A stretch of 64,000 nt of DNA, taken from Bacillota bacterium (GTDB lineage Bacteria > Bacillota > Clostridia > Peptostreptococcales > Anaerovoracaceae). The position numbers and the translations under genes were made by a program. The notes beneath the pieces are model-generated. The model did no database searches. It saw only the letters and a program-made list of their open reading frames with translations, and had not been told where the DNA came from. Location of the stretch: NCBI GenBank assembly GCA_017459895.1, contig JAFUCA010000006.1, positions 124,001-188,000 of the forward strand. Reading direction: 5' to 3'. This document shows positions 1 to 64,000 of the stretch, in pieces (position 1 is the stretch's first letter; the number at the start of each line of letters is the position of its first letter).

Positions 1-992
1 AATTCTGTGAAGAAAAAACAGGTCCACGGTCATATATGATCATGGGAGCACGCGGATCCGGAAAAACAGTTTTAATGCATCACATGGCAAACAGATTTGA
101 AACGTTTGATGATTGGGTCGTTGTAAGAATGAATCCAAATGTCAATATGCTGGACTCATGTATGAGAAAACTGTACGGGCATAAGAAAGCATCCCCCATT
201 ATCAAAGCAGCGAAGATCAATCTGAATCTGTTTAGTCTGACACTGGAAATGCCGACACCTCAGGTGGCAGATGTGGAGGAAGCCATAGCAGAGATCCTAA
301 AAGAACTGAAAAAGAATGAGATGAGGCTTCTGATCGTCATAGATGAAGCAACAAACACACCATCCATGAAGGCATTTGTAAGCGCATATCAGAATCTGAT
401 CGGACAGAAATTGCCTGCATATATGCTGATGACAGGCCTTTATGAGAAGATCAACTCTTTGAGGGAAGAAGATAATCTGACCTTCTTGTACCGCATGCCG
501 AGAATCTATCTCGAACCGCTCAACATCGGAGAAATCGAAATGAATTACAAAGAAGTGTTTGATCTTAAAGATAGCGAGGCAGGCAGGATGGCGGCGATCA
601 CAAAGGGGTATTCCTACGCGTTCCAGCTTTTGGGAGATCTGACTTGGGAGAATGACGGTGACTATACAGCTGTTCTTGAGGAGTATCGTGCGCAGCTCTA
701 TGAGGTAGTCTACAGCAAACTCTGGCGCGAGACAACCCCGGTAGATCGGGATGTTCTATATTGCATCGCATCTTCGGAAGATGGGAAAGTGAAAACAATA
801 AGAGAGATGCTTGGAAGAGAATCAAATGAATTTTCTCCATATAGTGATAGACTGAAGAAAAAAGGCGTTGCGGACGGTAATCGAAGGGGGTATCTGGAGC
901 TGGCCCTTCCCTTCTTTAAAGGATATGTCCTGGATCATTATAATGGTTATTATCGCACAAGACCAGTGGAGGACCTTCCGGAGGGATTATAA
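1..992 (+). CDS. AAA ATPase, 5' end outside the window
   Basis: The reading frame is already open at the left edge (from base 3), so the true start lies upstream and the in-frame ATG at 36 is probably internal. Visible residues begin just before a Walker A motif (GARGSGKT) and include a Walker B-like LLIVIDEA stretch, followed by a helical C-terminal region. It resembles the full-length ATPase at 20644-21747, which has about 50 residues before its Walker A motif, so only a short N-terminal piece is likely missing. These are ORC/archaeal-type P-loop ATPases of unclear cellular role; no partner gene is visible here. The stop (TAA 990-992) is followed 95 bp later by a good terminator. Confidence 0.8.
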   Translation, partial: FCEEKTGPRSYMIMGARGSGKTVLMHHMANRFETFDDWVVVRMNPNVNMLDSCMRKLYGHKKASPIIKAAKINLNLFSLTLEMPTPQVADVEEAIAEILKELKKNEMRLLIVIDEATNTPSMKAFVSAYQNLIGQKLPAYMLMTGLYEKINSLREEDNLTFLYRMPRIYLEPLNIGEIEMNYKEVFDLKDSEAGRMAAITKGYSYAFQLLGDLTWENDGDYTAVLEEYRAQLYEVVYSKLWRETTPVDRDVLYCIASSEDGKVKTIREMLGRESNEFSPYSDRLKKKGVADGNRRGYLELALPFFKGYVLDHYNGYYRTRPVEDLPEGL

Positions 993-1087
993 TGCTCAAC
1001 CACCACATCTTGTACCAACCATCCCTGCACACCCCCGGCAGCAAAAAAGTAAAAAAAAAGTATCATTTCAATCCTACTCATACAAAG

Positions 1088-1129
1088 GCTGTGAAACCCG
1101 TTGAAAAACCAACGGTTTCGCAGCTTTTT
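1088..1129 (+). terminator. Rho-independent terminator after the ATPase
   Basis: GCTG-T-GAAACC-CGTTG pairs with CAACGGTTTC-G-CAGC across a short A-rich loop (one bulged C), followed by TTTTT. It sits about 95 bp after the ATPase stop. Confidence 0.8.
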
Positions 1130-1166
1130 CGCTTCGAAAGACATACGAAACCACTCTGTTTAAGAT

Positions 1167-1196
1167 TTGACAACCTAAGTACAAGAATTGTATTAT
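1167..1196 (+). promoter_or_regulatory. Sigma-A promoter for the surface protein at 1297
   Basis: TTGACA (1167-1172), 18-bp spacer, TATTAT (1191-1196). The 993-1296 gap otherwise holds only the terminator at 1088-1129; an AGGAG ribosome-binding site lies just before the ATG at 1297. Confidence 0.7.
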
Positions 1197-1296
1197 AACC
1201 TATGTATGTATGCGCTGTAACGAAAACGTTTGCGCGCACACAAAACCGTAATCAAATCAATTATCAATCGCATATACGAAGCATTAGGAGCCCGAC

Positions 1297-2573
1297 ATGA
1301 GGAACAACAAATCTGCCAATAGAATGGTCGCCGTTACACTGGCACTGATGATGGCCGTAACTCCGTTTTTCAGCACCCACGCGATGGAGACGACGGCGCC
1401 GCCGCCGGATGTGACGGCAGCGCAGGAAACGGATCAGACGCAGAGCACCGGGGATAAGGTGACACCTTCGAAGCCCGAGGTCCAGACGGACGCAGAGAAG
1501 GCCGAGACGAAACCGTCACCATTGAGGGCAAAGGCAACTTCCAGGGAAAGACCAGCTGTAGTTATATAATCACACCCGCCGATATCGCGCAGGCCAGTAT
1601 CGCAGCGATGGATCCCGTGAGGAACACCGGTGAGGAGCTTACACCGAAGCCGGAGCTGATCTTCAACGGCACGACGCTGAAGGAAGGAACTGATTACGAG
1701 ATCACCGGCTACGAGAACAACGTTGAGATCGGAACCGCAGCCGTCCGCATCCAGGGCAAAGGCAATTTCACAGGAACGACCAGCGGAAGCTTCGAGATCA
1801 TCGAGAACGACGGAGGATACTCTGAACTTCCGGCAGCAGAACAGAAGACAGTGAACAGTATCGCAAGCAAGCTGGGCATGGATGTTCCGGAAGCAATGGA
1901 CGTCTATAACTACGCTAAGGAAGCCGGTGTCCCGACGGATACGCTGTCGATCACAGATGAAACGATCCTGAAGGGGAACACAGACACAGACGTGAAGGGA
2001 TCTCACTTCAGCCCGCTGACCGCGAAGGCATCGAAGACCGCGAAAAAGACCATCACCCTGAAATGGACGAAGAACGCCAGGGCCGACGGCTACAAGATCT
2101 ACGGCAGCCTCTGCGGAAAAACGAAGAAGTGCAAGCTGCTGAAGACGATCAAGACGAACGGAACCACCAGTTTCACCCAGAAGAAGCTCAAGAAAGGCAA
2201 GTACTACAAATACGTCGTTGTCGCATATAAGAATATCGCCGGCAAGCAGATCACGGTAGCTGCCAGCCCGACCATCCACGCGGCAACCCTGGGCGGCAAG
2301 GCGGGCAACGACAAGAAGGTGACCACAAAGGCAAAGAAGAACAAAGTCACGGTGAAGGTCGGCAAGACCTTTAAGCTTAGCGCAAAGGCTGTCCCGGCCA
2401 AGGCAAAGAACAAGGTCAAAAAGCACAGAGCAGTGTCCTATGACTCAGCCAACAAGGCGATCGCGACAGTCAGTGCGAAGGGCGTGGTCAAGGGAGTAAA
2501 GAAAGGCACCTGCTACGTCTATGCCTACGCGCAGAACGGCGTCTTTGCGAAGATCAAAGTTACCGTTAAATGA
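1297..2573 (+). pseudogene. Secreted Ig-like/fibronectin-like surface protein broken by a frameshift
   Basis: The first frame (1297-1569) has a signal peptide (MRNNKSANRMVAVTLALMMA... ending near THA) and a Thr/Pro/Glu-rich linker, then drifts into a short nonsense tail. From about 1512 the +2 frame encodes TVTIEGKGNFQGKT, which matches the later module VRIQGKGNFTGTT in the frame 1608-2573. Reading therefore changes frame near 1505-1511. Downstream modules are a GNF-type beta repeat (about 1510-1800), a fibronectin-like lysine-rich domain (about 2020-2280) and a Big2-like domain to the end. No sortase motif is seen. Either a true pseudogene, phase variation or an assembly error. The last 8 bp overlap the convergent GIY-YIG gene. 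Confidence 0.7.
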
Positions 2574-2883
2574 GATCCGAGGTTTCGGACAGAAACGCAT
2601 CCAGACAATTGGAATCCGACGAAATCAGCGCCCGCTTATCCGCGGGCGCCATTTTCTTGATGGCAGCTTCCCGCTTCAGGGCGGCGCTTCGGTCGGAGAT
2701 GAGTTCCAGATAGACCGGGGTGACCGGCAGGCGGCTGCGGGTATACTTGCCGCCCTTTCCCGACTGATGGGATGCCAGCCTTTGCATGAAGTCGTTGGTC
2801 CAGCCGGTATAGAGGGAGCCGCCGGCGCAGCGGAGCATGTATACGGCGGGCTGTCCTTTGAGTGTTGCGATGTCCGTTTTCAT
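2566..2883 (-). CDS. GIY-YIG domain protein, UPF0213/YhbQ type
   Basis: A 105-residue single-domain GIY-YIG protein. VYMLRC and LYTGWTND supply the two-part GIY-YIG signature, followed by the conserved GGKYTRSR segment and [12 protein letters not shown], where the family glutamate sits. Length agrees with the YhbQ/UPF0213 family, thought to act on damaged or branched DNA, though the cellular role is not firmly known. It runs convergent to the preceding surface protein, overlapping its 3' end by 8 bp. The coding strand contains ATGCAAAGGCTGG, one copy of the window-wide 11-mer. Confidence 0.85.
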
Positions 2884-2983
2884 GAGAAAAATTATATCAC
2901 ACCCCGGGAAACTATGTTAGAATATTTGTGTATGGGCAAAAGCGGTGCGGGCCGCAGGAAATAGAATAATAAAGGAGAAATGT

Positions 2984-4783
2984 ATGAACAGAAACATTAC
3001 CGACACCATCGTCTATATCGGTGCCAACGATCACGACATCGACCTGTTCGAGGGTCAGTACATCGTTCCGAACGGCATGGCCTACAACTCGTATGCGATC
3101 ATCGATAATAAGATCGCGATCATGGATACCATCGATCAGAGAAAGACCGATGAGTGGCTGCAGAACATCGAGCTGGCGCTGCGGGGCGTGAGCCCGGATT
3201 ACCTGGTGGTGCAGCACATGGAACCGGACCACTCCGCGTCGATCCAGGCCTTCATGGAGAAATATCCCCAGGCCACCGTGGTCGGCAACCGCAAGACTTT
3301 CAAGATGATCGCTCAGTACTTCCCGGACATCAAGATCGGCAAGTCCGTCGAAGTGGCTAACGGCGACGTGCTGGATCTGGGCAAGCATAAGCTGAACTTT
3401 GTGTTCGCGCCCATGGTTCACTGGCCGGAGGTCATGATGACCTACGAGCCCACGGAGAAGATCCTGTTCTCCGCGGACGGATTCGGCAAGTTCGGCGCGC
3501 TGGACGTGGACGAAGACTGGGCCTGCGAGGCGAGAAGATATTACTTCGGCATCGTCGGCAAATACGGCGCACAGGTGCAGGCGGTTCTGAAGAAGGCCGC
3601 GGCCCTGGAGATCGAGAAGATCCTGCCGCTGCACGGACCGGTGCTGGAGGAGGATCTGGGATACTACATCAACCTGTATGACATCTGGTCCAGCTATCTG
3701 GCGGAGACCGACGGCATCTTCATCGCCTACACCTCCGTCTACGGACACACAAAGGCTGCCGCGGAAATGCTGGCGGCAGAGCTGGAAGCCCGGGGTGTGC
3801 CGAACGTGGAGATCACTGACCTGGCCAGAGAGGACTGGGCGGAGGCAGTGGAGGACGCGTTCCGCTACGACAAGCTGGTCCTGGCGACCACCACATACAA
3901 TGCAGAGATCTTCCCCTTCATGCGTCAGTTCATCGATCACCTGACGGAGCGGAACTTCCAGAAGAGAACCGTGGCCTTCATCGAAAACGGCACCTGGGCA
4001 CCCACGGCGGCCAAGGTGATGAAGGGTATGTTCGAGGGAAGCAAGGACATTGCCTTTGCGGAGAACAACGTGACGATCCTGTCCGCGCTGAACGAAGAGA
4101 GCACCGCGCAGCTGATGGCGCTGGCGGACGAGCTGGCGGCCGATTACATCAAGCCGGAGACCGACGAAGAGGAGAAGAAGATCGATCCGACCGCGCTGTT
4201 CAAGATCGGCTACGGTATGTACGTCATCACATCCAACGACGGCAAAAAGGACAACGGCATGATCGGCAACACGGTGGCGCAGGTCTCCAACGACCCGTCC
4301 CGCCTGATCGTCGGCATCAATAAAGCCAACTACTCCTGCGATATCATTTCGGGGAGCGGTGAGATGAACGTCTGCACCCTGAACGAGCAGGCGCCCTTCC
4401 AGGTGTTCGAGCAGTTCGGGTTCCAGTCCGGACGGAATGTGAATAAGTTCGCGGACTTCGATCACTTCGACCGCAGCGGCAACGGCCTGCCGTACCTGAA
4501 CAAGTACGCCAACGGCTATATGTCACTGAAAGTGTTCGATACCGTCGACACCGGCAGTCACATCATGTTCTTCTGCGATATCGTGGAGAGCGCCGTGCTG
4601 AACAACGTTCCGAGCATGTCCTACGATTACTACCGGAGCAACGTCAAGCCCCGTCCGGCGGAGGAGGTCAAAGGCTGGGTATGCGATGTCTGCGGATACG
4701 TCTACGAAGGCGAGAACCTTCCGGAAGACTTCATCTGTCCGCTGTGCAAGCACGGAGCGAGCGACTTCACGAAGATGGGATGA
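2984..4783 (+). CDS. Flavodiiron protein fused to flavin reductase-like and rubredoxin domains
   Basis: 599 residues. Start chosen at ATG 2984 because AAAGGAG lies 6 bp upstream; an in-frame ATG at 2945 lacks a site. An N-terminal metallo-beta-lactamase-like diiron domain carries H78-x-E80-x-D82-H83, H146, D165 and H217, the family's complete ligand set. A flavodoxin domain follows (FMN loop near 248-258), then a flavin reductase-like domain (about 405-555) and a C-terminal rubredoxin with C567/C570 and C585/C588. Flavodiiron proteins reduce O2 or NO to water or N2O in the cytoplasm; the built-in rubredoxin and flavin domains would pass electrons within one chain. In Moorella the flavin reductase-rubredoxin part (Hrb) is a separate protein, so this is a fusion of partners. 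Confidence 0.92.
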   Translation: MNRNITDTIVYIGANDHDIDLFEGQYIVPNGMAYNSYAIIDNKIAIMDTIDQRKTDEWLQNIELALRGVSPDYLVVQHMEPDHSASIQAFMEKYPQATVVGNRKTFKMIAQYFPDIKIGKSVEVANGDVLDLGKHKLNFVFAPMVHWPEVMMTYEPTEKILFSADGFGKFGALDVDEDWACEARRYYFGIVGKYGAQVQAVLKKAAALEIEKILPLHGPVLEEDLGYYINLYDIWSSYLAETDGIFIAYTSVYGHTKAAAEMLAAELEARGVPNVEITDLAREDWAEAVEDAFRYDKLVLATTTYNAEIFPFMRQFIDHLTERNFQKRTVAFIENGTWAPTAAKVMKGMFEGSKDIAFAENNVTILSALNEESTAQLMALADELAADYIKPETDEEEKKIDPTALFKIGYGMYVITSNDGKKDNGMIGNTVAQVSNDPSRLIVGINKANYSCDIISGSGEMNVCTLNEQAPFQVFEQFGFQSGRNVNKFADFDHFDRSGNGLPYLNKYANGYMSLKVFDTVDTGSHIMFFCDIVESAVLNNVPSMSYDYYRSNVKPRPAEEVKGWVCDVCGYVYEGENLPEDFICPLCKHGASDFTKMG

Positions 4784-4795
4784 GAGTCCTAGGCC

Positions 4796-5293
4796 CTACA
4801 TCCTTCGCGCCAGCTCGCACAGGAGCAGGCCGGCGAGGATGATGGCGATGACGCCCAGCTTGCCGGTGAGGGTCCCCAGCGGGATCAGAAACCGGCCCAG
4901 CACCGGGATGTGCAGAGCCACGCGGCCGTAAACATTGTAATAAGAAACCGGGGAGAGGTCAGCCTTTGCGTTGGCGTCTCCCTTTGTTATGAGCTCGCCG
5001 TTTTCGGGATCATTGGAGATGACCCGGTGGGTGATGGGCACATCGCTGGTTCCGTCGCTGAAGACAATCACATCATCCGCAGTGATAGACGCAGGATCGA
5101 CAGCCTTTGCATAGATGAGAGAACCGACGGGAATCGAAGGCTCCATGCTGCCGGTCAGAACGCAGTAGCCGGAGTAGCCCGCCAGGCGCGGCACGGTCAG
5201 AATGAGGCACAAGACGATGGCGCCGGCGATGATCGCGGTGCCGATGATATTGAGAATGACCCCCAGGGGGGAACGCTGTTTCGCTTTTGCCAT
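4796..5293 (-). CDS. Signal peptidase I, SipW/ER type (S26B)
   Basis: 165 residues: an N-terminal membrane helix (about 11-34), the catalytic-serine motif TGSMEPSI (S49), the second motif with histidine in place of lysine (PITHR, H89), and a C-terminal membrane helix. The Ser/His arrangement is that of SipW and eukaryotic or archaeal signal peptidases; such enzymes process secreted proteins at the outer face of the membrane. The gene has a clean AGGAGG site and is convergent with the flavodiiron gene (12-bp gap). The many secreted proteins in this window are plausible substrates, but SipW enzymes are often selective. Confidence 0.88.
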   Translation of the reverse strand: MAKAKQRSPLGVILNIIGTAIIAGAIVLCLILTVPRLAGYSGYCVLTGSMEPSIPVGSLIYAKAVDPASITADDVIVFSDGTSDVPITHRVISNDPENGELITKGDANAKADLSPVSYYNVYGRVALHIPVLGRFLIPLGTLTGKLGVIAIILAGLLLCELARRM

Positions 5294-5331
5294 AGCCGCC
5301 TCCTGAGAGCATTATATCACACCGGAGCGCA

Positions 5332-5359
5332 TTGACAATTGTCAGAATAGTGATAAAAT
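5332..5359 (+). promoter_or_regulatory. Promoter for the NhaC-family gene
   Basis: TTGACA (5332-5337), 16-bp spacer, TAAAAT (5354-5359). The -35 region overlaps the palindrome GACAATTGTC (5334-5343), which also occurs near the -10 box of the surface gene at 34403. Confidence 0.6.
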
Positions 5360-5415
5360 TATTGTGTCATCATTTCAAAACGTTATTGTCGTTGATACGA
5401 CGAAAGGAGGTAACT

Positions 5416-6933
5416 ATGTCTCTGAAGGAGCAAAACGAAATCATTGCCAATGAGATCGCGACGTTCAACGCGAGGAAATCGCTGGCAGTGGCTGCAATCA
5501 TCATTATTGCTGCATTTATTCTGAATTTCTTCCTTCCGGAGGACCCGGCGGACTTCGGCGTGCTGTGTACGATCCCGGCGTTGCTGATGATCATCTACAT
5601 CTTCGTGACGAAGCGGATCATCGAGGCCCTGACCATCGGCGCGGTCGTCGGCTTCATCATGTGTTCCAGCCCGGGTGAAAACGTCATGTGGGCATTCAGT
5701 GAATCTCTGCTGAACACCATGATGTCCGAGGACATCGCCTGGCTGATCATCGTCTGCGGACTGATGGGCGGCATCATTTCCCTGATCGAGCGGTCCGGCG
5801 GCGCGTACGCCTTCGGCCAGTGGGCAGCGAAACGGGCGAAATCCGAGAAGGCGGCGCTGATCTGGACCTGGATTCTGGGCTGCATTATCTTCATCGATGA
5901 CTACCTGAACTCCATGACCGTCGGCTCCTGCATGGCATCCCTGACGGATAAGCACAAAACCCCCCGTGAGATGCTGGCTTATGTCTGCGACTCCACGGCG
6001 GCTCCCCTGTGCGTTCTGATCCCCATCACCACCTGGGCGGTCTTCTGCGGCCGGATCCTGACGGCGAACGGCTGGCAGGAGGATGGTGCCAGCGAGATCG
6101 GAATGTTCGTCAAGACCATTCCCTTTAATCTGTACGCATGGATCGCGGCGCTGATCGTGCCGCTGGTCATCATCGGTATCGTGCCGAAGATCGGTCCCAT
6201 GAAGAAGGCCTACCAGCGTGTGGCGGAGGGCGGCCCCCTGGCTCCTCCGGGATCCGAGAAGATCACCATCCTTGAAAGCGACAAGGAAGGCGGGAAAATG
6301 AACATTCCGGAAAATCCGCATATGTTCAACTTCTTCGTTCCCATCATCGTCCTGGTCGTCGCGACCATCATCTTCGATACGGATATGGAGATGGGCGTTC
6401 TGGCAACTCTGCTGGTGATGTTCGTCATGTACATGGCGCAGAACATCATGCCGGCCTCGGAGTTCTGGGATATCATCATCAAGGGCATCCAGAACATGAT
6501 CCTGCCGCTGATGCTGATGGTCATGGCTTTTGTCTTCGCGGACATGAACGAGACCATCGGATTCACCAAGTGGTGCATCGAGAGCGCGACCTCTGTGATG
6601 ACACCGGCCACCGCGCCGATGATCATCTTCCTGGTCCTGGCCTGCACCGAGTTCATCACCGGCACCAACTGGGGTATGTACGTTATCGCTCTGCCGATCA
6701 TCATTCCGCTGGCAATGAACATCGGCGTCTCCATGCCGCTGGCGGTCGGAGCATGCATCTCCGCCGGCGTCTTCGGATCCCACATCTGCTTCTACTCCGA
6801 TGCGACGGTCCTGACCTCCGCAGCCTGCGGATGCGACAACTTCCGTCACGCGTTCACCCAGATGCCTTATGGTATCATGGCAGCCATCCTGAGCTTCATC
6901 GGATACGCGATCATGGGATTCGTGATGGCATAG
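5416..6933 (+). CDS. NhaC-family Na+/H+ antiporter-like membrane transporter
   Basis: 505 residues with about 11-12 hydrophobic segments spread over its length. Start taken at ATG 5416, preceded by AAAGGAGGT at ideal spacing; the open frame extends upstream to the promoter but without a site. The conserved region near residues 155-175 (FIDDYLNSMTVGS) and the late TGTNWGMY/GSHICFYSD segments are typical of the NhaC/IT superfamily of exchangers, which swap Na+ or an organic ion for protons. Several members are amino-acid or lactate/malate exchangers, so the substrate is not certain. Monocistronic, followed by two hairpins. Confidence 0.8.
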   Translation: MSLKEQNEIIANEIATFNARKSLAVAAIIIIAAFILNFFLPEDPADFGVLCTIPALLMIIYIFVTKRIIEALTIGAVVGFIMCSSPGENVMWAFSESLLNTMMSEDIAWLIIVCGLMGGIISLIERSGGAYAFGQWAAKRAKSEKAALIWTWILGCIIFIDDYLNSMTVGSCMASLTDKHKTPREMLAYVCDSTAAPLCVLIPITTWAVFCGRILTANGWQEDGASEIGMFVKTIPFNLYAWIAALIVPLVIIGIVPKIGPMKKAYQRVAEGGPLAPPGSEKITILESDKEGGKMNIPENPHMFNFFVPIIVLVVATIIFDTDMEMGVLATLLVMFVMYMAQNIMPASEFWDIIIKGIQNMILPLMLMVMAFVFADMNETIGFTKWCIESATSVMTPATAPMIIFLVLACTEFITGTNWGMYVIALPIIIPLAMNIGVSMPLAVGACISAGVFGSHICFYSDATVLTSAACGCDNFRHAFTQMPYGIMAAILSFIGYAIMGFVMA

Positions 6934-6958
6934 CTCCTCCAAAGGCTGGAGCAGTTTT
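6933..6958 (+). terminator. Weak terminator hairpin whose loop is the 11-mer word
   Basis: GCTCC (6933-6937) pairs with GGAGC (6948-6952), then TTTT. The loop contains CCAAAGGCTGG, a one-mismatch copy of the dispersed word. Confidence 0.45.
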
Positions 6959-6977
6959 CAGTTGAATTAAATGCACG

Positions 6978-7018
6978 GGCCGCTGCGCGCTTCGGATCGA
7001 AGGCGCAGCGGCCTTTGT
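6978..7018 (+). terminator. Strong rho-independent terminator of the NhaC gene
   Basis: An 11-bp perfect stem GGCCGCTGCGC / GCGCAGCGGCC (6978-6988 with 7003-7013) closed by a 14-nt loop and followed by TTTGTT. Confidence 0.85.
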
Positions 7019-7059
7019 TGTGGACTGCCCTGCTCTGCCTGCATGACTCAAATGGCCGC

Positions 7060-7469
7060 TTTCCGCGAAAACCTTTCGAAGTTCGGAAGGCTTCGCAGAA
7101 AAGCAGCTTTGGCCTGACGGCACGAAGGGCCGTTTTCCGCGAAGGAGGCAATGATTGCGGGTCAGCTCGCGGAAATGACGCGGATCAGGAGAGCCGCAGC
7201 GTGTCATTTCTGCGAAACCCATCTCAGATCCGGTGTTCTTCGCAGAAACAATTCCCCCTCTGAGTGACTTGACGTGCCAGTTTCCGCGAAGAATCCTGGA
7301 ATACTCAAGGCCTTCGCAGAAAAGCGTCTATGAGCTTCGACTCCGCCGGATAGTTTTCTGCGAAGAGTGCGCACGATTCAGCACAGTTCGCGGAAAAGGT
7401 GCGGATCGGGCCGCTCGCGGAATTTCATTTCCGCGAGCGGAACTGTAAAAACATGTGATTTCGCAGAAA
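7060..7469. repeat. Array of six paired inverted 10-mers (TTTCYGCGAA), period 73-74 bp
   Basis: Fills the 550-bp gap between NhaC and nfo. Forward arms TTTCYGCGAA start at 7060, 7134, 7207, 7281, 7355 and 7428; reverse arms TTCGCRGAAA start at 7092, 7166, 7239, 7313, 7387 and 7460. Each pair is offset by exactly 32 bp and pairs recur every 73-74 bp. The 22-bp inner and 31-32-bp outer spacers share no obvious sequence. One extra reverse arm at 7414 makes a 12-bp-stem palindrome with the arm at 7428. A weak nfo promoter (-10 TACAAT, 7503-7508) follows. Confidence 0.85.
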
Positions 7470-7567
7470 ACGCTTTCTGTATCACAAACAGGCGATCGAT
7501 GTTACAATAATGACGGCGCATCCATCACAGGATCGCCAGACACACAAGGCACAGAGAGGAAAGAAAC

Positions 7568-8401
7568 ATGCTTACGATCGGCTGTCATTTATCATCGGCG
7601 GAGGGATTCCTTCACATGGGAGAGGAGGCGCTGTCCATCGGCGCCAATACCTTCGCGTTCTTTACCCGCAATCCCAGGGGCGGCAGGGCGAAGGCGATCG
7701 ATCCCGTGGACGCGCAGGCGCTGCGCTCTCTTCTGGAGGAGAATCACTTCGGCCGACTGGTGGCCCATGCGCCCTACACCCTGAATCCCTGCTCCGGCAA
7801 AGCGAACGTCAGAGAATTCGCCAGCCTTTGCATGAGAGAAGATATGGAGCGGATGGAGCATCTGCCGGGAAACTATTACAACTTCCACCCGGGCAGCCAC
7901 GTGGGGCAGGGCACGGAGCGCGGCATCGAGATGATCACGCAGCTGCTCAATGACATTATCACCCCGGAGCAGTCCACGATCATTCTTCTGGAGACCATGG
8001 CGGGCAAGGGCAGTGAGATCGGCGGCCGCTTCGAGGAACTGAAGGCCATCATCGACGGGGTGCGGCATGCGCAAAAGCTGGGGATCTGCATGGATACCTG
8101 CCACGTCAGCGACGGCGGCTACGATATCATCTCTGATCTGGACGGGGTGCTGGAGGAGTTCGACGAGGTCATCGGGCTGGAGAAGCTGCACGCTCTGCAC
8201 ATCAACGACAGCAAGAACCCGCCGGGATCCCGCAAGGACCGCCACGCGAAAATCGGGGAGGGGACGATCGGAACGGATGCCATCGCAGCCTTCATCAATC
8301 ACCCCAAATTAAAAGGGCTTCCATGCATTCTGGAAACCCCCAATGAACTGGATGGCTACGCCCGGGAAATCCGGCGGTTGCGGGATCTCTGCCAGGGATA
8401 A
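7568..8401 (+). CDS. nfo: Endonuclease IV (AP endonuclease)
   Basis: 277 residues, the usual length of Nfo. Family landmarks are all present: GCHLS near the N terminus, FFTRNPR, HAPYTLNPC, NFHPGSH, ILLETMAGKG, CMDTCHV, ALHINDSK, DRHAKIGEG and the C-terminal ILETPNE. These supply the three-zinc site that cleaves DNA 5' of abasic sites in base-excision repair. Start at ATG 7568 with AGAGGAAAG upstream. It stands alone, convergent with the TSCPD gene. A copy of the 11-mer word (7821-7831) is read here as ASLC. Confidence 0.95.
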   Translation: MLTIGCHLSSAEGFLHMGEEALSIGANTFAFFTRNPRGGRAKAIDPVDAQALRSLLEENHFGRLVAHAPYTLNPCSGKANVREFASLCMREDMERMEHLPGNYYNFHPGSHVGQGTERGIEMITQLLNDIITPEQSTIILLETMAGKGSEIGGRFEELKAIIDGVRHAQKLGICMDTCHVSDGGYDIISDLDGVLEEFDEVIGLEKLHALHINDSKNPPGSRKDRHAKIGEGTIGTDAIAAFINHPKLKGLPCILETPNELDGYAREIRRLRDLCQG

Positions 8402-8472
8402 TCGAGAGCAGAATGGAAATCGCCAATAGGCGATATACGGGCCAGACCAGCTGTTTCCTGAAGTTTCGCCGG

Positions 8473-8727
8473 CTACGCGTTATCCCGGGCATGCTTGACG
8501 GCCTGGGCCAGCTGATCCGCGCAGGACGTCGGCTTGCGGCCGCAGGTATTGCCGATGAGAAGATCGTGAATCTCGTCGACGCTTTTGCCTTCGATCAGCT
8601 TGCCGATGGCCTTCAGGTTGCCGTTGCAGCCGCCGGTGAACTGGACGTTGTGGACGGAATTCCCTTCCAGATCGAAATCGATCAGGGACGGGCAGATGCC
8701 GCTGGTTCTGTACTGATAATGTTTCAT
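8473..8727 (-). CDS. TSCPD domain protein (TIGR03905 type)
   Basis: 84 residues. The start at 8727 is supported by GGGAG nine bases upstream; the longer open frame to 8859 runs into the repeat array and has no site. The fold is the small TSCPD module also found at the C terminus of class II ribonucleotide reductases; here TSCADQL gives the namesake motif, and C and G residues of GGCNGNL and NTCGRKPTSC could bind metal. Function of the stand-alone family is unknown. Its promoter must lie within or next to the array at 8777-9044. Confidence 0.8.
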   Translation of the reverse strand: MKHYQYRTSGICPSLIDFDLEGNSVHNVQFTGGCNGNLKAIGKLIEGKSVDEIHDLLIGNTCGRKPTSCADQLAQAVKHARDNA

Positions 8728-8776
8728 TTCAAAACTCCCTTCTTGAATCGGTAGTGTCAGGTGTTCACTTCGCAAA

Positions 8777-9044
8777 TTGTCACGAAACTTCACATTTTGA
8801 CTCTTCCCATGACAATCTGTTTTTCTTTTTGTCACGCAGTACGCCGTTTTTGAAGTCACTGTGACAAATTCTTATGATAAAACAGAATGGACATATCGCA
8901 ATTGTCACGCAACTCAACATTTTGACTCTTCCCATGACAATCTGTTCTTCATTTTGTCACGCAGATTCACCTTTTGGTTCGTTCTGTGACAATCCATTTT
9001 CTGTTTTGTCACGACATGGCCTGTTTCTGCCTGTACCTTGACAA
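8777..9044. repeat. Array of five TTGTCA/TGACAA pairs at exact 33-bp offset
   Basis: TTGTCA(CG) starts at 8777, 8829, 8902, 8954 and 9006; the paired TGACAA starts at 8810, 8862, 8935, 8987 and 9039, always 33 bp later. Four of the five units are joined by 13-bp T-rich linkers; the second and third by 34 bp. The inner spacers of units 1 and 3 are nearly identical, the rest differ. The array occupies the gap between the serpin 3' end and the TSCPD 5' end. Confidence 0.85.
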
Positions 9045-9081
9045 ATCCTGCTTTCACACGTCACTTGACGCTACCCCTGAA

Positions 9082-10869
9082 TCAGTCTGCCTGCGGGATG
9101 GTTTCCACCAGGCCCAGGAATAAGGGGGCACCGGTCTGGGTGTCGATCAGCGCGTAGACGAAGGGGCGGTCCAGGTAGACCCGCTTCGGTTCGGGCGGGT
9201 TCAGGATCGCGCCGGACTTGTCCATGATCACCGCAGTGCAGGCCGCTGCCTTGGTGCCGTCCTGATCCAGCTCGATGTGGGTCTTGTGGAGCACATCGCT
9301 GATGTGAAGAGCCAGGGTCGGATCGGTCTCATCCGCAAGGAACATCTTCGAAAAATCCGCCGCTTCGGAGAAGGCCAGAGGCATCCCCATGCCGATCAGA
9401 ACCGGCTTCAGGGAGGCGCCGTAATCGTAGCTGAACTCGGGGAGTCGGAACTGGACACCGCCCTTCGGAGTGATGCGGTTCTTCCACGCGCTGGTGAAGT
9501 CTGCGCCGGAAAGCGTCATCGCGTAATCTCTGGCGCTCATTCCCTTCGGCGGAAGCAGTCCCAGAAAAGCGGTGCTGCCGTTTCCGTAGGGACTGAGGAA
9601 TCCCTGGCCGCCGCTCTTAAACTCCAGGTAGACACTGCCCCGGCCCTCCAGCATCGTGACCTTCTGTGCCGCCTTGCCGGCGGGGGTGAACATCCGGTCG
9701 CTGTCCTTTTGGAGCACCGTCAGCGGGTGGGGCCACCGGCCTTCGAAGGACACCGCGTTGATCAGAAGGAAGCGGGCATCCGCGGACAGGCCCTCGGCAG
9801 GATCGATGATCTGCCGGATCATGTTCCGGGTCTGATTATAGACCCACTTGTTTATGTCCGCAACCGTCGCGTCATTAAAGGGCGCTTCAAAGAACGAGGC
9901 GTTGAGGTAGTGCTTGTTCAGCTGCAGGAACTGGGGATCGGCCGTGAACTCCGAATTCTTTTTCGCCCAGATGGAGTTGTTGTTCGTGTAGATGAAGTCC
10001 TGGCCGGAGCTCAGGCGGGCGTGCAGCTTCCACAGAGACTCGTTCAGGGCGTCCATCAGAAGCGCGGCCCCGCTGGCCGCATCGTTCTTGTCGGCTGCAT
10101 CGTTCTCGCCGGCCTCACCGCTCTCACCGCTCCCGCCGGCCACATCGTTCTCGCCACTCTCGCCGTTCTCACCGGCCTCACCGCTCTCGCTGCTCCCGCC
10201 GGTTCCCGTCAGCGTGGCCAGCATTTGCTGCTGCGTGGTGCCTGCCGCGCCCCCCGCGGTCATCGCGAGGGCGGTCATGACGGAGTCCGGTGAGACCAGA
10301 ACGTTCGGTGAAGCGGGATCCTCCCGCAGGGTCGCCTGCAGCAGCCGGAAGGAAAAATCCGTGTACGCCGCGGTGAATCCATCGGTGACGGCCGTGTCCG
10401 CCGGAGCGGCAAAGGGAAATCCCGCGGCGAGATCCACAGATGTGTCGCTCAGCTCCAGGACCTCCGGCTGCGGCGGCTTCGGGACGGGAGCCGGCGTCTT
10501 CGCCTTCTTCACCGTTACCTTGCATTTCAGAGTCTTTTTGCCGACCTTCGCCTTGATCCAGCAGCTGCCGGTCTTCTTGCCGGCCTTCAGGACCACCGTC
10601 TGGCGGTATTTGCCGGACTTCTTCTTAATGGCGACCCGCTTCTTGCTGGCGGTCTGCCACCTGACCTTCTGATGGGCGTTTTTCACGCTCAGCTTCACCG
10701 TGGCTCCGGGCTGGAGGGTGATCTTCGTCTTTGTCAGCTTCACCTTCGATGCTGCAAAGGCTGGACTGTCCCCTCGAAGGCCGGCGAATCCGAACGCGGC
10801 GACCAGAAGGATCAATGTCAGGGCGAGCGTGCGCAGGAGCGTTTGTTTCAGCGATGTTGTTCTTGTCAT
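9082..10869 (-). CDS. Secreted serpin with an N-terminal Ig-like domain
   Basis: 595 residues from ATG 10869, chosen because GAGGAG sits 8 bases upstream. A signal peptide ends in SPAFA, where the coding DNA is the 11-mer CCAGCCTTTGC. Residues about 38-120 form a lysine-rich Ig-like domain. The rest is a serpin: SPNVLVSPDSVMTALAMTAGGAAGTT, NAVSFEGRW, the hinge GTKAAACTA and the C-terminal DRPFVYALIDTQTGAPLFLG. The likely P1 region is around MDKSG, so the target protease is not obvious. A Gly/Ser/Glu/Asn low-complexity insert of about 45 residues interrupts the early helical region. Bacterial serpins are suicide protease inhibitors, often of host or co-resident proteases; secretion fits that role. 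Confidence 0.9.
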   Translation of the reverse strand: MTRTTSLKQTLLRTLALTLILLVAAFGFAGLRGDSPAFAASKVKLTKTKITLQPGATVKLSVKNAHQKVRWQTASKKRVAIKKKSGKYRQTVVLKAGKKTGSCWIKAKVGKKTLKCKVTVKKAKTPAPVPKPPQPEVLELSDTSVDLAAGFPFAAPADTAVTDGFTAAYTDFSFRLLQATLREDPASPNVLVSPDSVMTALAMTAGGAAGTTQQQMLATLTGTGGSSESGEAGENGESGENDVAGGSGESGEAGENDAADKNDAASGAALLMDALNESLWKLHARLSSGQDFIYTNNNSIWAKKNSEFTADPQFLQLNKHYLNASFFEAPFNDATVADINKWVYNQTRNMIRQIIDPAEGLSADARFLLINAVSFEGRWPHPLTVLQKDSDRMFTPAGKAAQKVTMLEGRGSVYLEFKSGGQGFLSPYGNGSTAFLGLLPPKGMSARDYAMTLSGADFTSAWKNRITPKGGVQFRLPEFSYDYGASLKPVLIGMGMPLAFSEAADFSKMFLADETDPTLALHISDVLHKTHIELDQDGTKAAACTAVIMDKSGAILNPPEPKRVYLDRPFVYALIDTQTGAPLFLGLVETIPQAD

Positions 10870-10905
10870 ATCCATCACTCCTCTCGTATCGGTGGCAAAG
10901 CCGGC

Positions 10906-12261
10906 TTAATCATCGTGTCCGCCGACGGCATACTGCAGGACCTCATTGGCGACGGAGCCGGCGGCATCGATGCCGTAGCCGCCCTCTTCCACGAGGACGA
11001 CGAAGGCGTAGGGATGGGACTCATCGTTCAGGAAGCCGACGAACCAGGAGTTCGGGGCGCTCTGCCCCTCCACCTCAGCCGTACCGGTCTTGGCACAGAG
11101 GTCCAGACCCGGGAAGTTGTATTCTCCGTTATAATGATTTTCGACGTTGTTGCGCATCATGGACTTCAGAGACTTCGCGGTTTCCTCGGCGATCATCTCC
11201 TTCGTCTGTGTCGTCATCTTCGAGACCTGCTTGCCCACCAGCGAGCGGGAGTCGATGATGGAGGGCAGGACCGCCTCGCCGCCGCGGGCGATGGCGCCCA
11301 CATAGACCATCATATTGCACGGACAGACCATGTCGTTGTACTGGCCGATGCCGGTCCAGGCGAGGTTCACACCGCCCTTCGGGAAGTCAAAGGATCCCGC
11401 TTTGGTATGGATGCCGTCGATGTCGTAGCTCTCCATCAGACCGGCCTTCTGCGTGTACTGCTTCATCTGCTTCTTGCCGATCTTCTCGGACAGCTTGCCG
11501 AAGAAGCAGTTGCAGGAGACCTCCAGAGCTTTTTCCAGATTGACGGTGCCGTGGGCCTCCACGTCCGTCACCCGGTCGCCGTTGCCATAGTCGACGAAGC
11601 TGTCGCAGTAGATCTCATAATCGTAGGCGTCGTCCAGCTGCTCGATGGCCGCCGCCGCGGTGACCAGCTTGAAGGTCGATCCCGGGGCGAAGCTGGCGCC
11701 AGTCAGGCGGTTGATGTAGGTTCCGTCCTCCACCTCGTAGGGCGGATCGGTCGGATCGTAGGTCGGAGAGGAGACCATACAGAGAATCTCTCCGGTGTTG
11801 TAGTTGTAGACACCGACGGTGCCGCGCCGGCCCGACAGCGCATTGTAGGCTTCCGCACAAAGGCCGGCATCCAGGGTCAGGTAAATGTCCTTGCCCTGAT
11901 TGTTCAGCGTGTAGATGCCGTTGATAAAATCATAGCCGATCAGCCGGTCGACGAAGATGCGGTTGGCTCCGGTGGCGATGTTGTTGTCCCGGTCGCCGGT
12001 GATGTGCATGCAGGCCGCCCGGACATCGGAGCTCTCGTTGAACTCCATTCCGTCGGCGGTGTTCCGCATCAGAAGTTCGCTGTGCCGGTCGTACAGGGCG
12101 CCCTTGGCGAGATCTCCGTCGGCGTAGACGTCCCGGTTGCCCTCATAGGAGGCCCATTCGGCGCCATTGCGGACATCCCGGTAGATGAATATGCAAAGTC
12201 CTGTGACCAGTACGACCGCGACCAGGAGGCACAGGATAGCCCGTCGTTCTATTTTCTTCAT
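10906..12261 (-). CDS. Class B penicillin-binding protein (PBP2/FtsI-like transpeptidase)
   Basis: 451 residues: an N-terminal membrane anchor (about 8-27), a short dimerisation region and a transpeptidase domain with S195-x-x-K198 (GSTFK), S249-C-N251 and K391-T-G. All three active-site motifs are intact. It cross-links septal or lateral peptidoglycan outside the membrane. Its start overlaps the stop of the FHA-FtsW gene by 4 bases (ATGA), so the two are translationally coupled, matching the usual pairing of a SEDS glycosyltransferase with its class B PBP. At 451 residues it is on the short side and lacks PASTA domains. Confidence 0.9.
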   Translation of the reverse strand: MKKIERRAILCLLVAVVLVTGLCIFIYRDVRNGAEWASYEGNRDVYADGDLAKGALYDRHSELLMRNTADGMEFNESSDVRAACMHITGDRDNNIATGANRIFVDRLIGYDFINGIYTLNNQGKDIYLTLDAGLCAEAYNALSGRRGTVGVYNYNTGEILCMVSSPTYDPTDPPYEVEDGTYINRLTGASFAPGSTFKLVTAAAAIEQLDDAYDYEIYCDSFVDYGNGDRVTDVEAHGTVNLEKALEVSCNCFFGKLSEKIGKKQMKQYTQKAGLMESYDIDGIHTKAGSFDFPKGGVNLAWTGIGQYNDMVCPCNMMVYVGAIARGGEAVLPSIIDSRSLVGKQVSKMTTQTKEMIAEETAKSLKSMMRNNVENHYNGEYNFPGLDLCAKTGTAEVEGQSAPNSWFVGFLNDESHPYAFVVLVEEGGYGIDAAGSVANEVLQYAVGGHDD

Positions 12262-14510
12262 TTATTATCGCCTCCAAACAGGTCTTCAAGGGTTAACGGC
12301 TGGTCTTCCTCTCCGGAATCGTAGGTCTGTATGGTGGGACCGCCGCCGGAGGGCCGCTGGCTTTTCTCATCCAGGCTGCGGAAGAATGCGTCGTCATCCA
12401 CGTTCTGGTAGGAGACGGGCCTTGGCCGGGGCTTCGACTGGGGCCGGGGCTGCGGCGCCGGCTCCGCCCGTTTCGGCCGGGGCTGCTGGCCCTGAGACTG
12501 GCTCTGCGGCTGTCCCTGGGAGCCTCCCCGGGGCTGACCGGAGGATCTCCCGCCGGATTTGCCGCCGGACTGCTTCCCGCCGGACTTCCCGCCGGAAGAT
12601 TCCGGCACCATCTGCTGGGGCCGGACCTTCTGGGCCGCCTTTCTTTCCCGCTCCGCCTGGCGCTGCTTCTCCTCCCAGAATTTCTGGAACTCCGGATCGT
12701 TATCCATCCGCTCGGAAATGGACTGGGCCGACTGGCCCTCCAGACCGTCCACTGCGGAGAAGATGTCCTCCGGGCTCTGGAAGTCGCCGTCCGCCAAATG
12801 ATCCTTGTACTCGCTCTTGCGGTCGAGGCGGATCGCGAAGCTGGCGTTCTGCCGGGTGTCCGCCGCCTTCAGGAAGGCCAGCAGGCCCCAGGAAGCGATC
12901 ATGCTGGTGCCTCCCGAGGAAAGGAACGGGAAGGTCACGCCGGTCAGCGGCAGAATATCCACGGAGCCGAGGACATTCAGTGTCGTCTGAAAGACGAACA
13001 TGGTCGCAGTGGAGCAGGCGGCGATGCTGTAATAGGTCGAACGTCCCGCCGCGATGGAGCGGAAGGAGAAGACGGACAGGGTGATGATGCAGAACACCGC
13101 GAGCACCGCGATGATCAGCCCCCACTCCTCCGCCAGCATGCCGAAGACCAGGTCGGTGCCGGCGCCGAACAGATTGCCCAGATTGCCTTCGCCCGCGCCC
13201 AGGCCCGGAAGACCGCCGCTGGAAACCGCGGTCATGGTCTGCACCTGCTGGTAGCCGCCCTCGGTGGCATAGTCCCATGCATGCCCCCAGACCTCGATCC
13301 GGGAAGCCACGTAGGACTTATACCGCAGGACCATCAGGCCCATCAGGCCCGCTGCGCCCAGGATCAGGAACAGCTTGGTGAAATCGCCGGAGCGCAGGAA
13401 GGAGATGACCAGGAAGGTGACGAAGAAAATGATCGCCGTTCCGAAGTCCCCCATCAGCGCCAGAGCGCCCAGGCAGAACACGCTGAAGCCCATGAACAGA
13501 TACAGGCTCCGTTTCTCCTGCAGCTCATCCAGCGTAGCCGCGCCGACGTAGATGAAAACGATCTTGACCAGCTCCGAAGGCTGGAAGGAAAATCCGCCGA
13601 TGTAGATCCAGTTCTGGGCGCCGTTGGTCACCGTTCCGAAGAGCAGGTTGACCAGAAGCAGCAGCCCGCTGACCCCCAGCAGCAGATAGGTGATTTTCTT
13701 GGTCCGGGTCAGGTCCCGCAGGTACCAGCAGAGGCAGAAGAACACCGCCACGCCAAGGCACACGCAGATGGCCTGCTTCAGTACGCCGTCCGTCGTATAG
13801 CTGTAGGATATGGTGACCGCCAGACTCAGGGTCGACAGGAAGAAGCAGATGATCTCCATCTCGAAACCGTTTCGCCGCAGCCCCCGCATCAGGATCACGT
13901 AGAACCACATCAGAGCGCAGATCAGTGCAAAGGCTGCGATGACCTGTCCGGAGAAATGACTCCCCAGGGAAATGTGGAACTGAATGACCGTCAGCAGCTG
14001 AAAGATCGTCAGCAGCACCAGGGACGGCCAGGGCGAGACCGGATGGGTGCGGCGCTTTCGCGTCTCCACGTTGGCCAGCCTTTCCTTAAGGCTGACCGGA
14101 TAGAGCTCGAAATCCTCCCCTCCGATGGTCAGCTGATCGCCGCCCTTGAGCACCGTCGGCTGATAGACCCGCACGCCGTTGATGTAGGATCCGTTCTTGG
14201 AATTCAGGTCGTGGTAGCGCCAGGTGCCGCCGGAATCCCGGATCAGAGTCGCGTGGCTGCGGGAGACGCTGGAAAGATTCAGTATGATATCGCACCCCCG
14301 GCCCCGGCCGATCAGGTTCTCCCAGTGGGTCAGGGGAACGCTGCTGCCGTCGGGGCAGCGCAGATACGCCCAGATCTCCGAGGGGTTGCGCATCTTCAGC
14401 AGGGAAATGAGCTGGTGCAGCAGAATCAGCACCCCCAGCCCAGCGCAGACCCAGCGGACGCCGGTGGTGAAGTAAAGCTCGATGTATTGTACTAAAGCGG
14501 AACTATCCAT
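12258..14510 (-). CDS. FtsW/RodA/SpoVE SEDS protein with N-terminal FHA domain
   Basis: 750 residues. A first membrane segment is followed by an FHA domain (about 50-135; IGRGRGCDI, SVSRSHATLI, NSKNGSYING), which binds phosphothreonine peptides. Then come the multi-pass SEDS segments (about 155-530) including GGSF-like and GDFGTAIIFF, FPFLSSGGTS signatures of lipid II polymerases. The last about 200 residues are a cytoplasmic, low-complexity Gly/Ser/Gln/Pro tail with an acidic end. SEDS proteins polymerise glycan strands with their PBP, here the next gene. The FHA domain suggests control by a Ser/Thr kinase, none of which is visible in this window. Confidence 0.9.
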   Translation of the reverse strand: MDSSALVQYIELYFTTGVRWVCAGLGVLILLHQLISLLKMRNPSEIWAYLRCPDGSSVPLTHWENLIGRGRGCDIILNLSSVSRSHATLIRDSGGTWRYHDLNSKNGSYINGVRVYQPTVLKGGDQLTIGGEDFELYPVSLKERLANVETRKRRTHPVSPWPSLVLLTIFQLLTVIQFHISLGSHFSGQVIAAFALICALMWFYVILMRGLRRNGFEMEIICFFLSTLSLAVTISYSYTTDGVLKQAICVCLGVAVFFCLCWYLRDLTRTKKITYLLLGVSGLLLLVNLLFGTVTNGAQNWIYIGGFSFQPSELVKIVFIYVGAATLDELQEKRSLYLFMGFSVFCLGALALMGDFGTAIIFFVTFLVISFLRSGDFTKLFLILGAAGLMGLMVLRYKSYVASRIEVWGHAWDYATEGGYQQVQTMTAVSSGGLPGLGAGEGNLGNLFGAGTDLVFGMLAEEWGLIIAVLAVFCIITLSVFSFRSIAAGRSTYYSIAACSTATMFVFQTTLNVLGSVDILPLTGVTFPFLSSGGTSMIASWGLLAFLKAADTRQNASFAIRLDRKSEYKDHLADGDFQSPEDIFSAVDGLEGQSAQSISERMDNDPEFQKFWEEKQRQAERERKAAQKVRPQQMVPESSGGKSGGKQSGGKSGGRSSGQPRGGSQGQPQSQSQGQQPRPKRAEPAPQPRPQSKPRPRPVSYQNVDDDAFFRSLDEKSQRPSGGGPTIQTYDSGEEDQPLTLEDLFGGDNK

Positions 14511-14539
14511 AAACTACTCCGGTTGTTCTGTGATCAGGA

Positions 14540-15490
14540 TCAGATGTGCTGCAGCAGGATGGCGTGCAGCGGTATGGTGATGATGCACATCAGTGTGGTC
14601 ATCATGACGCCGGCGGAAGCGAAGCGCACATCTCCCCGGTAGCGCTCGCTCAGGATCACCGACAGCATGGCGACCGGCATGGCGGCCTGCAGCACGCAGA
14701 CCTGGGCCAGCAGCGTCCCCGTGCCGATGGTCAGCTTGACGATGGCCAGGGCGATCAGAGGGAACGCGATCAGCTTCATCAGACAGACCAGATAGGCGTG
14801 GCCGCAGGTGAACAGGTCCCGCATCCGCGCCCGTGCCAGGTGGGATCCGACGACGATCATGGCCAGCGGACTGGTGATCCCCCCGATCCGCTCCACCGGA
14901 ACCGCGATGATGTCCGGCAGCGTGATGCCGCAGATGTATAAGGTCAGGCCGATCAGAACCCCGATCATGCAGGGATTGATCAGGCCTTTGAGTGTCTGGC
15001 CGAAGCTCAGCTCGTCCTCGGAGGCGCCGTTTCGGATCAGCGCGATACCGATGGTGAACATGAAGATATCATAAGAGGAATCGCAGAGGGCGCCGTAGAA
15101 GACGGCCTCGGATCCCAGCAGTCCGTTCAGAACCGGCAGTCCGATGAAGCCGGTGTTGCCGAAGACCAGCATGAAGGCGAAGATTCCCGCCCGCTCCGGG
15201 GGCAGCTTCACGATCGCCGATACGATCTTCGATGTAATCAACGCGCAGACCACGGCTCCGAGAAAGATCAGAACCACGTATTTGCAGTTGTTCAGCACCT
15301 GCATGGAAAACTCCATCTGCATGGCGGAGATGACCAGGCACGGATAGGTGACGCAGGTGATCAGCGATGACATGCCGGCGGTGTGCCGGGAATCGAGGAT
15401 CCCGAGCTTCGTCACGATGTATCCCGGCAGGATGATAATGAACGTTTTCGCAAGCGCTGCTATGATATCAATGGTTGCCAGACTTTGCAT
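14540..15490 (-). CDS. AEC-family transporter (auxin efflux carrier superfamily)
   Basis: 316 residues with about ten hydrophobic segments in two halves, typical of AEC carriers in bacteria that move malonate, malate or other organic acids. GNTGFIGLPVL in the first half is the family's conserved crossover segment. It begins at ATG 15490 with an AGAGGT site and is divergent from the ABC exporter; a 17-bp palindrome lies between the two starts. Substrate cannot be assigned. Confidence 0.82.
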   Translation of the reverse strand: MQSLATIDIIAALAKTFIIILPGYIVTKLGILDSRHTAGMSSLITCVTYPCLVISAMQMEFSMQVLNNCKYVVLIFLGAVVCALITSKIVSAIVKLPPERAGIFAFMLVFGNTGFIGLPVLNGLLGSEAVFYGALCDSSYDIFMFTIGIALIRNGASEDELSFGQTLKGLINPCMIGVLIGLTLYICGITLPDIIAVPVERIGGITSPLAMIVVGSHLARARMRDLFTCGHAYLVCLMKLIAFPLIALAIVKLTIGTGTLLAQVCVLQAAMPVAMLSVILSERYRGDVRFASAGVMMTTLMCIITIPLHAILLQHI

Positions 15491-15508
15491 AAACTACCTC
15501 TAGTGAAA

Positions 15509-15525
15509 TGTACATAGAATGTACA
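15509..15525. promoter_or_regulatory. Operator-like palindrome between divergent transporter genes
   Basis: TGTACAT-AGA-ATGTACA, perfect 7-bp arms. It lies 18 bp from the AEC start and just upstream of the ABC promoter, placed to control either or both. Confidence 0.55.
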
Positions 15526-15534
15526 CTACAATTA

Positions 15535-15563
15535 TTGCACGAAATCAGTGAAAATGATAGTAT
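15535..15563 (+). promoter_or_regulatory. Promoter of the ABC exporter gene
   Basis: TTGCAC (15535-15540), 17-bp spacer, TAGTAT (15558-15563). It predicts a transcript start near 15570, which argues against the in-frame start codons at 15548-15554. Confidence 0.5.
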
Positions 15564-15604
15564 TAAAGAAGATTTTTTGGGAGCAGCAAGGATCCGGAAC
15601 ACGT

Positions 15605-17395
15605 ATGAGAGACAGAGAACTGCCGGTCAATCACAAGGACTATTCACAGCCGATCATGAAGGTGTTTCTGAGCTACTTCCGGCCGCATTGGAAGCTGTTC
15701 GCGCTGGATCTGTCCTGCGCGCTGGTGGCGTCGCTGATCGATCTGGCCTTTCCGCTGGTCGCCCGCCACGGGATGTACCACCTGCTGCCGGACCGGGCTT
15801 TTGAAGCGTTCTTCATGGTGATGGCTGTTTTTGTGGTAGCGTTCCTTCTGAAGGCGCTCCTGCAGTTCATCATCACCTACTGGGGGCACATGTTCGGCGT
15901 GCGGGTGGAGGCGGATCTGCGGGAGGATCTGTTCGTTCACATCCAGTCTCTGGATTTCGAATTCTTTGACCGCAACCGAACGGGCCAGCTTTTGTCCCGC
16001 ATGACGGGGGATCTGTTCGAGATCACGGAGCTGTCCCACCACGGGCCGGAGGATCTGTTCATCGCATCGGTGACGATCATCGGGGCGATCATCATCATGT
16101 TCACCATCCAGTGGAAGCTGGCGCTGCTGATCCTGATCCTGATCCCGCTGTTTCTTCTGATCGTGCTGCTGTGCCGCCGGAACATGATCCTGACGTCGCG
16201 GCAGGTCAAGGTGAAGCTGGCGGAGATCAACGGGGAGATCGAATCGGGCCTCTCCGGGATCCGTACGTCGAAGGCCTTCGCCAACGAGAGGACCGACTAC
16301 GGCAAATTCGCGGAGGCCAACGAGCAGTTCAAGACGGCCAAGTGCGACAACTACAAGGCCTTCGGCCGGTTCAATTCGTCGCTGGAGTATTTCATGAGCA
16401 TCATGCCGGTGGCGGTCATGGCCTTCGGCGGATGGCTGATCATGCGGGACCAGATGAACTACGCGGATATGATCACGTTCTATCTGTACATCAGCACGTT
16501 CATCAACCCCATCCGCAAGCTGGGCAACTTCATGGAGATCTTCATGAACGGATGGGCGGGGCTGACCCGGTTCATCGGAATCATGCGCACGAAGCCCCAG
16601 GTGGTGGACGCGCCGGATGCCCAGCCTTTGCAGGATGTGCAGGGGCGGATCGATATGGAGGGAGTCTGGTTTGCCTACGAGCCGGCGGATGAGGATGCGC
16701 CTCAGGATGTGCTGCGGGGGATCGACCTGCACGTGCGTCCGGGAGAGACGGTGGCGATCGTCGGACCCTCGGGGGGCGGCAAGACGACGCTGTGCCAGCT
16801 GATTCCCAGATTTTATGATGTGGACGGGGGCAGCATTTCCATCGACGGGACGGATGTGCGGCAGATCGCGTGTCAGTCCCTGCGAAAGAACATCGGAATC
16901 GTGCAGCAGGATGTGTTCCTGTTCGCCGATACGATCGCGGAGAACATACGGTACGGCAACCCGGAGGCGGACGAGGCGCAGATCCGCGAAGCTGCAAAGG
17001 CTGCCGAGATCTTTGATGATATTGCGGCGATGCCGGAGGGCTTTGATACCTATGTGGGAGAACGGGGCGTGCGGCTGTCCGGCGGTCAGAAGCAGCGGGT
17101 CTCCATCGCGCGGATCTTCCTGAAGAATCCGCCGATCCTGATCCTGGACGAGGCGACATCGGCGCTGGATACGGTGACGGAATCCAGGATTCAGGGGGCG
17201 TTTGACAAGCTGGCGGAGGGCAGGACCACGATCATCATCGCCCATCGCCTTTCGACGATACGCAATGCGGACCGGATCGTACTGATCGATGACGGGCAGA
17301 TCCGGGAGGAAGGAACGCATGAGGAGTTAATGCGGAGGAACGGGCGCTACGCGGAGCTGACACGGTACAGCGAAACGAGCGTGCGTCAGAGATAA
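15605..17395 (+). CDS. ABC exporter, fused membrane and ATPase domains
   Basis: 596 residues from ATG 15605, picked because the likely promoter lies just upstream; earlier in-frame starts would precede the transcript start, but the ribosome-binding site (AAGGA, distant) is poor. Six membrane segments (about 25-310) are followed by a nucleotide-binding domain with Walker A GPSGGGKTT, signature LSGGQKQR, Walker B ILILDEATS and switch IAHRLST. It is a half-exporter of the MsbA/LmrA type working as a homodimer or heterodimer; no partner half is adjacent. The word CCAGCCTTTGC (16621-16631) is read here as QPLQ. gadB follows after 42 bp and may be co-transcribed. Confidence 0.9.
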   Translation: MRDRELPVNHKDYSQPIMKVFLSYFRPHWKLFALDLSCALVASLIDLAFPLVARHGMYHLLPDRAFEAFFMVMAVFVVAFLLKALLQFIITYWGHMFGVRVEADLREDLFVHIQSLDFEFFDRNRTGQLLSRMTGDLFEITELSHHGPEDLFIASVTIIGAIIIMFTIQWKLALLILILIPLFLLIVLLCRRNMILTSRQVKVKLAEINGEIESGLSGIRTSKAFANERTDYGKFAEANEQFKTAKCDNYKAFGRFNSSLEYFMSIMPVAVMAFGGWLIMRDQMNYADMITFYLYISTFINPIRKLGNFMEIFMNGWAGLTRFIGIMRTKPQVVDAPDAQPLQDVQGRIDMEGVWFAYEPADEDAPQDVLRGIDLHVRPGETVAIVGPSGGGKTTLCQLIPRFYDVDGGSISIDGTDVRQIACQSLRKNIGIVQQDVFLFADTIAENIRYGNPEADEAQIREAAKAAEIFDDIAAMPEGFDTYVGERGVRLSGGQKQRVSIARIFLKNPPILILDEATSALDTVTESRIQGAFDKLAEGRTTIIIAHRLSTIRNADRIVLIDDGQIREEGTHEELMRRNGRYAELTRYSETSVRQR

Positions 17396-17437
17396 AGACA
17401 ATTAATATGGTGCAGATAGAGGAGTCAGGAGGAGACA

Positions 17438-18859
17438 ATGCTCTACGGGGAAAAAAACAAAGAAAAACTGAGAAGTATGGCTTTCGGATACGGATCAAAA
17501 GAAAAGGGATCCGTTATTCCGAAGTACCGGCTGAATGAGGAGTCCATCGATGCGGAGGCAGCCAAGGCGCTGATCGAAAACCAGCTGCTGGATGAGGGCA
17601 ACTCCCGTCTGAACATGGCGACGTTCTGCCAGACCTACATGGAGAAGCAGGCGGTGGAACTGATGGCTGAGACGCTGGACAAGAACGCCATCGACAAGTC
17701 CGAGTATCCCCAGACGGCGGAGCTGGAGAACCGCTGCGTCAACATTCTGGCGCATCTGTGGAACGCGCCGAAGGGATCGGATTATCTGGGAACCTCTACA
17801 GTGGGCAGCAGCGAGGCGTGTATGCTGGCCGGCATGGCGATGAAGTTCCGCTGGAGAAATCAGGCGAAGGCGCTGGGAATGGATGTGACCGGACGCAAGC
17901 CGAATCTGATCATCAGCGCGGCCTACCAGATCTGCTGGGAGAAGTTCTGCGTTTACTGGGACATCGAAATGCGGGTGGTGCCGGTGTCGAGAAACAGTCT
18001 GACGCTGGATCTGGACCGGGCGGCGACCATGGTGGACGAATATACCATCGGCATTGTGGGAATCCTGGGGACGACCTACTCCGGGGAGTATGATGATATC
18101 AAGGGCCTGGACGAGCGGATCGAAGCCTATAACCAGGAGCATCCGGACCGCCCGGATCTGGTGATCCACATCGACGGTGCCTGCGGCGGCATGTTCACTC
18201 CCTTTACCGAGCCGGAGCTGGAATGGGATTTCCGCCTGCCGAACGTGGTGTCGATCTCCACGTCGGGGCACAAGTACGGGCTGACCTATCCCGGCGTGGG
18301 CTGGGTCGTCTGGAGAGACCGGAAATACCTGCCGGAAGAACTGATCTTCGAGGTCAGCTACCTGGGCGGGCAGATGCCGACCATGGCGATCAACTTCTCC
18401 CGCAGCGCCAGCCAGATCGTGGGGCAGTACTACAACTTCCTGCGGTTCGGGCGGCAGGGATACAGCCACATTCACCTGAAGACCCAGGAGATCGCCTCGG
18501 TGATCGGGGACCGGATCGAGCACACCGGGCTGTTCGAGCTCTACAACCGCGGCTCCCGGATGCCGATCATCTGCTACAAGCTGAAGGCGGACGCGACCTA
18601 CAAGGACGGCACGCCGGTGGTCTGGAATCTCTACGACCTGTCCGACCGGCTGCGGATGCATGGCTGGCAGGTGCCGGCGTACCCGCTGCCGGACGGCGCG
18701 GAGGAGGTGACCGTGCAGCGGATCGTCTGCCGTGCGGACCTGACCTTCAACCTGGCGGAGGCCTTCGTGACCGACTTCCGGGAATGCCTGGAGGATCTGA
18801 AGCACGCCCACGTGCTGTGCAATGAAGAGAAGTCCGGCGCCTACGGATTCACGCACTGA
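17438..18859 (+). CDS. gadB: Glutamate decarboxylase
   Basis: 473 residues, the usual GadA/GadB size. STSGHKYG holds the PLP lysine (K279); HIDGACGG carries the aspartate that contacts the cofactor nitrogen, and TVGSSEACMLAG is the conserved cofactor-binding stretch. The enzyme converts glutamate to GABA and CO2, consuming a proton, as part of acid resistance. AGGAGG precedes ATG 17438. A GadC glutamate/GABA antiporter is not adjacent; the ABC exporter just upstream and the NhaC carrier at 5.4 kb are not recognised GABA carriers. Confidence 0.95.
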   Translation: MLYGEKNKEKLRSMAFGYGSKEKGSVIPKYRLNEESIDAEAAKALIENQLLDEGNSRLNMATFCQTYMEKQAVELMAETLDKNAIDKSEYPQTAELENRCVNILAHLWNAPKGSDYLGTSTVGSSEACMLAGMAMKFRWRNQAKALGMDVTGRKPNLIISAAYQICWEKFCVYWDIEMRVVPVSRNSLTLDLDRAATMVDEYTIGIVGILGTTYSGEYDDIKGLDERIEAYNQEHPDRPDLVIHIDGACGGMFTPFTEPELEWDFRLPNVVSISTSGHKYGLTYPGVGWVVWRDRKYLPEELIFEVSYLGGQMPTMAINFSRSASQIVGQYYNFLRFGRQGYSHIHLKTQEIASVIGDRIEHTGLFELYNRGSRMPIICYKLKADATYKDGTPVVWNLYDLSDRLRMHGWQVPAYPLPDGAEEVTVQRIVCRADLTFNLAEAFVTDFRECLEDLKHAHVLCNEEKSGAYGFTH

Positions 18860-18968
18860 GGGCGAGGGTGCTTGGCCGGGCGAGTTCCGCCTGGCCGGGC
18901 TGTGCTGGTTTGTCCGCCTGGCCGGTGCGGCGAGTTCCGCCTGGCTGGGCCGGCGCGAGATTACCGGC

Positions 18969-19165
18969 ATTCCTTAAAAAAGGCTGTTAAAGGACGTTAT
19001 TTAAGGAAAAACCTCTCGATAACCGCGAACGAAGGTCTGTCAAAGGGCCTTCACACCCCGCAATTCCTTAAAACGAAGGGGTTTTCCCCGGGAAATAAGG
19101 AATCGACTGCGGTGGCTGCAGGAAATTCCTTAATTTCATAGCGTGAGAGGGAAAAAATAAGGAAT
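18969..19165. repeat. Array of three ATTCCTTA/TAAGGAAT pairs at exact 33-bp offset
   Basis: Forward arms start at 18969, 19063 and 19125, reverse arms (TAAGGAAT, first with a final A) at 19002, 19096 and 19158, each 33 bp later. It occupies the 335-bp gap between gadB and the next gene. The first 100 bp of that gap holds two copies of GGCGAGTTCCGCCTGGC in GC-rich, partly repetitive DNA. Confidence 0.8.
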
Positions 19166-19194
19166 TCCGGTAATCTGAAATTCTGGAGGAAGCG

Positions 19195-19788
19195 ATGAGG
19201 CGGCGTAAATTTTCAAAAACCGGACTGGCTCTGATCGGCTCCATGCTGGTCTGCCTTTTGATCTGTCTGGCCGTGCTCCTGCCGGGAGGAGGCCTGGGCG
19301 GACAGGAGGCAGAGGACCTGAACGATGCGGACACCCCGGATCTGAAGACGGTCATGAAGGAAGGATCGCCGGTGCTGATCTATGACAAGCGGCCGGAGGC
19401 GCAGGCACTGATCGCTGCCTACGAAAGCGGGACGATCGAGCAGATTCGGATCCAGTGGGAAGACGGCAGCGAGGTGACCGCAGACACGCCATTCGAGATC
19501 AGGGAGATCTACCGCCTTTTCAAGAACATCGTCGTGACCGGGGATGAAGAAGCAAAGAGTCCGGACGGAGAGGAGATCCGCATGGTCTTCAAAGTGCAGG
19601 CCGGAGAACCTTGCGAATACACGCTGCTTGGAGAAAGCGCATTGGCGATAGGCGATGCAAATAAAAGCTCAGGCGACGCAGATCAAAGCGCAGACGATCT
19701 GAACGAAAGCTCGAACGATGCGAACAAAAGCTCGAGCCGCATCTCCAGCGCCGAGCCGCTGATAAAGTATCTGAAAACCTTGAAATAA
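19195..19788 (+). CDS. Membrane-anchored or secreted protein of unknown function
   Basis: 197 residues beginning after a GGAGG site. A single N-terminal hydrophobic helix (about 11-32) acts as signal anchor or signal peptide, followed by an outside domain with no family I recognise. The last 45 residues include an Asn/Ser/Asp-rich run with repeated DANKSS/DLNESS-like units. It is 16 bp upstream of the B3/B4 gene and may be co-transcribed with it. Confidence 0.6.
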   Translation: MRRRKFSKTGLALIGSMLVCLLICLAVLLPGGGLGGQEAEDLNDADTPDLKTVMKEGSPVLIYDKRPEAQALIAAYESGTIEQIRIQWEDGSEVTADTPFEIREIYRLFKNIVVTGDEEAKSPDGEEIRMVFKVQAGEPCEYTLLGESALAIGDANKSSGDADQSADDLNESSNDANKSSSRISSAEPLIKYLKTLK

Positions 19789-19804
19789 CCGCAGGAGGAG
19801 CAGA

Positions 19805-20515
19805 ATGAAGAAATTTATCATGGAACAGCCGTATCTGGACATTTTCCCGGACTCCAAGATCGGGATCCTCGTGTGCAACGGCATCGACAACCACATCAAA
19901 GAAGAGGATAAATACGCCGGCTTCCTGAAGGAGTGCGAACAGCTGGCGCACCAGCACATCGAAAACCCCGAGTTCACGCAGAACCCCATCATCCGGACCT
20001 GGCGGGACGCGTTCTATAAATTTAAGACCAAGAAGGGCGCCCGCTGTTCCATCGAGGCGCTGCTGAAGCGGGTCGCCAAAGGCAATTCCATCGGGACAAT
20101 CAATCCGCTGGTGGACATCTACAACGGGATCTCCCTGAAGTACGGCGTGCCCATCGGCGGCGAGGACATCGACAAGTTCGATGGGGACAACCGTCTGACC
20201 GTTGCCGAGGGCGGTGAGGAGTTCGTGACCTACGGCAGTGACAAGAGCGAGCCGCCTTATCCGGGGGAGGTCGTCTACAAGGACAACGCCGGTGCGATCT
20301 GCCGCTGCTTCAACTGGAGGGAATCCGTACGGACACAGCTCCGCGAGGAAACCACCAATGCCTTCATGATCATCGAGACCGTGGCGGGTGAGAGAGACGA
20401 CGTCATGGATCAGGCCCTCGAGGAGATGAAGGCCATGATCGAGGCGGAGCTGGGCGGAACGGTGACGAAGTTCGTGGCCAGCGCGGCCAATCCGGAAGTG
20501 GTCATCGCAGAATAA
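19805..20515 (+). CDS. B3/B4 tRNA-binding domain protein (COG3382)
   Basis: 236 residues consisting of the B3/B4 domain seen in the beta subunit of phenylalanyl-tRNA synthetase, where it edits mischarged tRNA. NPLVDIYNGISLKYGVPIGGEDID and the later CRCFNWRES region are typical of the free-standing COG3382 family. Free-standing versions are presumed to act on tRNA or aminoacyl groups but remain uncharacterised. GGAGGAG precedes ATG 19805. A copy of the 11-mer word follows its stop codon immediately (20516-20526). Confidence 0.8.
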   Translation: MKKFIMEQPYLDIFPDSKIGILVCNGIDNHIKEEDKYAGFLKECEQLAHQHIENPEFTQNPIIRTWRDAFYKFKTKKGARCSIEALLKRVAKGNSIGTINPLVDIYNGISLKYGVPIGGEDIDKFDGDNRLTVAEGGEEFVTYGSDKSEPPYPGEVVYKDNAGAICRCFNWRESVRTQLREETTNAFMIIETVAGERDDVMDQALEEMKAMIEAELGGTVTKFVASAANPEVVIAE

Positions 20516-20539
20516 GCAAAGGCTGGACGGGCCGGACGT

Positions 20540-20596
20540 TTTCTACACAAACAAAAACTTTCTACAAAAACAAAAACTTTCTACAAAAACAAAACG
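20540..20596 (+). repeat. Three 19-bp direct repeats upstream of the AAA ATPase
   Basis: Units starting at 20540, 20559 and 20578 follow TTTCTACAAAAACAAAAAC (first with CACAAAC). They lie just upstream of a -10-like TACAAT (20605-20610), where a regulator could bind. Confidence 0.75.
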
Positions 20597-20607
20597 CAGT
20601 ATGGTAC

Positions 20608-20638
20608 AATGCTCCTGTCAAACGAGAACAGGAGCATT
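20608..20638 (+). promoter_or_regulatory. Perfect inverted repeat covering the ATPase ribosome-binding site
   Basis: AATGCTCCTGT (20608-20618) and ACAGGAGCATT (20628-20638) are exact reverse complements with a 9-nt loop. The right arm contains the AGGAG site for ATG 20644. The left arm overlaps the likely -10 box, so the element may act as an operator; in a longer transcript it would hide the ribosome-binding site. Confidence 0.7.
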
Positions 20639-20643
20639 GCATT

Positions 20644-21747
20644 ATGGGAGAAATGTTCAACAATCCATTCACGCCGAACTTCGGCCAGGTACCGCAGATC
20701 ATCGCCGGAAGGGATCAGATCATCATGGAACTGGACGAGGTATTTGATGGTGCACTGGGGAGCCCGGCCAGAACGACGATCCTGATCGGTGCCAGAGGCA
20801 GCGGCAAGACAGCCATGCTCTCCTATTTCGCACAGCGATGCAGGCAGAAGGGATGGATCAGCGTCAGCGCATCATGCATTGCGGGGATACAGGAAGATAT
20901 TCTGCAGCAGGCAGCTATGGCGGCAGATCATTTCACGGAGCCGGAGCACAGCCGCAGGCTGACCGGAGTTTCCCTGGGGCAGTTTCTGGGAATCAGCTGG
21001 GAAAACGTATCCGGATTCACGCCGAACTGGCGGACCCGGATGACAGCACTGCTGGATGTGCTGGCGGAGCAGGACATCGGATTATTTCTAACAATAGATG
21101 AGATCGATCCGCATCTGGAAGAAATGATCCAGATCGCATCGGTGTACCAGCTGCTTGTGCGGGAAAACCGCAAGGTCGCACTGCTCATGGCAGGACTTCC
21201 GTCGGAAGTGTCCGGACTTTTGAATGACCGTTCGGTCTCCTTTCTGCGGCGAGCCAGCCAGCATCATCTGGGACGAATTGCGGATCACGAAGTGACGCAG
21301 GCGTTTCGGCACACGATAGAGTCCGCCGGTAAGCAGATCGAAGCAGACGCTCTTGCCGATGCGACGAAGGCGATCGACGGATTCCCCTATATGCTGCAGC
21401 TGGTGGGATTCCGCAGCTGGCAGGGCGCGGGAGAATCCGCGGAGCTGAAGCGGGAACACGTGCGGACCGGCATCGAAATGGCGCAAAAGGATTTCGAAAA
21501 CCGGGTATTACTGGCGACGATGACCAGCCTTTCCAGAGGCGACAAGACCTTCCTGCGTGCAATGCTGCCCGACGCCGGCAGGAGCAGTGTGTCAGACATC
21601 GAGCAAAGGCTGGACAAGAGTTCAGGCTATGTCTCCCGGTATCGGGGCAGGCTGATCGAGAGCGGCGTCATCGAGCAGGACGGGAGAGGATGGGTGCGCT
21701 TCGCCCTGCCCGGACTGCAGTCGTATCTGAAGAAGACGGAGGAATAA
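20644..21747 (+). CDS. AAA ATPase (ORC/archaeal-type P-loop)
   Basis: 367 residues. N-terminal NPFTPNFGQVPQIIAGRDQII precedes Walker A GARGSGKT and Walker B LFLTIDEID, and a winged-helix-like C-terminal region (about 285-365) ends the chain. Proteins of this kind are common in Actinobacteria and Clostridia, usually as single genes with no known role. The window's first gene is a relative. It ends one base before proB, suggesting co-transcription. Its leader has three 19-bp direct repeats and an inverted repeat over the ribosome-binding site, an unusually elaborate control region for a single ATPase. Confidence 0.85.
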   Translation: MGEMFNNPFTPNFGQVPQIIAGRDQIIMELDEVFDGALGSPARTTILIGARGSGKTAMLSYFAQRCRQKGWISVSASCIAGIQEDILQQAAMAADHFTEPEHSRRLTGVSLGQFLGISWENVSGFTPNWRTRMTALLDVLAEQDIGLFLTIDEIDPHLEEMIQIASVYQLLVRENRKVALLMAGLPSEVSGLLNDRSVSFLRRASQHHLGRIADHEVTQAFRHTIESAGKQIEADALADATKAIDGFPYMLQLVGFRSWQGAGESAELKREHVRTGIEMAQKDFENRVLLATMTSLSRGDKTFLRAMLPDAGRSSVSDIEQRLDKSSGYVSRYRGRLIESGVIEQDGRGWVRFALPGLQSYLKKTEE

Positions 21748-21748
21748 A

Positions 21749-22546
21749 ATGGCAATCAGAAAACGGCGGATCGTCGTCAAGGTCGGTACGTCTACATTAA
21801 CAAACGAACTGGGCAACAGCGATCTGAGGAACATGGAAAAGCTGGCCCGCGTCCTGTCGGACGTTCACAATCTGGGCAACGAGGTCATCCTCGTATCCTC
21901 CGGCGCCATCGCCGTCGGTGCGAACAAGATGCACCTGGACCGCAAGCCGGAATCCCTTCGGATGAAGCAGGCGGCGGCCGCAGTCGGCCAGTGCGAGAAC
22001 ATGTTCCTGTACGATAAATTCTTCGGATATTATAATAAAACGGTCGCCCAGATTTTGCTGAACGCGGAAGACATCCGGCAGGAAGAGAAAAAAGAAAATC
22101 TGTCGAACACCTTCGAGGCGCTGCTGGAGCAGGGAATCATCCCCATCGTCAACGAAAACGACTCCGTCAGCTACACGGAGATCGAATCCGACGAGAAGCT
22201 GTTCAGCGACAACGACGTCCTGTCGGCGGTGGTCGCCGTCCTTACGAAGGCGGACCTGCTGGTGATCCTTTCCGACATCGACGGGTTCTACGACAGCGAC
22301 CCCAGATTTTACAAGGACGCGAAGCTGATCGGCAGGATCGAGGAGATCACAGAGGAGACCTATCATCTGGCCGGAGGGGCCGGTTCCCGGCGGGGCACCG
22401 GCGGCATGCGCACCAAGCTTCAGGCGGCGGAACTGGCCACGTCCCAGGGCACAGCCACGCTGGTCACCAACGGCAGCCGGCCGGAGGCACTGTACGATAT
22501 CGTGGACGGCAGGAAGATCGGAACCCTGTTTGTCGCGAAGAAATAA
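21749..22546 (+). CDS. proB: Glutamate 5-kinase without PUA domain
   Basis: 265 residues, corresponding to the amino-acid-kinase domain only (KVGTSTLT, VSSGAIAVGANK, VNENDSV, FSDNDVLSA, SDIDGFYDSDP, GTGGMRTKLQAA); the C-terminal PUA domain of the E. coli enzyme is missing, as in many Clostridia. It phosphorylates glutamate in the first step of proline synthesis. No proA or proC lies nearby. It starts one base after the ATPase stop. The GCCGGC hairpin at 22554-22570, after its stop, has no T-run. Confidence 0.92.
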   Translation: MAIRKRRIVVKVGTSTLTNELGNSDLRNMEKLARVLSDVHNLGNEVILVSSGAIAVGANKMHLDRKPESLRMKQAAAAVGQCENMFLYDKFFGYYNKTVAQILLNAEDIRQEEKKENLSNTFEALLEQGIIPIVNENDSVSYTEIESDEKLFSDNDVLSAVVAVLTKADLLVILSDIDGFYDSDPRFYKDAKLIGRIEEITEETYHLAGGAGSRRGTGGMRTKLQAAELATSQGTATLVTNGSRPEALYDIVDGRKIGTLFVAKK

Positions 22547-22585
22547 AAAGAGGCCGGCGAAGCCGGCAGGAGAAAGGAAGGGAGT

Positions 22586-23161
22586 ATGCTGACATTAGAG
22601 AGAGCGAAAGAACTGAACGATTCGATGGTGACGGAGGAGCATCTGCGGATCCATGCCACCAACGTGATGGCGTCCATGGGCGCTATGGCGGAGCACTTCG
22701 GCGAGGACCGGGAGCACTGGATGGCCGTGGGATACCTCCACGACTACGATTACGAGAAGTATCCGGAGGAGCACCTGGATCATACGGAGGAGCCGCTGCT
22801 GGAGGCGGGTGTGCCGGAGGAAGACGTCCGGGCGATCCTGGCCCACGGCTACGGCATCTGCAATGAAGTCGAGCCCATCACCAACATGGAGAAGAGCCTG
22901 TACGCGGTGGACGAGCTGACGGGCATCATCAGCGCCTGCGCCCGCATGCGGCCCCACGGGATCACGGACCTGACGGTGAAGAGCTTCATGAAGAAATTCA
23001 AGGATAAGAAGTTCGCCGCCAAGTGTAACCGGGACGTCATCAGGGACGGCTGCGAGCGTCTGGGCATGGAAGTCCGGGATGTGGCAGAGATCTGCATCGA
23101 AGGCATGAAGCCCTACGCCGCGGAGATCGGCCTGCTGGGCACAGAGCCGGAGGAACAATAG
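22586..23161 (+). CDS. HD-domain phosphohydrolase-like protein
   Basis: 191 residues. The metal-binding histidine and HD pair are visible (H23 in RIHATN; H52-D53 in YLHDYDYE), followed by LAHGYG and the late aspartate in YAVDELTG. This matches the HDIG-type family of small cytosolic hydrolases whose natural substrates are mostly unknown, commonly nucleotides. It follows proB by 39 bp and is followed by a strong terminator, so ATPase-proB-HD may be one operon. Confidence 0.82.
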   Translation: MLTLERAKELNDSMVTEEHLRIHATNVMASMGAMAEHFGEDREHWMAVGYLHDYDYEKYPEEHLDHTEEPLLEAGVPEEDVRAILAHGYGICNEVEPITNMEKSLYAVDELTGIISACARMRPHGITDLTVKSFMKKFKDKKFAAKCNRDVIRDGCERLGMEVRDVAEICIEGMKPYAAEIGLLGTEPEEQ

Positions 23162-23190
23162 AAACCGGAGAAGGCACAGAACAAAGAAAG

Positions 23191-23229
23191 AAACGGCACG
23201 ACTGCGGAGCTGCAGCGGTGCCGTTTTTT
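23191..23229 (+). terminator. Terminator after the ATPase-proB-HD operon
   Basis: AACGGCAC pairs with GTGCCGTT (inner GCTGCAG-type base pairing also possible) and is followed by TTTTTT. It sits between the HD gene and the convergent zinc-ribbon gene. Confidence 0.85.
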
Positions 23230-23250
23230 CGGTATGACGGGAGAATCGGT

Positions 23251-25128
23251 TTACTTCCAGTCCGGCGTCAGGAGCTTCTTATCGTGCCGCTTTTCCAGCT
23301 GCGAATAGAAATCCTTCTCGGAGATCGTCTCTTCGTTGTGATGATAGACGATCGTTTCGGAATCCGGGTCGCCTGCTTCGGTGGTGAAGCTTTCGGTCTC
23401 CTTCAGCTCGACGCCAGAGGCCGGAAGCGTAAAGAATTCATATGACTGATAGGCAGCGCCGCTGCTGCCGGAATACTCGATCAGACCGTCCGCATAGATC
23501 TGGAGCATGGACCGGTACATGAAGCTGTCGGAGGAGATCACCCGGGCGACTGCACCGCCGCTGCTGGTGTATATGCTGTCGATGGAAGGGGTGTCCATCT
23601 CATTGGAAATGCAGCCCGTGATCAGCTCCCTGATGCCGTCGCCGTTCAGATCCGTCTCAGCATACTGCAGGCGCAGGCCCGTATTGTATTCCAGCATGGT
23701 AGGATCCGAGGCGCCGATCACGAAGCTCTCCGGAACATAACGCAGGTCCCCCAGCCGGCTGATGTCATCCCCGGAGGTATAGTCGCCGCTGGTGATCTTC
23801 TGGAGCACCGACTGATACTCATCGATGACCGCGCTGTAATCGGCAGTGGTGCCATCTCCGGTGCTGCCCGAGCCGTCACCGGTGTCCGCTTCCGTGACCG
23901 TAAGATCCAGAATCATGTCCTGGCAGAAGCGGGCGGAGGAATCCTCCCCGGCGGCTTTGTGCAGAACCGGCTCATCGAAGTTGTCACTGGCATTGGTGAT
24001 CAGCACCTCCTCCATGGAATTCGCCAGCCTTTGCTGCTGCTGATCGAACTCCTTCTGATCGATGGTGTCGGTAACGTGGTAATATTCGTGATCCATGCCG
24101 AGGACTTCGCTTCCGGAGTCGTTGAACTGCAGGTTGCCGTAGTCGCCCCAGTATTCCTCGGAAACCTTCAGATCTCCGTCGACGGTGTATTCGCAGGTGA
24201 CCAGCTGACTGTCCTCATCCGAGATCGTGGCGCAGATGATGAAGCGGTTCTTCTCGGAGGATTTGTAGATGGCGTAGGTCGTGCCGCTGGCTGCAGCCAC
24301 ATCCATGAAGTGGTCCTCCATTTCCGTCGACGAAGAGAGGTTCATCTGGGGGAACCGCACATCCAGAGGGACAGCCTTTCCATTTCGGTAGCTGTAGACG
24401 TACAGCGTGCCGCCGCCGTATTCCGTGAGACTCTCGAAGAAAAACAGTTCCGGCACGTCATCACCGTTGATGTCGCAGAGGGCCGTGGCGCCGGAGGGAT
24501 CGCTGTACTGCGGGTACTCGTAGGATTCGATCAGGCCGCTGTTCTTGGTGAGAAGCTTGCGGTAGGCCGTCTTCCACACCCCGGAGAACTTCTCGTTCGC
24601 CTTCTTGAGAGAGGGATCAAAGGAAGAGGCCTTGCCGGTGACTTCCTTCCCCTTGTGCAGAATGGCGACGGATTCTTCGTAGCGGTTCTGCGTCAGATAA
24701 AGGTCCGACAGCTCCAGGTACGCCGCTTCCTTCTTCGGCTTGTCGGCGATCAGCGCCAGATAGGTTTCCTCGGCCTGATCGTAGTTCTCCTCGTTCACGT
24801 ACTGGCGGGCGGTCTCCAGCTTTTTCGTATAGGCGGGGCCGTTTCCCGTCAGCAGCACGCCGCAGATACAGCCGATGCACACGACGGCCGCCGCAACCAC
24901 CGCAATGATCGCGGTCTTTCGTTTTTTCGCGGCGGGCTGAGGCGGATTTGCAAAGGCTGGGGATTCTTTCGCAAAGGCTGGAGCAGCCTCCTGAAAGGGC
25001 GGCAGTTCTTCCGCCGCGGCCGGAGGTTCCTCCCAAACGGCCGGCGCAGGTCTGTTTACCGGCGCCCCGCACTGCTCGCAAAAGGAATTTCCCTCCCGGA
25101 TGGGAGCTCCGCATTTAAGGCAAAACAT
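23251..25128 (-). CDS. Zinc-ribbon, single-pass membrane protein with TPR-like region
   Basis: 625 residues. An N-terminal zinc ribbon (CLKCGAPIREGNSFCEQCG, residues 3-21) lies in the cytoplasm, followed by a Pro/Ala linker containing two copies of PAFAK/SPAFAN (both encoded by the 11-mer word, 24950 and 24971), a membrane helix (about 72-93) and an outer region with TPR-like helices (about 98-170). The remaining 450 residues are an outside domain with a DINGDDVPELF calcium-loop-like motif, LNGDGIRELITG and an acidic linker. Such zinc-ribbon membrane proteins are frequent in Clostridia and of unknown function. The AGGAGG site supports ATG 25128. Confidence 0.75.
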   Translation of the reverse strand: MFCLKCGAPIREGNSFCEQCGAPVNRPAPAVWEEPPAAAEELPPFQEAAPAFAKESPAFANPPQPAAKKRKTAIIAVVAAAVVCIGCICGVLLTGNGPAYTKKLETARQYVNEENYDQAEETYLALIADKPKKEAAYLELSDLYLTQNRYEESVAILHKGKEVTGKASSFDPSLKKANEKFSGVWKTAYRKLLTKNSGLIESYEYPQYSDPSGATALCDINGDDVPELFFFESLTEYGGGTLYVYSYRNGKAVPLDVRFPQMNLSSSTEMEDHFMDVAAASGTTYAIYKSSEKNRFIICATISDEDSQLVTCEYTVDGDLKVSEEYWGDYGNLQFNDSGSEVLGMDHEYYHVTDTIDQKEFDQQQQRLANSMEEVLITNASDNFDEPVLHKAAGEDSSARFCQDMILDLTVTEADTGDGSGSTGDGTTADYSAVIDEYQSVLQKITSGDYTSGDDISRLGDLRYVPESFVIGASDPTMLEYNTGLRLQYAETDLNGDGIRELITGCISNEMDTPSIDSIYTSSGGAVARVISSDSFMYRSMLQIYADGLIEYSGSSGAAYQSYEFFTLPASGVELKETESFTTEAGDPDSETIVYHHNEETISEKDFYSQLEKRHDKKLLTPDWK

Positions 25129-25195
25129 AGATCAGACCTCCTGGTGCGCAGATTCATCGGATGTGAGTATTATACCATAGAAACGAGGCGGCTGC

Positions 25196-26164
25196 TCACG
25201 AAGAGCGGTCTCCGGCCAGGACCATCAGTGCGATGATGGTGATGATCATGCCGGCCAGGCCGAAAGCGGTGGGGATCTCCCGGTAGATCAGAAGTCCGGC
25301 GACAAATGCTGCGGTCGGTTCCGCCCCGGACTGCAGGATGGCGGTCCGGCCGGCTTCCACATGGCGCATGGCAATGATGTAGGCGATGGAGGGAAGCAGG
25401 GAGGTGCACACCGACTGGACCAGAAGGAAAATCGAGCTGCTGAAAGGACTTCCGGCCAGGTAGGCGGCCAGCGCGTGCCAGTCGATGAAAAACGCCAGGA
25501 TGACGGAGGCGAACAGCGCCGACCAGAAGCTGATCGTGAAGGAATGGTAGCCTTTGGTCGCGATGGCCTTGGACATGATGATATAAATACTGTTGCAGAG
25601 CGCCGCGGCCAGTCCCATGAGAAGTCCGAAGCTGCTCCACTGCAGCCCGCCGCCGAAGATGCCGCTGAGCATGGCGCAGCCGATGAAGGCGACGATCATG
25701 CAGAGGACTTTCCGTCGCGTGATCTTCTCATGAAAGAGCGCCGCGCTGATCAGCAGGACGAAGGCCGGCGCGGTGCACAGCAGGATGGCGGCCAGAGAAA
25801 GGGACAGGCGGATGGCGGCGATGTTGTAGGCGATCATCAGCAGGACGGAGCCGAACACGGCGATGGCGGCTGCGTAGGGCAGATCCGCCGGCTTCATATA
25901 GAGCAGGGAGCGGGGCCGGTCTTCCGGTGCGGAGCTCCGGCGGTTCTTTGGCCCGGGGCCCGGCGGCTTCCTCCGGCGATCCGCGAGCAGGATATAAAGA
26001 AATGTAAGCAGGGCGCACACGGAGGTTCTCGTGAAGACGATCGTTGGATTGTCGAGACCAGCCTTTGCAAGCTCCCGCACGAAAATACCTGCCATCCCCC
26101 AGCAGGTGCCGGCCAGGATCGGCAGGAGGATGTAGTAGCTGTGTCCGTCGTGATGCTCTGCCAT
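25196..26164 (-). CDS. DMT-superfamily (EamA) transporter
   Basis: 322 residues with ten predicted membrane helices arranged as two EamA repeats; a basic Arg/Pro-rich loop of about 30 residues separates the second and third helices. Typical conserved spots are GTCWGMAGIFVRE in the first repeat and GAEPTAAFVAGLLIYREIPT in the second. EamA proteins export amino acids, nucleosides or other small metabolites; no substrate can be read here. AGGAGG lies 11 bases upstream of ATG 26164, a long spacing. It is divergent from the HipB-HipA-like gene. Confidence 0.82.
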   Translation of the reverse strand: MAEHHDGHSYYILLPILAGTCWGMAGIFVRELAKAGLDNPTIVFTRTSVCALLTFLYILLADRRRKPPGPGPKNRRSSAPEDRPRSLLYMKPADLPYAAAIAVFGSVLLMIAYNIAAIRLSLSLAAILLCTAPAFVLLISAALFHEKITRRKVLCMIVAFIGCAMLSGIFGGGLQWSSFGLLMGLAAALCNSIYIIMSKAIATKGYHSFTISFWSALFASVILAFFIDWHALAAYLAGSPFSSSIFLLVQSVCTSLLPSIAYIIAMRHVEAGRTAILQSGAEPTAAFVAGLLIYREIPTAFGLAGMIITIIALMVLAGDRSS

Positions 26165-26246
26165 GGGATTAGGTGCCTCCTTCCGCGATTATGAAGATGA
26201 TACCACATTCCCGGGAGCTCTGTCCACGGCGGCATGGGAAATGGCA

Positions 26247-26304
26247 TTGACACGGGTTATCATATATGATACCATGTCGATACACGAAAGTTATCATATA
26301 TGAG
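26247..26304 (+). promoter_or_regulatory. Promoter with two operators for the HipB-HipA-like gene
   Basis: TTGACA (26247-26252), 17-bp spacer, TACCAT (26270-26275). Operator 1, TTATCATATATGATA (26257-26271), is a near-perfect palindrome filling the spacer; operator 2, TTATCATATATGAG (26291-26304), lies 34 bp downstream. An XRE domain in the adjacent protein is the obvious candidate to bind them, giving autorepression as in hipBA. Confidence 0.75.
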
Positions 26305-26326
26305 AACTATCAGGGGGAGGAATCGT

Positions 26327-27712
26327 ATGGGAGAGAGAGAGGACAGGAGCCTTCGGCAGCAGACAGTGCGGCGGCTGGCGGCGTACCGGATGATGCTCCG
26401 GCGAAGCCAGGAGGATCTGGCGCAGGAGCTGGGAACCAGCAAGTCCAGCATTTCCAGGATCGAGAGCGGCCGGCAGAACGTGAGCGTGGATTACATCGAG
26501 GCCATCGCCCGGGCTCTCGGCCAGGACGTCTCGTTTGTGATGGAGGACCACAAGATCGAATACGGAGACACGTCGCAGTACAGTCTGAAGCTTTATGATG
26601 AGGAACTGCTGCGGTTTGAGATGGTGCGGGATATCGGTCTGCCGATCCGGATCCTGAAGGTTAACGAAGAACGCAGGGAGGTGTTCCCGCTGGACCTGGA
26701 GGTGAGCGAAGAGGGGCTGCGCCGGTGGATGGAGAAACGGACCATCCCCAGGAACAGGGAAGGAGTCGAGGCGATCCTGACCTCTCTCAACCTGCATGTC
26801 ACAGACTTGAAGGGAATCATCGATATCTGCATGGGACTGTCGCTGAACGACAGCTACTGGATCCCGCAGACCACATTTGAAGGAACCTTTCAGGAGTACA
26901 ACTTATATGAGAACCGGTTTGACAGTGCGCTGTCACTGATTTCATACGTCGGGTATGGACACCCGATCGATTCTCTGGGGACGACGCCGGAACTGACCAC
27001 CGGCGGCATGCTTCGCAAAGGCTGGTATTTCTCCAGAAAAAAAGGGATCTGGCTCTACAAGAGCGGTACGGAGGGTTTTGCCAATGCGGGCAACGAGCCC
27101 TACTCTGAGTTTCTGGCGTATCAGGTAGCGCAGCGAATGCAGCTGCATGCGGTACCGTATGAGCTGGAGAACTATCACGGGATGCTGGCTTCGAAGTGCC
27201 GATTATTCACGGATATCGACACTTCCTATATTCCCATCGGCAGGATCGTGCGGACCGGCGGCATTGAGGCCTGTCTGGAGTACTACCGGCAATTGGGAGA
27301 GGATTTCTATCAGGAGCTGGCCAGCATGCTGGTGTTCGATGCCGTGATCGTCAATGAGGATCGGCATTTCGGCAACTTTGGACTGCTGCGGGACAACCGT
27401 ACCGGCAGGATCATATCACCGGCACCGATCTTCGATAACGGAATATCGCTCCTGTGCCATGGAATCAAAAAGGAATTTACGGATGATGCTCTGTTCCGAA
27501 AATATCTTGAGGAACGCTCCAACCCATACGGCTACGGCAACCAGTTCATGGATCTGGCCCGCCGCGTTATGGGACCGAAGCAGAGGGCGCAGCTGCGCCG
27601 GCTCATCGGCTTCGAGTTTACCGAAAGCGACCTGACGAATCTGCCGCAGTGGCGGGTGAAGCGGCTGGAGCGGATGATCCAGGACCGGGTGAAGGAGCTG
27701 CTGGAGGACTAA
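26327..27712 (+). CDS. Single-chain XRE regulator plus HipA-like kinase
   Basis: 461 residues from ATG 26327 (GGGGGAGG 6 bases upstream). Residues about 10-70 are a helix-turn-helix of the XRE/HipB type (SQEDLAQELGTSKSSISRIESG). The C-terminal half has HipA-like kinase landmarks: VFDAVIVNEDRHFGNFG (near residue 343, N-x-D-R-H loop) and SPAPIFDNG (metal-binding D). The region between is less conserved, so the N-lobe is atypical. HipA kinases phosphorylate aminoacyl-tRNA synthetases or other targets and slow growth, with HipB as antitoxin. Here antitoxin and toxin parts appear fused in one gene under a two-operator promoter. It could instead be a fused regulator with no toxic activity. Confidence 0.75.
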   Translation: MGEREDRSLRQQTVRRLAAYRMMLRRSQEDLAQELGTSKSSISRIESGRQNVSVDYIEAIARALGQDVSFVMEDHKIEYGDTSQYSLKLYDEELLRFEMVRDIGLPIRILKVNEERREVFPLDLEVSEEGLRRWMEKRTIPRNREGVEAILTSLNLHVTDLKGIIDICMGLSLNDSYWIPQTTFEGTFQEYNLYENRFDSALSLISYVGYGHPIDSLGTTPELTTGGMLRKGWYFSRKKGIWLYKSGTEGFANAGNEPYSEFLAYQVAQRMQLHAVPYELENYHGMLASKCRLFTDIDTSYIPIGRIVRTGGIEACLEYYRQLGEDFYQELASMLVFDAVIVNEDRHFGNFGLLRDNRTGRIISPAPIFDNGISLLCHGIKKEFTDDALFRKYLEERSNPYGYGNQFMDLARRVMGPKQRAQLRRLIGFEFTESDLTNLPQWRVKRLERMIQDRVKELLED

Positions 27713-27788
27713 GGGAGAAGCTGCGGAAGACCAGGGGAGAGGCGCCAGGCCGGAGCATCAGACCGGACCACGAAAAGTATCCGGGAAA

Positions 27789-27830
27789 ACGGTTTAACCG
27801 TAGATTCGAACGATATAATCATGGTATAAT
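27789..27830 (+). promoter_or_regulatory. Operator and promoter of the transglutaminase-like gene (XRE module copy 1)
   Basis: Palindrome ACGGTTTAACCGT (27789-27801), then -35-like TAGATT (27801-27806), 18-bp spacer and TATAAT (27825-27830). The same palindrome stands at the same distance (36 bp) from the -10 of the small XRE gene at 43761-43802. Confidence 0.75.
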
Positions 27831-27862
27831 CACAGAGCGAAAAGACCGGAAATTCAATTTTA

Positions 27863-27906
27863 TTTGAACCGATGAGAACGAAAACCCCTCTGAGTAACAG
27901 GAGGGA
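27863..27906 (+). promoter_or_regulatory. Conserved leader with a CCCTC/GAGGG hairpin over AGGAGG (copy 1)
   Basis: TTTGAACC, then 23 bases from its start CCCTC, then 15 bases later GAGGG within TAACAGGAGGGA. Spacing and sequence match 43838-43881 exactly, which shows the leader itself is conserved. The right arm includes the Shine-Dalgarno AGGAGG; in this copy no start codon follows within range. Confidence 0.65.
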
Positions 27907-27946
27907 TAGTCGAAAAGTTAAAGAAACAGTTATGAGGACGAAACAA

Positions 27947-29698
27947 ATGAAGAGAAGAACTGGAATCATCTGCATCATGATGGCCGTAATGGTGTGCGTC
28001 GGATGCACCGCTGTACCGGACGCTTCCTACGCGGCAGCGAAGAAACCTGCCAAGGTGAAATTCCTGAAAGTGACGACAGACAAGAACGCGAAAAAGATCC
28101 GGGCATCCTGGAAAAAAGTCAAGAGCGTGAAGACCTACGAGGTCTACGTCAAGGCCCCGGGACAGTCCTGGAAAAAGGCGAAGAAGGTCAGGAAGAACAG
28201 CGCTGTCTATACGGTGAAGGCCCCCGGCAGCTACTCTGTGAAAGTACGCGCCGTCAAGGGAAAGAAAAAAGGCAAATTCTCCGCGGTGAAGCAAGTGACC
28301 TTCCAGAAGTCGCTATGGAACAACGGTCAGCCGGTGACGGAGCCTTCGGGGGAGAACGCCCAGGATCAGAAGACCGATCCTGCGGGAGGCAGCACCTCGT
28401 CCGGCCAGGCCGATCCCACCGGCGGAACCAGCGGGCCGGGCTCCGGTACGACCCAGCCGGTGAAGGTCACGGCGATCACGGTCAGAGGTGCGTCCACACT
28501 GGAGGCCGGCACTACACGGACGTATCAATACCGCCTGGAACCATCGAACGCAACCAATCCTTCGGTTCTGTGGAGTATTGCCGGCCCGTCCAGCACCGAC
28601 GGCCTGACCACAAAGCTGACATCCGAAGGTTACTCCATCACAGCGGCGCCAACTGTCGCCAGCAAGAAGATCACCCTGACAGCGAGGGCACTGGACGGCT
28701 CCGGTGTCAAGGGCACCCTGGAAATCAACGTCGTTGAGAGCCCGGTTCGCGCGCTGAAGCAGGTCAACCTGTATCCCATCTATGATAACAGCATCCCGTC
28801 TTATAGTGGGATCGATCAGGATAAGATCGACCGGCTGTTCCGGGCGGACAATACGGTGGATCCGCAGTACCTGATGATATGGATGGACACCGATCTGAAG
28901 AGCGTCGAAGGGAAGTACATCTGGTACAACGTCACGGCCGGCAAGAAACTGGGATCGGTCACCGAGAGCGAAAACAGCCGCGCCGGCCGGGATCATCGCA
29001 GTCTGCTGGATGTGGACTATGTGGATGACGATCACGGGCACGGCGATCTCAAGCGGGGCGGAACACTGGAAGCGGTAAGGATCTCCGACGGTGAGGTAGT
29101 CAAAGGGAAAAACGTGATCCAGCTTTGGAAGTACACATACAGCAGAGAAGAAGACTATCAGTGTGAAGGGGTCGTCGCCGAAATGACCATCGATGTCAGA
29201 TCCAAGGCGGACGCCTATACAGCCTTTGTGGATAAGACCATAAAAAACGCGAAGAACTATTCCCAGAAGGACTGGATATACAATAACGCCGTCAAGACAA
29301 AGGGCATCACGAAGAACGAAGACCTGTTTTATCAGCTCTACTGCATCGAACAGTTTGCCTGCAATGACCGGGAATACTGGCCGGGCATGTACAACGGGAC
29401 GTCCGTAGCGCCGCTGTACACTCTGGCGACCACGGGCAAATCCATCGACACCGGCGTAGGCGGCTGTGAAGACGGAGCGGTGCTCATGACGCTGGCCTGC
29501 ATGCGGCTTGGCGTCAAAGCGGAGTACTACAGCAAGACCGGCTCCCTGCACAAGATCTGCGCCATCGAAGATTCCGCATCGGTATTTGGAACAGCCGGCG
29601 TCACCTTTGATGCGCAGCCCCATCTGACGGAATACTCCAAGATGACCACCGAGGAGCAGTACAACGCCTTCGTGAAGACCGTGAAGAAGATCTACTGA
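27947..29698 (+). CDS. Secreted fibronectin-like protein with transglutaminase-like domain
   Basis: 583 residues from ATG 27947; 27932 is an alternative. A signal peptide (MVCVGCTAV could be a weak lipobox; SYAAAKK is a signal peptidase I site) leads to a lysine-rich fibronectin-like domain (about 35-130), a Gly/Ser/Pro linker, an Ig-like domain and a C-terminal transglutaminase-like fold: C507 in GGCEDGA, H535 in SLHKICAI and D555 in TFDAQPH. Such domains cross-link or cleave proteins; activity is not certain. Upstream lies the operator and leader module shared with the XRE gene at 43.9 kb. Confidence 0.75.
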   Translation: MKRRTGIICIMMAVMVCVGCTAVPDASYAAAKKPAKVKFLKVTTDKNAKKIRASWKKVKSVKTYEVYVKAPGQSWKKAKKVRKNSAVYTVKAPGSYSVKVRAVKGKKKGKFSAVKQVTFQKSLWNNGQPVTEPSGENAQDQKTDPAGGSTSSGQADPTGGTSGPGSGTTQPVKVTAITVRGASTLEAGTTRTYQYRLEPSNATNPSVLWSIAGPSSTDGLTTKLTSEGYSITAAPTVASKKITLTARALDGSGVKGTLEINVVESPVRALKQVNLYPIYDNSIPSYSGIDQDKIDRLFRADNTVDPQYLMIWMDTDLKSVEGKYIWYNVTAGKKLGSVTESENSRAGRDHRSLLDVDYVDDDHGHGDLKRGGTLEAVRISDGEVVKGKNVIQLWKYTYSREEDYQCEGVVAEMTIDVRSKADAYTAFVDKTIKNAKNYSQKDWIYNNAVKTKGITKNEDLFYQLYCIEQFACNDREYWPGMYNGTSVAPLYTLATTGKSIDTGVGGCEDGAVLMTLACMRLGVKAEYYSKTGSLHKICAIEDSASVFGTAGVTFDAQPHLTEYSKMTTEEQYNAFVKTVKKIY

Positions 29699-29734
29699 TT
29701 TACGCCTGCGGGCATCAGAGAAGAGGACATGGGA

Positions 29735-32233
29735 ATGAATGCGAGAAAAACAGAAACGATTCGGGAGAAGAAGCGGAGCACACGGAGTCTCCCGAAAAGA
29801 ATCCCCCATATAGCGCTGCTGGCCATTTTGGCAGCAGCGCTGTGCTTAGTGTTTGCCGAGCCGCAGCAGGCGGCCTGCGCCCAGGAGGATGAATGGGTCT
29901 TTATAGGTAATACAGAGATCACAGAATATAATGACTGGAAATGGCATTCCTGCAGCGAGTTTTCGGACGCGGGCTGGACCGCAGGATCCTTTCGATTGTC
30001 AGCGGACCGCAGCCGGCTGGAGTTGGCATCCCTCGAGCTTTCGGACACAAGCGGAACGGGTAAAATCGGACTGATCAGCGCCAGCATTCCGGATCTTACC
30101 ATCGCGTTTTCGGGCACGAACAGGATCGGTACCACGGGCATCTATGATTCGATATACAACTCCGGAGATCTGACACTGGCGGGAGACAGCAGTGCCAGCA
30201 CGGTGCAGCTGGATGGTAAGATCTCCTGCTATGAGTGGAACGGAGGCAAAGAGCGGGAGCTGACATTGGAGTCCGGTACCATCGTATGCTGCGGGACTTA
30301 TGCCAGTGCGACGAAGATCGCTGGGGCGGATGTGACGGTGAGGGACGGTAAACTGATGAGCGAATTCCGGGATGATCTGATCGTCAGCGGCGGCAGTCTC
30401 ACCCTGAAGGATTACCCGATCAGCATGGGAACCGTGCTCACCCAGACCGGCGGCAGTGTGTATCTGGAGAATATATTGAAGGGGAAGTCGGAAACTTCCC
30501 GGAACCTGTTTCAGGAGATGAACATCTCTGGCGGGACCTTCCGTTCAGAGACCGAAACCGGAACGCTGGTCGTCGGCGGCTATCAGCAGACCGGCGGGGA
30601 GGTCAGCATTGGGTATAAGGCAGCCGGAGAGGCCCGAACAGAAGAAAGCGCATTCGCGATCATCGGATACGCGGACATCTCCGGAGGCAAGCTGGAGGTA
30701 GGCGGCGCAGACAGCGAGACGGGCGGCGCCCTGTACTGCAGCCTGAATCTGACCATAACCGGGGGCGAAGTAACGGCGATCGCGGGCGACGGCACAGGAT
30801 TGACCGTGGGCGGCGGATTTGTCGTGCGAGGCGGCACGATCCACGCGCGAAACCGGCTCGTCGGGGACACCGATGGATATGGGCTGCAGTGCACGGGCCT
30901 GTCCATGAGCGGCGGGAAACTGATCCTGGAGAGCAGGACCGCCGGCATGACGATAAACACCAGCGGCAAGATCTTCACATCCCCGGGGATCCTTCCAACC
31001 ACTCCGGAAGGCGGTCAGAACACTGGTAAGAAGATCCTGGATGCCGCAGGGGAAGAAGTCCGGCAGGCTGTACTGCAGGAGATCCTGGAGGCGGCGCCTT
31101 CCCGGCAGGATCCTCCGAAGATCGTAGAAGGGACGACCGTCAGTGAAGTCGTGGAGAAGCTCTTCGTGGAATGCCATTTCTATGATGGTTCCGTGGGGGA
31201 TATCCCGCTGGAGGCACTGAGCTATACGCTGAAGTCCCCCTCCGGTTATTCGAGTGAAGTCGTGCCGGAAACAGCCGGCATCGATGTCGAGATCTCCCTG
31301 GCAAATCATAAAGGAAGGGTTCTTCTCCCCATTGATGTGGTGTATCCGCCGCCAGCCTTTGCAGCAGGAGAGACCACCTGTGAAACCATCACCCTGGAGG
31401 GAGACTTCGACGGTCCGGAGATCGAGATCTGGCGCGCAGAGTCCCCGGAGGGCCCGTTCCAGCTCGTCGCGGGGGCGGTCTTTGGCGTCTCCTCCTGGAC
31501 CGATACGAAGTGCAGGGCGGATACCACCTATTACTACAAGGCGAGGAGAAATACCCTCATCTTCGATTCAGCGGCAGGGAGCTGGATCTTCTCCGACTTC
31601 AGCGACGTTGTCTCAGCCACAACGGATCCGATGCCCCCGGCGCCGGAACCAGAAAGCGCTCCGGTGGATCGCGAAATCAAGAAACCCGCGGGCATCCGCA
31701 CCTACGGCAGCATCGCTAAGGGGACCATGCGCATCGAGTTCAGTCCGGTGAAAGGCGCAGTAAACTACAGCATCGCCTATCGGCTTGCCGGCAAGAAGAC
31801 CTGGACCTACCGCTGGACCGACCGAAAAACAGAATTTACCGTGAAAAACCTGAAAAAGGGCCAGCTGCTGGAATTCAAGTTCGCGGCCTTTATGAACAAG
31901 AACGGTACCCTCTACCGCGGCGATTACTCGAAGACCAGCTACCGGTACTTCAAGAACACGCCGAAGGGCAAGGTCAAAGCCGGCAAGGGCGTCGTGACAG
32001 TGAAGGTCAAGAAAGTGAAGGGTGCCTCCGGGTACGTGATCCTGTACGCCACCAACAAAAACATGAAAGGCCAGAAGGCCGTCTACTTCAAGGGCAAAGA
32101 AAAAACCAGCCTGAAGCTGAAAGGCCTGAAAAAGGGCAAGACCTATTACATCAGCTACCGGCCGTATAAAGAGAAAAAAGGCAAGAAATACATCGGCGTG
32201 CGCCGCAAGCCTGTGAAGATTCGCATGAAGTAA
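29735..32233 (+). CDS. Large secreted beta-helix/fibronectin-like surface protein
   Basis: 832 residues from ATG 29735, chosen for GAGG 8 bases upstream. Signal peptide to about residue 46. Residues about 60-400 are rich in short SGG-x-L/GG-x-V turns (LTLESGTIV, LTITGGEVTA, FVVRGGTIHA, LSMSGGKLIL) characteristic of a right-handed parallel beta helix. Fibronectin-like domains follow (about 520-640 and 650-830), the last two lysine-rich (VKAGKGVVTVKVKKVKGASGYV). No LPXTG or other anchor is seen. The PPAFAAGE stretch is encoded by the 11-mer word (31353). It is convergent with the ald operon (13-bp gap). Confidence 0.72.
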   Translation: MNARKTETIREKKRSTRSLPKRIPHIALLAILAAALCLVFAEPQQAACAQEDEWVFIGNTEITEYNDWKWHSCSEFSDAGWTAGSFRLSADRSRLELASLELSDTSGTGKIGLISASIPDLTIAFSGTNRIGTTGIYDSIYNSGDLTLAGDSSASTVQLDGKISCYEWNGGKERELTLESGTIVCCGTYASATKIAGADVTVRDGKLMSEFRDDLIVSGGSLTLKDYPISMGTVLTQTGGSVYLENILKGKSETSRNLFQEMNISGGTFRSETETGTLVVGGYQQTGGEVSIGYKAAGEARTEESAFAIIGYADISGGKLEVGGADSETGGALYCSLNLTITGGEVTAIAGDGTGLTVGGGFVVRGGTIHARNRLVGDTDGYGLQCTGLSMSGGKLILESRTAGMTINTSGKIFTSPGILPTTPEGGQNTGKKILDAAGEEVRQAVLQEILEAAPSRQDPPKIVEGTTVSEVVEKLFVECHFYDGSVGDIPLEALSYTLKSPSGYSSEVVPETAGIDVEISLANHKGRVLLPIDVVYPPPAFAAGETTCETITLEGDFDGPEIEIWRAESPEGPFQLVAGAVFGVSSWTDTKCRADTTYYYKARRNTLIFDSAAGSWIFSDFSDVVSATTDPMPPAPEPESAPVDREIKKPAGIRTYGSIAKGTMRIEFSPVKGAVNYSIAYRLAGKKTWTYRWTDRKTEFTVKNLKKGQLLEFKFAAFMNKNGTLYRGDYSKTSYRYFKNTPKGKVKAGKGVVTVKVKKVKGASGYVILYATNKNMKGQKAVYFKGKEKTSLKLKGLKKGKTYYISYRPYKEKKGKKYIGVRRKPVKIRMK

Positions 32234-32246
32234 GCGGCAGGCAGCG

Positions 32247-33419
32247 TTACAGCGTGACCTCCTCGTAGTAGTTCTCCGAGCGGGTCACGGTGGTCTTCGG
32301 CGCCGGATCCAAAGGCTGGCCCTCCAGGCCCAGGATCTTCTCGGGCGGGATCCACGGCCGTCCCTGAATGCCGCTGGTCTCCTCATGGGTGAGGTAGCCC
32401 CGGTAGCAGGTCAGACTGCGGCGCAGGAATCCGTCCCGGGCGCAGGCCCCGGCAACGCCGTTACTGATGATGTTCCTGAAATGAGGCAGAACGGAGGCAG
32501 CGTAGGAGACCGAAGTGGATCCGGCGATGGCGCCCGGAATGTTGCTGACGCAGTAGTGAACGACGCCCTCCTCGATGTAGGTCGGGTCCTCATGGGTCGT
32601 TTCATGGAAGGTCTCGATGCAGCCGTAGTCATTGCTGATGTCGCAGATGACGCTGCCCCGGCGCATGGAGGCGACCATCCCTCGGTCGATCATGTACTCG
32701 GTCGCGTCCTTCGGCCAGCGGACGGAGTTGATGACCAGGTCCGTAGACGGCAGAGCGGCCTCTAAATTGTAACGGTTGCAGATCATGGTGGAGATCTTGC
32801 CGCTATATTTGCTGCTGATGTCCCGCAGGATGCCGACGTTGATGTCCGCGACCGTGACCTGACAGCCAAGGTTCACCAGAACCTCGATGGCGGCTTTGCC
32901 GACGATGCCGGCCCCGCAGACGATGGCCCGCACGCCGGGGGCTCCGGCAAGGCCGGAGGCGAACTTGCCGCTGCCGCCGTTGTTGCTCATCATCGCCCAC
33001 AGTCCCATAAAGGCGCCCGCCTTGCCGGCGGCTTCGCAGTTGGGAGAACCGAACCGGTGGGAATCCTCGGCGGTGAAGGCGATGACTTTTTTCGCCAGCA
33101 GAGCATCGACCTCGGCCCGGTGGGCCGCCGGGTGGATACAGGTGTAGATGATCTGTCCCTCCCGGGGCAGATCGTATTCGCTCTCCTCGATCTCTTTGAC
33201 CTTGGCGACGAAATCACAGGTCGCCCAGATCTCCTCGTTGGTCTCGGTAATGATCCCGCCAGCCTTTGCATAATCCGCATCGTCGAAGCCCGCCTTGTAG
33301 CCGGCCCCGCTGCAGATATAGACTTCGTTGCCGTCAGCGACCAGCGTGCCCACCTCCGTCGGGGTGGCGATCACGCGGAACTCACCGTTCTTGATATCTC
33401 TCAGAATTCCGAATTTCAT
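32247..33419 (-). CDS. ald: Alanine dehydrogenase / PNT-alpha family
   Basis: 390 residues. MKFGILRDIKNGEFRVIATP at the start and VKEIEESEY, YTCIHPAAH, CGAGIVGKAA (nucleotide-binding glycines), INSVRWPKDA and SNIPGAIAGSTSVSYA are family landmarks of alanine dehydrogenase and the alpha subunit of transhydrogenase. Full length and no membrane segments favour alanine dehydrogenase, which interconverts alanine and pyruvate with NADH. Lysine or ornithine oxidoreductases of the same fold are an alternative. AAAGGAGG precedes the start. The FMN reductase gene lies upstream in the same direction, separated by 12 bp. Confidence 0.82.
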   Translation of the reverse strand: MKFGILRDIKNGEFRVIATPTEVGTLVADGNEVYICSGAGYKAGFDDADYAKAGGIITETNEEIWATCDFVAKVKEIEESEYDLPREGQIIYTCIHPAAHRAEVDALLAKKVIAFTAEDSHRFGSPNCEAAGKAGAFMGLWAMMSNNGGSGKFASGLAGAPGVRAIVCGAGIVGKAAIEVLVNLGCQVTVADINVGILRDISSKYSGKISTMICNRYNLEAALPSTDLVINSVRWPKDATEYMIDRGMVASMRRGSVICDISNDYGCIETFHETTHEDPTYIEEGVVHYCVSNIPGAIAGSTSVSYAASVLPHFRNIISNGVAGACARDGFLRRSLTCYRGYLTHEETSGIQGRPWIPPEKILGLEGQPLDPAPKTTVTRSENYYEEVTL

Positions 33420-33431
33420 GGGATCCTCCTT

Positions 33432-34010
33432 TTATTTAATGCCGCGGCCCATGATGTAGGCCGCTTCGATCGCTTCGGGTTTGCCCTGGTGTTCTTTGTG
33501 GCCGAGCATGCCGCCCACCACCAGCCGGCCGGCGTCCTCCCAGCCCATGCGCTGGATATAGCCTTCGTAATACTGATGGAGCAGCTGGAAGTTGGCGTCG
33601 TGGTCCTCCTCCGCCGGAACGATCATCATCAGTTTTTTCGGGGTGAGGTTCACCTGGTAAGCGGGGGTTCCGTCGTCCGTGGTGCCTTCCATCACGGCGA
33701 AAAGCCGGTCAATGACGGTCTTCAGCTGGGCTGTGAACGTCCACCAGTACAGGGGTGAGGCGAAGACGATGATGTCCGCTTCCCGGAAGTAGCGGTAGAT
33801 GATGTCCATGTCGTCCTTCTGGCAGCAGGGGCTGTCGAAATCCTTGCCGCCCCCCAGGCAGCCGACGCAGGGGTGAATGTTCATGGAACGGATGTCGCAG
33901 CGGTTCACCAGATTGCCCGCCTCCGCGGCGCCCTTCACGAACGCCTCGATCAAAGCCACGGTATTGCCCTTCGGAGTCGGGCTGCCGTTCAGAACCAAAA
34001 CCTTTTTCAT
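33432..34010 (-). CDS. NADPH-dependent FMN reductase / flavodoxin family protein
   Basis: 192 residues. VLNGSPTPKGNTVALI binds FMN phosphate; the cysteines in PCVGCLGGGKDFDSPCC are shared with iron-sulfur flavoproteins and the MdaB/Isf group; ASPLYWWTFTAQLK is the flavin-side loop. Likely a soluble NAD(P)H- or ferredoxin-linked flavin reductase. It is the first gene of a two-gene operon with ald, preceded by AAGGAGG, and its promoter must lie in the array region at 34.0-34.3 kb. Confidence 0.85.
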   Translation of the reverse strand: MKKVLVLNGSPTPKGNTVALIEAFVKGAAEAGNLVNRCDIRSMNIHPCVGCLGGGKDFDSPCCQKDDMDIIYRYFREADIIVFASPLYWWTFTAQLKTVIDRLFAVMEGTTDDGTPAYQVNLTPKKLMMIVPAEEDHDANFQLLHQYYEGYIQRMGWEDAGRLVVGGMLGHKEHQGKPEAIEAAYIMGRGIK

Positions 34011-34038
34011 ACGTGTAACCTCCTTAACAACCCTGGAC

Positions 34039-34275
34039 TACTGTAGTTTTCCCCTTCAACGAGGCATCTGTTCAGTATTTCACCTGATCTTTGGCGTCAT
34101 AAGAGAGGATTACTGTAATCTGATCCCTTGCAGAGCATCCTGATCAGTGGATTTGGAGCGTTCCACTGATCAGCACTGATTCACAAGACCATTTTTACAG
34201 TAACGCGCGTTGGAAGTCAGGGGAATCTTCAACATCCACTGATCAGCGGATCCGGGATGCGCCTTTTGTTCAGTG
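34039..34275. repeat. Array of four YACTG/CAGTR pairs at exact 34-bp offset
   Basis: Forward arms (TACTG or CACTG) at 34039, 34111, 34164 and 34237 each pair with CAGTR at 34073, 34145, 34198 and 34271. Pair starts are spaced 72, 53 and 73 bp. Inside, CTGATCAGTGG (34140) and CCACTGATCAG (34163) form an 11-bp-arm palindrome, and CCACTGATCAG recurs at 34236. The array lies between the divergent starts of the FMN reductase and the surface gene at 34403. Confidence 0.65.
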
Positions 34276-34345
34276 CGGCCAGACGTCTCGCACAGTAAGT
34301 CTGGCATTATTCTATCATAATTGTGCGACAATTGTCTATCGCCCG

Positions 34346-34354
34346 TGGTATAAT
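34346..34354 (+). promoter_or_regulatory. Extended -10 of the surface gene at 34403
   Basis: TGGTATAAT. The palindrome GACAATTGTC (34327-34336) sits in the spacer, matching the one at the NhaC promoter. A copy of the 11-mer word (34359-34369) lies in the leader. Confidence 0.55.
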
Positions 34355-34402
34355 GCGTGCAAAGGCTGGCGTAAGCGGCGGAAAGACGAAGGAGAGAAGA
34401 CT

Positions 34403-35953
34403 ATGGTAATGAAGAAAAAAGGTATTGCAGCGGTGATCGCATTCCTGCTGGTGCTGGGTGCGACGGTTTGCATCGGCGGAACTCAGAAGACGTATGCGGC
34501 GGAAGACAGCTACAGGGTTGACATGTTCGGAATGTACTGTCAGATCTACGGCAACGGATACGATAAAGAGTATTTCGCAGAGGATGAGACACCGAATCTG
34601 AAACTTGTCTACTATTGGACACGGTTTCATGAGGGGTTGTTTAATTCTGACGCCACAATGGATCTGAATGATTTCTGGGCAGATTATGTGAAAGAGACCT
34701 TCGCTACCTGCAGCGAACCGGAACTGGAAGCGTGGCTGATCGAACGGTCCGGCAAGGACTATTTCACCTATGACGCAGAGAAGCAGCAGATCACTCTTAC
34801 ACGGATGGTGGGAGTTGACGGCGGGCTCAGCGCCAGTCTGAAGACGGTTTCCGACGACACCTGGAACGGTGATGGAGAGATCTACTGCAGCTGGACGAAT
34901 GGATCGGATCTGCTGCAGCGTATGGTGATGAAACTGGAGGATGGTGCCATTGTCTCCTTCCTGCCCGAGGAAAAGGTCTATCAGATCAATGTGGCGGAAG
35001 AGGTCTTCGATGACACGCTGCGGGGGCTTCCGGGAGAGACGCTGACGATCCACGCATCCCTGGTTGACTATTACCAGTCCGATATGATCGAAAACCCGGT
35101 GGAGAGCGCGACGCTCCGGTGGAGTCTGGACGGCAAGGTCCTCGCAGAGAATGCAGAATCCGTTGATGTTACACTGCCGAACAAGGAAGCCCGGGAGGAA
35201 CTTCTCATCGAAGCGTTACTGCCGGAGACAGGAGAGGGAGCGGATCCGGTTTCGACTTATCGTCTGGATCTGGCCGCATCCCAGTGCAATCTCAGCATTT
35301 CGGGAAGAGAATTCGGAGCACCGAAGGATATCAGCCTGAAGAATGCTCTGAGCTTAAACAAACCGTACCTGTTCTTCCTGAACGGAGGAACCTGGGGATG
35401 GGATTACGGCAACACCGGCAATACGCCTTTTTATGAATGGAGTATCACCGGTCCGGATAAGAAAACAGTAACCATCAAGCAGAATGCCTACGAAGGCGGC
35501 AAGACCTACGGCAGCTTCAACGACAACTATGCGATCTTCGGCGGCGGCTGTCCTGACCGGATTCTCACCTTCAAGGTTCCCGGCAAGTACACGATCAAAG
35601 GAACCATCTACCGGCAGAACAAAGTCTTCCGCACATGCGCACAGACGGTCAATGCAGCGCTGCCGCAGACCGCTGTGGCCAAGCTGACGAAGGCGAAGAA
35701 AGCCATCACCGTCAAGTGGACCGCGAAAACGGAAGGCGGGGTCACTGGCTATCAGATCATGCTTGCAACCAACAGCAAGTTCACGAAAGGCAAGAAGACG
35801 GTCAATATCAACGGTGCTAAGAAGACTTCCGTGAAGGTCAAAAAGCTGAAGGCGAAGAAAAAGTATTACGTGAAGATCCGGACGGTGGCGAAGGTGGCAG
35901 GCAAGACCTATTATTCCACCTGGTCCAAGGCCAAGTCGGTGAAGACGAAGTAA
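34403..35953 (+). CDS. Secreted surface protein with C-terminal fibronectin-like domain
   Basis: 516 residues; AAGGAG lies 8-9 bases before ATG 34403. A signal peptide (to about residue 33, TYAAED) is followed by about 200 residues without recognisable family, an Ig-like middle (PGETLTIHASLVDYY; WSLDGKVLAENAESVDV) and a lysine-rich fibronectin-like C terminus (VTGYQIMLATNSKFTKGKKTV). No anchor motif. It is 19 bp upstream of the MoxR gene and appears to head the MoxR-DUF58 operon, which would make it a candidate client or partner of that system. Confidence 0.65.
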   Translation: MVMKKKGIAAVIAFLLVLGATVCIGGTQKTYAAEDSYRVDMFGMYCQIYGNGYDKEYFAEDETPNLKLVYYWTRFHEGLFNSDATMDLNDFWADYVKETFATCSEPELEAWLIERSGKDYFTYDAEKQQITLTRMVGVDGGLSASLKTVSDDTWNGDGEIYCSWTNGSDLLQRMVMKLEDGAIVSFLPEEKVYQINVAEEVFDDTLRGLPGETLTIHASLVDYYQSDMIENPVESATLRWSLDGKVLAENAESVDVTLPNKEAREELLIEALLPETGEGADPVSTYRLDLAASQCNLSISGREFGAPKDISLKNALSLNKPYLFFLNGGTWGWDYGNTGNTPFYEWSITGPDKKTVTIKQNAYEGGKTYGSFNDNYAIFGGGCPDRILTFKVPGKYTIKGTIYRQNKVFRTCAQTVNAALPQTAVAKLTKAKKAITVKWTAKTEGGVTGYQIMLATNSKFTKGKKTVNINGAKKTSVKVKKLKAKKKYYVKIRTVAKVAGKTYYSTWSKAKSVKTK

Positions 35954-35972
35954 ATATCTGAGGAGCGAGAAG

Positions 35973-36923
35973 ATGAACCGGATCGTTGAAGCGATCATTA
36001 ACGAAATAGAGCGCAGCGTCATCGGCAAACGCTTTGTTATAGAGCGGGTGCTGATGGCGTTGCTTGCGGACGGGCACATCCTTCTGGACGATGTCCCGGG
36101 AACGGGCAAGACCAACCTGGCGCTGGCGGTGAGCCGGGCGCTGGGCATGAAATTCGGGCGGCTGCAGTGCACACCGGATGTGCTGCCATCGGACATCACC
36201 GGCTTCAGCGTCTATGATCGGGAGAAGGGCGACTTCAGCTATCGCCCCGGAATCGTGAACCACACAAATCTGCTGCTGGCCGATGAGATCAACCGAACCT
36301 CCAGCAAGACCCAGTCGGCGCTTTTGGAGGCGATGGAGGAACGGCAGGTCAGCGTTGACGGCCAGGTGCATCCTCTGCCGAAGCCTTTTGTGGTCATCGC
36401 GACCCAGAACCGGGTGGGGACCACCGGGACGCAGCCGCTGCCCTATGCGCAGATGGACCGGTTCATGGTGCAGCTTTCCATCGGTTATCCGGATGTGGAC
36501 AGTCAGGTCACGATCCTGCGGGACCGTCTGCAGGGCAATCCGCTGGAGCAGGTGCGCAGGATCATTTCCGGCGAAGACTTCTGCCGCCTGCAGGAGTTCG
36601 TCCGGCAGATCGCAGTCAGCGACGCAATTCTGGAATACATCGCTCAGATCGCCCGGGCCAGCCGCATGGATCCCGCGCTGAAGCTGGGGATCAGTCCCCG
36701 GGGCGCGCTGGCGCTGTGCTCCATGGCCAGAAGCTGCGCGTTTATGCACGGCCGGCGGTTCGTGCTCCCGGAAGATGTGCGGGAGGTCTTCCCGGAGGTC
36801 TGCGCGCACAGAGTGCTGCCGATACAGGGAGAGGAGACGGAGGAAGCTCTGCGGCGGCTTCTCGCGGGAGTGCCCGTCCCGGACCAGAAGCTGGCAGACC
36901 CGGAGCCGGCCGCGGGGGAGTAA
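35973..36923 (+). CDS. MoxR-family AAA+ ATPase
   Basis: 316 residues. Walker A DVPGTGKTNLALAVS, Walker B LLLADEINRTSSKTQSALLEAMEE, sensor 1 VIATQNRV and a C-terminal lid with SPRGALALCSMARS are typical of the MoxR/RavA group. MoxR ATPases act as chaperones or activators for proteins encoded with them, nearly always DUF58 and transglutaminase or von Willebrand proteins. GAGG precedes ATG 35973; the DUF58 gene follows after 7 bp. Confidence 0.93.
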   Translation: MNRIVEAIINEIERSVIGKRFVIERVLMALLADGHILLDDVPGTGKTNLALAVSRALGMKFGRLQCTPDVLPSDITGFSVYDREKGDFSYRPGIVNHTNLLLADEINRTSSKTQSALLEAMEERQVSVDGQVHPLPKPFVVIATQNRVGTTGTQPLPYAQMDRFMVQLSIGYPDVDSQVTILRDRLQGNPLEQVRRIISGEDFCRLQEFVRQIAVSDAILEYIAQIARASRMDPALKLGISPRGALALCSMARSCAFMHGRRFVLPEDVREVFPEVCAHRVLPIQGEETEEALRRLLAGVPVPDQKLADPEPAAGE

Positions 36924-36930
36924 ACGCGTC

Positions 36931-37980
36931 ATGACCGGCCGGCGGATCATCTATATCCTTTGGATCGCAGCGGTTCTGCTGCCACATCTGTTTACGAACA
37001 ACTTCGGGACGTGGATCCTTCTGATCCTCACTTTTGTTGTGCCCGGAATCGGGATCCTGGGGAGCCGCCGGGCAGCCCAGTCGCTGGCGCTGCAGTGGCA
37101 GCAGATGCCCCGGGGCGGGGACGGAGGAAGGGACTTACCGCGGAGCACGGCCGGCAATTCACCCCGGGGTGCGACCGGTGCTCTGCCGCCGGTCTGCATC
37201 ACGCTGATAAACCATAGCCGGATTCCTTTGACCTGCGTTCACATCGAGCTGGAGGACCGAAATCTGCTGACCGCAGAGACCTCCCGCCAGGAGAGCCGGA
37301 TCAGTCTGCCCGGCAGGTTCGAGCAGGAAATCCAGTTTGATTTCCCGACGGACTGCTGCGGCGCCCGGCAGATCCGCGTGTGCTCCTGCAGAGCGGAGGA
37401 CCCCTTTGGCCTGATGCAGTGGAGCGGGGCGCTTCCGGAGGAAATGCGCAGCCTCGTGCGTCCCCGGGCGGGGGCGCTTCCGGAGGGAGTCCTCGCAGGA
37501 ACGCAGGCAGATGGCGGCGAGGCGCAGGGGAACCGGGCCGCATGGAGCGGAGATCTGGATCCGGCGCTGATCCGCGCGTACCAGCCGGGTGATCCGGTGC
37601 AGCAGATTCATTGGAAGCTCTCCGAAAAAGTCGATCGAACCCTGATGCTGGAGCGGAACGAGCCGACGCGGCAGCAGTTGAAGATCCTTCTGAACGACCG
37701 GCCGTCCCAGGCACAGGCACCCGCGGCATCCCTGCGCGGCATCGGTTCGCGGCAGCTTTCGGAGCTGTTCGAAACAGCAGCAGCCCTCATGCAAAGGCTG
37801 GAGGAGCTGGAGATTCCCTATGTGCTGCAGAAGCTCTCCGGCCGGGAAGGTCTGGAGCAGATCCTGTCGGAGCCGTTCTATGGAGAGGGCGCGACCAGAG
37901 AAGCCCCGGAGGCAGGTGCCATCCTGCTCACGCCGGGATCCGGCGGAGTGATCGCAGAAAGGATCGGTGAGGAGCGGTGA
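36931..37980 (+). CDS. DUF58 protein, MoxR operon
   Basis: 349 residues from ATG 36931 (GGGGGAG upstream; a longer frame from 36775 lies inside the MoxR gene). Two membrane segments near the N terminus, then a beta-rich region and the DUF58 signature RAYQPGDPVQQIHWKLSEK near residues 215-235. DUF58 proteins are MoxR partners of unknown biochemistry, likely with a von Willebrand-like fold. The gene ends by overlap (GTGA) with the following membrane protein. Confidence 0.88.
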   Translation: MTGRRIIYILWIAAVLLPHLFTNNFGTWILLILTFVVPGIGILGSRRAAQSLALQWQQMPRGGDGGRDLPRSTAGNSPRGATGALPPVCITLINHSRIPLTCVHIELEDRNLLTAETSRQESRISLPGRFEQEIQFDFPTDCCGARQIRVCSCRAEDPFGLMQWSGALPEEMRSLVRPRAGALPEGVLAGTQADGGEAQGNRAAWSGDLDPALIRAYQPGDPVQQIHWKLSEKVDRTLMLERNEPTRQQLKILLNDRPSQAQAPAASLRGIGSRQLSELFETAAALMQRLEELEIPYVLQKLSGREGLEQILSEPFYGEGATREAPEAGAILLTPGSGGVIAERIGEER

Positions 37981-39089
37981 GCACGCGAAAGATCGGAAGA
38001 ACACGAATGATCCGTTCTACCGGAGTTCGGATCCTGCGCCTGCTTCCGGACGCGCTGATTCTGGCAGCGCTTCTTGCCGGTATGCTGCGGGCGATTTTGC
38101 CGCAGCTTACGGGTGGCTGGGAAGCAGGACTGATGCTTGCCGGAGCCGTCGCAATCATCGTCATAACCGTGATCCGAAAGAGCGTTCTGACCTGCGGGGT
38201 CCTGACCGGACTGACCGTCTTTCTCAAAGCAGCGGATTACATGAGCGGGGACAGTCTGAGCACGATTCTGTTGTTTTCGGGCCTGGGCCTTCTGGCGATG
38301 CGGATCCGGATGAGAAGGACCCGGGCGGAATCGGAGCCGGCGCTGCAGCGAAAAGTCTACGGCCAGCAGGCGGCGGTTGCGCTTGGGGTGACGCTGATCC
38401 TGATCTGCCTGCTGATCCCGCTGTATCAGGTGCTGATCAGCCCAGATCTCGACGAGGAGCACGGGCTTTCCCTGCCGGTCCGTCCCATGCAGATGCAGCA
38501 GCAAACCCAGCAGCCGGCACAAACCGAACCGGAGCAGCGGGAGCAAAGTTATCGGGAAAAGCCGCTTCCCGTGGATCCCCAGGCCTCCGAACAGGGTCTG
38601 CCCGTCCAGCCGGAGATGTCTGAAGAGCCGGGCCTTCCCGGATGGATTCTTCCGATGGCGCTTTTGGCAGCGGCCTGCGCTGCGGGGCTTTCCGCAGCCT
38701 ATATACGCATGATCGGAAGGCCGCGACGGCGGCTGAAAAGATTGGAGAGGCAGGCCGATGCGCACCGCAGCAGCGAGGCCTTAACCGGGAAGCTCGTACA
38801 GACGCAGCTCCAGCTTTTGCAGTATCTGCTGCAATTGCATGGAATTCACCTGCGCCGGGGCCAGCTCTTTTCGGATCTGATGCCCGCGGTGGCGCTTCGC
38901 ATTTCGCTGCCCGCGGAGGAGGCGTTCGCTTCGGCGCTGTCGGTCTGGCAGAAGTCCGTCTATGGGGGTGAGGACGTCTCCGCGCCGGATCTGCAAAGGC
39001 TGGAGCAGGATGTTCGGACCATCCGGAAGGAGATGCGTGGAAGCGCGTCCATCCGGCAGCGGATTCGGTACCGGTTGCTGGGAGTGTAG
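37977..39089 (+). CDS. Multi-pass membrane protein of the MoxR-DUF58 operon
   Basis: 370 residues from GTG 37977, overlapping the DUF58 stop by 4 bases. Four to five N-terminal membrane segments (about 15-160), a periplasm-like Pro/Gln/Glu-rich stretch (about 160-220), one more membrane segment (about 225-245) and a cytoplasmic helical tail resembling DUF4129. The place is normally taken by a TgpA-type transglutaminase with flanking helices, but no Cys-His-Asp transglutaminase core is present. Helical tails with QRLEQDVRTIRKEM are compatible with DUF4129. Function unknown. Confidence 0.6.
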   Translation: MSTRKIGRTRMIRSTGVRILRLLPDALILAALLAGMLRAILPQLTGGWEAGLMLAGAVAIIVITVIRKSVLTCGVLTGLTVFLKAADYMSGDSLSTILLFSGLGLLAMRIRMRRTRAESEPALQRKVYGQQAAVALGVTLILICLLIPLYQVLISPDLDEEHGLSLPVRPMQMQQQTQQPAQTEPEQREQSYREKPLPVDPQASEQGLPVQPEMSEEPGLPGWILPMALLAAACAAGLSAAYIRMIGRPRRRLKRLERQADAHRSSEALTGKLVQTQLQLLQYLLQLHGIHLRRGQLFSDLMPAVALRISLPAEEAFASALSVWQKSVYGGEDVSAPDLQRLEQDVRTIRKEMRGSASIRQRIRYRLLGV

Positions 39090-39140
39090 CGAAACGGATG
39101 ACGTGTAATCGAGGGAACAGCGGCGGGGGAAGCTGTGGTG

Positions 39141-39364
39141 TTGCAGATTCTGGTGGCGAGTGACGAGAATCTGCAACAATCGGGCAGACAGGGACCTGCA
39201 CAGAGGGGACTTGAGACCTCAATTTGAAGATTTAGCGCTGACAAAACGAAATCTGCAACATAATTCTGTTTTTGTTGCAGATTTCTTTGTCTGGCAATAA
39301 TATCAAAAAAAAAACACGTTTTCAGGTGGCCTGACGAGGGATGACGGCCGTGCGGTTGCAGATT
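39141..39364. repeat. Inverted TTGCAGATT arms between convergent genes
   Basis: TTGCAGATT at 39141, 39275 and 39356; reverse AATCTGCAA at 39168 and 39250, with a degenerate copy near 39382. The 39168 arm is 27 bp after the first, and GAAATCTGCAAC (39248-39259) pairs with GTTGCAGATTTC (39274-39285) in a perfect 12-bp-arm hairpin followed by TTTG. This hairpin may serve as a terminator for both converging genes. Confidence 0.6.
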
Positions 39365-39415
39365 CCTCCGATTAAAAATCAAAACTGCAGGGCAAACCTT
39401 CGGGTCAGCGCTGGG

Positions 39416-41509
39416 TCACTTCAACCTCGCTCGGACCGGCGTAGACCAGGGGCTGTAGACCTTCGCGCCGTCCACCAGGCACCAGGTCCGCAGGCGGTAG
39501 TAGTAGGTGACTCCCGGGAGGACATCCCGGTCCATATAGGCGTTGGAGGATCCGCGCCGGTAATCCAGGCGGGCGATGGTCTCGAAGTCGCCGCCGGCTG
39601 CGTTGCTGTCGCCCGAAGCAGCCGCGTCGCCAACACCAACCCCGCTTCCCGCAGTAGCCCCGCCGCGCCGGGCGATCTCCAGGCCGGAGGAGCCGAGGGA
39701 GACTGCGTCCCCGGTACTGTTATTGTCCAGAATATAGATCGCGCCCTCCGAAGCCCAGCCGGTGGCATCCACAGAAGGGACGGGCGGCGCGGCGCCGTTG
39801 TAGCCGTACTGCAGCGCCCGGGTGAGCCGCTGCCGGCCGGAGTCCGTTTCGCCCCAGCCTTCCAGAAGGTAGACGTTCCAGGCGCCGGCGACTGCCGAAG
39901 TGTCCGCATAGAAATTCTGCTGCGGGGAAACGCTGGCGATCTGAACGAGTCCATCCACCTGCGCCGCCAGTTCCTCTGCCGAAACCGCGGCTTTGCGGGA
40001 CAGGCGGGTGAGGTCCGGCTGCTGCTGGGCGATTCCCCGATACAGACGGTATTCGCTGATGCCGGTGCCAGCCGAGGGAGGATTATCCCAGGCCAAAAGG
40101 GAGCTCGTCAGAGTGGAGGGCTCTACCGAAAGGGTCAGGATCTGCTCCGAAGCAGAGGATGCCGGTGTCACAGGAGCATTCGAATCCGAAGGCTGCGAGG
40201 GAGTCGTTTCGTTTGCGGGATCGGGCTTTGCCGGTTTTCCTGAACCGGGATTGCCCGGTTTTTTTCCTGAGCCCCTGCCCGGACGGCGACTGTCACCCCG
40301 CCGCGGAGCGGCTGCATTTCCATCGGACGTGCGAAGAGGATTTGCCTGCAAAGGCTGGTTTTGCTGCGTCGCGCCAGCATTGTTGCCCGTGCCGGCATTG
40401 TTGCCTGCGCCCGCACCGGCGTTGTCAGAAGTAGCACCGGCATTGTCAGAAGCAGCACCGGCATTGTCAGAAGTGGCAGCGGCGACGCCGGAAACGGCAG
40501 CATGATCCGCAGCGAGGCTCCCGGAGGGGACGCCGCCGCGGCCGGTTTCCGGCAGGGAAACAGAGGCCTGCTGAAGGGAAGCGCTCTGAAGCGGGTCCGG
40601 CGGCGCATCGGATCCGGTCAGGATGGCGGTGCCGGTAAAGCCGATCACCGCAAGGCTCATTAAAACAGCCGTCAGGGCGCGGCCGAAAGCTCCGCCTTCT
40701 TTATGCGCGGCACTGCGAAGGCCGGCCTGAATCAGCTGCCCCCGCCCGAGTGTGTCCATGCCGGGCTGATCCATGCCGGGTCTGCCAAAGTCAGGCCTGC
40801 CCAAGCCGAGCCGGCCCAAACCGAGCCGGCCTAACCCGGCGCCGCTCTGTCCGGCCTGGGCAGCGCTGCGAAGGGCAGCCTTGCCCAGAAGACTTCCCGT
40901 GACGATCGGATCCTCGCCCAAAAGCCGCCCCAGCTTTTGCAGATCCACCCGGTGGCGCCGCTCATAAGCCGCGAGCTTCCTGCGAAACGCCTGCCGCGCG
41001 TGGTAAAGCCGGCTTTTGACCGTGCCCTCGGGGCAGCCGAACAGAGAAGCGATCTCCGACAGAGACCGTTCCTCGTAGTAACAGGCGATCAGAATCTCCC
41101 GGTGCTTCGGGGGGAGTTCCTCTAGGATCTCCGCGACGATCGCCTGCTGCTGCTGCCGGTCGATGGCGGTGTCCGGCAGGTACAGATCATCCTCGTCCGC
41201 CAGGGAGGAGAGGAGTCCGTCCGCGGCCGTCAGCGCCCGGGGGCTTCCGGCGCTCCCCGCGGGAAGCAGGTGAAACAAAATCTTTTTTGCCCACGGAAAA
41301 AACCGGTCCGGATCCCGCAGGTCACCGATGGACTCGATGATCCGGACATAGGTCTCCTGCACCAGCTCCTGGGACAGCTCCCGGTCGTGGGTCAGGTACA
41401 GCGCGTACACGTACAGCTGGGGCCGGGTCTGCTCGCAAAGTCTGGCGAGGGCGCCGGCATCTCCCTGCTGCGCGTCTGTGATTAACTTTTTCAGTGGCTG
41501 TTTTTTCAC
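39416..41509 (-). CDS. ECF-type sigma factor fused to a membrane helix and an extracellular domain
   Basis: 697 residues from GTG 41509 (no clear ribosome-binding site, so the start is uncertain). Residues about 1-100 are sigma region 2 (LSQELVQETYVRIIESIGDLRD) and about 115-190 region 4 (LPPKHREILIACYYEERSLSEIASLFGCPEGTVKSRLYHARQ). A Gly/Arg/Leu-rich repeat region (GLGRLGLGRL) follows, then one membrane helix (about 278-298), a low-complexity Ala/Gly/Asn/Ser segment with repeated SDNAGA units, and a fibronectin-like domain with further beta segments (about 440-697). The topology puts the sigma domain inside and the tail outside, so the factor could be held at the membrane until released. No anti-sigma gene is adjacent. 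Confidence 0.8.
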   Translation of the reverse strand: MKKQPLKKLITDAQQGDAGALARLCEQTRPQLYVYALYLTHDRELSQELVQETYVRIIESIGDLRDPDRFFPWAKKILFHLLPAGSAGSPRALTAADGLLSSLADEDDLYLPDTAIDRQQQQAIVAEILEELPPKHREILIACYYEERSLSEIASLFGCPEGTVKSRLYHARQAFRRKLAAYERRHRVDLQKLGRLLGEDPIVTGSLLGKAALRSAAQAGQSGAGLGRLGLGRLGLGRPDFGRPGMDQPGMDTLGRGQLIQAGLRSAAHKEGGAFGRALTAVLMSLAVIGFTGTAILTGSDAPPDPLQSASLQQASVSLPETGRGGVPSGSLAADHAAVSGVAAATSDNAGAASDNAGATSDNAGAGAGNNAGTGNNAGATQQNQPLQANPLRTSDGNAAAPRRGDSRRPGRGSGKKPGNPGSGKPAKPDPANETTPSQPSDSNAPVTPASSASEQILTLSVEPSTLTSSLLAWDNPPSAGTGISEYRLYRGIAQQQPDLTRLSRKAAVSAEELAAQVDGLVQIASVSPQQNFYADTSAVAGAWNVYLLEGWGETDSGRQRLTRALQYGYNGAAPPVPSVDATGWASEGAIYILDNNSTGDAVSLGSSGLEIARRGGATAGSGVGVGDAAASGDSNAAGGDFETIARLDYRRGSSNAYMDRDVLPGVTYYYRLRTWCLVDGAKVYSPWSTPVRARLK

Positions 41510-41549
41510 GTGTCTTAGATCTTGCTATCTGCTGCTTATTTCCTGTTTC

Positions 41550-42773
41550 CTATTTCTTCGCTTTCATCTTGACCGGCGCGGACAGCTTGCCGGGAATCTT
41601 CGATCCGCCCACTACCGTATAAGGCTGGACCTTGTAGTAGTAGACCTTGCCCTTCTTCAGCTTCTTGTCGGTCCAGGTGAAGTGGCTGTTGCAGGCGGAT
41701 GTTTTGACCAGCTTGTAGGAGCCGGTCTTCTTCGTCGCGCGGTAGATCCGGTAGCCGGTCACGCCTGCGGCCTTCTTCCAGGTCAGCTTCGCCTTTTTCT
41801 TCTTCAGGGCTTTGGCCGTGAGCTTTGACTTCGCGGCGGAGGCTGCCTTGATGTTTGCTGCCCGGATCGCAGCAGCCGCGTCTTCCTCCGACTGGAACAC
41901 CAGAATCTTCTGGATCGCCGGAGTGACGTGGCCGATGATCTCGATATCGTCTCCCAGAAAGGTGACCTTCGTAATGGCGCTGCCTTCAATGCTGGACAGA
42001 TAGAAGCTGTACTGATTCGCCGGGATCGTGATGGATTTCAGGTATTTCGCGTTCTTGAAGGTGAAATCACCGGTCATCGTCGCCTCGGGAGAAACGGTGA
42101 AGGACGTGCCAGGCTTTGCAGGAGGATAGGCCTCCAGATAATTCTCGGAGTCGCCGTAGCTGTAGAGGATCCCATTCTCACTGAAGTACACCTCGCTGCC
42201 CTCGCCGGTTTCAATGGATTCCAGGTTGGGGAAATTCTCACCGTCGACACCGGAGATGTAGCCGTCGCAAACGCTGGCGGGAAGGTAGAGGCTCCTGACC
42301 CGGTCTGCGGCTGCGTCCTCACCATCCCGATACTCGTCGGCAAGGAGGGCGCCGTAGCGGCTTGCGTCAAATTCGGCCACCGGATAGCCGTCGATGGTTT
42401 CCGGAACCACCAGGTCCTCTGCTTCTCCGCTATAGCCCAGGATCCATACGGTGATGGGATCTTCCAAAGCCCATTCCAGCTCGTCGGGGTCCGGATCTCC
42501 CGCGAATTCGTAGGAAGCGCCGTCCTCGCTCTTCTGCCAGTCCTCTCGCGTCCATTCGTGCCAGAATCCGCTGAAGGCCCAGGCAAACCCGTCGGTGGTT
42601 CGCCAGGCGGCATAGCCATCCGCATCTTCGATCAGGGTGTTGGATGCATCAACGGTGGGATAGGCCGGGGCTTCTTCGTCTGCAAAGGCTGCAGCGGGCA
42701 GGAGCAGTGCAAAGGCTGCAATGAGCGCGAGCAGGAACTTCCGGCAGGCGCTGCGGGAGGATCGGTTTCTCAT
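41550..42773 (-). CDS. Secreted BspA-like leucine-rich repeat protein
   Basis: 407 residues from ATG 42773 (AAAGGAG 7 bases upstream; a longer open frame to 42965 is not supported). Signal peptide ends AAAFADEE; the coding DNA there is a one-mismatch copy of the 11-mer word. Residues about 130-290 show LRR_5/BspA-type pieces (VRSLYLPASV, FPNLESIETGEGSEVYF, ENYLEAYPPAK, AKYLKSITIPANQYSFY). The C terminus is a lysine-rich fibronectin-like domain. BspA-type proteins are adhesins in oral and gut bacteria. Promoter on the minus strand at 42840-42868. Confidence 0.75.
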   Translation of the reverse strand: MRNRSSRSACRKFLLALIAAFALLLPAAAFADEEAPAYPTVDASNTLIEDADGYAAWRTTDGFAWAFSGFWHEWTREDWQKSEDGASYEFAGDPDPDELEWALEDPITVWILGYSGEAEDLVVPETIDGYPVAEFDASRYGALLADEYRDGEDAAADRVRSLYLPASVCDGYISGVDGENFPNLESIETGEGSEVYFSENGILYSYGDSENYLEAYPPAKPGTSFTVSPEATMTGDFTFKNAKYLKSITIPANQYSFYLSSIEGSAITKVTFLGDDIEIIGHVTPAIQKILVFQSEEDAAAAIRAANIKAASAAKSKLTAKALKKKKAKLTWKKAAGVTGYRIYRATKKTGSYKLVKTSACNSHFTWTDKKLKKGKVYYYKVQPYTVVGGSKIPGKLSAPVKMKAKK

Positions 42774-42839
42774 AGGGGACTCCTTTTGAATATGATGGAA
42801 TTCAACGAATGCCGGGTAAAAACACAGAAAGCCACAACT

Positions 42840-42868
42840 ATTATATGGAAAAACCGTAATAAACGCAA
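42840..42868 (-). promoter_or_regulatory. Promoter of the BspA-like gene
   Basis: On the minus strand TTGCGT (42863-42868), 17-bp spacer and TATAAT (42840-42845). Confidence 0.65.
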
Positions 42869-42936
42869 GGATCCCGGCTACTTCGAATCTGAGCGTGATT
42901 GACTGCAGATGATTGACTGTAGACCGCAGACGAGCG

Positions 42937-43199
42937 CTACCACAAATGAGCAGATTCCGGCTCAATATGGTAGGAAGCTACCATATAATGAGGGAAATGC
43001 CTGTTTGGTGGTAGTTTGGTGGTAAGATGGCGGCTTCCTGCCGCAGGAAATAGGACAAGTTTGCTGATGCACGATCCTACTCGAGATAATCTTGCTGAAA
43101 GTGAATGATCTGCAGCTGTGCACCTACCACATTGGCTGATTTTTCGCAGGGTATGGTAGGAAGCTACCATATCGGCCAGATTTTGCGATTTCATGGTAG
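42937..43199. repeat. Two composite CTACCAYA/TRTGGTAG elements
   Basis: Element 1 (42937-43014): CTACCACA, TATGGTAG at +29, GAAG, CTACCATA, GGTGGTAG at +29. Element 2 (43124-43199): the same order with offset 28 and the same GAAG linker. The centre TATGGTAGGAAGCTACCATA is a perfect palindrome. The spacers between arms differ. Same motif as the array at 60593-60847. Confidence 0.85.
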
Positions 43200-43219
43200 G
43201 CTTCGTGTGCAGGGTTCCG

Positions 43220-43278
43220 TGACAGGACTTCACCTGACTGACAGGATTCCGCTTGGCTGACAGGACTTCACCTGACTG
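43220..43278 (+). repeat. Three 19-bp tandem repeats, TGACAGGA type
   Basis: TGACAGGAyTyC units start at 43220, 43239 and 43258; the first and third share 21 identical bases, the second is degenerate. The 11-mer word follows at 43287-43297. The 43313-42774 gap otherwise holds the composite elements above. Confidence 0.7.
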
Positions 43279-43312
43279 GCAGTGCTCCAGCCTTTGCGAA
43301 AAAAACAACCGA

Positions 43313-43681
43313 CTAGCGGGACAGGCGGTCGATCAGATCCCGGACGTAGTTCAGATCGGATTCGCTGAGAAGGGACATGCGGCGCGCAGTGTCAGCCAGC
43401 AGAGGCTTCTGCTGCAGCAGGTCCGCCAGCCTTTGGGCGTCGGAATCCCCGGAGAAATGCGAGGGCTCCTCGATCAGATCCGCCTTGGTGACACCGAAAT
43501 ACTCCGCTATCTGTTCGATCTTGTCGATGCGGGGGTAGGTGCGGGCGTGGAGCCAGTCGGAGAGGGTGCTGTAGCGAAAGTCCAGATCGTCACACAGCTT
43601 CTGCCTGCTGATGCCCTTCGCTTCAATATATCGCGCGAGATTCGCGGCCATGACGGATTTGTTGCCAAGAGATGATTTCAT
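43313..43681 (-). CDS. XRE-family transcriptional regulator, probable leaderless mRNA
   Basis: 122 residues from ATG 43681. A longer frame to 43756 is ruled out by the promoter (43688-43716), which puts the transcript start on the ATG itself. Residues about 8-70 form the helix-turn-helix (NLARYIEAKGISRQKLCDDLDFRYSTLSDWLHARTYPRIDKIEQIAEYFGV); the C-terminal half is helical (DYVRDLIDRL). Downstream lie the 19-bp tandem repeats and the composite TATGGTAG elements, which are possible binding sites. It is divergent from the small XRE gene at 43887. Confidence 0.85.
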   Translation of the reverse strand: MKSSLGNKSVMAANLARYIEAKGISRQKLCDDLDFRYSTLSDWLHARTYPRIDKIEQIAEYFGVTKADLIEEPSHFSGDSDAQRLADLLQQKPLLADTARRMSLLSESDLNYVRDLIDRLSR

Positions 43682-43687
43682 GGCATT

Positions 43688-43716
43688 ATTATATCCGGAA
43701 GCGGTCCGAAAATCAA
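43688..43716 (-). promoter_or_regulatory. Promoter of the XRE gene at 43681
   Basis: Minus strand TTGATT (43711-43716), 17-bp spacer, TATAAT (43688-43693), then six bases and ATG. The predicted start of the transcript coincides with the ATG. Confidence 0.7.
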
Positions 43717-43760
43717 CGAAACCGTGAAAGAAAGCGGGAAAACCGTGACCTGACAATAAA

Positions 43761-43802
43761 ACGGTTTAACCGTTGATAGCAAGGGCAATATCGTGGTAAA
43801 AT
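43761..43802 (+). promoter_or_regulatory. Operator and promoter of the small XRE gene (module copy 2)
   Basis: ACGGTTTAACCGT (43761-43773), -35 TTGATA (43773-43778), 18-bp spacer, TAAAAT (43797-43802). Same layout as 27789-27830, including AAAA before the palindrome and similar bases in the spacer. Confidence 0.75.
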
Positions 43803-43837
43803 CATAACAACTTATCATCTGAAGAAAAAGCAGATTC

Positions 43838-43881
43838 TTTGAACCTTCTGGATCGAAAATCCCTCTATATAACAGGAGGGA
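43838..43881 (+). promoter_or_regulatory. Conserved leader with hairpin over the ribosome-binding site (copy 2)
   Basis: TTTGAACC, then CCCTC (43861-43865) and GAGGG (43876-43880) closing a 10-nt loop. AGGAGG in the right arm is the ribosome-binding site for ATG 43887, so pairing would block translation. Matches 27863-27906 in sequence and spacing. Confidence 0.7.
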
Positions 43882-43886
43882 AGTGT

Positions 43887-44093
43887 ATGGAAATCACATT
43901 AAAAGCAGCGAGAATCAATGCAGGGCTGACGCAGCGGGAGGCTGCGGCGAAGATCGGCGTCAGCAAACAGAGCCTTTCGGCCTATGAGACCGGGAAGCGC
44001 TTCCCGGGACCGGAGGTGATCCGGCGTATCGAGGAAGTTTACGGGGTGTCCTACAGCGAGATCCGGTTTCGGCCGGAGGAAAACCGTGGTTAA
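43887..44093 (+). CDS. Small XRE-family regulator
   Basis: 68 residues, little more than a helix-turn-helix (LKAARINAGLTQREAAAKIGVSKQSLSAYETGKRFPGPEVIRRIEEVYGV), as in Cro/C1-like and SinR-like regulators. AGGAGG lies 8 bases before ATG 43887, inside the conserved leader hairpin. The palindrome ACGGTTTAACCGT upstream is a likely binding site and suggests self-control; the same site precedes the transglutaminase-like surface gene at 27.9 kb. A surface gene follows 68 bp downstream. Confidence 0.88.
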   Translation: MEITLKAARINAGLTQREAAAKIGVSKQSLSAYETGKRFPGPEVIRRIEEVYGVSYSEIRFRPEENRG

Positions 44094-44161
44094 ACCGTAA
44101 CAACGGCCGCCGGGACGTGTAATAAAAAACAAAACCCCAGTGAGATTGAAGGAGGTCACAG

Positions 44162-45268
44162 ATGATAAACATCAGAGAAAGAATTTCCGGTAAAGGGAGA
44201 AACGCCGGAATGAAAGCGATAGGAGTGTTCCTGATGGCAGCCTTGATGGCGCTGACCATCCTGCCGCTGACCCAGGAAGAAAGCTCTGCGGCGGCATTCA
44301 ACATTCCCCTGAATAAAACGCCGGGAAACACCACCAGAGTAACGGGAACCCTGAAGGCAGGGGTCACGAAGGAGCTGTCGTTCACAACCACAGACCGGGA
44401 GTCCTATTACAAAATCGAAATCGTAAACAGCGAGGGCGACGGATACATCAAGGCGCTTCTGCTGGATGAGGACAAAGTGCTGCTCGAAGAGAAGACTTTT
44501 ATCCGGCAGGGAAATAAAAAGCGTTTTTCCTATCTGATCGATAAAGAAAGGAAGCTGACCAGAAACAGCATGCACTATATAAGCATGCAATCGAATAGCA
44601 CCTCGAATCCGATCGATTACGTGATCCTTCTGACCGAATATCCCGATGACATGGGAAATACCAAGTCTGAGGCGAAGTCGATCACCACAGGAAAAACCAA
44701 AGGCGCTTTGGAAATAGACGATATCGGAGATACCGACTGGATGGTGTTTAAGGCTCCGGCGAAGGGGACCTATCATCTCACGCTGAGAAACGCCTCCGTT
44801 CCGGGAAATAACTTAAACTGGTGCTTCTATGACAGGGACGGTGTATTGATCAATCAGCGCAGCTTTCACAATCAGGACGAGGTGTCAACACGGGATTTCC
44901 AGCTGGCCAAGGGAGAGAACCTGTTTGTCCGGGCCAAGGGCGCCGGATACGGGGAATATTCCATTACGATCCAGCAGCCGAACCCCATGACCGTGAAGGT
45001 CTTTGACAAAAAGGTCTCCAGAAAAAAGGTGAAATCCAACAAGGTTGCACTGAAGCCCATCGTCACCGCGAATGCCCAAGGCAAGGTCTCTTATGCAAAG
45101 GCTGGAGGATCCAAGCGTCTGAGCGTCAATAAAACCACCGGCAAGATCACGGTGAAGAAGGGCACAGCGAAGGGAACGTACAAGATCAAGGTCGCGGTCA
45201 AAGCCGGCGGAAACAGCAAGTTCTGTTCCAAGACCGTTACAAAGACAATTAAGATCAAGGTGAAATGA
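44162..45268 (+). CDS. Secreted surface protein with two pre-peptidase-like beta domains
   Basis: 368 residues with AAGGAGGT before ATG 44162. Signal peptide to about residue 44 (ESSAAA). Two beta-sandwich regions (about 50-140 and 150-265) look like bacterial pre-peptidase C-terminal domains (DIGDTDWMVFKAPAKGTYHLTL, GENLFVRAKGAGYGEYSITI). The C terminus (about 270-368) is a lysine-rich Big2-like domain. Position after the small XRE gene points to joint control. The word GCAAAGGCTGG (45095) is read AKAG. Confidence 0.7.
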   Translation: MINIRERISGKGRNAGMKAIGVFLMAALMALTILPLTQEESSAAAFNIPLNKTPGNTTRVTGTLKAGVTKELSFTTTDRESYYKIEIVNSEGDGYIKALLLDEDKVLLEEKTFIRQGNKKRFSYLIDKERKLTRNSMHYISMQSNSTSNPIDYVILLTEYPDDMGNTKSEAKSITTGKTKGALEIDDIGDTDWMVFKAPAKGTYHLTLRNASVPGNNLNWCFYDRDGVLINQRSFHNQDEVSTRDFQLAKGENLFVRAKGAGYGEYSITIQQPNPMTVKVFDKKVSRKKVKSNKVALKPIVTANAQGKVSYAKAGGSKRLSVNKTTGKITVKKGTAKGTYKIKVAVKAGGNSKFCSKTVTKTIKIKVK

Positions 45269-45294
45269 GGTAAAAAAGCCAGGGAGGAGCACAA

Positions 45295-46089
45295 ATGAAG
45301 AAGAGAAAAAGAGGAATCGCATGCATTGCGGCACTGGTCATCGCCGTAGCCTTCATGCCGGTCAGCGCGCTGACCGCCCAGCCAGCCTTTGCAGCGGGGA
45401 AGAAGTATGACCTGCCTACGAAGGTGACGTATTACATGAAGGATGGAAAGAAGTGGAAGAAGATCGATACGGAGCATTATACCTACGAGAAAGGAAGACT
45501 CACCTATATTCATATGGACTCATCAGATGAGGATCCCGAGTGGAATGATGATATTACGCTGAAGCATACATACAGGGCAAACGGGAAGCTATCGAAGGTA
45601 GTGGTCCGCGACGAGAACAGTAAAAAAACATATTATTTCAACAAAAAAGGCAGACTGACAAAGGTGGGCAAACAGAAGGTTAAGTACAGTAAAGGTTGGA
45701 TCAGTAAGTTCGGCAAGAAGAAGTACAAGTATACTTTCAAGAAGGGCAAACCAGCGAAGATCCGGTCTTCTATGGGTTATGTCAGATTCAATAGCAAGGG
45801 GCTTGTAACGGAGGAACAGCAGACAAAAATGCCGAAGGACTGGTGGGGGACCGGCACAGAGAATCACTATAAATATACATATGATGATCAGGGTCGAGTG
45901 TCGAAGGTCACCTGCCGTGGGGAAGATACTACGAAAGCAGTCTTCAGCTACGAGACCAGCGTAAAGACAAAATCCTATAAGCGCTGGCTAGCCACCACGT
46001 ACCGGATCGTACGTCGGACAGGAGAGGGTTCGCTGGAAATCGTAGAAAGGATCACATCCGACGTGCCGATGTATTCGACTTACAACTGA
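45295..46089 (+). CDS. Secreted protein with short YD-like repeats, paralog 1
   Basis: 264 residues; GGAGG precedes ATG 45295. The signal peptide ends QPAFAAG, encoded by the 11-mer word (45382). The mature part has repeats of the form Y-x-NGKLSKV/ FNKKGRLTKV / FNSKGLVTEE, like short YD or RHS-type beta repeats, and is strongly basic. It is about 60% alike by eye to the next gene. It starts 27 bp after the preceding surface gene, so the set may be co-transcribed. Function unknown. Confidence 0.7.
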   Translation: MKKRKRGIACIAALVIAVAFMPVSALTAQPAFAAGKKYDLPTKVTYYMKDGKKWKKIDTEHYTYEKGRLTYIHMDSSDEDPEWNDDITLKHTYRANGKLSKVVVRDENSKKTYYFNKKGRLTKVGKQKVKYSKGWISKFGKKKYKYTFKKGKPAKIRSSMGYVRFNSKGLVTEEQQTKMPKDWWGTGTENHYKYTYDDQGRVSKVTCRGEDTTKAVFSYETSVKTKSYKRWLATTYRIVRRTGEGSLEIVERITSDVPMYSTYN

Positions 46090-46165
46090 TGAGATTGGAG
46101 AACCCCATGTAATCTACAGTTGTACAAAGGCTGGGGCAGATGAGGAAGTGCAGGAGGAACAGGGA

Positions 46166-47026
46166 ATGAAGAAGAAGAGAAAGATATGGATCGCATGCAT
46201 TGCGGCGCTGGTCATCGCGGCGGCCTTCATGCCGGTCAGCGCGCTGACCGCAACGCCAGCCTTTGCAGCGGGGAAGAAGTATGACCTGCCTACGAAGGTG
46301 ACGTATTACTATTACCAAAAAAAGAAAAAGAAGTGGAAGCTGTTAGAGGAGCAGCACAACACTTATGAAAAGGGGAGACTGAAGGAAATATACCTTTATG
46401 ATGGGAAATATGAAGATGTTAAGGATCGTGACGATCTTGACGACATTAGTTTGCATGTCACATATACATACAAGACCCGGGCAAACGGGAAGCTGTCAAA
46501 AGTCGTAGTGCGCGACCGCGGTGAAAAGAAAACATTTAATTTTAACAAAAAGGGAAAACTGAAGAATGTAGATGGGTGGAAGGTCAAGCACAAGAAGGGC
46601 TGGATTACCAAACTCGGCGACCGAAAATATAAGTATTCCTTCAAAAAGGGTAAGCCGGTCAAGATCAAATCAACATGGGATGGTCGTGGAGGCTATGTCA
46701 AGTTCAATAAAAAGGGACTGGTGACATTTGAAAGACAAACAAAGCGTAGTAAGTCGGACAAGATAGATGGAACCGATGTAAAAGATCGCTATAAATACAA
46801 GTTCGACAGTAAGGGACGTGTTTCCACCATCATCTATAAAAGTTCCGGATCGCTGTCAAAAGTGAAACTCGAATACGGTCCGGAAGTTAAAACAGGATCC
46901 TACAAGCGTTGGCTCGCGGTAATATACAGGTGTGAAGTCAATATGGGCGGGGGTGAACTTGATATCGTACAGGAGGTCACATCTGACGAACCGACGTTCT
47001 TTGATCCGTTCATGATGGATATATAG
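46166..47026 (+). CDS. Secreted protein with short YD-like repeats, paralog 2
   Basis: 286 residues from ATG 46166 (AGGAGG 9 bases upstream; GTG 46148 is an alternative). Signal peptide and first mature residues (PAFAAGKKYDLPTKVTYY) match paralog 1 almost exactly, then the sequences diverge while keeping the NGKLSKV and FNKKGKL repeats. Its upstream 40 bp, from TGTACAAAGGCTGG to the ATG, nearly repeat those of the next gene. Confidence 0.7.
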   Translation: MKKKRKIWIACIAALVIAAAFMPVSALTATPAFAAGKKYDLPTKVTYYYYQKKKKKWKLLEEQHNTYEKGRLKEIYLYDGKYEDVKDRDDLDDISLHVTYTYKTRANGKLSKVVVRDRGEKKTFNFNKKGKLKNVDGWKVKHKKGWITKLGDRKYKYSFKKGKPVKIKSTWDGRGGYVKFNKKGLVTFERQTKRSKSDKIDGTDVKDRYKYKFDSKGRVSTIIYKSSGSLSKVKLEYGPEVKTGSYKRWLAVIYRCEVNMGGGELDIVQEVTSDEPTFFDPFMMDI

Positions 47027-47077
47027 CACAGCTGTACAAAGGCTGGAGCAGTCGTGAAAGTGCAGGAGGAACAGGGA

Positions 47078-49675
47078 ATGAAGAAGAGAAAGATATGGAT
47101 CGCATGCATTGCGGCGCTGGTCATTGCGGCGGCCTTCATGCCGGTCAGTGCGCTGACCGCAACGCCAGCCTTTGCAGCGGACAAGGCGCAGGGGTCGGCC
47201 ACATTGCAGAAGACCGGCAAGAGTGTCGCAGAGGCTTCCATCAAGCGGAAGGCTCCAACCAAGGCGAAAACGTACACAGTGGCAAAAGGCGTCAGCGTGA
47301 AGTTCAAGGCTAAGGCGTCGGGAAAGGTCAAATACAAGTCCAGCAATAAGAAGGTCCTGACGATCAACAAGAAGACCGGAAAGGCGAAGGCCAAGAAGAC
47401 CGGAAGGGCGAAGATTACGGCGACCTGCGGCGGCAAGAAGGTCGTCTGGAACGTTACGGTCGTCAAAGGAATCAAAAAGATTCAGCGCAAGTCGCCGGCA
47501 GGCGCAGAATTTTCGATGAATATCGGCGGGACAAAGCAGCTCTCCGTGAAGCAAACGCCGGCAAAGCTGAAAAAGGCAGCGCTCAAAGTAACCTATGCGT
47601 CCAGCAAACCGTCGGTAGCGAAGGTGGATCCGAATAAGGGCCGGGTCACTGCGGTCCATGCGGGTAAGGCGAAAATCACAGCAACGAATGTCGCTTCCGG
47701 TAAAAAGGTCAGCTGGAATGTGACTGTCAGCGCGGCGAAGGTCACCAGAGAGCAGGTCGTTGTCATGGCAGCGGGGATGCTTGGTCTGCAGCCACCGGAG
47801 GAGGCAAACATTCAGTATTCCTTCACGGATGTGAAAGACGCGGATCAGCCGGGATTGATCGAAGCAGCTTACCGGTACGGGCTTGTTCCGGAAAGTCCGC
47901 TGAAATTCCGGCCAAAAGAAGCGGCCTCCAGAGAATTCACCGCGTATGTTTTCACAAAAGCCGCCGGATACGAACCGATCGAAGAGAACGCGGTGAGCGC
48001 GGAATGCGCGGACAAGAACGATCTGCAGTACACCTATGAAGATCAGGTGGCGATGGAGTTTGGTGTTTTCGATACGGTGAGCCAGGATTTCCGGCCGGAT
48101 CAGGAAGTCACAACGAAGGAATTCGAGCGCTTGAAGCTGACGTTAACCGAAACTCTGGCGGAGCCGGATCTGGGCGAAGGAGTAAGAACCTCTTACGAAT
48201 TGGCCGATGGAGTTGAGGAGGTTACAGCCGATTACACGATAGGAGAACAGGGGGACCGCCTGATTCTCAGTAAATTGAGCGATGTGGGGCTCTTCCGGAA
48301 GGGTCACACCTACCTGGTGACGCAGCGGTCCGATGAAAACCAGAAGATCGCGATCCGCGCAAAAACCGTCGATTATTCATTGCCCGGCGGGTATGTTCTG
48401 TTCGAGACGCCTTCGATGAAGGAAGTCCTGAAATCGGCGCAGGTCATCGGTTCTCAGACCGAGGGCGAAGCCGAGTTTATTCCGGAGGAGGGCGTTACGT
48501 TCACGACCGGAGGAGGAAATTATAAGAAGGGCGCCTCCGCGTCAGGTTCCTGCAGTTTAGGAAAGGAGATCAATGTCAGTCTTGACAAAGGTAAGATCAA
48601 CGCATTGATGGAAGCGTTCGGCTGCAGCTCCAAACTGGAGCAAAGTCTGGACTTTACCTTCTCTATCGATCGCCTGGATTACGATGTTGACTGTGGATGG
48701 TCCGGGATCAAGAAGATGTATCTTGCTGCTGACATTCAGGAAAAGCTTAAGTATTCAGCAAAGTATGAGAATACATTTATTGATGATGATATTTCAGCAG
48801 TGGAGGGTGTGGTTGCATTCCCGATCGGAAAATTCATGGTCACACTGCCTTATGGCTTCACCGTCGATTACGAAATCATAGCGAGGCTCGATGTGAGCGG
48901 ATCCATCGAACTCACAGCCGTAGCAGGGCAGACCGTGGGAATCGAGATGGTGGGCGATCATCTGAGAAAAATCGCAGAGACAACAAAGCGCGAGATCACC
49001 TTCAATATGGACGGAAAGGTCAGAATCGGTCCGGAGTTCGATCTCACATTGAAATTTGCGGAAGTGATCGACCTCGTTTCGATGGGGGCTTATGTCGGTC
49101 CGGGAATGACATTCCATGCGGATCGAACGTTCTACGTCGGTGAACCGGACATATACTGTGTAGATGCTAAGATGTTTCTCTTCTTAGACCTTTGGTTCGA
49201 GGGAGATATTCTGGAGTCATTCGATCCATGGGGTAGAGATTTTAAGAAGGAATTCACGATATTTGATGAGAACAATTCGCCGCTGAGATTACTGATGCAT
49301 TTTGAAGAGACCGGACCGAAGGACTTCTGCACGCGGCAGGATATGCAGGTGGCTCCACCGGCGGAGCCTACCGATGGCGACATTATCTACAACGGCAATG
49401 GTGCCACCAGCGGATCGATGGAGCCCACGACCCTGAAAAACGGATCGGGCAAACTCAGCAAAAACCGTTTCCAGAAGACCGGGGACACCTTCTGGGGCTG
49501 GTCCACCGATCCGAATGCTACAAGCATCACCTATGCGGACGGAGCAGCGATCAACGTCAAGGGAAAGATCACCCTGTATGCGATCTGGAAGAGCAAAGTC
49601 AGAGGAACCATCGTCTACAACGGCAACGGTTCCACCAGCGGGAGCATGTCCTCCCAGTCTTATACCAACGCGTAG
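47078..49675 (+). CDS. Large secreted Ig-like protein ending at an in-frame TAG
   Basis: 865 residues from ATG 47078 (AGGAGG site); the leader from TGTACAAAGGCTGG through PAFA nearly equals that of the previous gene, but the mature protein is unrelated. Two lysine-rich Big2-like domains (about 60-220), an SLH-like stretch (VVVMAAGMLGLQPPEEANIQ... about 225-370), a long beta-rich region (about 380-760), and Listeria-Bacteroides (InlB B-type) repeats from about 765. It stops at TAG 49673-49675 in the middle of a repeat whose remainder continues in frame. SLH-like modules would bind cell-wall polymer. Confidence 0.75.
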   Translation: MKKRKIWIACIAALVIAAAFMPVSALTATPAFAADKAQGSATLQKTGKSVAEASIKRKAPTKAKTYTVAKGVSVKFKAKASGKVKYKSSNKKVLTINKKTGKAKAKKTGRAKITATCGGKKVVWNVTVVKGIKKIQRKSPAGAEFSMNIGGTKQLSVKQTPAKLKKAALKVTYASSKPSVAKVDPNKGRVTAVHAGKAKITATNVASGKKVSWNVTVSAAKVTREQVVVMAAGMLGLQPPEEANIQYSFTDVKDADQPGLIEAAYRYGLVPESPLKFRPKEAASREFTAYVFTKAAGYEPIEENAVSAECADKNDLQYTYEDQVAMEFGVFDTVSQDFRPDQEVTTKEFERLKLTLTETLAEPDLGEGVRTSYELADGVEEVTADYTIGEQGDRLILSKLSDVGLFRKGHTYLVTQRSDENQKIAIRAKTVDYSLPGGYVLFETPSMKEVLKSAQVIGSQTEGEAEFIPEEGVTFTTGGGNYKKGASASGSCSLGKEINVSLDKGKINALMEAFGCSSKLEQSLDFTFSIDRLDYDVDCGWSGIKKMYLAADIQEKLKYSAKYENTFIDDDISAVEGVVAFPIGKFMVTLPYGFTVDYEIIARLDVSGSIELTAVAGQTVGIEMVGDHLRKIAETTKREITFNMDGKVRIGPEFDLTLKFAEVIDLVSMGAYVGPGMTFHADRTFYVGEPDIYCVDAKMFLFLDLWFEGDILESFDPWGRDFKKEFTIFDENNSPLRLLMHFEETGPKDFCTRQDMQVAPPAEPTDGDIIYNGNGATSGSMEPTTLKNGSGKLSKNRFQKTGDTFWGWSTDPNATSITYADGAAINVKGKITLYAIWKSKVRGTIVYNGNGSTSGSMSSQSYTNA

Positions 49676-50056
49676 GCGACATTAAAGACGAATGCGTTTA
49701 AAAAGACCGGGTACAACTTCAAAGGCTGGACAACGGAGCCGAATGGCAGTATCATTTACACAGACGGGCAGAGCGTTGCCCTGTCCGGGGGGACGATCAC
49801 CCTGTATGCGGCCTGGGAAGCTGCGCCTGCCGGTGTAACAGTCACATATAACGCGAACGGCGGAACAGGAACCATGAATCCCACATTCCTGAAGAACGGA
49901 AGCGGCAAGCTGAGCAAGAATGTGTTCAAGCGAACCGGCTACAGATTCGAGGGCTGGAGCACAAACAAGAATGCAACGGCGGCGACCTATGCCGATGGAT
50001 CCGCGGTTAAGTTCAGCCAGGATACTACGGTCTATGCGGTGTGGAAGTTGCAGTAA
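49676..50056 (+). pseudogene. In-frame 3' continuation of the InlB-repeat protein
   Basis: From 49676 the frame continues without a stop to TAA 50054-50056, giving another about 126 residues with repeats (ATLKTNAFKKTGYNFKGW; LSKNVFKRTGYRFEGW; YAVWKLQ). The repeat consensus predicts Gln or a similar residue where the TAG sits, so CAG to TAG is the simplest event. The part from ATG 49874 has no ribosome-binding site and is not a likely gene of its own. Confidence 0.8.
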
Positions 50057-50077
50057 CGGAGGAGAAAGGAGACCTCG

Positions 50078-50701
50078 ATGCTAAAAAAACTGGCGGCCTG
50101 TATTATGGTAATGGCCATTGCAGTGGCATTCATGCCAACCTCAGCCTTTGCAGGATCAAAGACCGTGAAGATGACAGCATCCAATAAAGTCGTTATAAAC
50201 GGCGACTATGCGTACTGTGCGGGAGCCAGCGGGATCTACAAGGTGAAGGTGAAGAAGGGCAAGGCGACCAGTATCAAGCGCCTGGTCAAAAATAACGAAG
50301 TCTTCGGCGCATACAGTTACTATGATGCCATGAAGAAAAAAGGCAAGTACCTGTACTACCGGGAAGGCGGCGAAGGAACGGTCGGCTACATCAACAGAGT
50401 CAATGTTTCTTCGGGAAAGCAGAAGTCTCTGGCAATGATCGGCTTCCAGGGGGACTATGTGATCAAGGGCAAGAAAATCTACTATTACAAGTACGATGAG
50501 GAGAGCGACAATCCGCCGAAGCGCGAGATGAAGCTGAACGGAAAGAACAAGAAAAAGTCCTCCAAGAAGGCAGTGCTGAAGACAAGAACCAGCAATGAGC
50601 CGGGCTACACAGTCAAAATCCGGGAGAAAGGAGACTACGTCAGGGACTACCTGGAGACCCCGAAGGGGACCTACTACCTGGGCAAGGCAAAAATCTGGTA
50701 A
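50078..50701 (+). CDS. Small secreted basic protein
   Basis: 207 residues; GGAGAAAGGAG upstream of ATG 50078. Signal peptide ends SAFAGS (coding DNA is a one-mismatch 11-mer). The mature chain resembles DUF5050-type propeller-like repeats (VVINGDYAYCAGASGIYKV, KKKGKYLYYREG, QGDYVIKGKKIYYYK), which are often in Gram-positive cell-wall proteins. A good terminator follows. Confidence 0.65.
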   Translation: MLKKLAACIMVMAIAVAFMPTSAFAGSKTVKMTASNKVVINGDYAYCAGASGIYKVKVKKGKATSIKRLVKNNEVFGAYSYYDAMKKKGKYLYYREGGEGTVGYINRVNVSSGKQKSLAMIGFQGDYVIKGKKIYYYKYDEESDNPPKREMKLNGKNKKKSSKKAVLKTRTSNEPGYTVKIREKGDYVRDYLETPKGTYYLGKAKIW

Positions 50702-50726
50702 ATTGGAAGCGAGGCTTTCACTCTAG

Positions 50727-50768
50727 ACTCAAAACGCAGGACCGGCCTACCGCCGGTCCTTTTGAGTG
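50727..50768 (+). terminator. Terminator after the surface-protein run
   Basis: AGGACCGGC (50738-50746) pairs with GCCGGTCCT (50752-50760), flanked by ACTCAAAA and TTTTGAGT, so it can work in both directions. Confidence 0.85.
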
Positions 50769-50863
50769 CTGCCCCAGCCTTTGCAGGTGTAGTGCTTGAC
50801 AAAGCCTCCAAGAAAAAGTACAATTTATGGTACAGAAAAGTGTACGAATCAGGAGGCGAGCAG

Positions 50864-51130
50864 ATGATTGCTGCGAATTATTCAACACTGCGAAGCAGAC
50901 TGAAAGAGTTCTGTGACAGAGTCTGCGATGAGAAAGAGGTTCTGATTATTACAAGAAAAGAAGACCGAAATGTCGTGATGATGAGCCTCGAGCAATACAA
51001 CAGGATCGAGAAGTATCTCAGAAACATGAGGTATCTTTCGATGCTCAGAGAAAGCGATGAACAGCTTCAAAGCGGCAGAGTTATCGTGAAGACAATGGAG
51101 GAGTTGGAGGAACTGGCCAGGGATGAGTAA
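50864..51130 (+). CDS. yefM: YefM/Phd-type antitoxin
   Basis: 88 residues from ATG 50864 (AGGAGG 7 bases upstream; the frame is open to 50762 but that part lies next to the terminator). ANYSTLRSRLKEFCDRVCDEKEVLIITRKEDRNVVMMSLEQYNRIEKYLRN is the classic Phd/YefM fold, which binds the promoter and wraps its toxin with the C terminus. The partner YoeB is reduced to fragments (51123-51207), so the antitoxin is an orphan; it may still repress its own promoter or counter a related toxin elsewhere. Confidence 0.9.
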   Translation: MIAANYSTLRSRLKEFCDRVCDEKEVLIITRKEDRNVVMMSLEQYNRIEKYLRNMRYLSMLRESDEQLQSGRVIVKTMEELEELARDE

Positions 51131-51207
51131 AATCGTCTCGTCTCGTCTATGAAGTCTCCGAAGATCAGATCATTGTGAAAGCCTGCAAAGGACACTATGA
51201 AGAATAG
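51123..51207 (+). pseudogene. YoeB toxin remnant, internally deleted
   Basis: ATG 51123 overlaps the yefM stop as in intact loci and reads MSKIVS, then stops after three more codons. From 51139 the +1 frame encodes RLVYEVSEDQIIVKACKGHYEE and a stop at 51205, which matches the C terminus of YoeB with its catalytic His and final Tyr. About 55-60 central residues are gone and the frame is lost. Confidence 0.85.
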
Positions 51208-51649
51208 CCCATTTCTTACCCGCCGAGATAGCTGTCACAGCGCAGCTGAAAGACGGAACGAAACGAAAGTGAAATTTAGCTGTTTTGATGATGACGGAAC
51301 GAAACACCGCAGTTTCTTTCGCTGGTTCGATCCATAGGCTCTGGCTCGGTCCAATCGAACTCATAAACCATAAATAATCGGGACAAATCCCATTCGCTGA
51401 TGCTTGAAATCCAGGATTTGTCCTAAAAGATCCTAAGATATACGAGGTTTCGATCCGCATGCATCAAAAGTGCCTATAATGTCGTTTCTATTGGACGGAG
51501 TCCGGCAGGCCATGGCATCTCGCAGGCGATGTGTGAACAGCAGCAGCTCCAGCCTTTGCATGCCCCGAAGTATAAGTTTCTGTTCCCTTCCCTGCGGCAA
51601 AGGAGTATCATAGAACCAGAGAATCGGTGCTATGAAATGGAGGGAAACT
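51208..51649. other. Gap with one inverted repeat and the 11-mer word
   Basis: No gene found. GGACAAATCC (51381-51390) and GGATTTGTCC (51414-51423) form a unit with 33-bp offset like those of the arrays. GGAACGAAAC occurs twice (near 51257 and 51293). TATAAT-like TATAAT at 51475-51480 may be a promoter of the hydantoinase gene. CCAGCCTTTGC lies at 51549. Confidence 0.5.
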
Positions 51650-53047
51650 ATGTCAACATTGATCAGAAACGGAATCATCGTCACGGCGGACGGTGAGCAG
51701 AAGGCGGACCTGTACATGGACGGCGAGAGCATCGTAGCCATCGGAGAGGGACTCGCGTATGAAGCGGACGAGGTGATCGATGCGGAGGGCAAATACATCC
51801 TGCCCGGCGGCGTCGACCAGCACGTCCATTTTTCGTTCACGTATAAGGGCAGCAAGACCCGGGGGTTTGAGACGTCCAACGCGGCGGCGGTGGGCGGCAC
51901 TACCACGCTGATCGAGTTTGTCAATCAGGAGAAGGGCTGCGGGCTGGTGGAGACCATCGACGACTATCGCAGGACCGACGCGGAGGGCATCGCCATGGTG
52001 GACTACGCGTTCCACAGCGTTATGACGGATCCCAGGGACGAGGTGATCGAGGAGATTCCGGATCTCGCAAAGGCTGGATATCCGACGATGAAGCTGTTCA
52101 TGGCGTACAAAGGCCAGTTTTTCCATGCGGACGATGACGCGATCCTGAAGGCGCTGCAGAAGGGCAAGGAAGCCGGCGTTACGGTGATGGTCCACGCGGA
52201 GAACGCGGATATGATCGACGTGCTGACAAAGCAGCTGATCGCCGAGGGCAAGGTGGGCCCGTATTATCACGCGGTCAGCCGGCCGCCGGTGGTGGAGGCG
52301 GAAGCGACCCGCCGGGCGATCTATCTGGCGGAGCTGGCGGATGCTCCGCTGTACGTGGTTCACGTCACCTGTAAGGAAGCCCTGGCGGAAGTCAAGGCGG
52401 CTTATCAGAGGGGACAGCGGGTCTTCGGAGAAACCTGCGCTCACTATCTGGTGCTGGATGAGTCCGACCTGGGCCGCCCGGGATTTGAAGGCGCGAAGTA
52501 CGTCTGCTCGCCGGCCCTGCGCACGGAAGAGCACAGGGAGGCGCTTTGGGAAGCCGTCGACCGCAAGTGGCTCAATGCCATCAGCTCCGATCACTGCGGG
52601 TTCGACTACGCCGAGCAGAAGCACATGGGATACGGAGAGGGCAAGTCCTTTGCGGACATCCCCAACGGGGCACCGTCCCTGCAGAACCGTCTGAACATCC
52701 TTTGGACTTACGGCGTGTGCGAAGGCAGGATCAGCCGCAGCCGTCTGGTGGATCTGTATGCGACCACCCCGGCCAAGGTCAACGGCCTAGTGAAGAAGGG
52801 CCAGCTGGCGCCGGGCTTCGACGGCGACGTGGTCATCTTTGATCCGTCCTATGAAGGCTTGATCTCGGCAGAGACCAACCTGGAAGGCGTGGATTATTCT
52901 CCGTTTGAGGGCTTCGCTCAGAAGGGCCGCCCGGAGACCGTCTTCCTGCGGGGACAGAAGATCGTCGAGGACGGCAGGTACATCGGTCAGAAGGGCCAGG
53001 GCCGGTTCATCCCCGGGGAGCCCTTCGGCGCAGCGTATAAGCGGTAG
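51650..53047 (+). CDS. hydA: Dihydropyrimidinase / D-hydantoinase
   Basis: 465 residues from ATG 51650 (GGAGGG upstream; the open frame starts 18 bases earlier). Metal ligands appear as GVDQHVHFSF, PTMKLFMAYKGQF (the lysine that is carboxylated), VHAENAD, VHVTCKEAL and SSDHCGFDY. The enzyme opens the ring of dihydrouracil, dihydrothymine or hydantoins. The N-carbamoyl amino-acid amidohydrolase downstream completes the pathway to the amino acid. The word GCAAAGGCTGG (52067) is read AKAG. Confidence 0.92.
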   Translation: MSTLIRNGIIVTADGEQKADLYMDGESIVAIGEGLAYEADEVIDAEGKYILPGGVDQHVHFSFTYKGSKTRGFETSNAAAVGGTTTLIEFVNQEKGCGLVETIDDYRRTDAEGIAMVDYAFHSVMTDPRDEVIEEIPDLAKAGYPTMKLFMAYKGQFFHADDDAILKALQKGKEAGVTVMVHAENADMIDVLTKQLIAEGKVGPYYHAVSRPPVVEAEATRRAIYLAELADAPLYVVHVTCKEALAEVKAAYQRGQRVFGETCAHYLVLDESDLGRPGFEGAKYVCSPALRTEEHREALWEAVDRKWLNAISSDHCGFDYAEQKHMGYGEGKSFADIPNGAPSLQNRLNILWTYGVCEGRISRSRLVDLYATTPAKVNGLVKKGQLAPGFDGDVVIFDPSYEGLISAETNLEGVDYSPFEGFAQKGRPETVFLRGQKIVEDGRYIGQKGQGRFIPGEPFGAAYKR

Positions 53048-53105
53048 GGATTTGCGGAGAAGGACTGCCGATTCGTTGAGGCAGTCTGCCGCTTTGACTG
53101 GCGTA

Positions 53106-53229
53106 GGGTGGTATTGCCGGAACTCATGGGGAAGTAACCCCATGAGGTATACAAATACTACCCCATTTTGGGGAAGTATATGACATTACATGGGGAGGTA
53201 ACCCCATGGATTTTGCCAATACTACCCCA
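53106..53229. repeat. Two 64-bp direct copies of a nested palindrome
   Basis: Each copy has GGGKNGTAT (53106, 53170), CATGGGG (53125, 53189), TAACCCCATG (53135, 53199) and AATACTACCCC (53154, 53218), each pair 64 bp apart. CATGGGG/CCCCATG and GGGGNAGTAT/AATACTACCCC are nested inverted arms. The gap lies between hydA and its partner hydrolase. Confidence 0.75.
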
Positions 53230-53295
53230 CGAAGTGCTCCTTACTGGGAAAAATGAGGTCAGGAATAGAGAAGAAATGAGGCCAGGAACATAAAA

Positions 53296-54627
53296 ATGAA
53301 TATCAACGATAGGCGATTGCTGGAAGATCTGCATACTTTGCGGGAGTTCACCGACACGCCCGGGGAGGGCGTGACCCGGTTTTCCTACGGCGTGCAGGAT
53401 CGAAAGGCAAGAGAATATATAATAAAGGAAGCTATGGATGCCGGCTGCACGGTCAGGACCGACGACATCGGCAACATCCGGATCGGGCTGGGGGCCAACA
53501 TTCCCGGTCAGCCGGTGATTCTTTGCGGATCTCACATCGACACGGTCCGTAACGGAGGCTGGCTGGATGGGATCTACGGTGTATGCAGCGCGCTGGAGGT
53601 CCTGCGGACGCTGGCGGCGGCTGGATCCGCAGCCGCGCCGCCCGACAGTTCTTCGGCAGCGGCATTACCTGACACCGCAGCAACGGAGCAAGCCGCCGGC
53701 TGCGGCTATGAGATGATCATTTTCGCGGAAGAAGAGGGATCCAATTTCGGATCCACCATGACAGGAAGCAAATTCATCACCGGAATCTACGGTGAGGCGC
53801 AGCTGGACGAGCTGACGAATGACGATGGGCAGACCCTGCGGCAGGTGCTGGCGGGATTCGCCGCCGCGGATCCGGACGCGGCGGCGCCCGGCAGCGCTCT
53901 GCAGGTTCCCTGGGATCTGTCCGACGCGGCGGCGATGCTGGAGCTGCACATCGAGCAGGGCCCGGTGCTGGAGCGGGCAGACCTTCCCATCGGGATCGTG
54001 GATTCCATCTTCGGGATGCGGGTCATCGAGGTGAGCCTGCAGGGCGTGGGCAATCACGCCGGAGCGACCCCGATGAAGGAGCGATACGATGCGCTCAGCA
54101 CCGCGGCGGAATGCATTCTGGCTGCGGAGAAGATCGTCTCCTCCGATCCGGAGGAGCGGACCGTCGTCACCATCGGCAAGCTGGAGGTACAGCCGAACTG
54201 TTCCAATGTGATTCCGGAAACCGTGCGGTTCAGCCTGGAGGTCCGGGACAAGGATGCAGAGGAGATCGATGGCAACATGGATCGGATCATCCATCAGATC
54301 CGGCAGATCGCGGGGGGCCGCGGAGTGAAGTGTGAGATCCGGGAGCATTCGAAGTCCGCGCCGCTGCATCTGTCCGACGAGATCATCGCCGTGATCCGGC
54401 AGGCAGCGGAGGACGCCGGCATCCCCCACAAAGTCATGGACAGCGGCGCCGTTCACGACGCCTGCATGATCGCCCAGGCGGGCGTGCCCACCGGAATGAT
54501 CTTCGTTCCGAGCATCGGCGGCCGAAGCCACGTACCCGAAGAGAATACCGAAGAAGCGGATCTCGTCCGGGGAGCCCGGCTTTTGCTTGAGGTTGTGTGC
54601 CGGCTGATGGGCGGGGCGCAGGCATAG
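53296..54627 (+). CDS. Zn-dependent amidohydrolase, N-carbamoyl-amino-acid/ureidopropionase type
   Basis: 443 residues of the M20/AllC-like family. CGSHIDTVRNGGWLDGIYGV, IFAEEEGSNFGSTMTGSKFI, LHIEQGPVLERADLPIGIV, GVGNHAGATPM and the late DAGIPHKVMDSGAVHDA region supply the two-metal site and dimer lid. Probably hydrolyses N-carbamoyl-beta-alanine or carbamoyl amino acids made by the upstream dihydropyrimidinase. A stretch of about 25 residues between residues 110 and 140 is very rich in Ala and Ser and looks like an insert. The start site has GAGG and AGGAA. Confidence 0.88.
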   Translation: MNINDRRLLEDLHTLREFTDTPGEGVTRFSYGVQDRKAREYIIKEAMDAGCTVRTDDIGNIRIGLGANIPGQPVILCGSHIDTVRNGGWLDGIYGVCSALEVLRTLAAAGSAAAPPDSSSAAALPDTAATEQAAGCGYEMIIFAEEEGSNFGSTMTGSKFITGIYGEAQLDELTNDDGQTLRQVLAGFAAADPDAAAPGSALQVPWDLSDAAAMLELHIEQGPVLERADLPIGIVDSIFGMRVIEVSLQGVGNHAGATPMKERYDALSTAAECILAAEKIVSSDPEERTVVTIGKLEVQPNCSNVIPETVRFSLEVRDKDAEEIDGNMDRIIHQIRQIAGGRGVKCEIREHSKSAPLHLSDEIIAVIRQAAEDAGIPHKVMDSGAVHDACMIAQAGVPTGMIFVPSIGGRSHVPEENTEEADLVRGARLLLEVVCRLMGGAQA

Positions 54628-54664
54628 AGGATAATCATTTTTACAAAGAAGAAGGAGAAATAGT

Positions 54665-56449
54665 ATGGCATCGGATCGTTTATATCAGCTGGCAGTGGAA
54701 TTCCGAAAGACCAGCCTTTGGAAGAGGATGTTGGAGGATCAGCTGTTTGCCGTAAGCCTTGACGGTGGACGAACCGGATATGTGAGCGTCATGGGGCTTC
54801 TGGGAGAGCACCGGGCGCTGGCGGTGTACGTCGGTGAAGAAGGTCTGCGAAGCTATCACATCCTGCGGGAGAATGGAACGGACAGCCTCATCGGCTACAA
54901 TCCGGTGGTCCAGAACCACGCCAGCATTCAGGTATCGTTTGAGGCGAAGGATGATCTGCCGCCGGAGGATCTGGCGGAGGCCAGAGACTTCGCGAAGCGA
55001 AACGGAGTCCGGTTCGCCGGGAAGAACGCGTTCCCGATGTTTTTTAAGGCGGAGCCGGGGTACATGATGACCTCCGATCTCACAGAGCAGGACGAGGCGG
55101 ACCTGGCAGCGGCGCTGGAGGCGGCGATCGAGGTGGCGAAAGACGAGACACTCAGCTATCATAATCCCGGGGATTTCACCGGAGTGATCCGAACCACGAA
55201 GCAGATCGTACTGATAGCAAAAGAAGGGGACGCCTATCTGCGGCGCAGTATCCCGCTGCCGCAGGTGCCGGTCTATGAACCGCCGGAAGGGGACGCCTGG
55301 GATGAGCTGGCAGCGGCGCGGATCCGTAAACTGTCAAAGCGGGGAACCTGGCAGGCGGGACTGATGACGACTACGGTGCCCACCGGCTGGGAGCATTCGG
55401 ACCAGAAGATCCTGCCGGTGATCCTCGTTGCCATCGATACGACGATGGACGAAGCGATAAATATCCGTCCGGTCGCCCTCTATGAGAGTCGCACGAATGT
55501 GATGCTGAATATGCTGATGGAGGCGCTCCGGGAGCGGGGCAGCCGGCCGGCGAAGATCGAGGTAGAGGACGAATACACCGAGGCGCTGCTGCGGAAGTGG
55601 TGCGGTGATCAGAAGATTCGGCTGGAGCGAAAACAGGATCTGGAGGACCTTCAGGAAGCCCAGATGGGACTGCAGATGCATCTTCGAAGCGCTGCAGGCG
55701 GAGCCGGTCCCGAAGAACAGCTGCAGGAGCTGGCGATGCTCATCGAGAGTCTCCTTTCCCTGCCGATGGATATGCTGACGGACCTGCCTCCGGAAATGAC
55801 GCGGATGCTGGACGGTGTCGAACAGGAGCTCAGCGGACTTCCGGTGGTGCCGGAATGGCTGCTGGAGCAGGTGGAGGAGCTGAACGAGCGGATCCGGCAG
55901 GCGCAGACCAATGCTTCTGCAAAGGCTGGAGCTCCCGGATGGGCGCCGATCCGCGGCGGGAAGGCCAAAAGCCGCATCAAAAGGCCTTCCGTGGTGAGTC
56001 CTGCGCGGGCGCCGCATCTGTGCGTGCTCAGCGTGTCTCTGGGTACCGGCTGCTACCGCCACATTCAGGTGCCGGAGAATATCCTGCTGGCGGAGCTGGC
56101 GGAGGTGATCCTCTGGGCCTTTGATTTCATGAATGATCATGCCCATGCCTTCTTTATGGACAATCGCGCCTGGAGTCAGGCGGACTGCTACTACAGTCCC
56201 GGGATCGACGACTACGCGCCGTCCACCGAAGAATACCGGCTGCAGGATACGGATCTTTGGGAGGATAAGAAATTCAAATTCATCTTCGATTTCGGGGACG
56301 AATGGACCTTCCAGTGCCGGGTGCTGCGGATCTCGGACGAACCGGCGGAGGGGGAAACCATCGCGAACGCCGAGATCGTCCGGCGAAAGGGCGAGCCGCC
56401 GGCGCAGTACGGCGTGCCCTGGTTTGATGAAGACGAATGGGAGGACTGA
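54665..56449 (+). CDS. Plasmid pRiA4b ORF-3 family protein, multidomain
   Basis: 594 residues; GAAGGAG 6-7 bases before ATG 54665. The N-terminal 180 residues (DRLYQLAVEFRKTSLWKRML, GYVSVMGLLGEHRALAVYVG) and the middle (about 215-330) match uncharacterised domains often seen together. The C terminus (about 445-594) is the pRiA4b ORF-3 domain, related to an IS1096 TnpR-like protein (MNDHAHAFFMDNRAWSQADCYYSP, FIFDFGDEWTFQCRV). The name does not mean it is a transposon protein here. Function unknown. The next gene starts one base after its stop. Confidence 0.75.
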   Translation: MASDRLYQLAVEFRKTSLWKRMLEDQLFAVSLDGGRTGYVSVMGLLGEHRALAVYVGEEGLRSYHILRENGTDSLIGYNPVVQNHASIQVSFEAKDDLPPEDLAEARDFAKRNGVRFAGKNAFPMFFKAEPGYMMTSDLTEQDEADLAAALEAAIEVAKDETLSYHNPGDFTGVIRTTKQIVLIAKEGDAYLRRSIPLPQVPVYEPPEGDAWDELAAARIRKLSKRGTWQAGLMTTTVPTGWEHSDQKILPVILVAIDTTMDEAINIRPVALYESRTNVMLNMLMEALRERGSRPAKIEVEDEYTEALLRKWCGDQKIRLERKQDLEDLQEAQMGLQMHLRSAAGGAGPEEQLQELAMLIESLLSLPMDMLTDLPPEMTRMLDGVEQELSGLPVVPEWLLEQVEELNERIRQAQTNASAKAGAPGWAPIRGGKAKSRIKRPSVVSPARAPHLCVLSVSLGTGCYRHIQVPENILLAELAEVILWAFDFMNDHAHAFFMDNRAWSQADCYYSPGIDDYAPSTEEYRLQDTDLWEDKKFKFIFDFGDEWTFQCRVLRISDEPAEGETIANAEIVRRKGEPPAQYGVPWFDEDEWED

Positions 56450-56450
56450 C

Positions 56451-56693
56451 ATGAATCTATTTCTGGTGTTTTATATAGGAATTCCGGCGCTGGCGATCCT
56501 CGCCGGGCTGCTGAGCCGATTCCGGAATCAGAAGCTGACGACGGTGTTCAACATCCTGATGCTGCTGGCGGTGCTGGTGGGGGCGGTGTGGACGATGACC
56601 GGCCATCACGGGTGGATCCACATACTCAGTTTCATCGCGCTGACGATCTTCGGCAATCTGGCCGGGGTGACGCTGGTCAGCCGAAGAAGGTAA
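56451..56693 (+). CDS. Small three-helix membrane protein
   Basis: 80 residues from ATG 56451, one base after the previous stop. Nearly the whole chain is hydrophobic in three segments (LVFYIGIPALAILAGLL; VFNILMLLAVLVGAVW; IHILSFIALTIFGNLAG). No family recognised. Co-transcription with the pRiA4b-type gene is likely. Confidence 0.65.
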   Translation: MNLFLVFYIGIPALAILAGLLSRFRNQKLTTVFNILMLLAVLVGAVWTMTGHHGWIHILSFIALTIFGNLAGVTLVSRRR

Positions 56694-56726
56694 TCCGGGA
56701 TGGCCAACCGGAGGTGATGGGGCCGG

Positions 56727-57365
56727 TTATTTTTTCCGGCAGATCAGCAGGATCTCCGGCGGATCGTGCATCTGATTGGGCATGCTGATGTAACTTGTGT
56801 GCCAGCGCTGCGCATCAAGCCCTGAGGCAAACTCCAGCAGCGCCTGTTTTTCTGCGGCGCCCTCCGGATGGCCGCTGTACATGGTCAGACACAGCAGGCC
56901 GTCCGTTTTCAAAAGGTCCAGGCTGTCCCGGACGGCGGCGAGGGTCGTTTCGGTAAGGGTCGTGCAGGATTTGTCTCCCCCGGGCAGATACCCCAGATTA
57001 AACACGATGGCAGAGGCGAAGCCGCATTCGCCGCAGGCCGGATCTCCGTCTTCGGCAGAGGTCACATCCGGCTGCAGATCCCGGAAGTATTCCTTCATAT
57101 GTTCATGGCCGAGGCAGGTTAGGACAATGGTGTCCTCCGGCTCATCACCGCAGGCAAAACCAGCCTTTGCGAGAAGGTCCCGGGTGCGCTCCACCGCCTG
57201 CCGCTGAAGGTCAAAGGCGAACAGACGCCCCGGCTGCATCTGCGCGAGGCGCAGGGTATCCCGGCCGCCTCCGCAGGTCGCGTCGATGACGATATCCCCC
57301 GGCCGGACATAGGCGCGGACGATATGCATCGCGAAATCCGTTGTGCGCTGAATCAAACTGCTCAT
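56727..57365 (-). CDS. SAM-dependent rRNA methyltransferase, YtqB type
   Basis: 212 residues from ATG 57365. VIDATCGGGRDTLRLA is the SAM-binding loop; VFNLGYLPGGDKSCTTLTETT and LCLTMYSGHPEGAAEKQALLEFA are typical of the PF06962 family (YtqB), assigned to rRNA or tRNA methylation. The longer frame to 57926 is excluded by its promoter, whose -10 box ends seven bases before the ATG, suggesting a leaderless message. Divergent from the DUF2520 gene. The word CCAGCCTTTGC (57160) lies in the coding region as AKAG. Confidence 0.85.
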   Translation of the reverse strand: MSSLIQRTTDFAMHIVRAYVRPGDIVIDATCGGGRDTLRLAQMQPGRLFAFDLQRQAVERTRDLLAKAGFACGDEPEDTIVLTCLGHEHMKEYFRDLQPDVTSAEDGDPACGECGFASAIVFNLGYLPGGDKSCTTLTETTLAAVRDSLDLLKTDGLLCLTMYSGHPEGAAEKQALLEFASGLDAQRWHTSYISMPNQMHDPPEILLICRKK

Positions 57366-57371
57366 ACCGGA

Positions 57372-57436
57372 ATTATGGCACGGCGGGCGCGGGACTGTCA
57401 ATCGCGATTGATTCTCCCCGGCGAATCGGATACAAT
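57372..57436. promoter_or_regulatory. Divergent promoters sharing a palindrome
   Basis: Minus: TTGACA (57396-57401), 18 bp, CATAAT (57372-57377). Plus: TTGATT (57408-57413), 17 bp, TACAAT (57431-57436). TCAATCGCGATTGA (57398-57411) overlaps both -35 boxes and is a perfect palindrome, so one regulator could control both genes. Confidence 0.75.
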
Positions 57437-57488
57437 GAAATCGACCCGGGCGGACCGAGGGCAGACCGCCCATGAAGGAGGAAGCATC

Positions 57489-58349
57489 ATGAACATTGGA
57501 TTTATCGGCGCAGGCAAGGTGGGCTGTTCCCTGGGCAAGTACCTGAGCACCCACGGAGCGGCGGTCGCAGGGTATTTTGATCAGAACCGGCAGGCGGCAG
57601 CAGAGGCGGCGCAGTTTACGGGATCTCGCAGTTACGAGGATATGCAAAGGCTGGCGCGGGACGCGGATCTGATTTTCCTGACGGTGCCCGACGGGCTGAT
57701 CCCGCAGGTGTTCCGGCAGCTGTGCGCAGAGAGCGGTGACCTGCTGGCGGGGAAATTCCTCTGCCACTGCAGCGGCAGCATTTCCTCCCGGGAAGCCTTT
57801 GCCGGAATCGAGGAGACCGGGGCCTTCGGCTACTCGGTGCACCCGCTGTTTGCCGTCAGCGACCGGTTTGAAACCTACAAGGAGCTGGGAGGGGCGTTCT
57901 TTTCCCTGGAGGGTGAACCATCGCATTTAGACGATATGGCTGCGTTCCTGAAAGGGGCGGGACTGACTTTTCAGGTGATCGACCCGGCGTCGAAGACAAA
58001 ATACCATCTGGCGGCGGTCTACGCCAGCAATCTGATCTGCGGACTGATCGGACAGGCGAGCCAGCTTTTGCAGGAGTGCGGCTTCGCGCCGGAGGACGCA
58101 CTGAAGGCGCTGACGCCGCTGATCGCAGGAAACGTGGAGCACGCTCTGGCCGCAGGCCCGGTGCAGGCGCTGACCGGCCCGGTGGAACGGGGGGATGTGA
58201 CCACGCTGCAAAAGCACCTTTCCGTTTGTGAAAGCGAGGACGACCGGCAGCTGTATCTGCTGCTGTCGCGAAAGCTGCTGGATATGGCAAAGGAAAAGCA
58301 TCCGGAGCGGGATTACCGGGAACTGGAGGTTTTTCTTTACAAACGATAG
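57489..58349 (+). CDS. NAD(P)-binding Rossmann protein with DUF2520, pantothenate cluster
   Basis: 286 residues; ATG 57489 follows GAAGGAGG at good spacing. N-terminal [16 protein letters not shown] is a dinucleotide-binding motif, the C terminus (about 135-286) is DUF2520 ([44 protein letters not shown]). The fold is like 6-phosphogluconate dehydrogenase or ketopantoate reductase. Position next to panB and panC suggests a ketopantoate reductase in place of PanE, which is inference from context. The word GCAAAGGCTGG (57644) is read QRLA. Confidence 0.8.
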
Positions 58350-58517
58350 CAACCGTGATACACTTCTCACGTTGGACGGTATTCCGCAGGAAACTGTACC
58401 CGGAGAAATCAGACAAAAACGCAGTACTCCCAGCTTTTGCAGCGGCAGCAGACAGTGCGCCGCATGCGCGTGGAGGCCCCTGCGTGCCTGGAGCAGATTG
58501 CCTGCGACATTCCCGTT

Positions 58518-58543
58518 CATCCGTCAGTTACGGATGTTTTTTT
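58518..58543 (+). terminator. Terminator in the leader of panB
   Basis: CATCCGT, CAGTT loop, ACGGATG, then seven T. It lies 38 bp before ATG 58582 in a 232-bp gap, a position that would suit transcription attenuation as well as simple termination of the DUF2520 gene. Confidence 0.75.
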
Positions 58544-58581
58544 GTGCGGCGGCCCGGAGAGGCTGCGTGGAGGAACGACGA

Positions 58582-59478
58582 ATGAAAAACACAGCAGTTA
58601 CGTTTCAGGAAATGAAGGCAAACGGCGAAAAGATCTCAATGCTCACATGCTACGATTATTCGACCGCGAAGCTCATGGAGGCTGCCGGCATCAACGCGGT
58701 GCTGGTGGGCGATTCCCTCGGCAACACCATGCTGGGCTACCCGGACACTCTGTCCGTGACCATGGAGGACATGATCACCTACGGCGGCGCGGTGGCCCGG
58801 GGCTGTCACGACACGCTGGTGGTGCTGGATATGCCCTTCATGTCCTATCAGGTATCCATCGAGCAGGCTCTCACCAACGCGGGGCGGCTGATGAAGGAAG
58901 GCCGCGGCGGCGCGGTGAAGCTGGAGGGCGGCGCCAGCGTCTGCCCCCAGATCAAGGCGATGACGGAAGCGGGCATCCCGGTCATGGCGCACCTGGGTCT
59001 GACCCCTCAGTCCATCAACACGCTGGGCGGCAACAAGGTCCAGGGCAAGACGGAAGACGCCGCGAAGAAGCTGCTGGAGGACGCCTACGCGATCCAGGAT
59101 GCCGGCGCGTTCAGCGTGGTGCTGGAATGCATCCCGGCGCCCCTGGCGGAGTTCATCACGAAGGCTCTGCGCATCCCCACCATCGGCATCGGCGGCGGCA
59201 ACGGCTGCGACGGCCAGATCCTGGTCTATCAGGACATGCTGGGGATGTTCACCGATTTCGTGCCGAAGTTCGTCAAGCAGTTCGGGAACATCGGCGAGAT
59301 GATGACCAAGGCGTTCCGGGACTACGACGCGGAGGTCAAGGCAACCACCTTCCCGGATGAGGAGCACTCTTTCAAGCTGAAGGATCCGGAGATCCTGCAG
59401 CACCTGGCGAAGGAACTGCGCCCGGAGGAGGCCGCCGGCGGGGAAGTGGATGCCGAGTATCTGGCGAAGCTGTATTAA
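58582..59478 (+). CDS. panB: 3-methyl-2-oxobutanoate hydroxymethyltransferase
   Basis: 298 residues from ATG 58582 (GGAGGAA upstream; the open frame starts far earlier). Conserved segments are [86 protein letters not shown]. It makes ketopantoate from alpha-ketoisovalerate and methylene-tetrahydrofolate. An extra 30-residue C-terminal tail is ordinary for Firmicutes. panC follows after 123 bp. Confidence 0.97.
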
Positions 59479-59488
59479 TTTGTAAAGA

Positions 59489-59571
59489 TTGGGAGCACTG
59501 CCCGTATCTTTGATACGGCGCGCAGTGCCCCTACAGGAATCGCAGCAGCTTTGCTGCGTGGCGATTCTTCA
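59489..59571 (+). repeat. Two strong hairpins between panB and panC
   Basis: The first (about 59491-59530) is GCACTGC...CGTATC-TTT-GATACG...GCAGTGC, the second (about 59539-59567) is GAATCGCAGCAGC-TTT-GCTGC...GCGATTC. Neither is followed by a long T-run. The 11-mer word (59577-59587) comes right after. Confidence 0.65.
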
Positions 59572-59601
59572 GTTGCCCAGCCTTTGCGCGAGGAGACCAC
59601 G

Positions 59602-60468
59602 ATGATCATAGCGAAAACAATCGAAGAAGCGAGAAAACACGTCTGGGAATGGAAGGCCAGGGAGTACTCCATCGGCCTCTGTCCCACCATGGGATATCTG
59701 CACGAGGGGCATCTGTCCCTGATGCAGGCGTCGAAGCGGGACAACGACATCACGGTGGCGTCGGTCTTCGTCAACCCGATGCAGTTCGGGCCCACCGAGG
59801 ATCTGGCGAAATATCCCAGGGACTTCGAGCGGGACTGCCGGATGCTGGAGGCTGAAGGCGTGGACATGGTGTTCGCACCGGAGCCATCGGAGATGTATCT
59901 GGATGACTTCTGCACGTTCGTGGACATGACGCTGGTGTCGGAGGGCCTTTGCGGCCGCAGCCGGCCGGTTATGTTCCGGGGCGTGTGCACCGTGCTGACC
60001 AAGCTGATCAACATCATCTACCCGAACCGGATGTACATGGGTAAGAAGGACTGCCAGCAGCTGGCGGTGGTCCGCCGCATGGTCCGGGATCTGAACTTCA
60101 ACGTGGAGGTGGTGGGATGCGCGACGGTCCGCGAGGAGGACGGTCTGGCCAAGAGCTCCCGCAACACTTATCTGAGCGAGGCGGAAAGGCTGGCGTCGCG
60201 GGTGCTGTCCCGCACGCTTCGGGCCGCCCAGGAAAAGATCGCCGCCGGGCAGACCGACGCGGAAGAGCTGATCGCCTTCATGCGATCGGAGCTGGCCAAG
60301 GAGCCCATGGCGGACATCGACTACGTGGAGATCGTCGACGGGCTGACCATGCAGCCGATCCCCGCAGTCCGCGAGGGTGACGTGGTGGCTATGGCCGTCC
60401 GGATCGGCACCACCCGGCTGATCGATAACTTCATCGCAGGAGATCCGCTGATCGACATAGCCGGATAG
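59602..60468 (+). CDS. panC: Pantothenate synthetase
   Basis: 288 residues from ATG 59602 (GAGGAG upstream). The ATP motifs GLCPTMGYLHEGHLSLM and KSSRNTYLS, and VFVNPMQFGPTEDL, YMGKKDCQQLAVVRRMVRDL and VEIVDGLTMQPI are conserved. It joins pantoate and beta-alanine. panD (aspartate decarboxylase) is not in the window; beta-alanine could come instead from dihydrouracil breakdown by the hydrolases at 51.6-54.6 kb, which is inference. Confidence 0.97.
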   Translation: MIIAKTIEEARKHVWEWKAREYSIGLCPTMGYLHEGHLSLMQASKRDNDITVASVFVNPMQFGPTEDLAKYPRDFERDCRMLEAEGVDMVFAPEPSEMYLDDFCTFVDMTLVSEGLCGRSRPVMFRGVCTVLTKLINIIYPNRMYMGKKDCQQLAVVRRMVRDLNFNVEVVGCATVREEDGLAKSSRNTYLSEAERLASRVLSRTLRAAQEKIAAGQTDAEELIAFMRSELAKEPMADIDYVEIVDGLTMQPIPAVREGDVVAMAVRIGTTRLIDNFIAGDPLIDIAG

Positions 60469-60484
60469 AGATCGTAAGCAGATG

Positions 60485-60522
60485 GGCAGCCGGAGGGGGC
60501 CGGCAGTGCGACCCTCCGGCTG
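60485..60522 (+). terminator. Hairpin after panC
   Basis: GCAGCCGGAGGG (60485-60496) and CCCTCCGGCTGC (60511-60522) pair over a 14-nt loop, but no T-run follows. Termination is likely but not proved by sequence. Confidence 0.5.
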
Positions 60523-60592
60523 CTGCCATACCGGGCGATATGCACTTTTCCGGCCGGCCTACCCCTCAGTCACCGCCATAATCCCGGCCGGC

Positions 60593-60847
60593 CTACCACG
60601 AAATCGGCAAAAGTACTCGGATATGGTAGGTCCCTACCATATTGACTCGAAACCCGTCTGTATATGGTAGGGATCGGCTTCGATAGGCAGCTGTTCGACA
60701 CGATCTTGCGGGCGATTTCCTGCGAAACAGTACATACTTGCTCTCGGGGCGGCAGCGACAGGGTGCCGCCTACCATATTTTTATGAAAATGTGACGGATA
60801 TGGTAGCTTCCTACCATATTAGACCAGTATCTGCCCATTTGTGGTAG
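60593..60847. repeat. Two composite CTACCAYA/TRTGGTAG elements
   Basis: Element 1: CTACCACG 60593, TATGGTAG 60622, GTCC, CTACCATA 60634, TATGGTAG 60663. Element 2: CTACCATA 60770, TATGGTAG 60799, CTTC, CTACCATA 60811, TGTGGTAG 60840. All four arm pairs are offset 29 bp and the half-elements 41 bp. It fills most of the 580-bp panC-esterase gap and repeats the motif of 42937-43199. The remaining 200 bp before the esterase show nothing I can name. Confidence 0.85.
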
Positions 60848-61048
60848 CGAACAACTTGAAGTGTACCCTATGAAGAGTACCCCAAAAGAAAACCATTGAA
60901 AAATACAGCTTCAAAGCGGCAATGAACCCTAAGGTCCATTCGCCGTTTTCGCTTTTTTGGACAAAATGGACCGTTTCAGGGAATTGTGTATTTTTCAGAA
61001 AATAACGATAATGGGCCCAGAAAGAAAGACGAAAGGAGTGGTGTTTGA

Positions 61049-63343
61049 ATGACGAAGACGAAGAAGATACTGTACCCACTGCTGATTCTGGCCCTGGTGG
61101 TGTCCTTCACCCCGGTGCTGAATTTCGCAGGGCTGGGCGCGGACAATGCCTATGCGGCGGCGAAGCTGAAGGCGCCAAAGAGCGTCAAGGTCAAGGTCGT
61201 TTCCCAGACTGCGCTGAAGGTCAGCTGGGGAAAGGTCAAGGGGGCTAAGGGCTATACCGTATATCAGAAGAAGGGCGGCAAGTTCAAGGCAATCAAGACC
61301 GTGAAGGGAAAAACCGTTACCGTTAAAAACCTGAAGGCCGGGACCAAGTACACCTTCTACGTGAAGGCATTTAAGAAGAAGGGAAAGAAGAAGGTCTACG
61401 GCAAGACCTCAAAGAAGGTAACCGGCAAGACGAAGGCAGCTGCGGCGGCACCCACCGCACCGGCAGCACCGGCGAAACCGGATCCGGCAGTCACAGCGGT
61501 CTGCAAGAACGGACAGTTTGTCGGCACGAAGCTGGACTCCGGCGTGATCTCCTATAAAGGAATCCCCTATGCGAAGGCTCCGACCGGCGATCTGAGATGG
61601 AAGGCGCCGGAGGCACCGGACGCCAGCGACGCAGTGATTCAGGCGAAGGAATTCGGCCATCCGGCGGTGCAGGCCAACTACCCGCTGCCGGATCCCGCAC
61701 AGGGAAAGGAAGCAGTCAGCTGGGTCTTTGACGGCAGCAAGTACACCGTCAGCGAGGACTGCCTGACCCTGAATGTATGGACGAAGGACAATAACCCGGC
61801 AAAGAAGAAGCCGGTCATGGTATGGTTCCACGGCGGCGGATTCGTGGTCGGCTCCACGACCAACGACGCGTATCAGCTGGAGAACTTCGCCAACAACGAG
61901 GACATGGTCATGGTGTCCTGCAACTACCGTCTGGGCATCTTCGGTTCCGCGGATCTGTCGGCAGTTCCGGAGGGTGAGAAGTATAAGACAGAAGATTTCA
62001 AGCAGTCGCAAAACCTGGCTTTGCTGGATGACATCCGGGCGCTGGAATGGATCCAGGAGAACATCGCAGCCTTTGGAGGAGATCCGGGGAATGTTACGAT
62101 CTTCGGAAATTCCGCAGGAGCGGCGGACATCACCATCCTGACCACAGCAAACAATGAAAAGATCCAGAAGGGCGAGCTCTTCCAGCGCGTGATCGCGCAG
62201 TCCGGCAGCCTGTCCCTGTGCGTACCGGACGATGGTGCCAAGTACACAGCAGAGAGAACCGGTGAGATCGAGCAGTTGATCGAACGCGTCAAAATCCTGG
62301 GATACGATGTCAAAAATCTGGACGACCTGATGGCAGTTCCGGAGGAGACGCTGATCCAGGCATACACGCTGTATCCCACCAACAAGGGCAACCTCGTTGA
62401 TGTATCCTTCTATGATCCGACGGGTGAGGAATTCATCGCCGGCGCCAGCCTTTGCTATGACAACGTATACACCCCGGTGTTCAACGATGATGCGGGACTC
62501 CTGCCCAAGGATCCCTATGATCTGGTGAAAGCCGGTTACGGCAAGAATATCGACGTGCTCTACGGAACCAACCAGAATGAGTGGAACTACTGGATCTGGG
62601 AGATGGCGGAATTCGATCCCATGGCAGACCATCCGGTCCCGCTGATGGATGCGGATTATGAGGACTATGCTTTCGGAATGATTCCGCTGCAGAAGATGGC
62701 AGGACTGATGGAGGCCATCAAGGATGACGAAGGACTTCAGAAGAACGTTCAGGATTATCTGCAGCTGGAGAGAGTCGCTGGCCTTGAGAATGAATACGTG
62801 AAGGAACGGACCGAGGCCGAGTGGAAGGCACTGGTGTCCAGGATCTACATGATGCCGGAAGATGCGGTGACGGAGGATATGATCGCCGGCTTCAAGGCGA
62901 ATGAAGCGGATGTCTGGAAGAATACCGAGCTTCAGAACGACCTGGTGTTCCGCGCGCCGGCAGCGAAGGCGGCAGCCGATCACGCAGCGGCAGGCGGCAA
63001 GGGCAAGACCTACATGTACTACTGGGCTAAGGAGACCGATCAGAAATACCAGAAGGCCGGACACGCTTCCGAGATCTCCTATGTGATGGGCAATCCGAAT
63101 CACACCTGCTTCAGCGGAACCGTCGACCCGGCACTGTCGAAGCAGATCCAGGATATGTGGGCAAACTTCGCACGTACCGGTGATCCGAGCACGGAAGATG
63201 TGCAGTGGGTTCCCTATGAGGGCACGAACCGGGCGACAATGACGATCGATCTGGACAATGACGGCGCGTTTAAGACCGTGAACAATCTCTATGACGATCA
63301 GCTTGAGCTCATCCAGCCGCTGCTGAAGTACCACCTGAAGTAG
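61049..63343 (+). CDS. Secreted type-B carboxylesterase with N-terminal fibronectin-like domain
   Basis: 764 residues; AAGGAG upstream of ATG 61049. Signal peptide (to about 37, NAYAAAK), a lysine-rich fibronectin-like domain (about 40-130), an Ala/Pro linker, and a carboxylesterase type-B domain. S355 in GNSAGAAD is the nucleophile; H672 in GHASEISYVMG is the catalytic His; FHGGGFVVGS is the oxyanion hole. The enzyme would cleave esters outside the cell. A sole secreted esterase with the same module as the adhesin-like proteins suggests a shared cell-wall-binding role for that domain. Confidence 0.88.
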   Translation: MTKTKKILYPLLILALVVSFTPVLNFAGLGADNAYAAAKLKAPKSVKVKVVSQTALKVSWGKVKGAKGYTVYQKKGGKFKAIKTVKGKTVTVKNLKAGTKYTFYVKAFKKKGKKKVYGKTSKKVTGKTKAAAAAPTAPAAPAKPDPAVTAVCKNGQFVGTKLDSGVISYKGIPYAKAPTGDLRWKAPEAPDASDAVIQAKEFGHPAVQANYPLPDPAQGKEAVSWVFDGSKYTVSEDCLTLNVWTKDNNPAKKKPVMVWFHGGGFVVGSTTNDAYQLENFANNEDMVMVSCNYRLGIFGSADLSAVPEGEKYKTEDFKQSQNLALLDDIRALEWIQENIAAFGGDPGNVTIFGNSAGAADITILTTANNEKIQKGELFQRVIAQSGSLSLCVPDDGAKYTAERTGEIEQLIERVKILGYDVKNLDDLMAVPEETLIQAYTLYPTNKGNLVDVSFYDPTGEEFIAGASLCYDNVYTPVFNDDAGLLPKDPYDLVKAGYGKNIDVLYGTNQNEWNYWIWEMAEFDPMADHPVPLMDADYEDYAFGMIPLQKMAGLMEAIKDDEGLQKNVQDYLQLERVAGLENEYVKERTEAEWKALVSRIYMMPEDAVTEDMIAGFKANEADVWKNTELQNDLVFRAPAAKAAADHAAAGGKGKTYMYYWAKETDQKYQKAGHASEISYVMGNPNHTCFSGTVDPALSKQIQDMWANFARTGDPSTEDVQWVPYEGTNRATMTIDLDNDGAFKTVNNLYDDQLELIQPLLKYHLK

Positions 63344-63478
63344 GCAGAACCGAATTATTCAGAGGTTTTGATAATAGCACACAGACACAGCCGAAGGCTG
63401 CAGGACAATCCCCCCCTGTGGCCTTTTGGCGTTTGCATTTCCTTCGGACCGTTGGTAAACTTGAGAGGGTGATGGCTT

Positions 63479-64000
63479 ATGATGAACGCGTCTTTTTTCA
63501 TATATCTGTTTGACAGCTGCATCGGGGTGGCGATCGTAGCCCTGCTTCTGCTGATCTTTCGGGTACAGGCGGACCGGGCCGCGTGGAAAGTGCCTCTGAT
63601 GCTCTTTGTCGTGATCACATTCCTGCTGTGTCTGCTGTACTTCGGAGAACGCTTCTATACGGACAACTACGAGACAAAAGGCGGCTGGTCCCTGGGCGTG
63701 AGGACGGTGAATCTGCTGCTGGGCTTCGGCCAGATCTTTGTCTGGTGCTGGTATCTTCGTGCAAAGGCTGGCGTCACTGAGCTTTGGATCCGCCGGGGGA
63801 CCGGCATCGTTCTGATCAGCATCCTCGCGGTTCAGCTGGTGATCTACATTGTCCTGATGGACGAGCACTTTTTCATCGCTTCCGAAGGAATCCGAAGCGC
63901 GGCAACCGGGCTGTATATTCTGTTTATGATCCTTCAGCCGGGGGTCCTGATCGGCTATATGATCCTCGTCCAAAAGAGGGTCGAGGATAAAGAAGCCAGG
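63479..64000 (+). CDS. Multi-pass membrane protein, 3' end outside the window
   Basis: No stop before the window end; 174 codons from ATG 63479 (63482 is equally possible, GAGAGGGTG upstream). At least five hydrophobic segments in the visible part (YLFDSCIGVAIVALLLLIF; VPLMLFVVITFLLCLLYF; TVNLLLGFGQIFVWCWYL; TGIVLISILAVQLVIYIVLM; TGLYILFMILQPGVLIGYMIL). Such N termini are found in membrane-bound response regulators and histidine kinases in Clostridia, but the part that would tell is missing. The word GCAAAGGCTGG (63761) lies within, read AKAG. Confidence 0.7.
   Translation, partial: MMNASFFIYLFDSCIGVAIVALLLLIFRVQADRAAWKVPLMLFVVITFLLCLLYFGERFYTDNYETKGGWSLGVRTVNLLLGFGQIFVWCWYLRAKAGVTELWIRRGTGIVLISILAVQLVIYIVLMDEHFFIASEGIRSAATGLYILFMILQPGVLIGYMILVQKRVEDKEAR

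Follow-up and report, generated by a model that had tools for sequence, protein, structure and literature searches.

A putative DNA uptake sequence with dialects in the Bacillota

Introduction

What might an 11-base word do that recurs hundreds of times, on both strands, in a single bacterial genome? The question is raised by the window, by which we mean the whole 64-kb stretch of DNA analyzed here. A first-pass annotation, made from the letters of the window, had noted the word GCAAAGGCTGG and had proposed that a Gram-positive lineage uses it for DNA uptake or as some other recognition word of its chromosome. DNA uptake by Gram-positive bacteria is generally regarded as blind to sequence, which speaks against a role in uptake. 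Here we report that a role as a recognition word is well supported by the dialects of GCAAAGGCTGG, by its conservation, and by an enrichment that extends far beyond chance and beyond any one gene family or strand. Furthermore, we infer a role in uptake: GCAAAGGCTGG is probably, with moderate confidence, a putative DNA uptake sequence with dialects in the Bacillota, independent of those of two Gram-negative families, Neisseriaceae and Pasteurellaceae.

Results

Our recount of the window, whose GC content is 57% as originally given, yielded 31 exact copies of GCAAAGGCTGG (15 on the plus and 16 on the minus strand; Table 1), in agreement with the first-pass annotation, and 30 one-mismatch neighbors, which is more than the approximately 19 it had listed. 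The claimed enrichment beyond chance also held, since these 61 sites compare with a mean of 1.66 and a maximum of 5 in dinucleotide shuffles. GCAAAGGCTGG is the top-ranking 11-mer by count in the window, and the runner-up, TGCAAAGGCTG (27 copies), overlaps it. The exact copies extend, from first through last, over positions 2775-63771. The word differs from its own reverse complement and hence is non-palindromic, and no single gene family hosts it among the varied called genes of the window.

Counts elsewhere in the genome are likewise not near chance. The source assembly (2,495,951 bases in 55 contigs) carries 601 exact copies, 300 on the plus and 301 on the minus strand, which is approximately 200 times the 3 copies (1 + 2) of the reversed-word control. 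With strands assigned by the GC skew of each piece, 117 copies are leading and 125 lagging (242 exact copies in 865 kb), and thus the absence of strand bias that had been claimed is borne out. Regular spacing was sought, and no departure from random was found (CV 0.96-1.07 vs 0.98-0.99 for random). The 9-base form CAAARGCTG occurs once per 1.2-1.8 kb across 521 kb. A search for terminator-like pairing found 21 close pairs where 20.9 were expected; this matches chance and gives no indication that the word serves in terminators, and a function in hairpin terminators was rejected.

Table 1. Exact copies of GCAAAGGCTGG and tolerated variants in the window, with the called genes that contain them
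Feature	Position	Strand	Context
Exact GCAAAGGCTGG	2775..2785	-	called gene 2566-2883 (-)
Exact GCAAAGGCTGG	7821..7831	-	called gene 7616-8401 (+)
Exact GCAAAGGCTGG	10754..10764	+	intergenic
Exact GCAAAGGCTGG	16621..16631	-	called gene 15605-17395 (+)
Exact GCAAAGGCTGG	20516..20526	+	intergenic
Exact GCAAAGGCTGG	21603..21613	+	called gene 20644-21747 (+)
Exact GCAAAGGCTGG	24024..24034	-	called gene 23251-24900 (-)
Exact GCAAAGGCTGG	24950..24960	+	intergenic
Exact GCAAAGGCTGG	24971..24981	+	intergenic, tandem with copy at 24950..24960
Exact GCAAAGGCTGG	26058..26068	-	called gene 25196-26164 (-)
Exact GCAAAGGCTGG	27015..27025	+	called gene 26327-27712 (+), HTH protein
Exact GCAAAGGCTGG	31352..31362	-	called gene 30023-32233 (+)
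Exact GCAAAGGCTGG	33259..33269	-	called gene 32247-33419 (-), alanine dehydrogenase/PNT family
Exact GCAAAGGCTGG	34359..34369	+	intergenic
Exact GCAAAGGCTGG	37791..37801	+	called gene 36931-37980 (+)
Exact GCAAAGGCTGG	38993..39003	+	called gene 38007-39089 (+)
Exact GCAAAGGCTGG	40348..40358	+	called gene 39416-41509 (-), sigma-70 region 4 protein
Exact GCAAAGGCTGG	43287..43297	-	intergenic
Exact GCAAAGGCTGG	45095..45105	+	called gene 44210-45268 (+)
Exact GCAAAGGCTGG	45382..45392	-	called gene 45295-46089 (+)
Exact GCAAAGGCTGG	46256..46266	-	called gene 46166-47026 (+)
Exact GCAAAGGCTGG	47165..47175	-	called gene 47078-49675 (+), Big_2 domain protein
Exact GCAAAGGCTGG	50774..50784	-	intergenic
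Exact GCAAAGGCTGG	51549..51559	-	intergenic
Exact GCAAAGGCTGG	52067..52077	+	called gene 51650-53047 (+), amidohydrolase
Exact GCAAAGGCTGG	55919..55929	+	called gene 54728-56449 (+)
Exact GCAAAGGCTGG	57160..57170	-	called gene 56727-57329 (-)
Exact GCAAAGGCTGG	57644..57654	+	called gene 57489-58349 (+)
Exact GCAAAGGCTGG	59577..59587	-	intergenic
Exact GCAAAGGCTGG	62445..62455	-	called gene 61049-63343 (+), carboxylesterase family
Exact GCAAAGGCTGG	63761..63771	+	called gene 63479-64000 (+)
Tolerated variant GCAAAAGCTGG (A for G at position 6)	8071..8081	+	
Tolerated variant GCAAAAGCTGG	38810..38820	-	
Tolerated variant GCAAAAGCTGG	40930..40940	-	
Tolerated variant GCAAAAGCTGG	58061..58071	-	
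Tolerated variant GCAAAAGCTGG	58430..58440	-	

It is reasonable to ask whether common peptides or codon usage could produce the word as an effect of coding. In a 464-kb sample of the source genome, 105 of the 139 exact copies are coding and 34 are intergenic, which confirms the reported copies in gaps; the non-coding share of this sample is 13.3% by our own simple gene caller. All six reading phases that had been described are present (AKAG 31, QRL 24, PAFA 19, QPL 17, SLC 9, KGW 5), and the two top frames, AKAG and PAFA, represent one orientation each, as a coding effect might produce. However, synonymous shuffling of the 368 called genes reduced the 105 real copies to a mean of 1.21 and a maximum of 4 (100 runs), and the word is denser in intergenic DNA, at 3.8-4.4 per 10 kb depending on the type of gap, than inside genes, at 2.54 per 10 kb. 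The earlier statement that protein need not explain the word is therefore upheld, and a coding origin, refuted by the synonymous shuffle, has next to no chance of being correct.

Variants of the word are unevenly distributed over its positions. One-mismatch copies in the 464 kb are frequent at position 11 (57), at position 6 with A (37), and at position 1 (33), while mismatches at positions 3, 4, 5, 8, and 10 number 0 or 1 each; the commonest single mismatch is GCAAAAGCTGG, with its 37 copies. This strong position dependence looks like the recognition profile of a protein. The base at -1 is T in 96 of 138 copies, and position -4 and the sixth base beyond the word show less pronounced preferences. 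Otherwise, the flanks show little conservation.

Comparison with a sister species (G011; 136.6 kb compared at 81.7% identity) revealed that 20 of 30 words of the source genome are intact at the homologous site, whereas of the 174 11-mers in their flanks only 20 are (Fisher p 5.5e-10). With the sister as the starting point, the fractions are 20/30 and 23/174, and only 16.8% of all 11-mers are identical between the two genomes. Homologous sites that lack the word are mostly substituted; whichever genome is taken as the reference, just one of the 30 sites has a gap. We also looked for depletion of the word in DNA that does not align between the sisters, and found none that is clear: the source genome carries 9 words in 30.7 kb unaligned vs 29 in 133.7 kb aligned, and the sister 2 in 16.3 kb vs 28 in 133.9 kb, the copies in the sister's unaligned DNA being few.

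Related genomes, in which the first-pass annotation had proposed to count the word, carry it or a dialect of it in 33 of 49 species of the genus, and 16 are without. These species have GCAAAGGCA or GCAAAGGCTGG, which share the core GCAAAGGC. For the lineage of the source genome we write the word as (T)GCAAARGCTGG, and the spellings of related species (GCAAAGGCA then A or G; GCAAAGGCWGG) keep the core fixed and differ at the 3′ end. One species (G070) mixes CAAAGGCAGG and CAAAGGCTGG within the same contigs, much as the mixing of two dialects of the DNA uptake sequence (DUS) in one genome has been described for S. muelleri (PMC3630211). In a family survey of 247 genomes, 238 of them outside the genus, GCAAAGGC reaches a maximum of approximately 200 per Mb outside the genus (G255), and 419, 472, and 342 per Mb in the word-positive members that were sampled. 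Across 198 genomes of the order, with no strong GCA-dialect species among them, TGCAAARGCA reaches approximately 51 per Mb at most (G190), but 60 kb of G062 contain 15 copies of TGCAAAGGCA. In a ComEC tree, seven of eight word-free species fall in one clade (aLRT 97). Because CpG is present in the reversed words that served as controls for GCAAAGGCA and TGCAAARGCA, these controls are an imperfect match, and therefore slight enrichment is possible in species called word-free, one of which (G024) has 30 per Mb vs 1 in the control.

Among the com genes that had been named as worth seeking, comEC and comEA are present, as are dprA and a pilus-like operon with pilin-like proteins. In the source genome, models TIGR00426 (ComEA HhH) and TIGR00361 (ComEC/Rec2) score above their cut-offs, and the longer comE model TIGR01259 falls below (115.5 vs 152.35). 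In the genus, comEC is found in 34 of 41 genomes and dprA in 45 of 49; 47 of 49 have a match to HHH_3, although many of these matches lie in frames of approximately 750 aa that are not ComEA. ComEA-sized proteins occur in the source genome, in four other word-positive species, and in two word-free ones, one of these proteins being cut by a contig end. Word-free species thus also carry competence genes.

The ATPase of the pilus-like operon is PilT/PilU-like (411 bits, cut-off 319) and scores 120.6 against ComGA (cut-off 300). With 31 of 49 first-look candidates scored, the source genome showed no motor of PilB size. The operon tracks the presence of the word imperfectly. Of the 33 word-positive species, 14 carry its type A ATPase and 5 its type B; of the 16 word-free species, none carries type A and 8 carry type B (p 0.0017 for type A, without correction for kinship). 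Neither type is present in 14 word-positive genomes, including those of G021 (96% complete), G030 (98%), and G006 (91%). The PilT-type ATPase of the source clade does not cluster with its counterpart in the GCA-dialect species (AU p 4.5e-47), a group that was named after the first tree was seen. Among 76 of the 80 loci with the operon ATPase (L131-L206, 4-21 kb each), no comparable word enrichment was found; of the candidate words inspected, those in L154, L164, L177, and L187 were mainly tandem repeats and those in L131 and L155 were clustered repeats.

Discussion

Explanations based on Chi, KOPS, methylation, repeat elements, or protein fit these data less well than does an uptake sequence. 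Signals for recombination or segregation, such as Chi for AddAB/RecBCD or KOPS/SRS-like sites for FtsK, are enriched, chromosomal, and variable between lineages, all of which would suit GCAAAGGCTGG. Chi and KOPS are short and oriented with replication, and GCAAAGGCTGG, although an enriched chromosomal word like them, is not oriented. The first-pass annotation had taken the missing strand bias as an argument against such motifs, and the balanced counts (300/301 and 117/125) lead us to reject a Chi/KOPS identity for the same reason. Moreover, 10-12 bases with a specific 3′ dialect exceed the 5-8 bases of the Chi sites that we know of, and just 33 of the 49 species of the genus are enriched in the word, whereas all bacteria, to our knowledge, recombine and segregate their chromosomes. 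Such a signal is thus quite improbable.

A site for a nucleoid or chromosome-organizing protein, or another mark unrelated to uptake (a self-mark for defense, or a methylation-linked word like HIP1), would be compatible with the strand symmetry, near-random spacing, and strong conservation, which suit any recognition word. We nevertheless regard this as unlikely. Words bound by global nucleoid proteins are, in most known cases, palindromes or short, and GCAAAGGCTGG is neither; its 11 specific bases are too long for the usual methyltransferase; and the closest precedent for a spelling that shifts by species around a fixed core is DUS. Short identical copies by the hundred could also be left by a small repeat element, by the footprint of an insertion, or by biased mutation. 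However, the flanks are little conserved besides T at -1 and the weaker preferences noted above, sites lacking the word are mostly substituted rather than gapped, and mutational bias would not leave 20/30 words intact vs 20/174 neighboring 11-mers. A mutational by-product is therefore very improbable.

If GCAAAGGCTGG is an uptake sequence, a DNA-binding part of the competence machinery would prefer double-stranded DNA with (T)GCAAARGCTGG, such that a cell would more often import and recombine DNA from its own kind. Copies of the word would be born by point mutation and then spread and be kept by biased uptake and recombination, and related spellings, which retain the core but end differently on the 3′ side, would act as dialects. 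In favor of this reading are the genome-wide enrichment and strand symmetry, the independence from coding, the conservation at homologous sites, the dialects, the confinement to a part of the genus, and the competence genes. We infer that the word is read during uptake, perhaps by a pilin-like protein of the PilT-type operon, by ComEA, or by another protein. Beyond their first 35 residues, all four pilin-like proteins have an acidic pI (4.1-5.2), whereas a DNA receptor would be expected to be basic, which counts against the uptake reading. Also weighing against it are the PilT/PilU-like ATPase, the failure to see a PilB-sized motor, the imperfect tracking of the word by the operon, the lack of comparable words at most other loci with this ATPase, the chance-level pairing, the lack of clear depletion in unaligned DNA, and the competence genes of word-free species. 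More tentatively, and with some doubt, we propose that this might be the third family of DNA uptake sequences to have evolved independently, and the first among the Bacillota, whose dialects would have changed stepwise from GCAAAGGCA[AG] to GCAAAGGCWGG to GCAAAGGCTGG. In the clade of the window, the dialect change would have coincided with a horizontal transfer that replaced the pilus-like operon, as the placement of its PilT-type ATPase outside the GCA-dialect group would suggest.

Known systems offer several parallels. The DUS of Neisseriaceae is a non-palindromic word of 10-12 bases whose dialects with an invariant core follow the species tree (PMC3630211). GCAAAGGCTGG is similarly a many-copy, non-palindromic word with dialects around a core, as is the DUS read by the minor pilin ComP; it differs in phylum, bears no visible likeness to DUS, shows no sign of a role in terminators and has no recognizable ComP, and is less abundant (601 in 2.5 Mb vs 943-5,918 per listed genome; PMC3630211). 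Strong conservation at homologous sites is also shared with Neisseria, where 71% of DUS are exactly conserved at about 85% mean identity and the flanks are slightly more divergent (PMC2397512). The USS of Pasteurellaceae has a 9-base core found about once per kb (PMC5397411), variants across the family (PMC1626085), a long AT-rich extension (PMC1852404), and a predicted receptor in the minor pilin ComN (PMC12616744). Like USS, the system described here has a short repeated core with variants in relatives; unlike USS, the word is unrelated, lacks a long AT-rich extension, and belongs to another phylum. HIP1 (GCGATCGC), a palindromic cyanobacterial word of high genome-wide frequency, is discussed with orphan methyltransferases (PMC4390886); GCAAAGGCTGG is likewise short and frequent genome-wide, but is non-palindromic and has dialects.

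As far as the titles and abstract openings of the searched literature extend, GCAAAGGCTGG is not in print. Among the matches listed for the string GCAAAGGCTG, no title concerns uptake, and among those listed for uptake or over-represented words in Firmicutes, Bacillota, or Clostridia, none concerns GCAAAGGCTGG in its title or abstract opening. One paper deals with how the type IV pili of Clostridioides difficile recognize DNA, and the opening of its abstract names no enriched word (PMC9556784); a study of Veillonella found no word of at least 10 bases present at least 100 times (PMC5397411).

If our reading is correct, it would suggest that natural transformation is active in the gut and rumen, and the trait of self-recognition would have arisen three times or more, here in cells with another type of envelope. 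The 33 word-bearing and 16 word-free species of one genus would then form a natural comparison for finding the receptor. The bearer of the word is itself a gut bacterium of the Firmicutes, and its relatives spell the word differently.

Abundance and form of the word

The 11-base word GCAAAGGCTGG is present in 31 exact copies in the window (15 on the plus strand and 16 on the minus strand), with 30 more at one mismatch, where dinucleotide shuffles yield a mean of 1.66 exact and one-mismatch copies combined and a maximum of 5. The first-pass annotation had proposed an uptake or other chromosomal recognition word lacking strand bias, and both its abundance and its symmetry extend beyond the window. 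Across the whole assembly (2,495,951 bases in 55 contigs, with completeness of 93% and contamination of 5%; the window spans 124001-188000 of contig C34), there are 300 copies on the plus strand and 301 on the minus strand, versus 1 and 2 for the reversed word used as a control. When strands are assigned by GC skew, 117 copies are leading and 125 lagging. The assembly count is perhaps slightly inflated because contig C14 (L111, 9,132 bases) duplicates genes of C34 (compared with locus L109), which reflects either assembly redundancy or strain mixture.

In a 464-kb sample of this genome, made up of the window and twenty 20-kb pieces, T directly precedes 96 of the 138 copies with full flanks. 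Weaker preferences exist for T at -4 (65 copies) and for C six bases beyond the end (83 copies), and other flanking positions exhibit little preference. Position 6 tolerates a change of G to A (37 copies), and changes are also accepted at positions 11 (57) and 1 (33); each of positions 3, 4, 5, 8 and 10 varies in at most one copy. The recognised form is therefore about (T)GCAAARGCTGG, where R is A or G. CAAARGCTG sites occur every 1.2-1.8 kb (521 kb) and are spaced like random points. Close word pairs number 21 versus 20.9 expected, which gives no indication of words forming part of terminators.

Independence from protein coding and conservation of sites

Of the copies in the 464-kb sample, in which a simple codon-score script called 368 genes and 13.3% is non-coding, 105 lie inside genes and 34 outside. 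All six reading phases are represented. When synonymous codons are shuffled gene by gene, a mean of only 1.21 words remains (at most 4 in any of 100 runs), which rules out protein coding as the cause and bears out the earlier argument that protein need not explain a word found in every phase, in genes and between them. In an 865-kb set with 242 exact copies, 6 of them at piece ends and left unassigned, the density is 2.54 per 10 kb in genes versus 3.8-4.4 per 10 kb in gaps. Those word-bearing window genes to which a family could be assigned are unrelated to one another, and comprise genes for alanine dehydrogenase, an HTH protein, an amidohydrolase, an esterase and a Big_2 protein.

Comparison with the sister species G011 covered 136.6 kb aligned at 81.7% identity (39 HSPs, each 300 bases or longer and 70% or more identical, with overlapping hits removed). 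Twenty of 30 words are identical at the same site in G011, 4 are one base off, 5 are two or more off, and 1 falls at a gap; counted from G011, 20 of 30 are again intact. Flanking 11-mers are intact in only 20 of 174 cases (p 5.5e-10), or 23 of 174 from the G011 side (p 3.2e-9), and 16.8% of all 11-mers are intact. The words therefore hold constant positions, are conserved much more strongly than the sequence around them, and differ mainly by point substitution. The same pattern is reported in excerpts of Treangen et al. (PMC2397512) for the DNA uptake sequence (DUS) of Neisseria, in which 71% of copies are unchanged where mean identity is about 85% and the flanks are slightly more divergent.

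Dialects across the genus

Among 49 genomes of the genus, GCAAAGGCTGG is abundant in five: that of the window (601), G011 (337), G001 (311), G010 (308) and G070 (234). G012 is low (29), and the remaining 43 have 0-19 copies. When words were counted in 20-kb samples from a further 20 species, several of these pointed to a second spelling, GCAAAGGCA, which reaches 622 copies genome-wide in G008 versus 39 for the reversed control. With both spellings summed and genome sizes rounded, 33 species are word-positive, at 63-401 per Mb (the two lowest, G033 and G032, are borderline), and 16 have 13-37 per Mb. GCA-type copies across the 33 species are balanced between strands (5452/5326). Further variation exists: G003 uses GCAAAGGCAA, G062 and G017 use GCAAAGGCA followed by A or G, and G013 and G018 have looser 3′ ends. 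In G070, CAAAGGCAGG and CAAAGGCTGG are intermixed as an intermediate GCAAAGGCWGG (W is A or T), and CAAARGCAG and CAAARGCTG each occur on 5 of 5 sampled pieces. The 8-base core reaches 342-472 per Mb in the word-positive members drawn, above the peak of about 200 per Mb among 238 family members from other genera. The word is a genuine recognition sequence that is maintained and exists in dialects.

In a quick ComEC tree without bootstrap, covering the 30 of 49 species whose loci were returned, one clade (aLRT 97) holds 7 of 8 word-free species, the exception being G034. The GCTGG-rich window genome and G011 group with the GCA species G006, G025 and G035 and the mainly-GCA G012.

Competence genes and a pilus-like operon

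The com genes expected of an uptake system are in place: the genome encodes full-length ComEC/Rec2, which scores above its NCBIfam cut-off, together with DprA and a ComEA-like protein that has an HhH repeat and, by eye, an N-terminal hydrophobic stretch. An HHH_3 match was not found in G003 and G035, both word-positive. Four genus members (these two, G009 and G066) have a second T2SSE protein of PilB size (E <1e-120).

Coordinates of the pilus-like operon and of other features
Feature	Location	Strand	Content
Pilus-like operon	C34 about 332,062-336,891 (L109:7062-11891)		Transglutaminase-like protein, T2SSF protein, four pilin-like proteins, PilT/PilU-family ATPase
Repeat clusters	L131:630-1030, 5598-5804	both orientations	Repeats centred on TTTTCGGCA / CGCAATGCT
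Serpin gene	window 9082-10743	-	PF00079 (3.8e-68)

We know of no name for this operon, which is conserved in many Clostridia. Each pilin-like protein has one hydrophobic segment (by eye), one carries DUF4860, and each occurs in 77-79 of the 80 loci (L129-L208) retrieved through the operon ATPase. A type A ATPase occurs in 14 genus members, all word-positive, and a distant type B in 13, of which 5 are word-positive; 22 members, 14 of them word-positive, have neither. The ATPase of GCA species falls beside Mogibacterium-labelled loci, apart from that of GCTGG species. Because a single group of the two is rejected (AU p 4.5e-47, in a 40-row subset with one long-branched row and a group chosen once the first tree had been seen), the operon has probably been exchanged horizontally in the window's clade. 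Such an exchange may have led to the change of dialect, although G006, G012, G025 and G035 have neither ATPase type. In G010, a 3-kb contig (L344, C27) encodes a second ATPase, which is of the GCA-dialect type; this contig has two GCA-type words and no GCTGG-type word and is possibly a contaminant.

Function of the word

A DUS function is the best explanation and, in our judgment, a reasonably probable one. Several observations speak against it: the pilin-like proteins are acidic, the operon ATPase is not ComGA-like, 76 of the 80 ATPase loci lack a comparable enriched word, word-free species also have competence genes, and word density is not clearly depleted in segments unaligned between this genome and G011. 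The main rival is a chromosomal mark with another reader, which we regard as rather unlikely. Judging from the Mogibacterium labels near the GCA-type ATPase alone, the host probably belongs to Anaerovoracaceae, and its envelope is probably Gram-positive. Excerpts of PMC12616744 mention uptake words in no more than two families, and among the papers listed by our literature searches none reported such a word in Bacillota.

Two minor observations concern other repeats and genes. The clusters in L131, from a Lachnospiraceae-labelled MAG, resemble a repeat family of local extent more than a word spread through the genome. The window of this gut bacterium also encodes a serpin, which belongs to a family of protease inhibitors.
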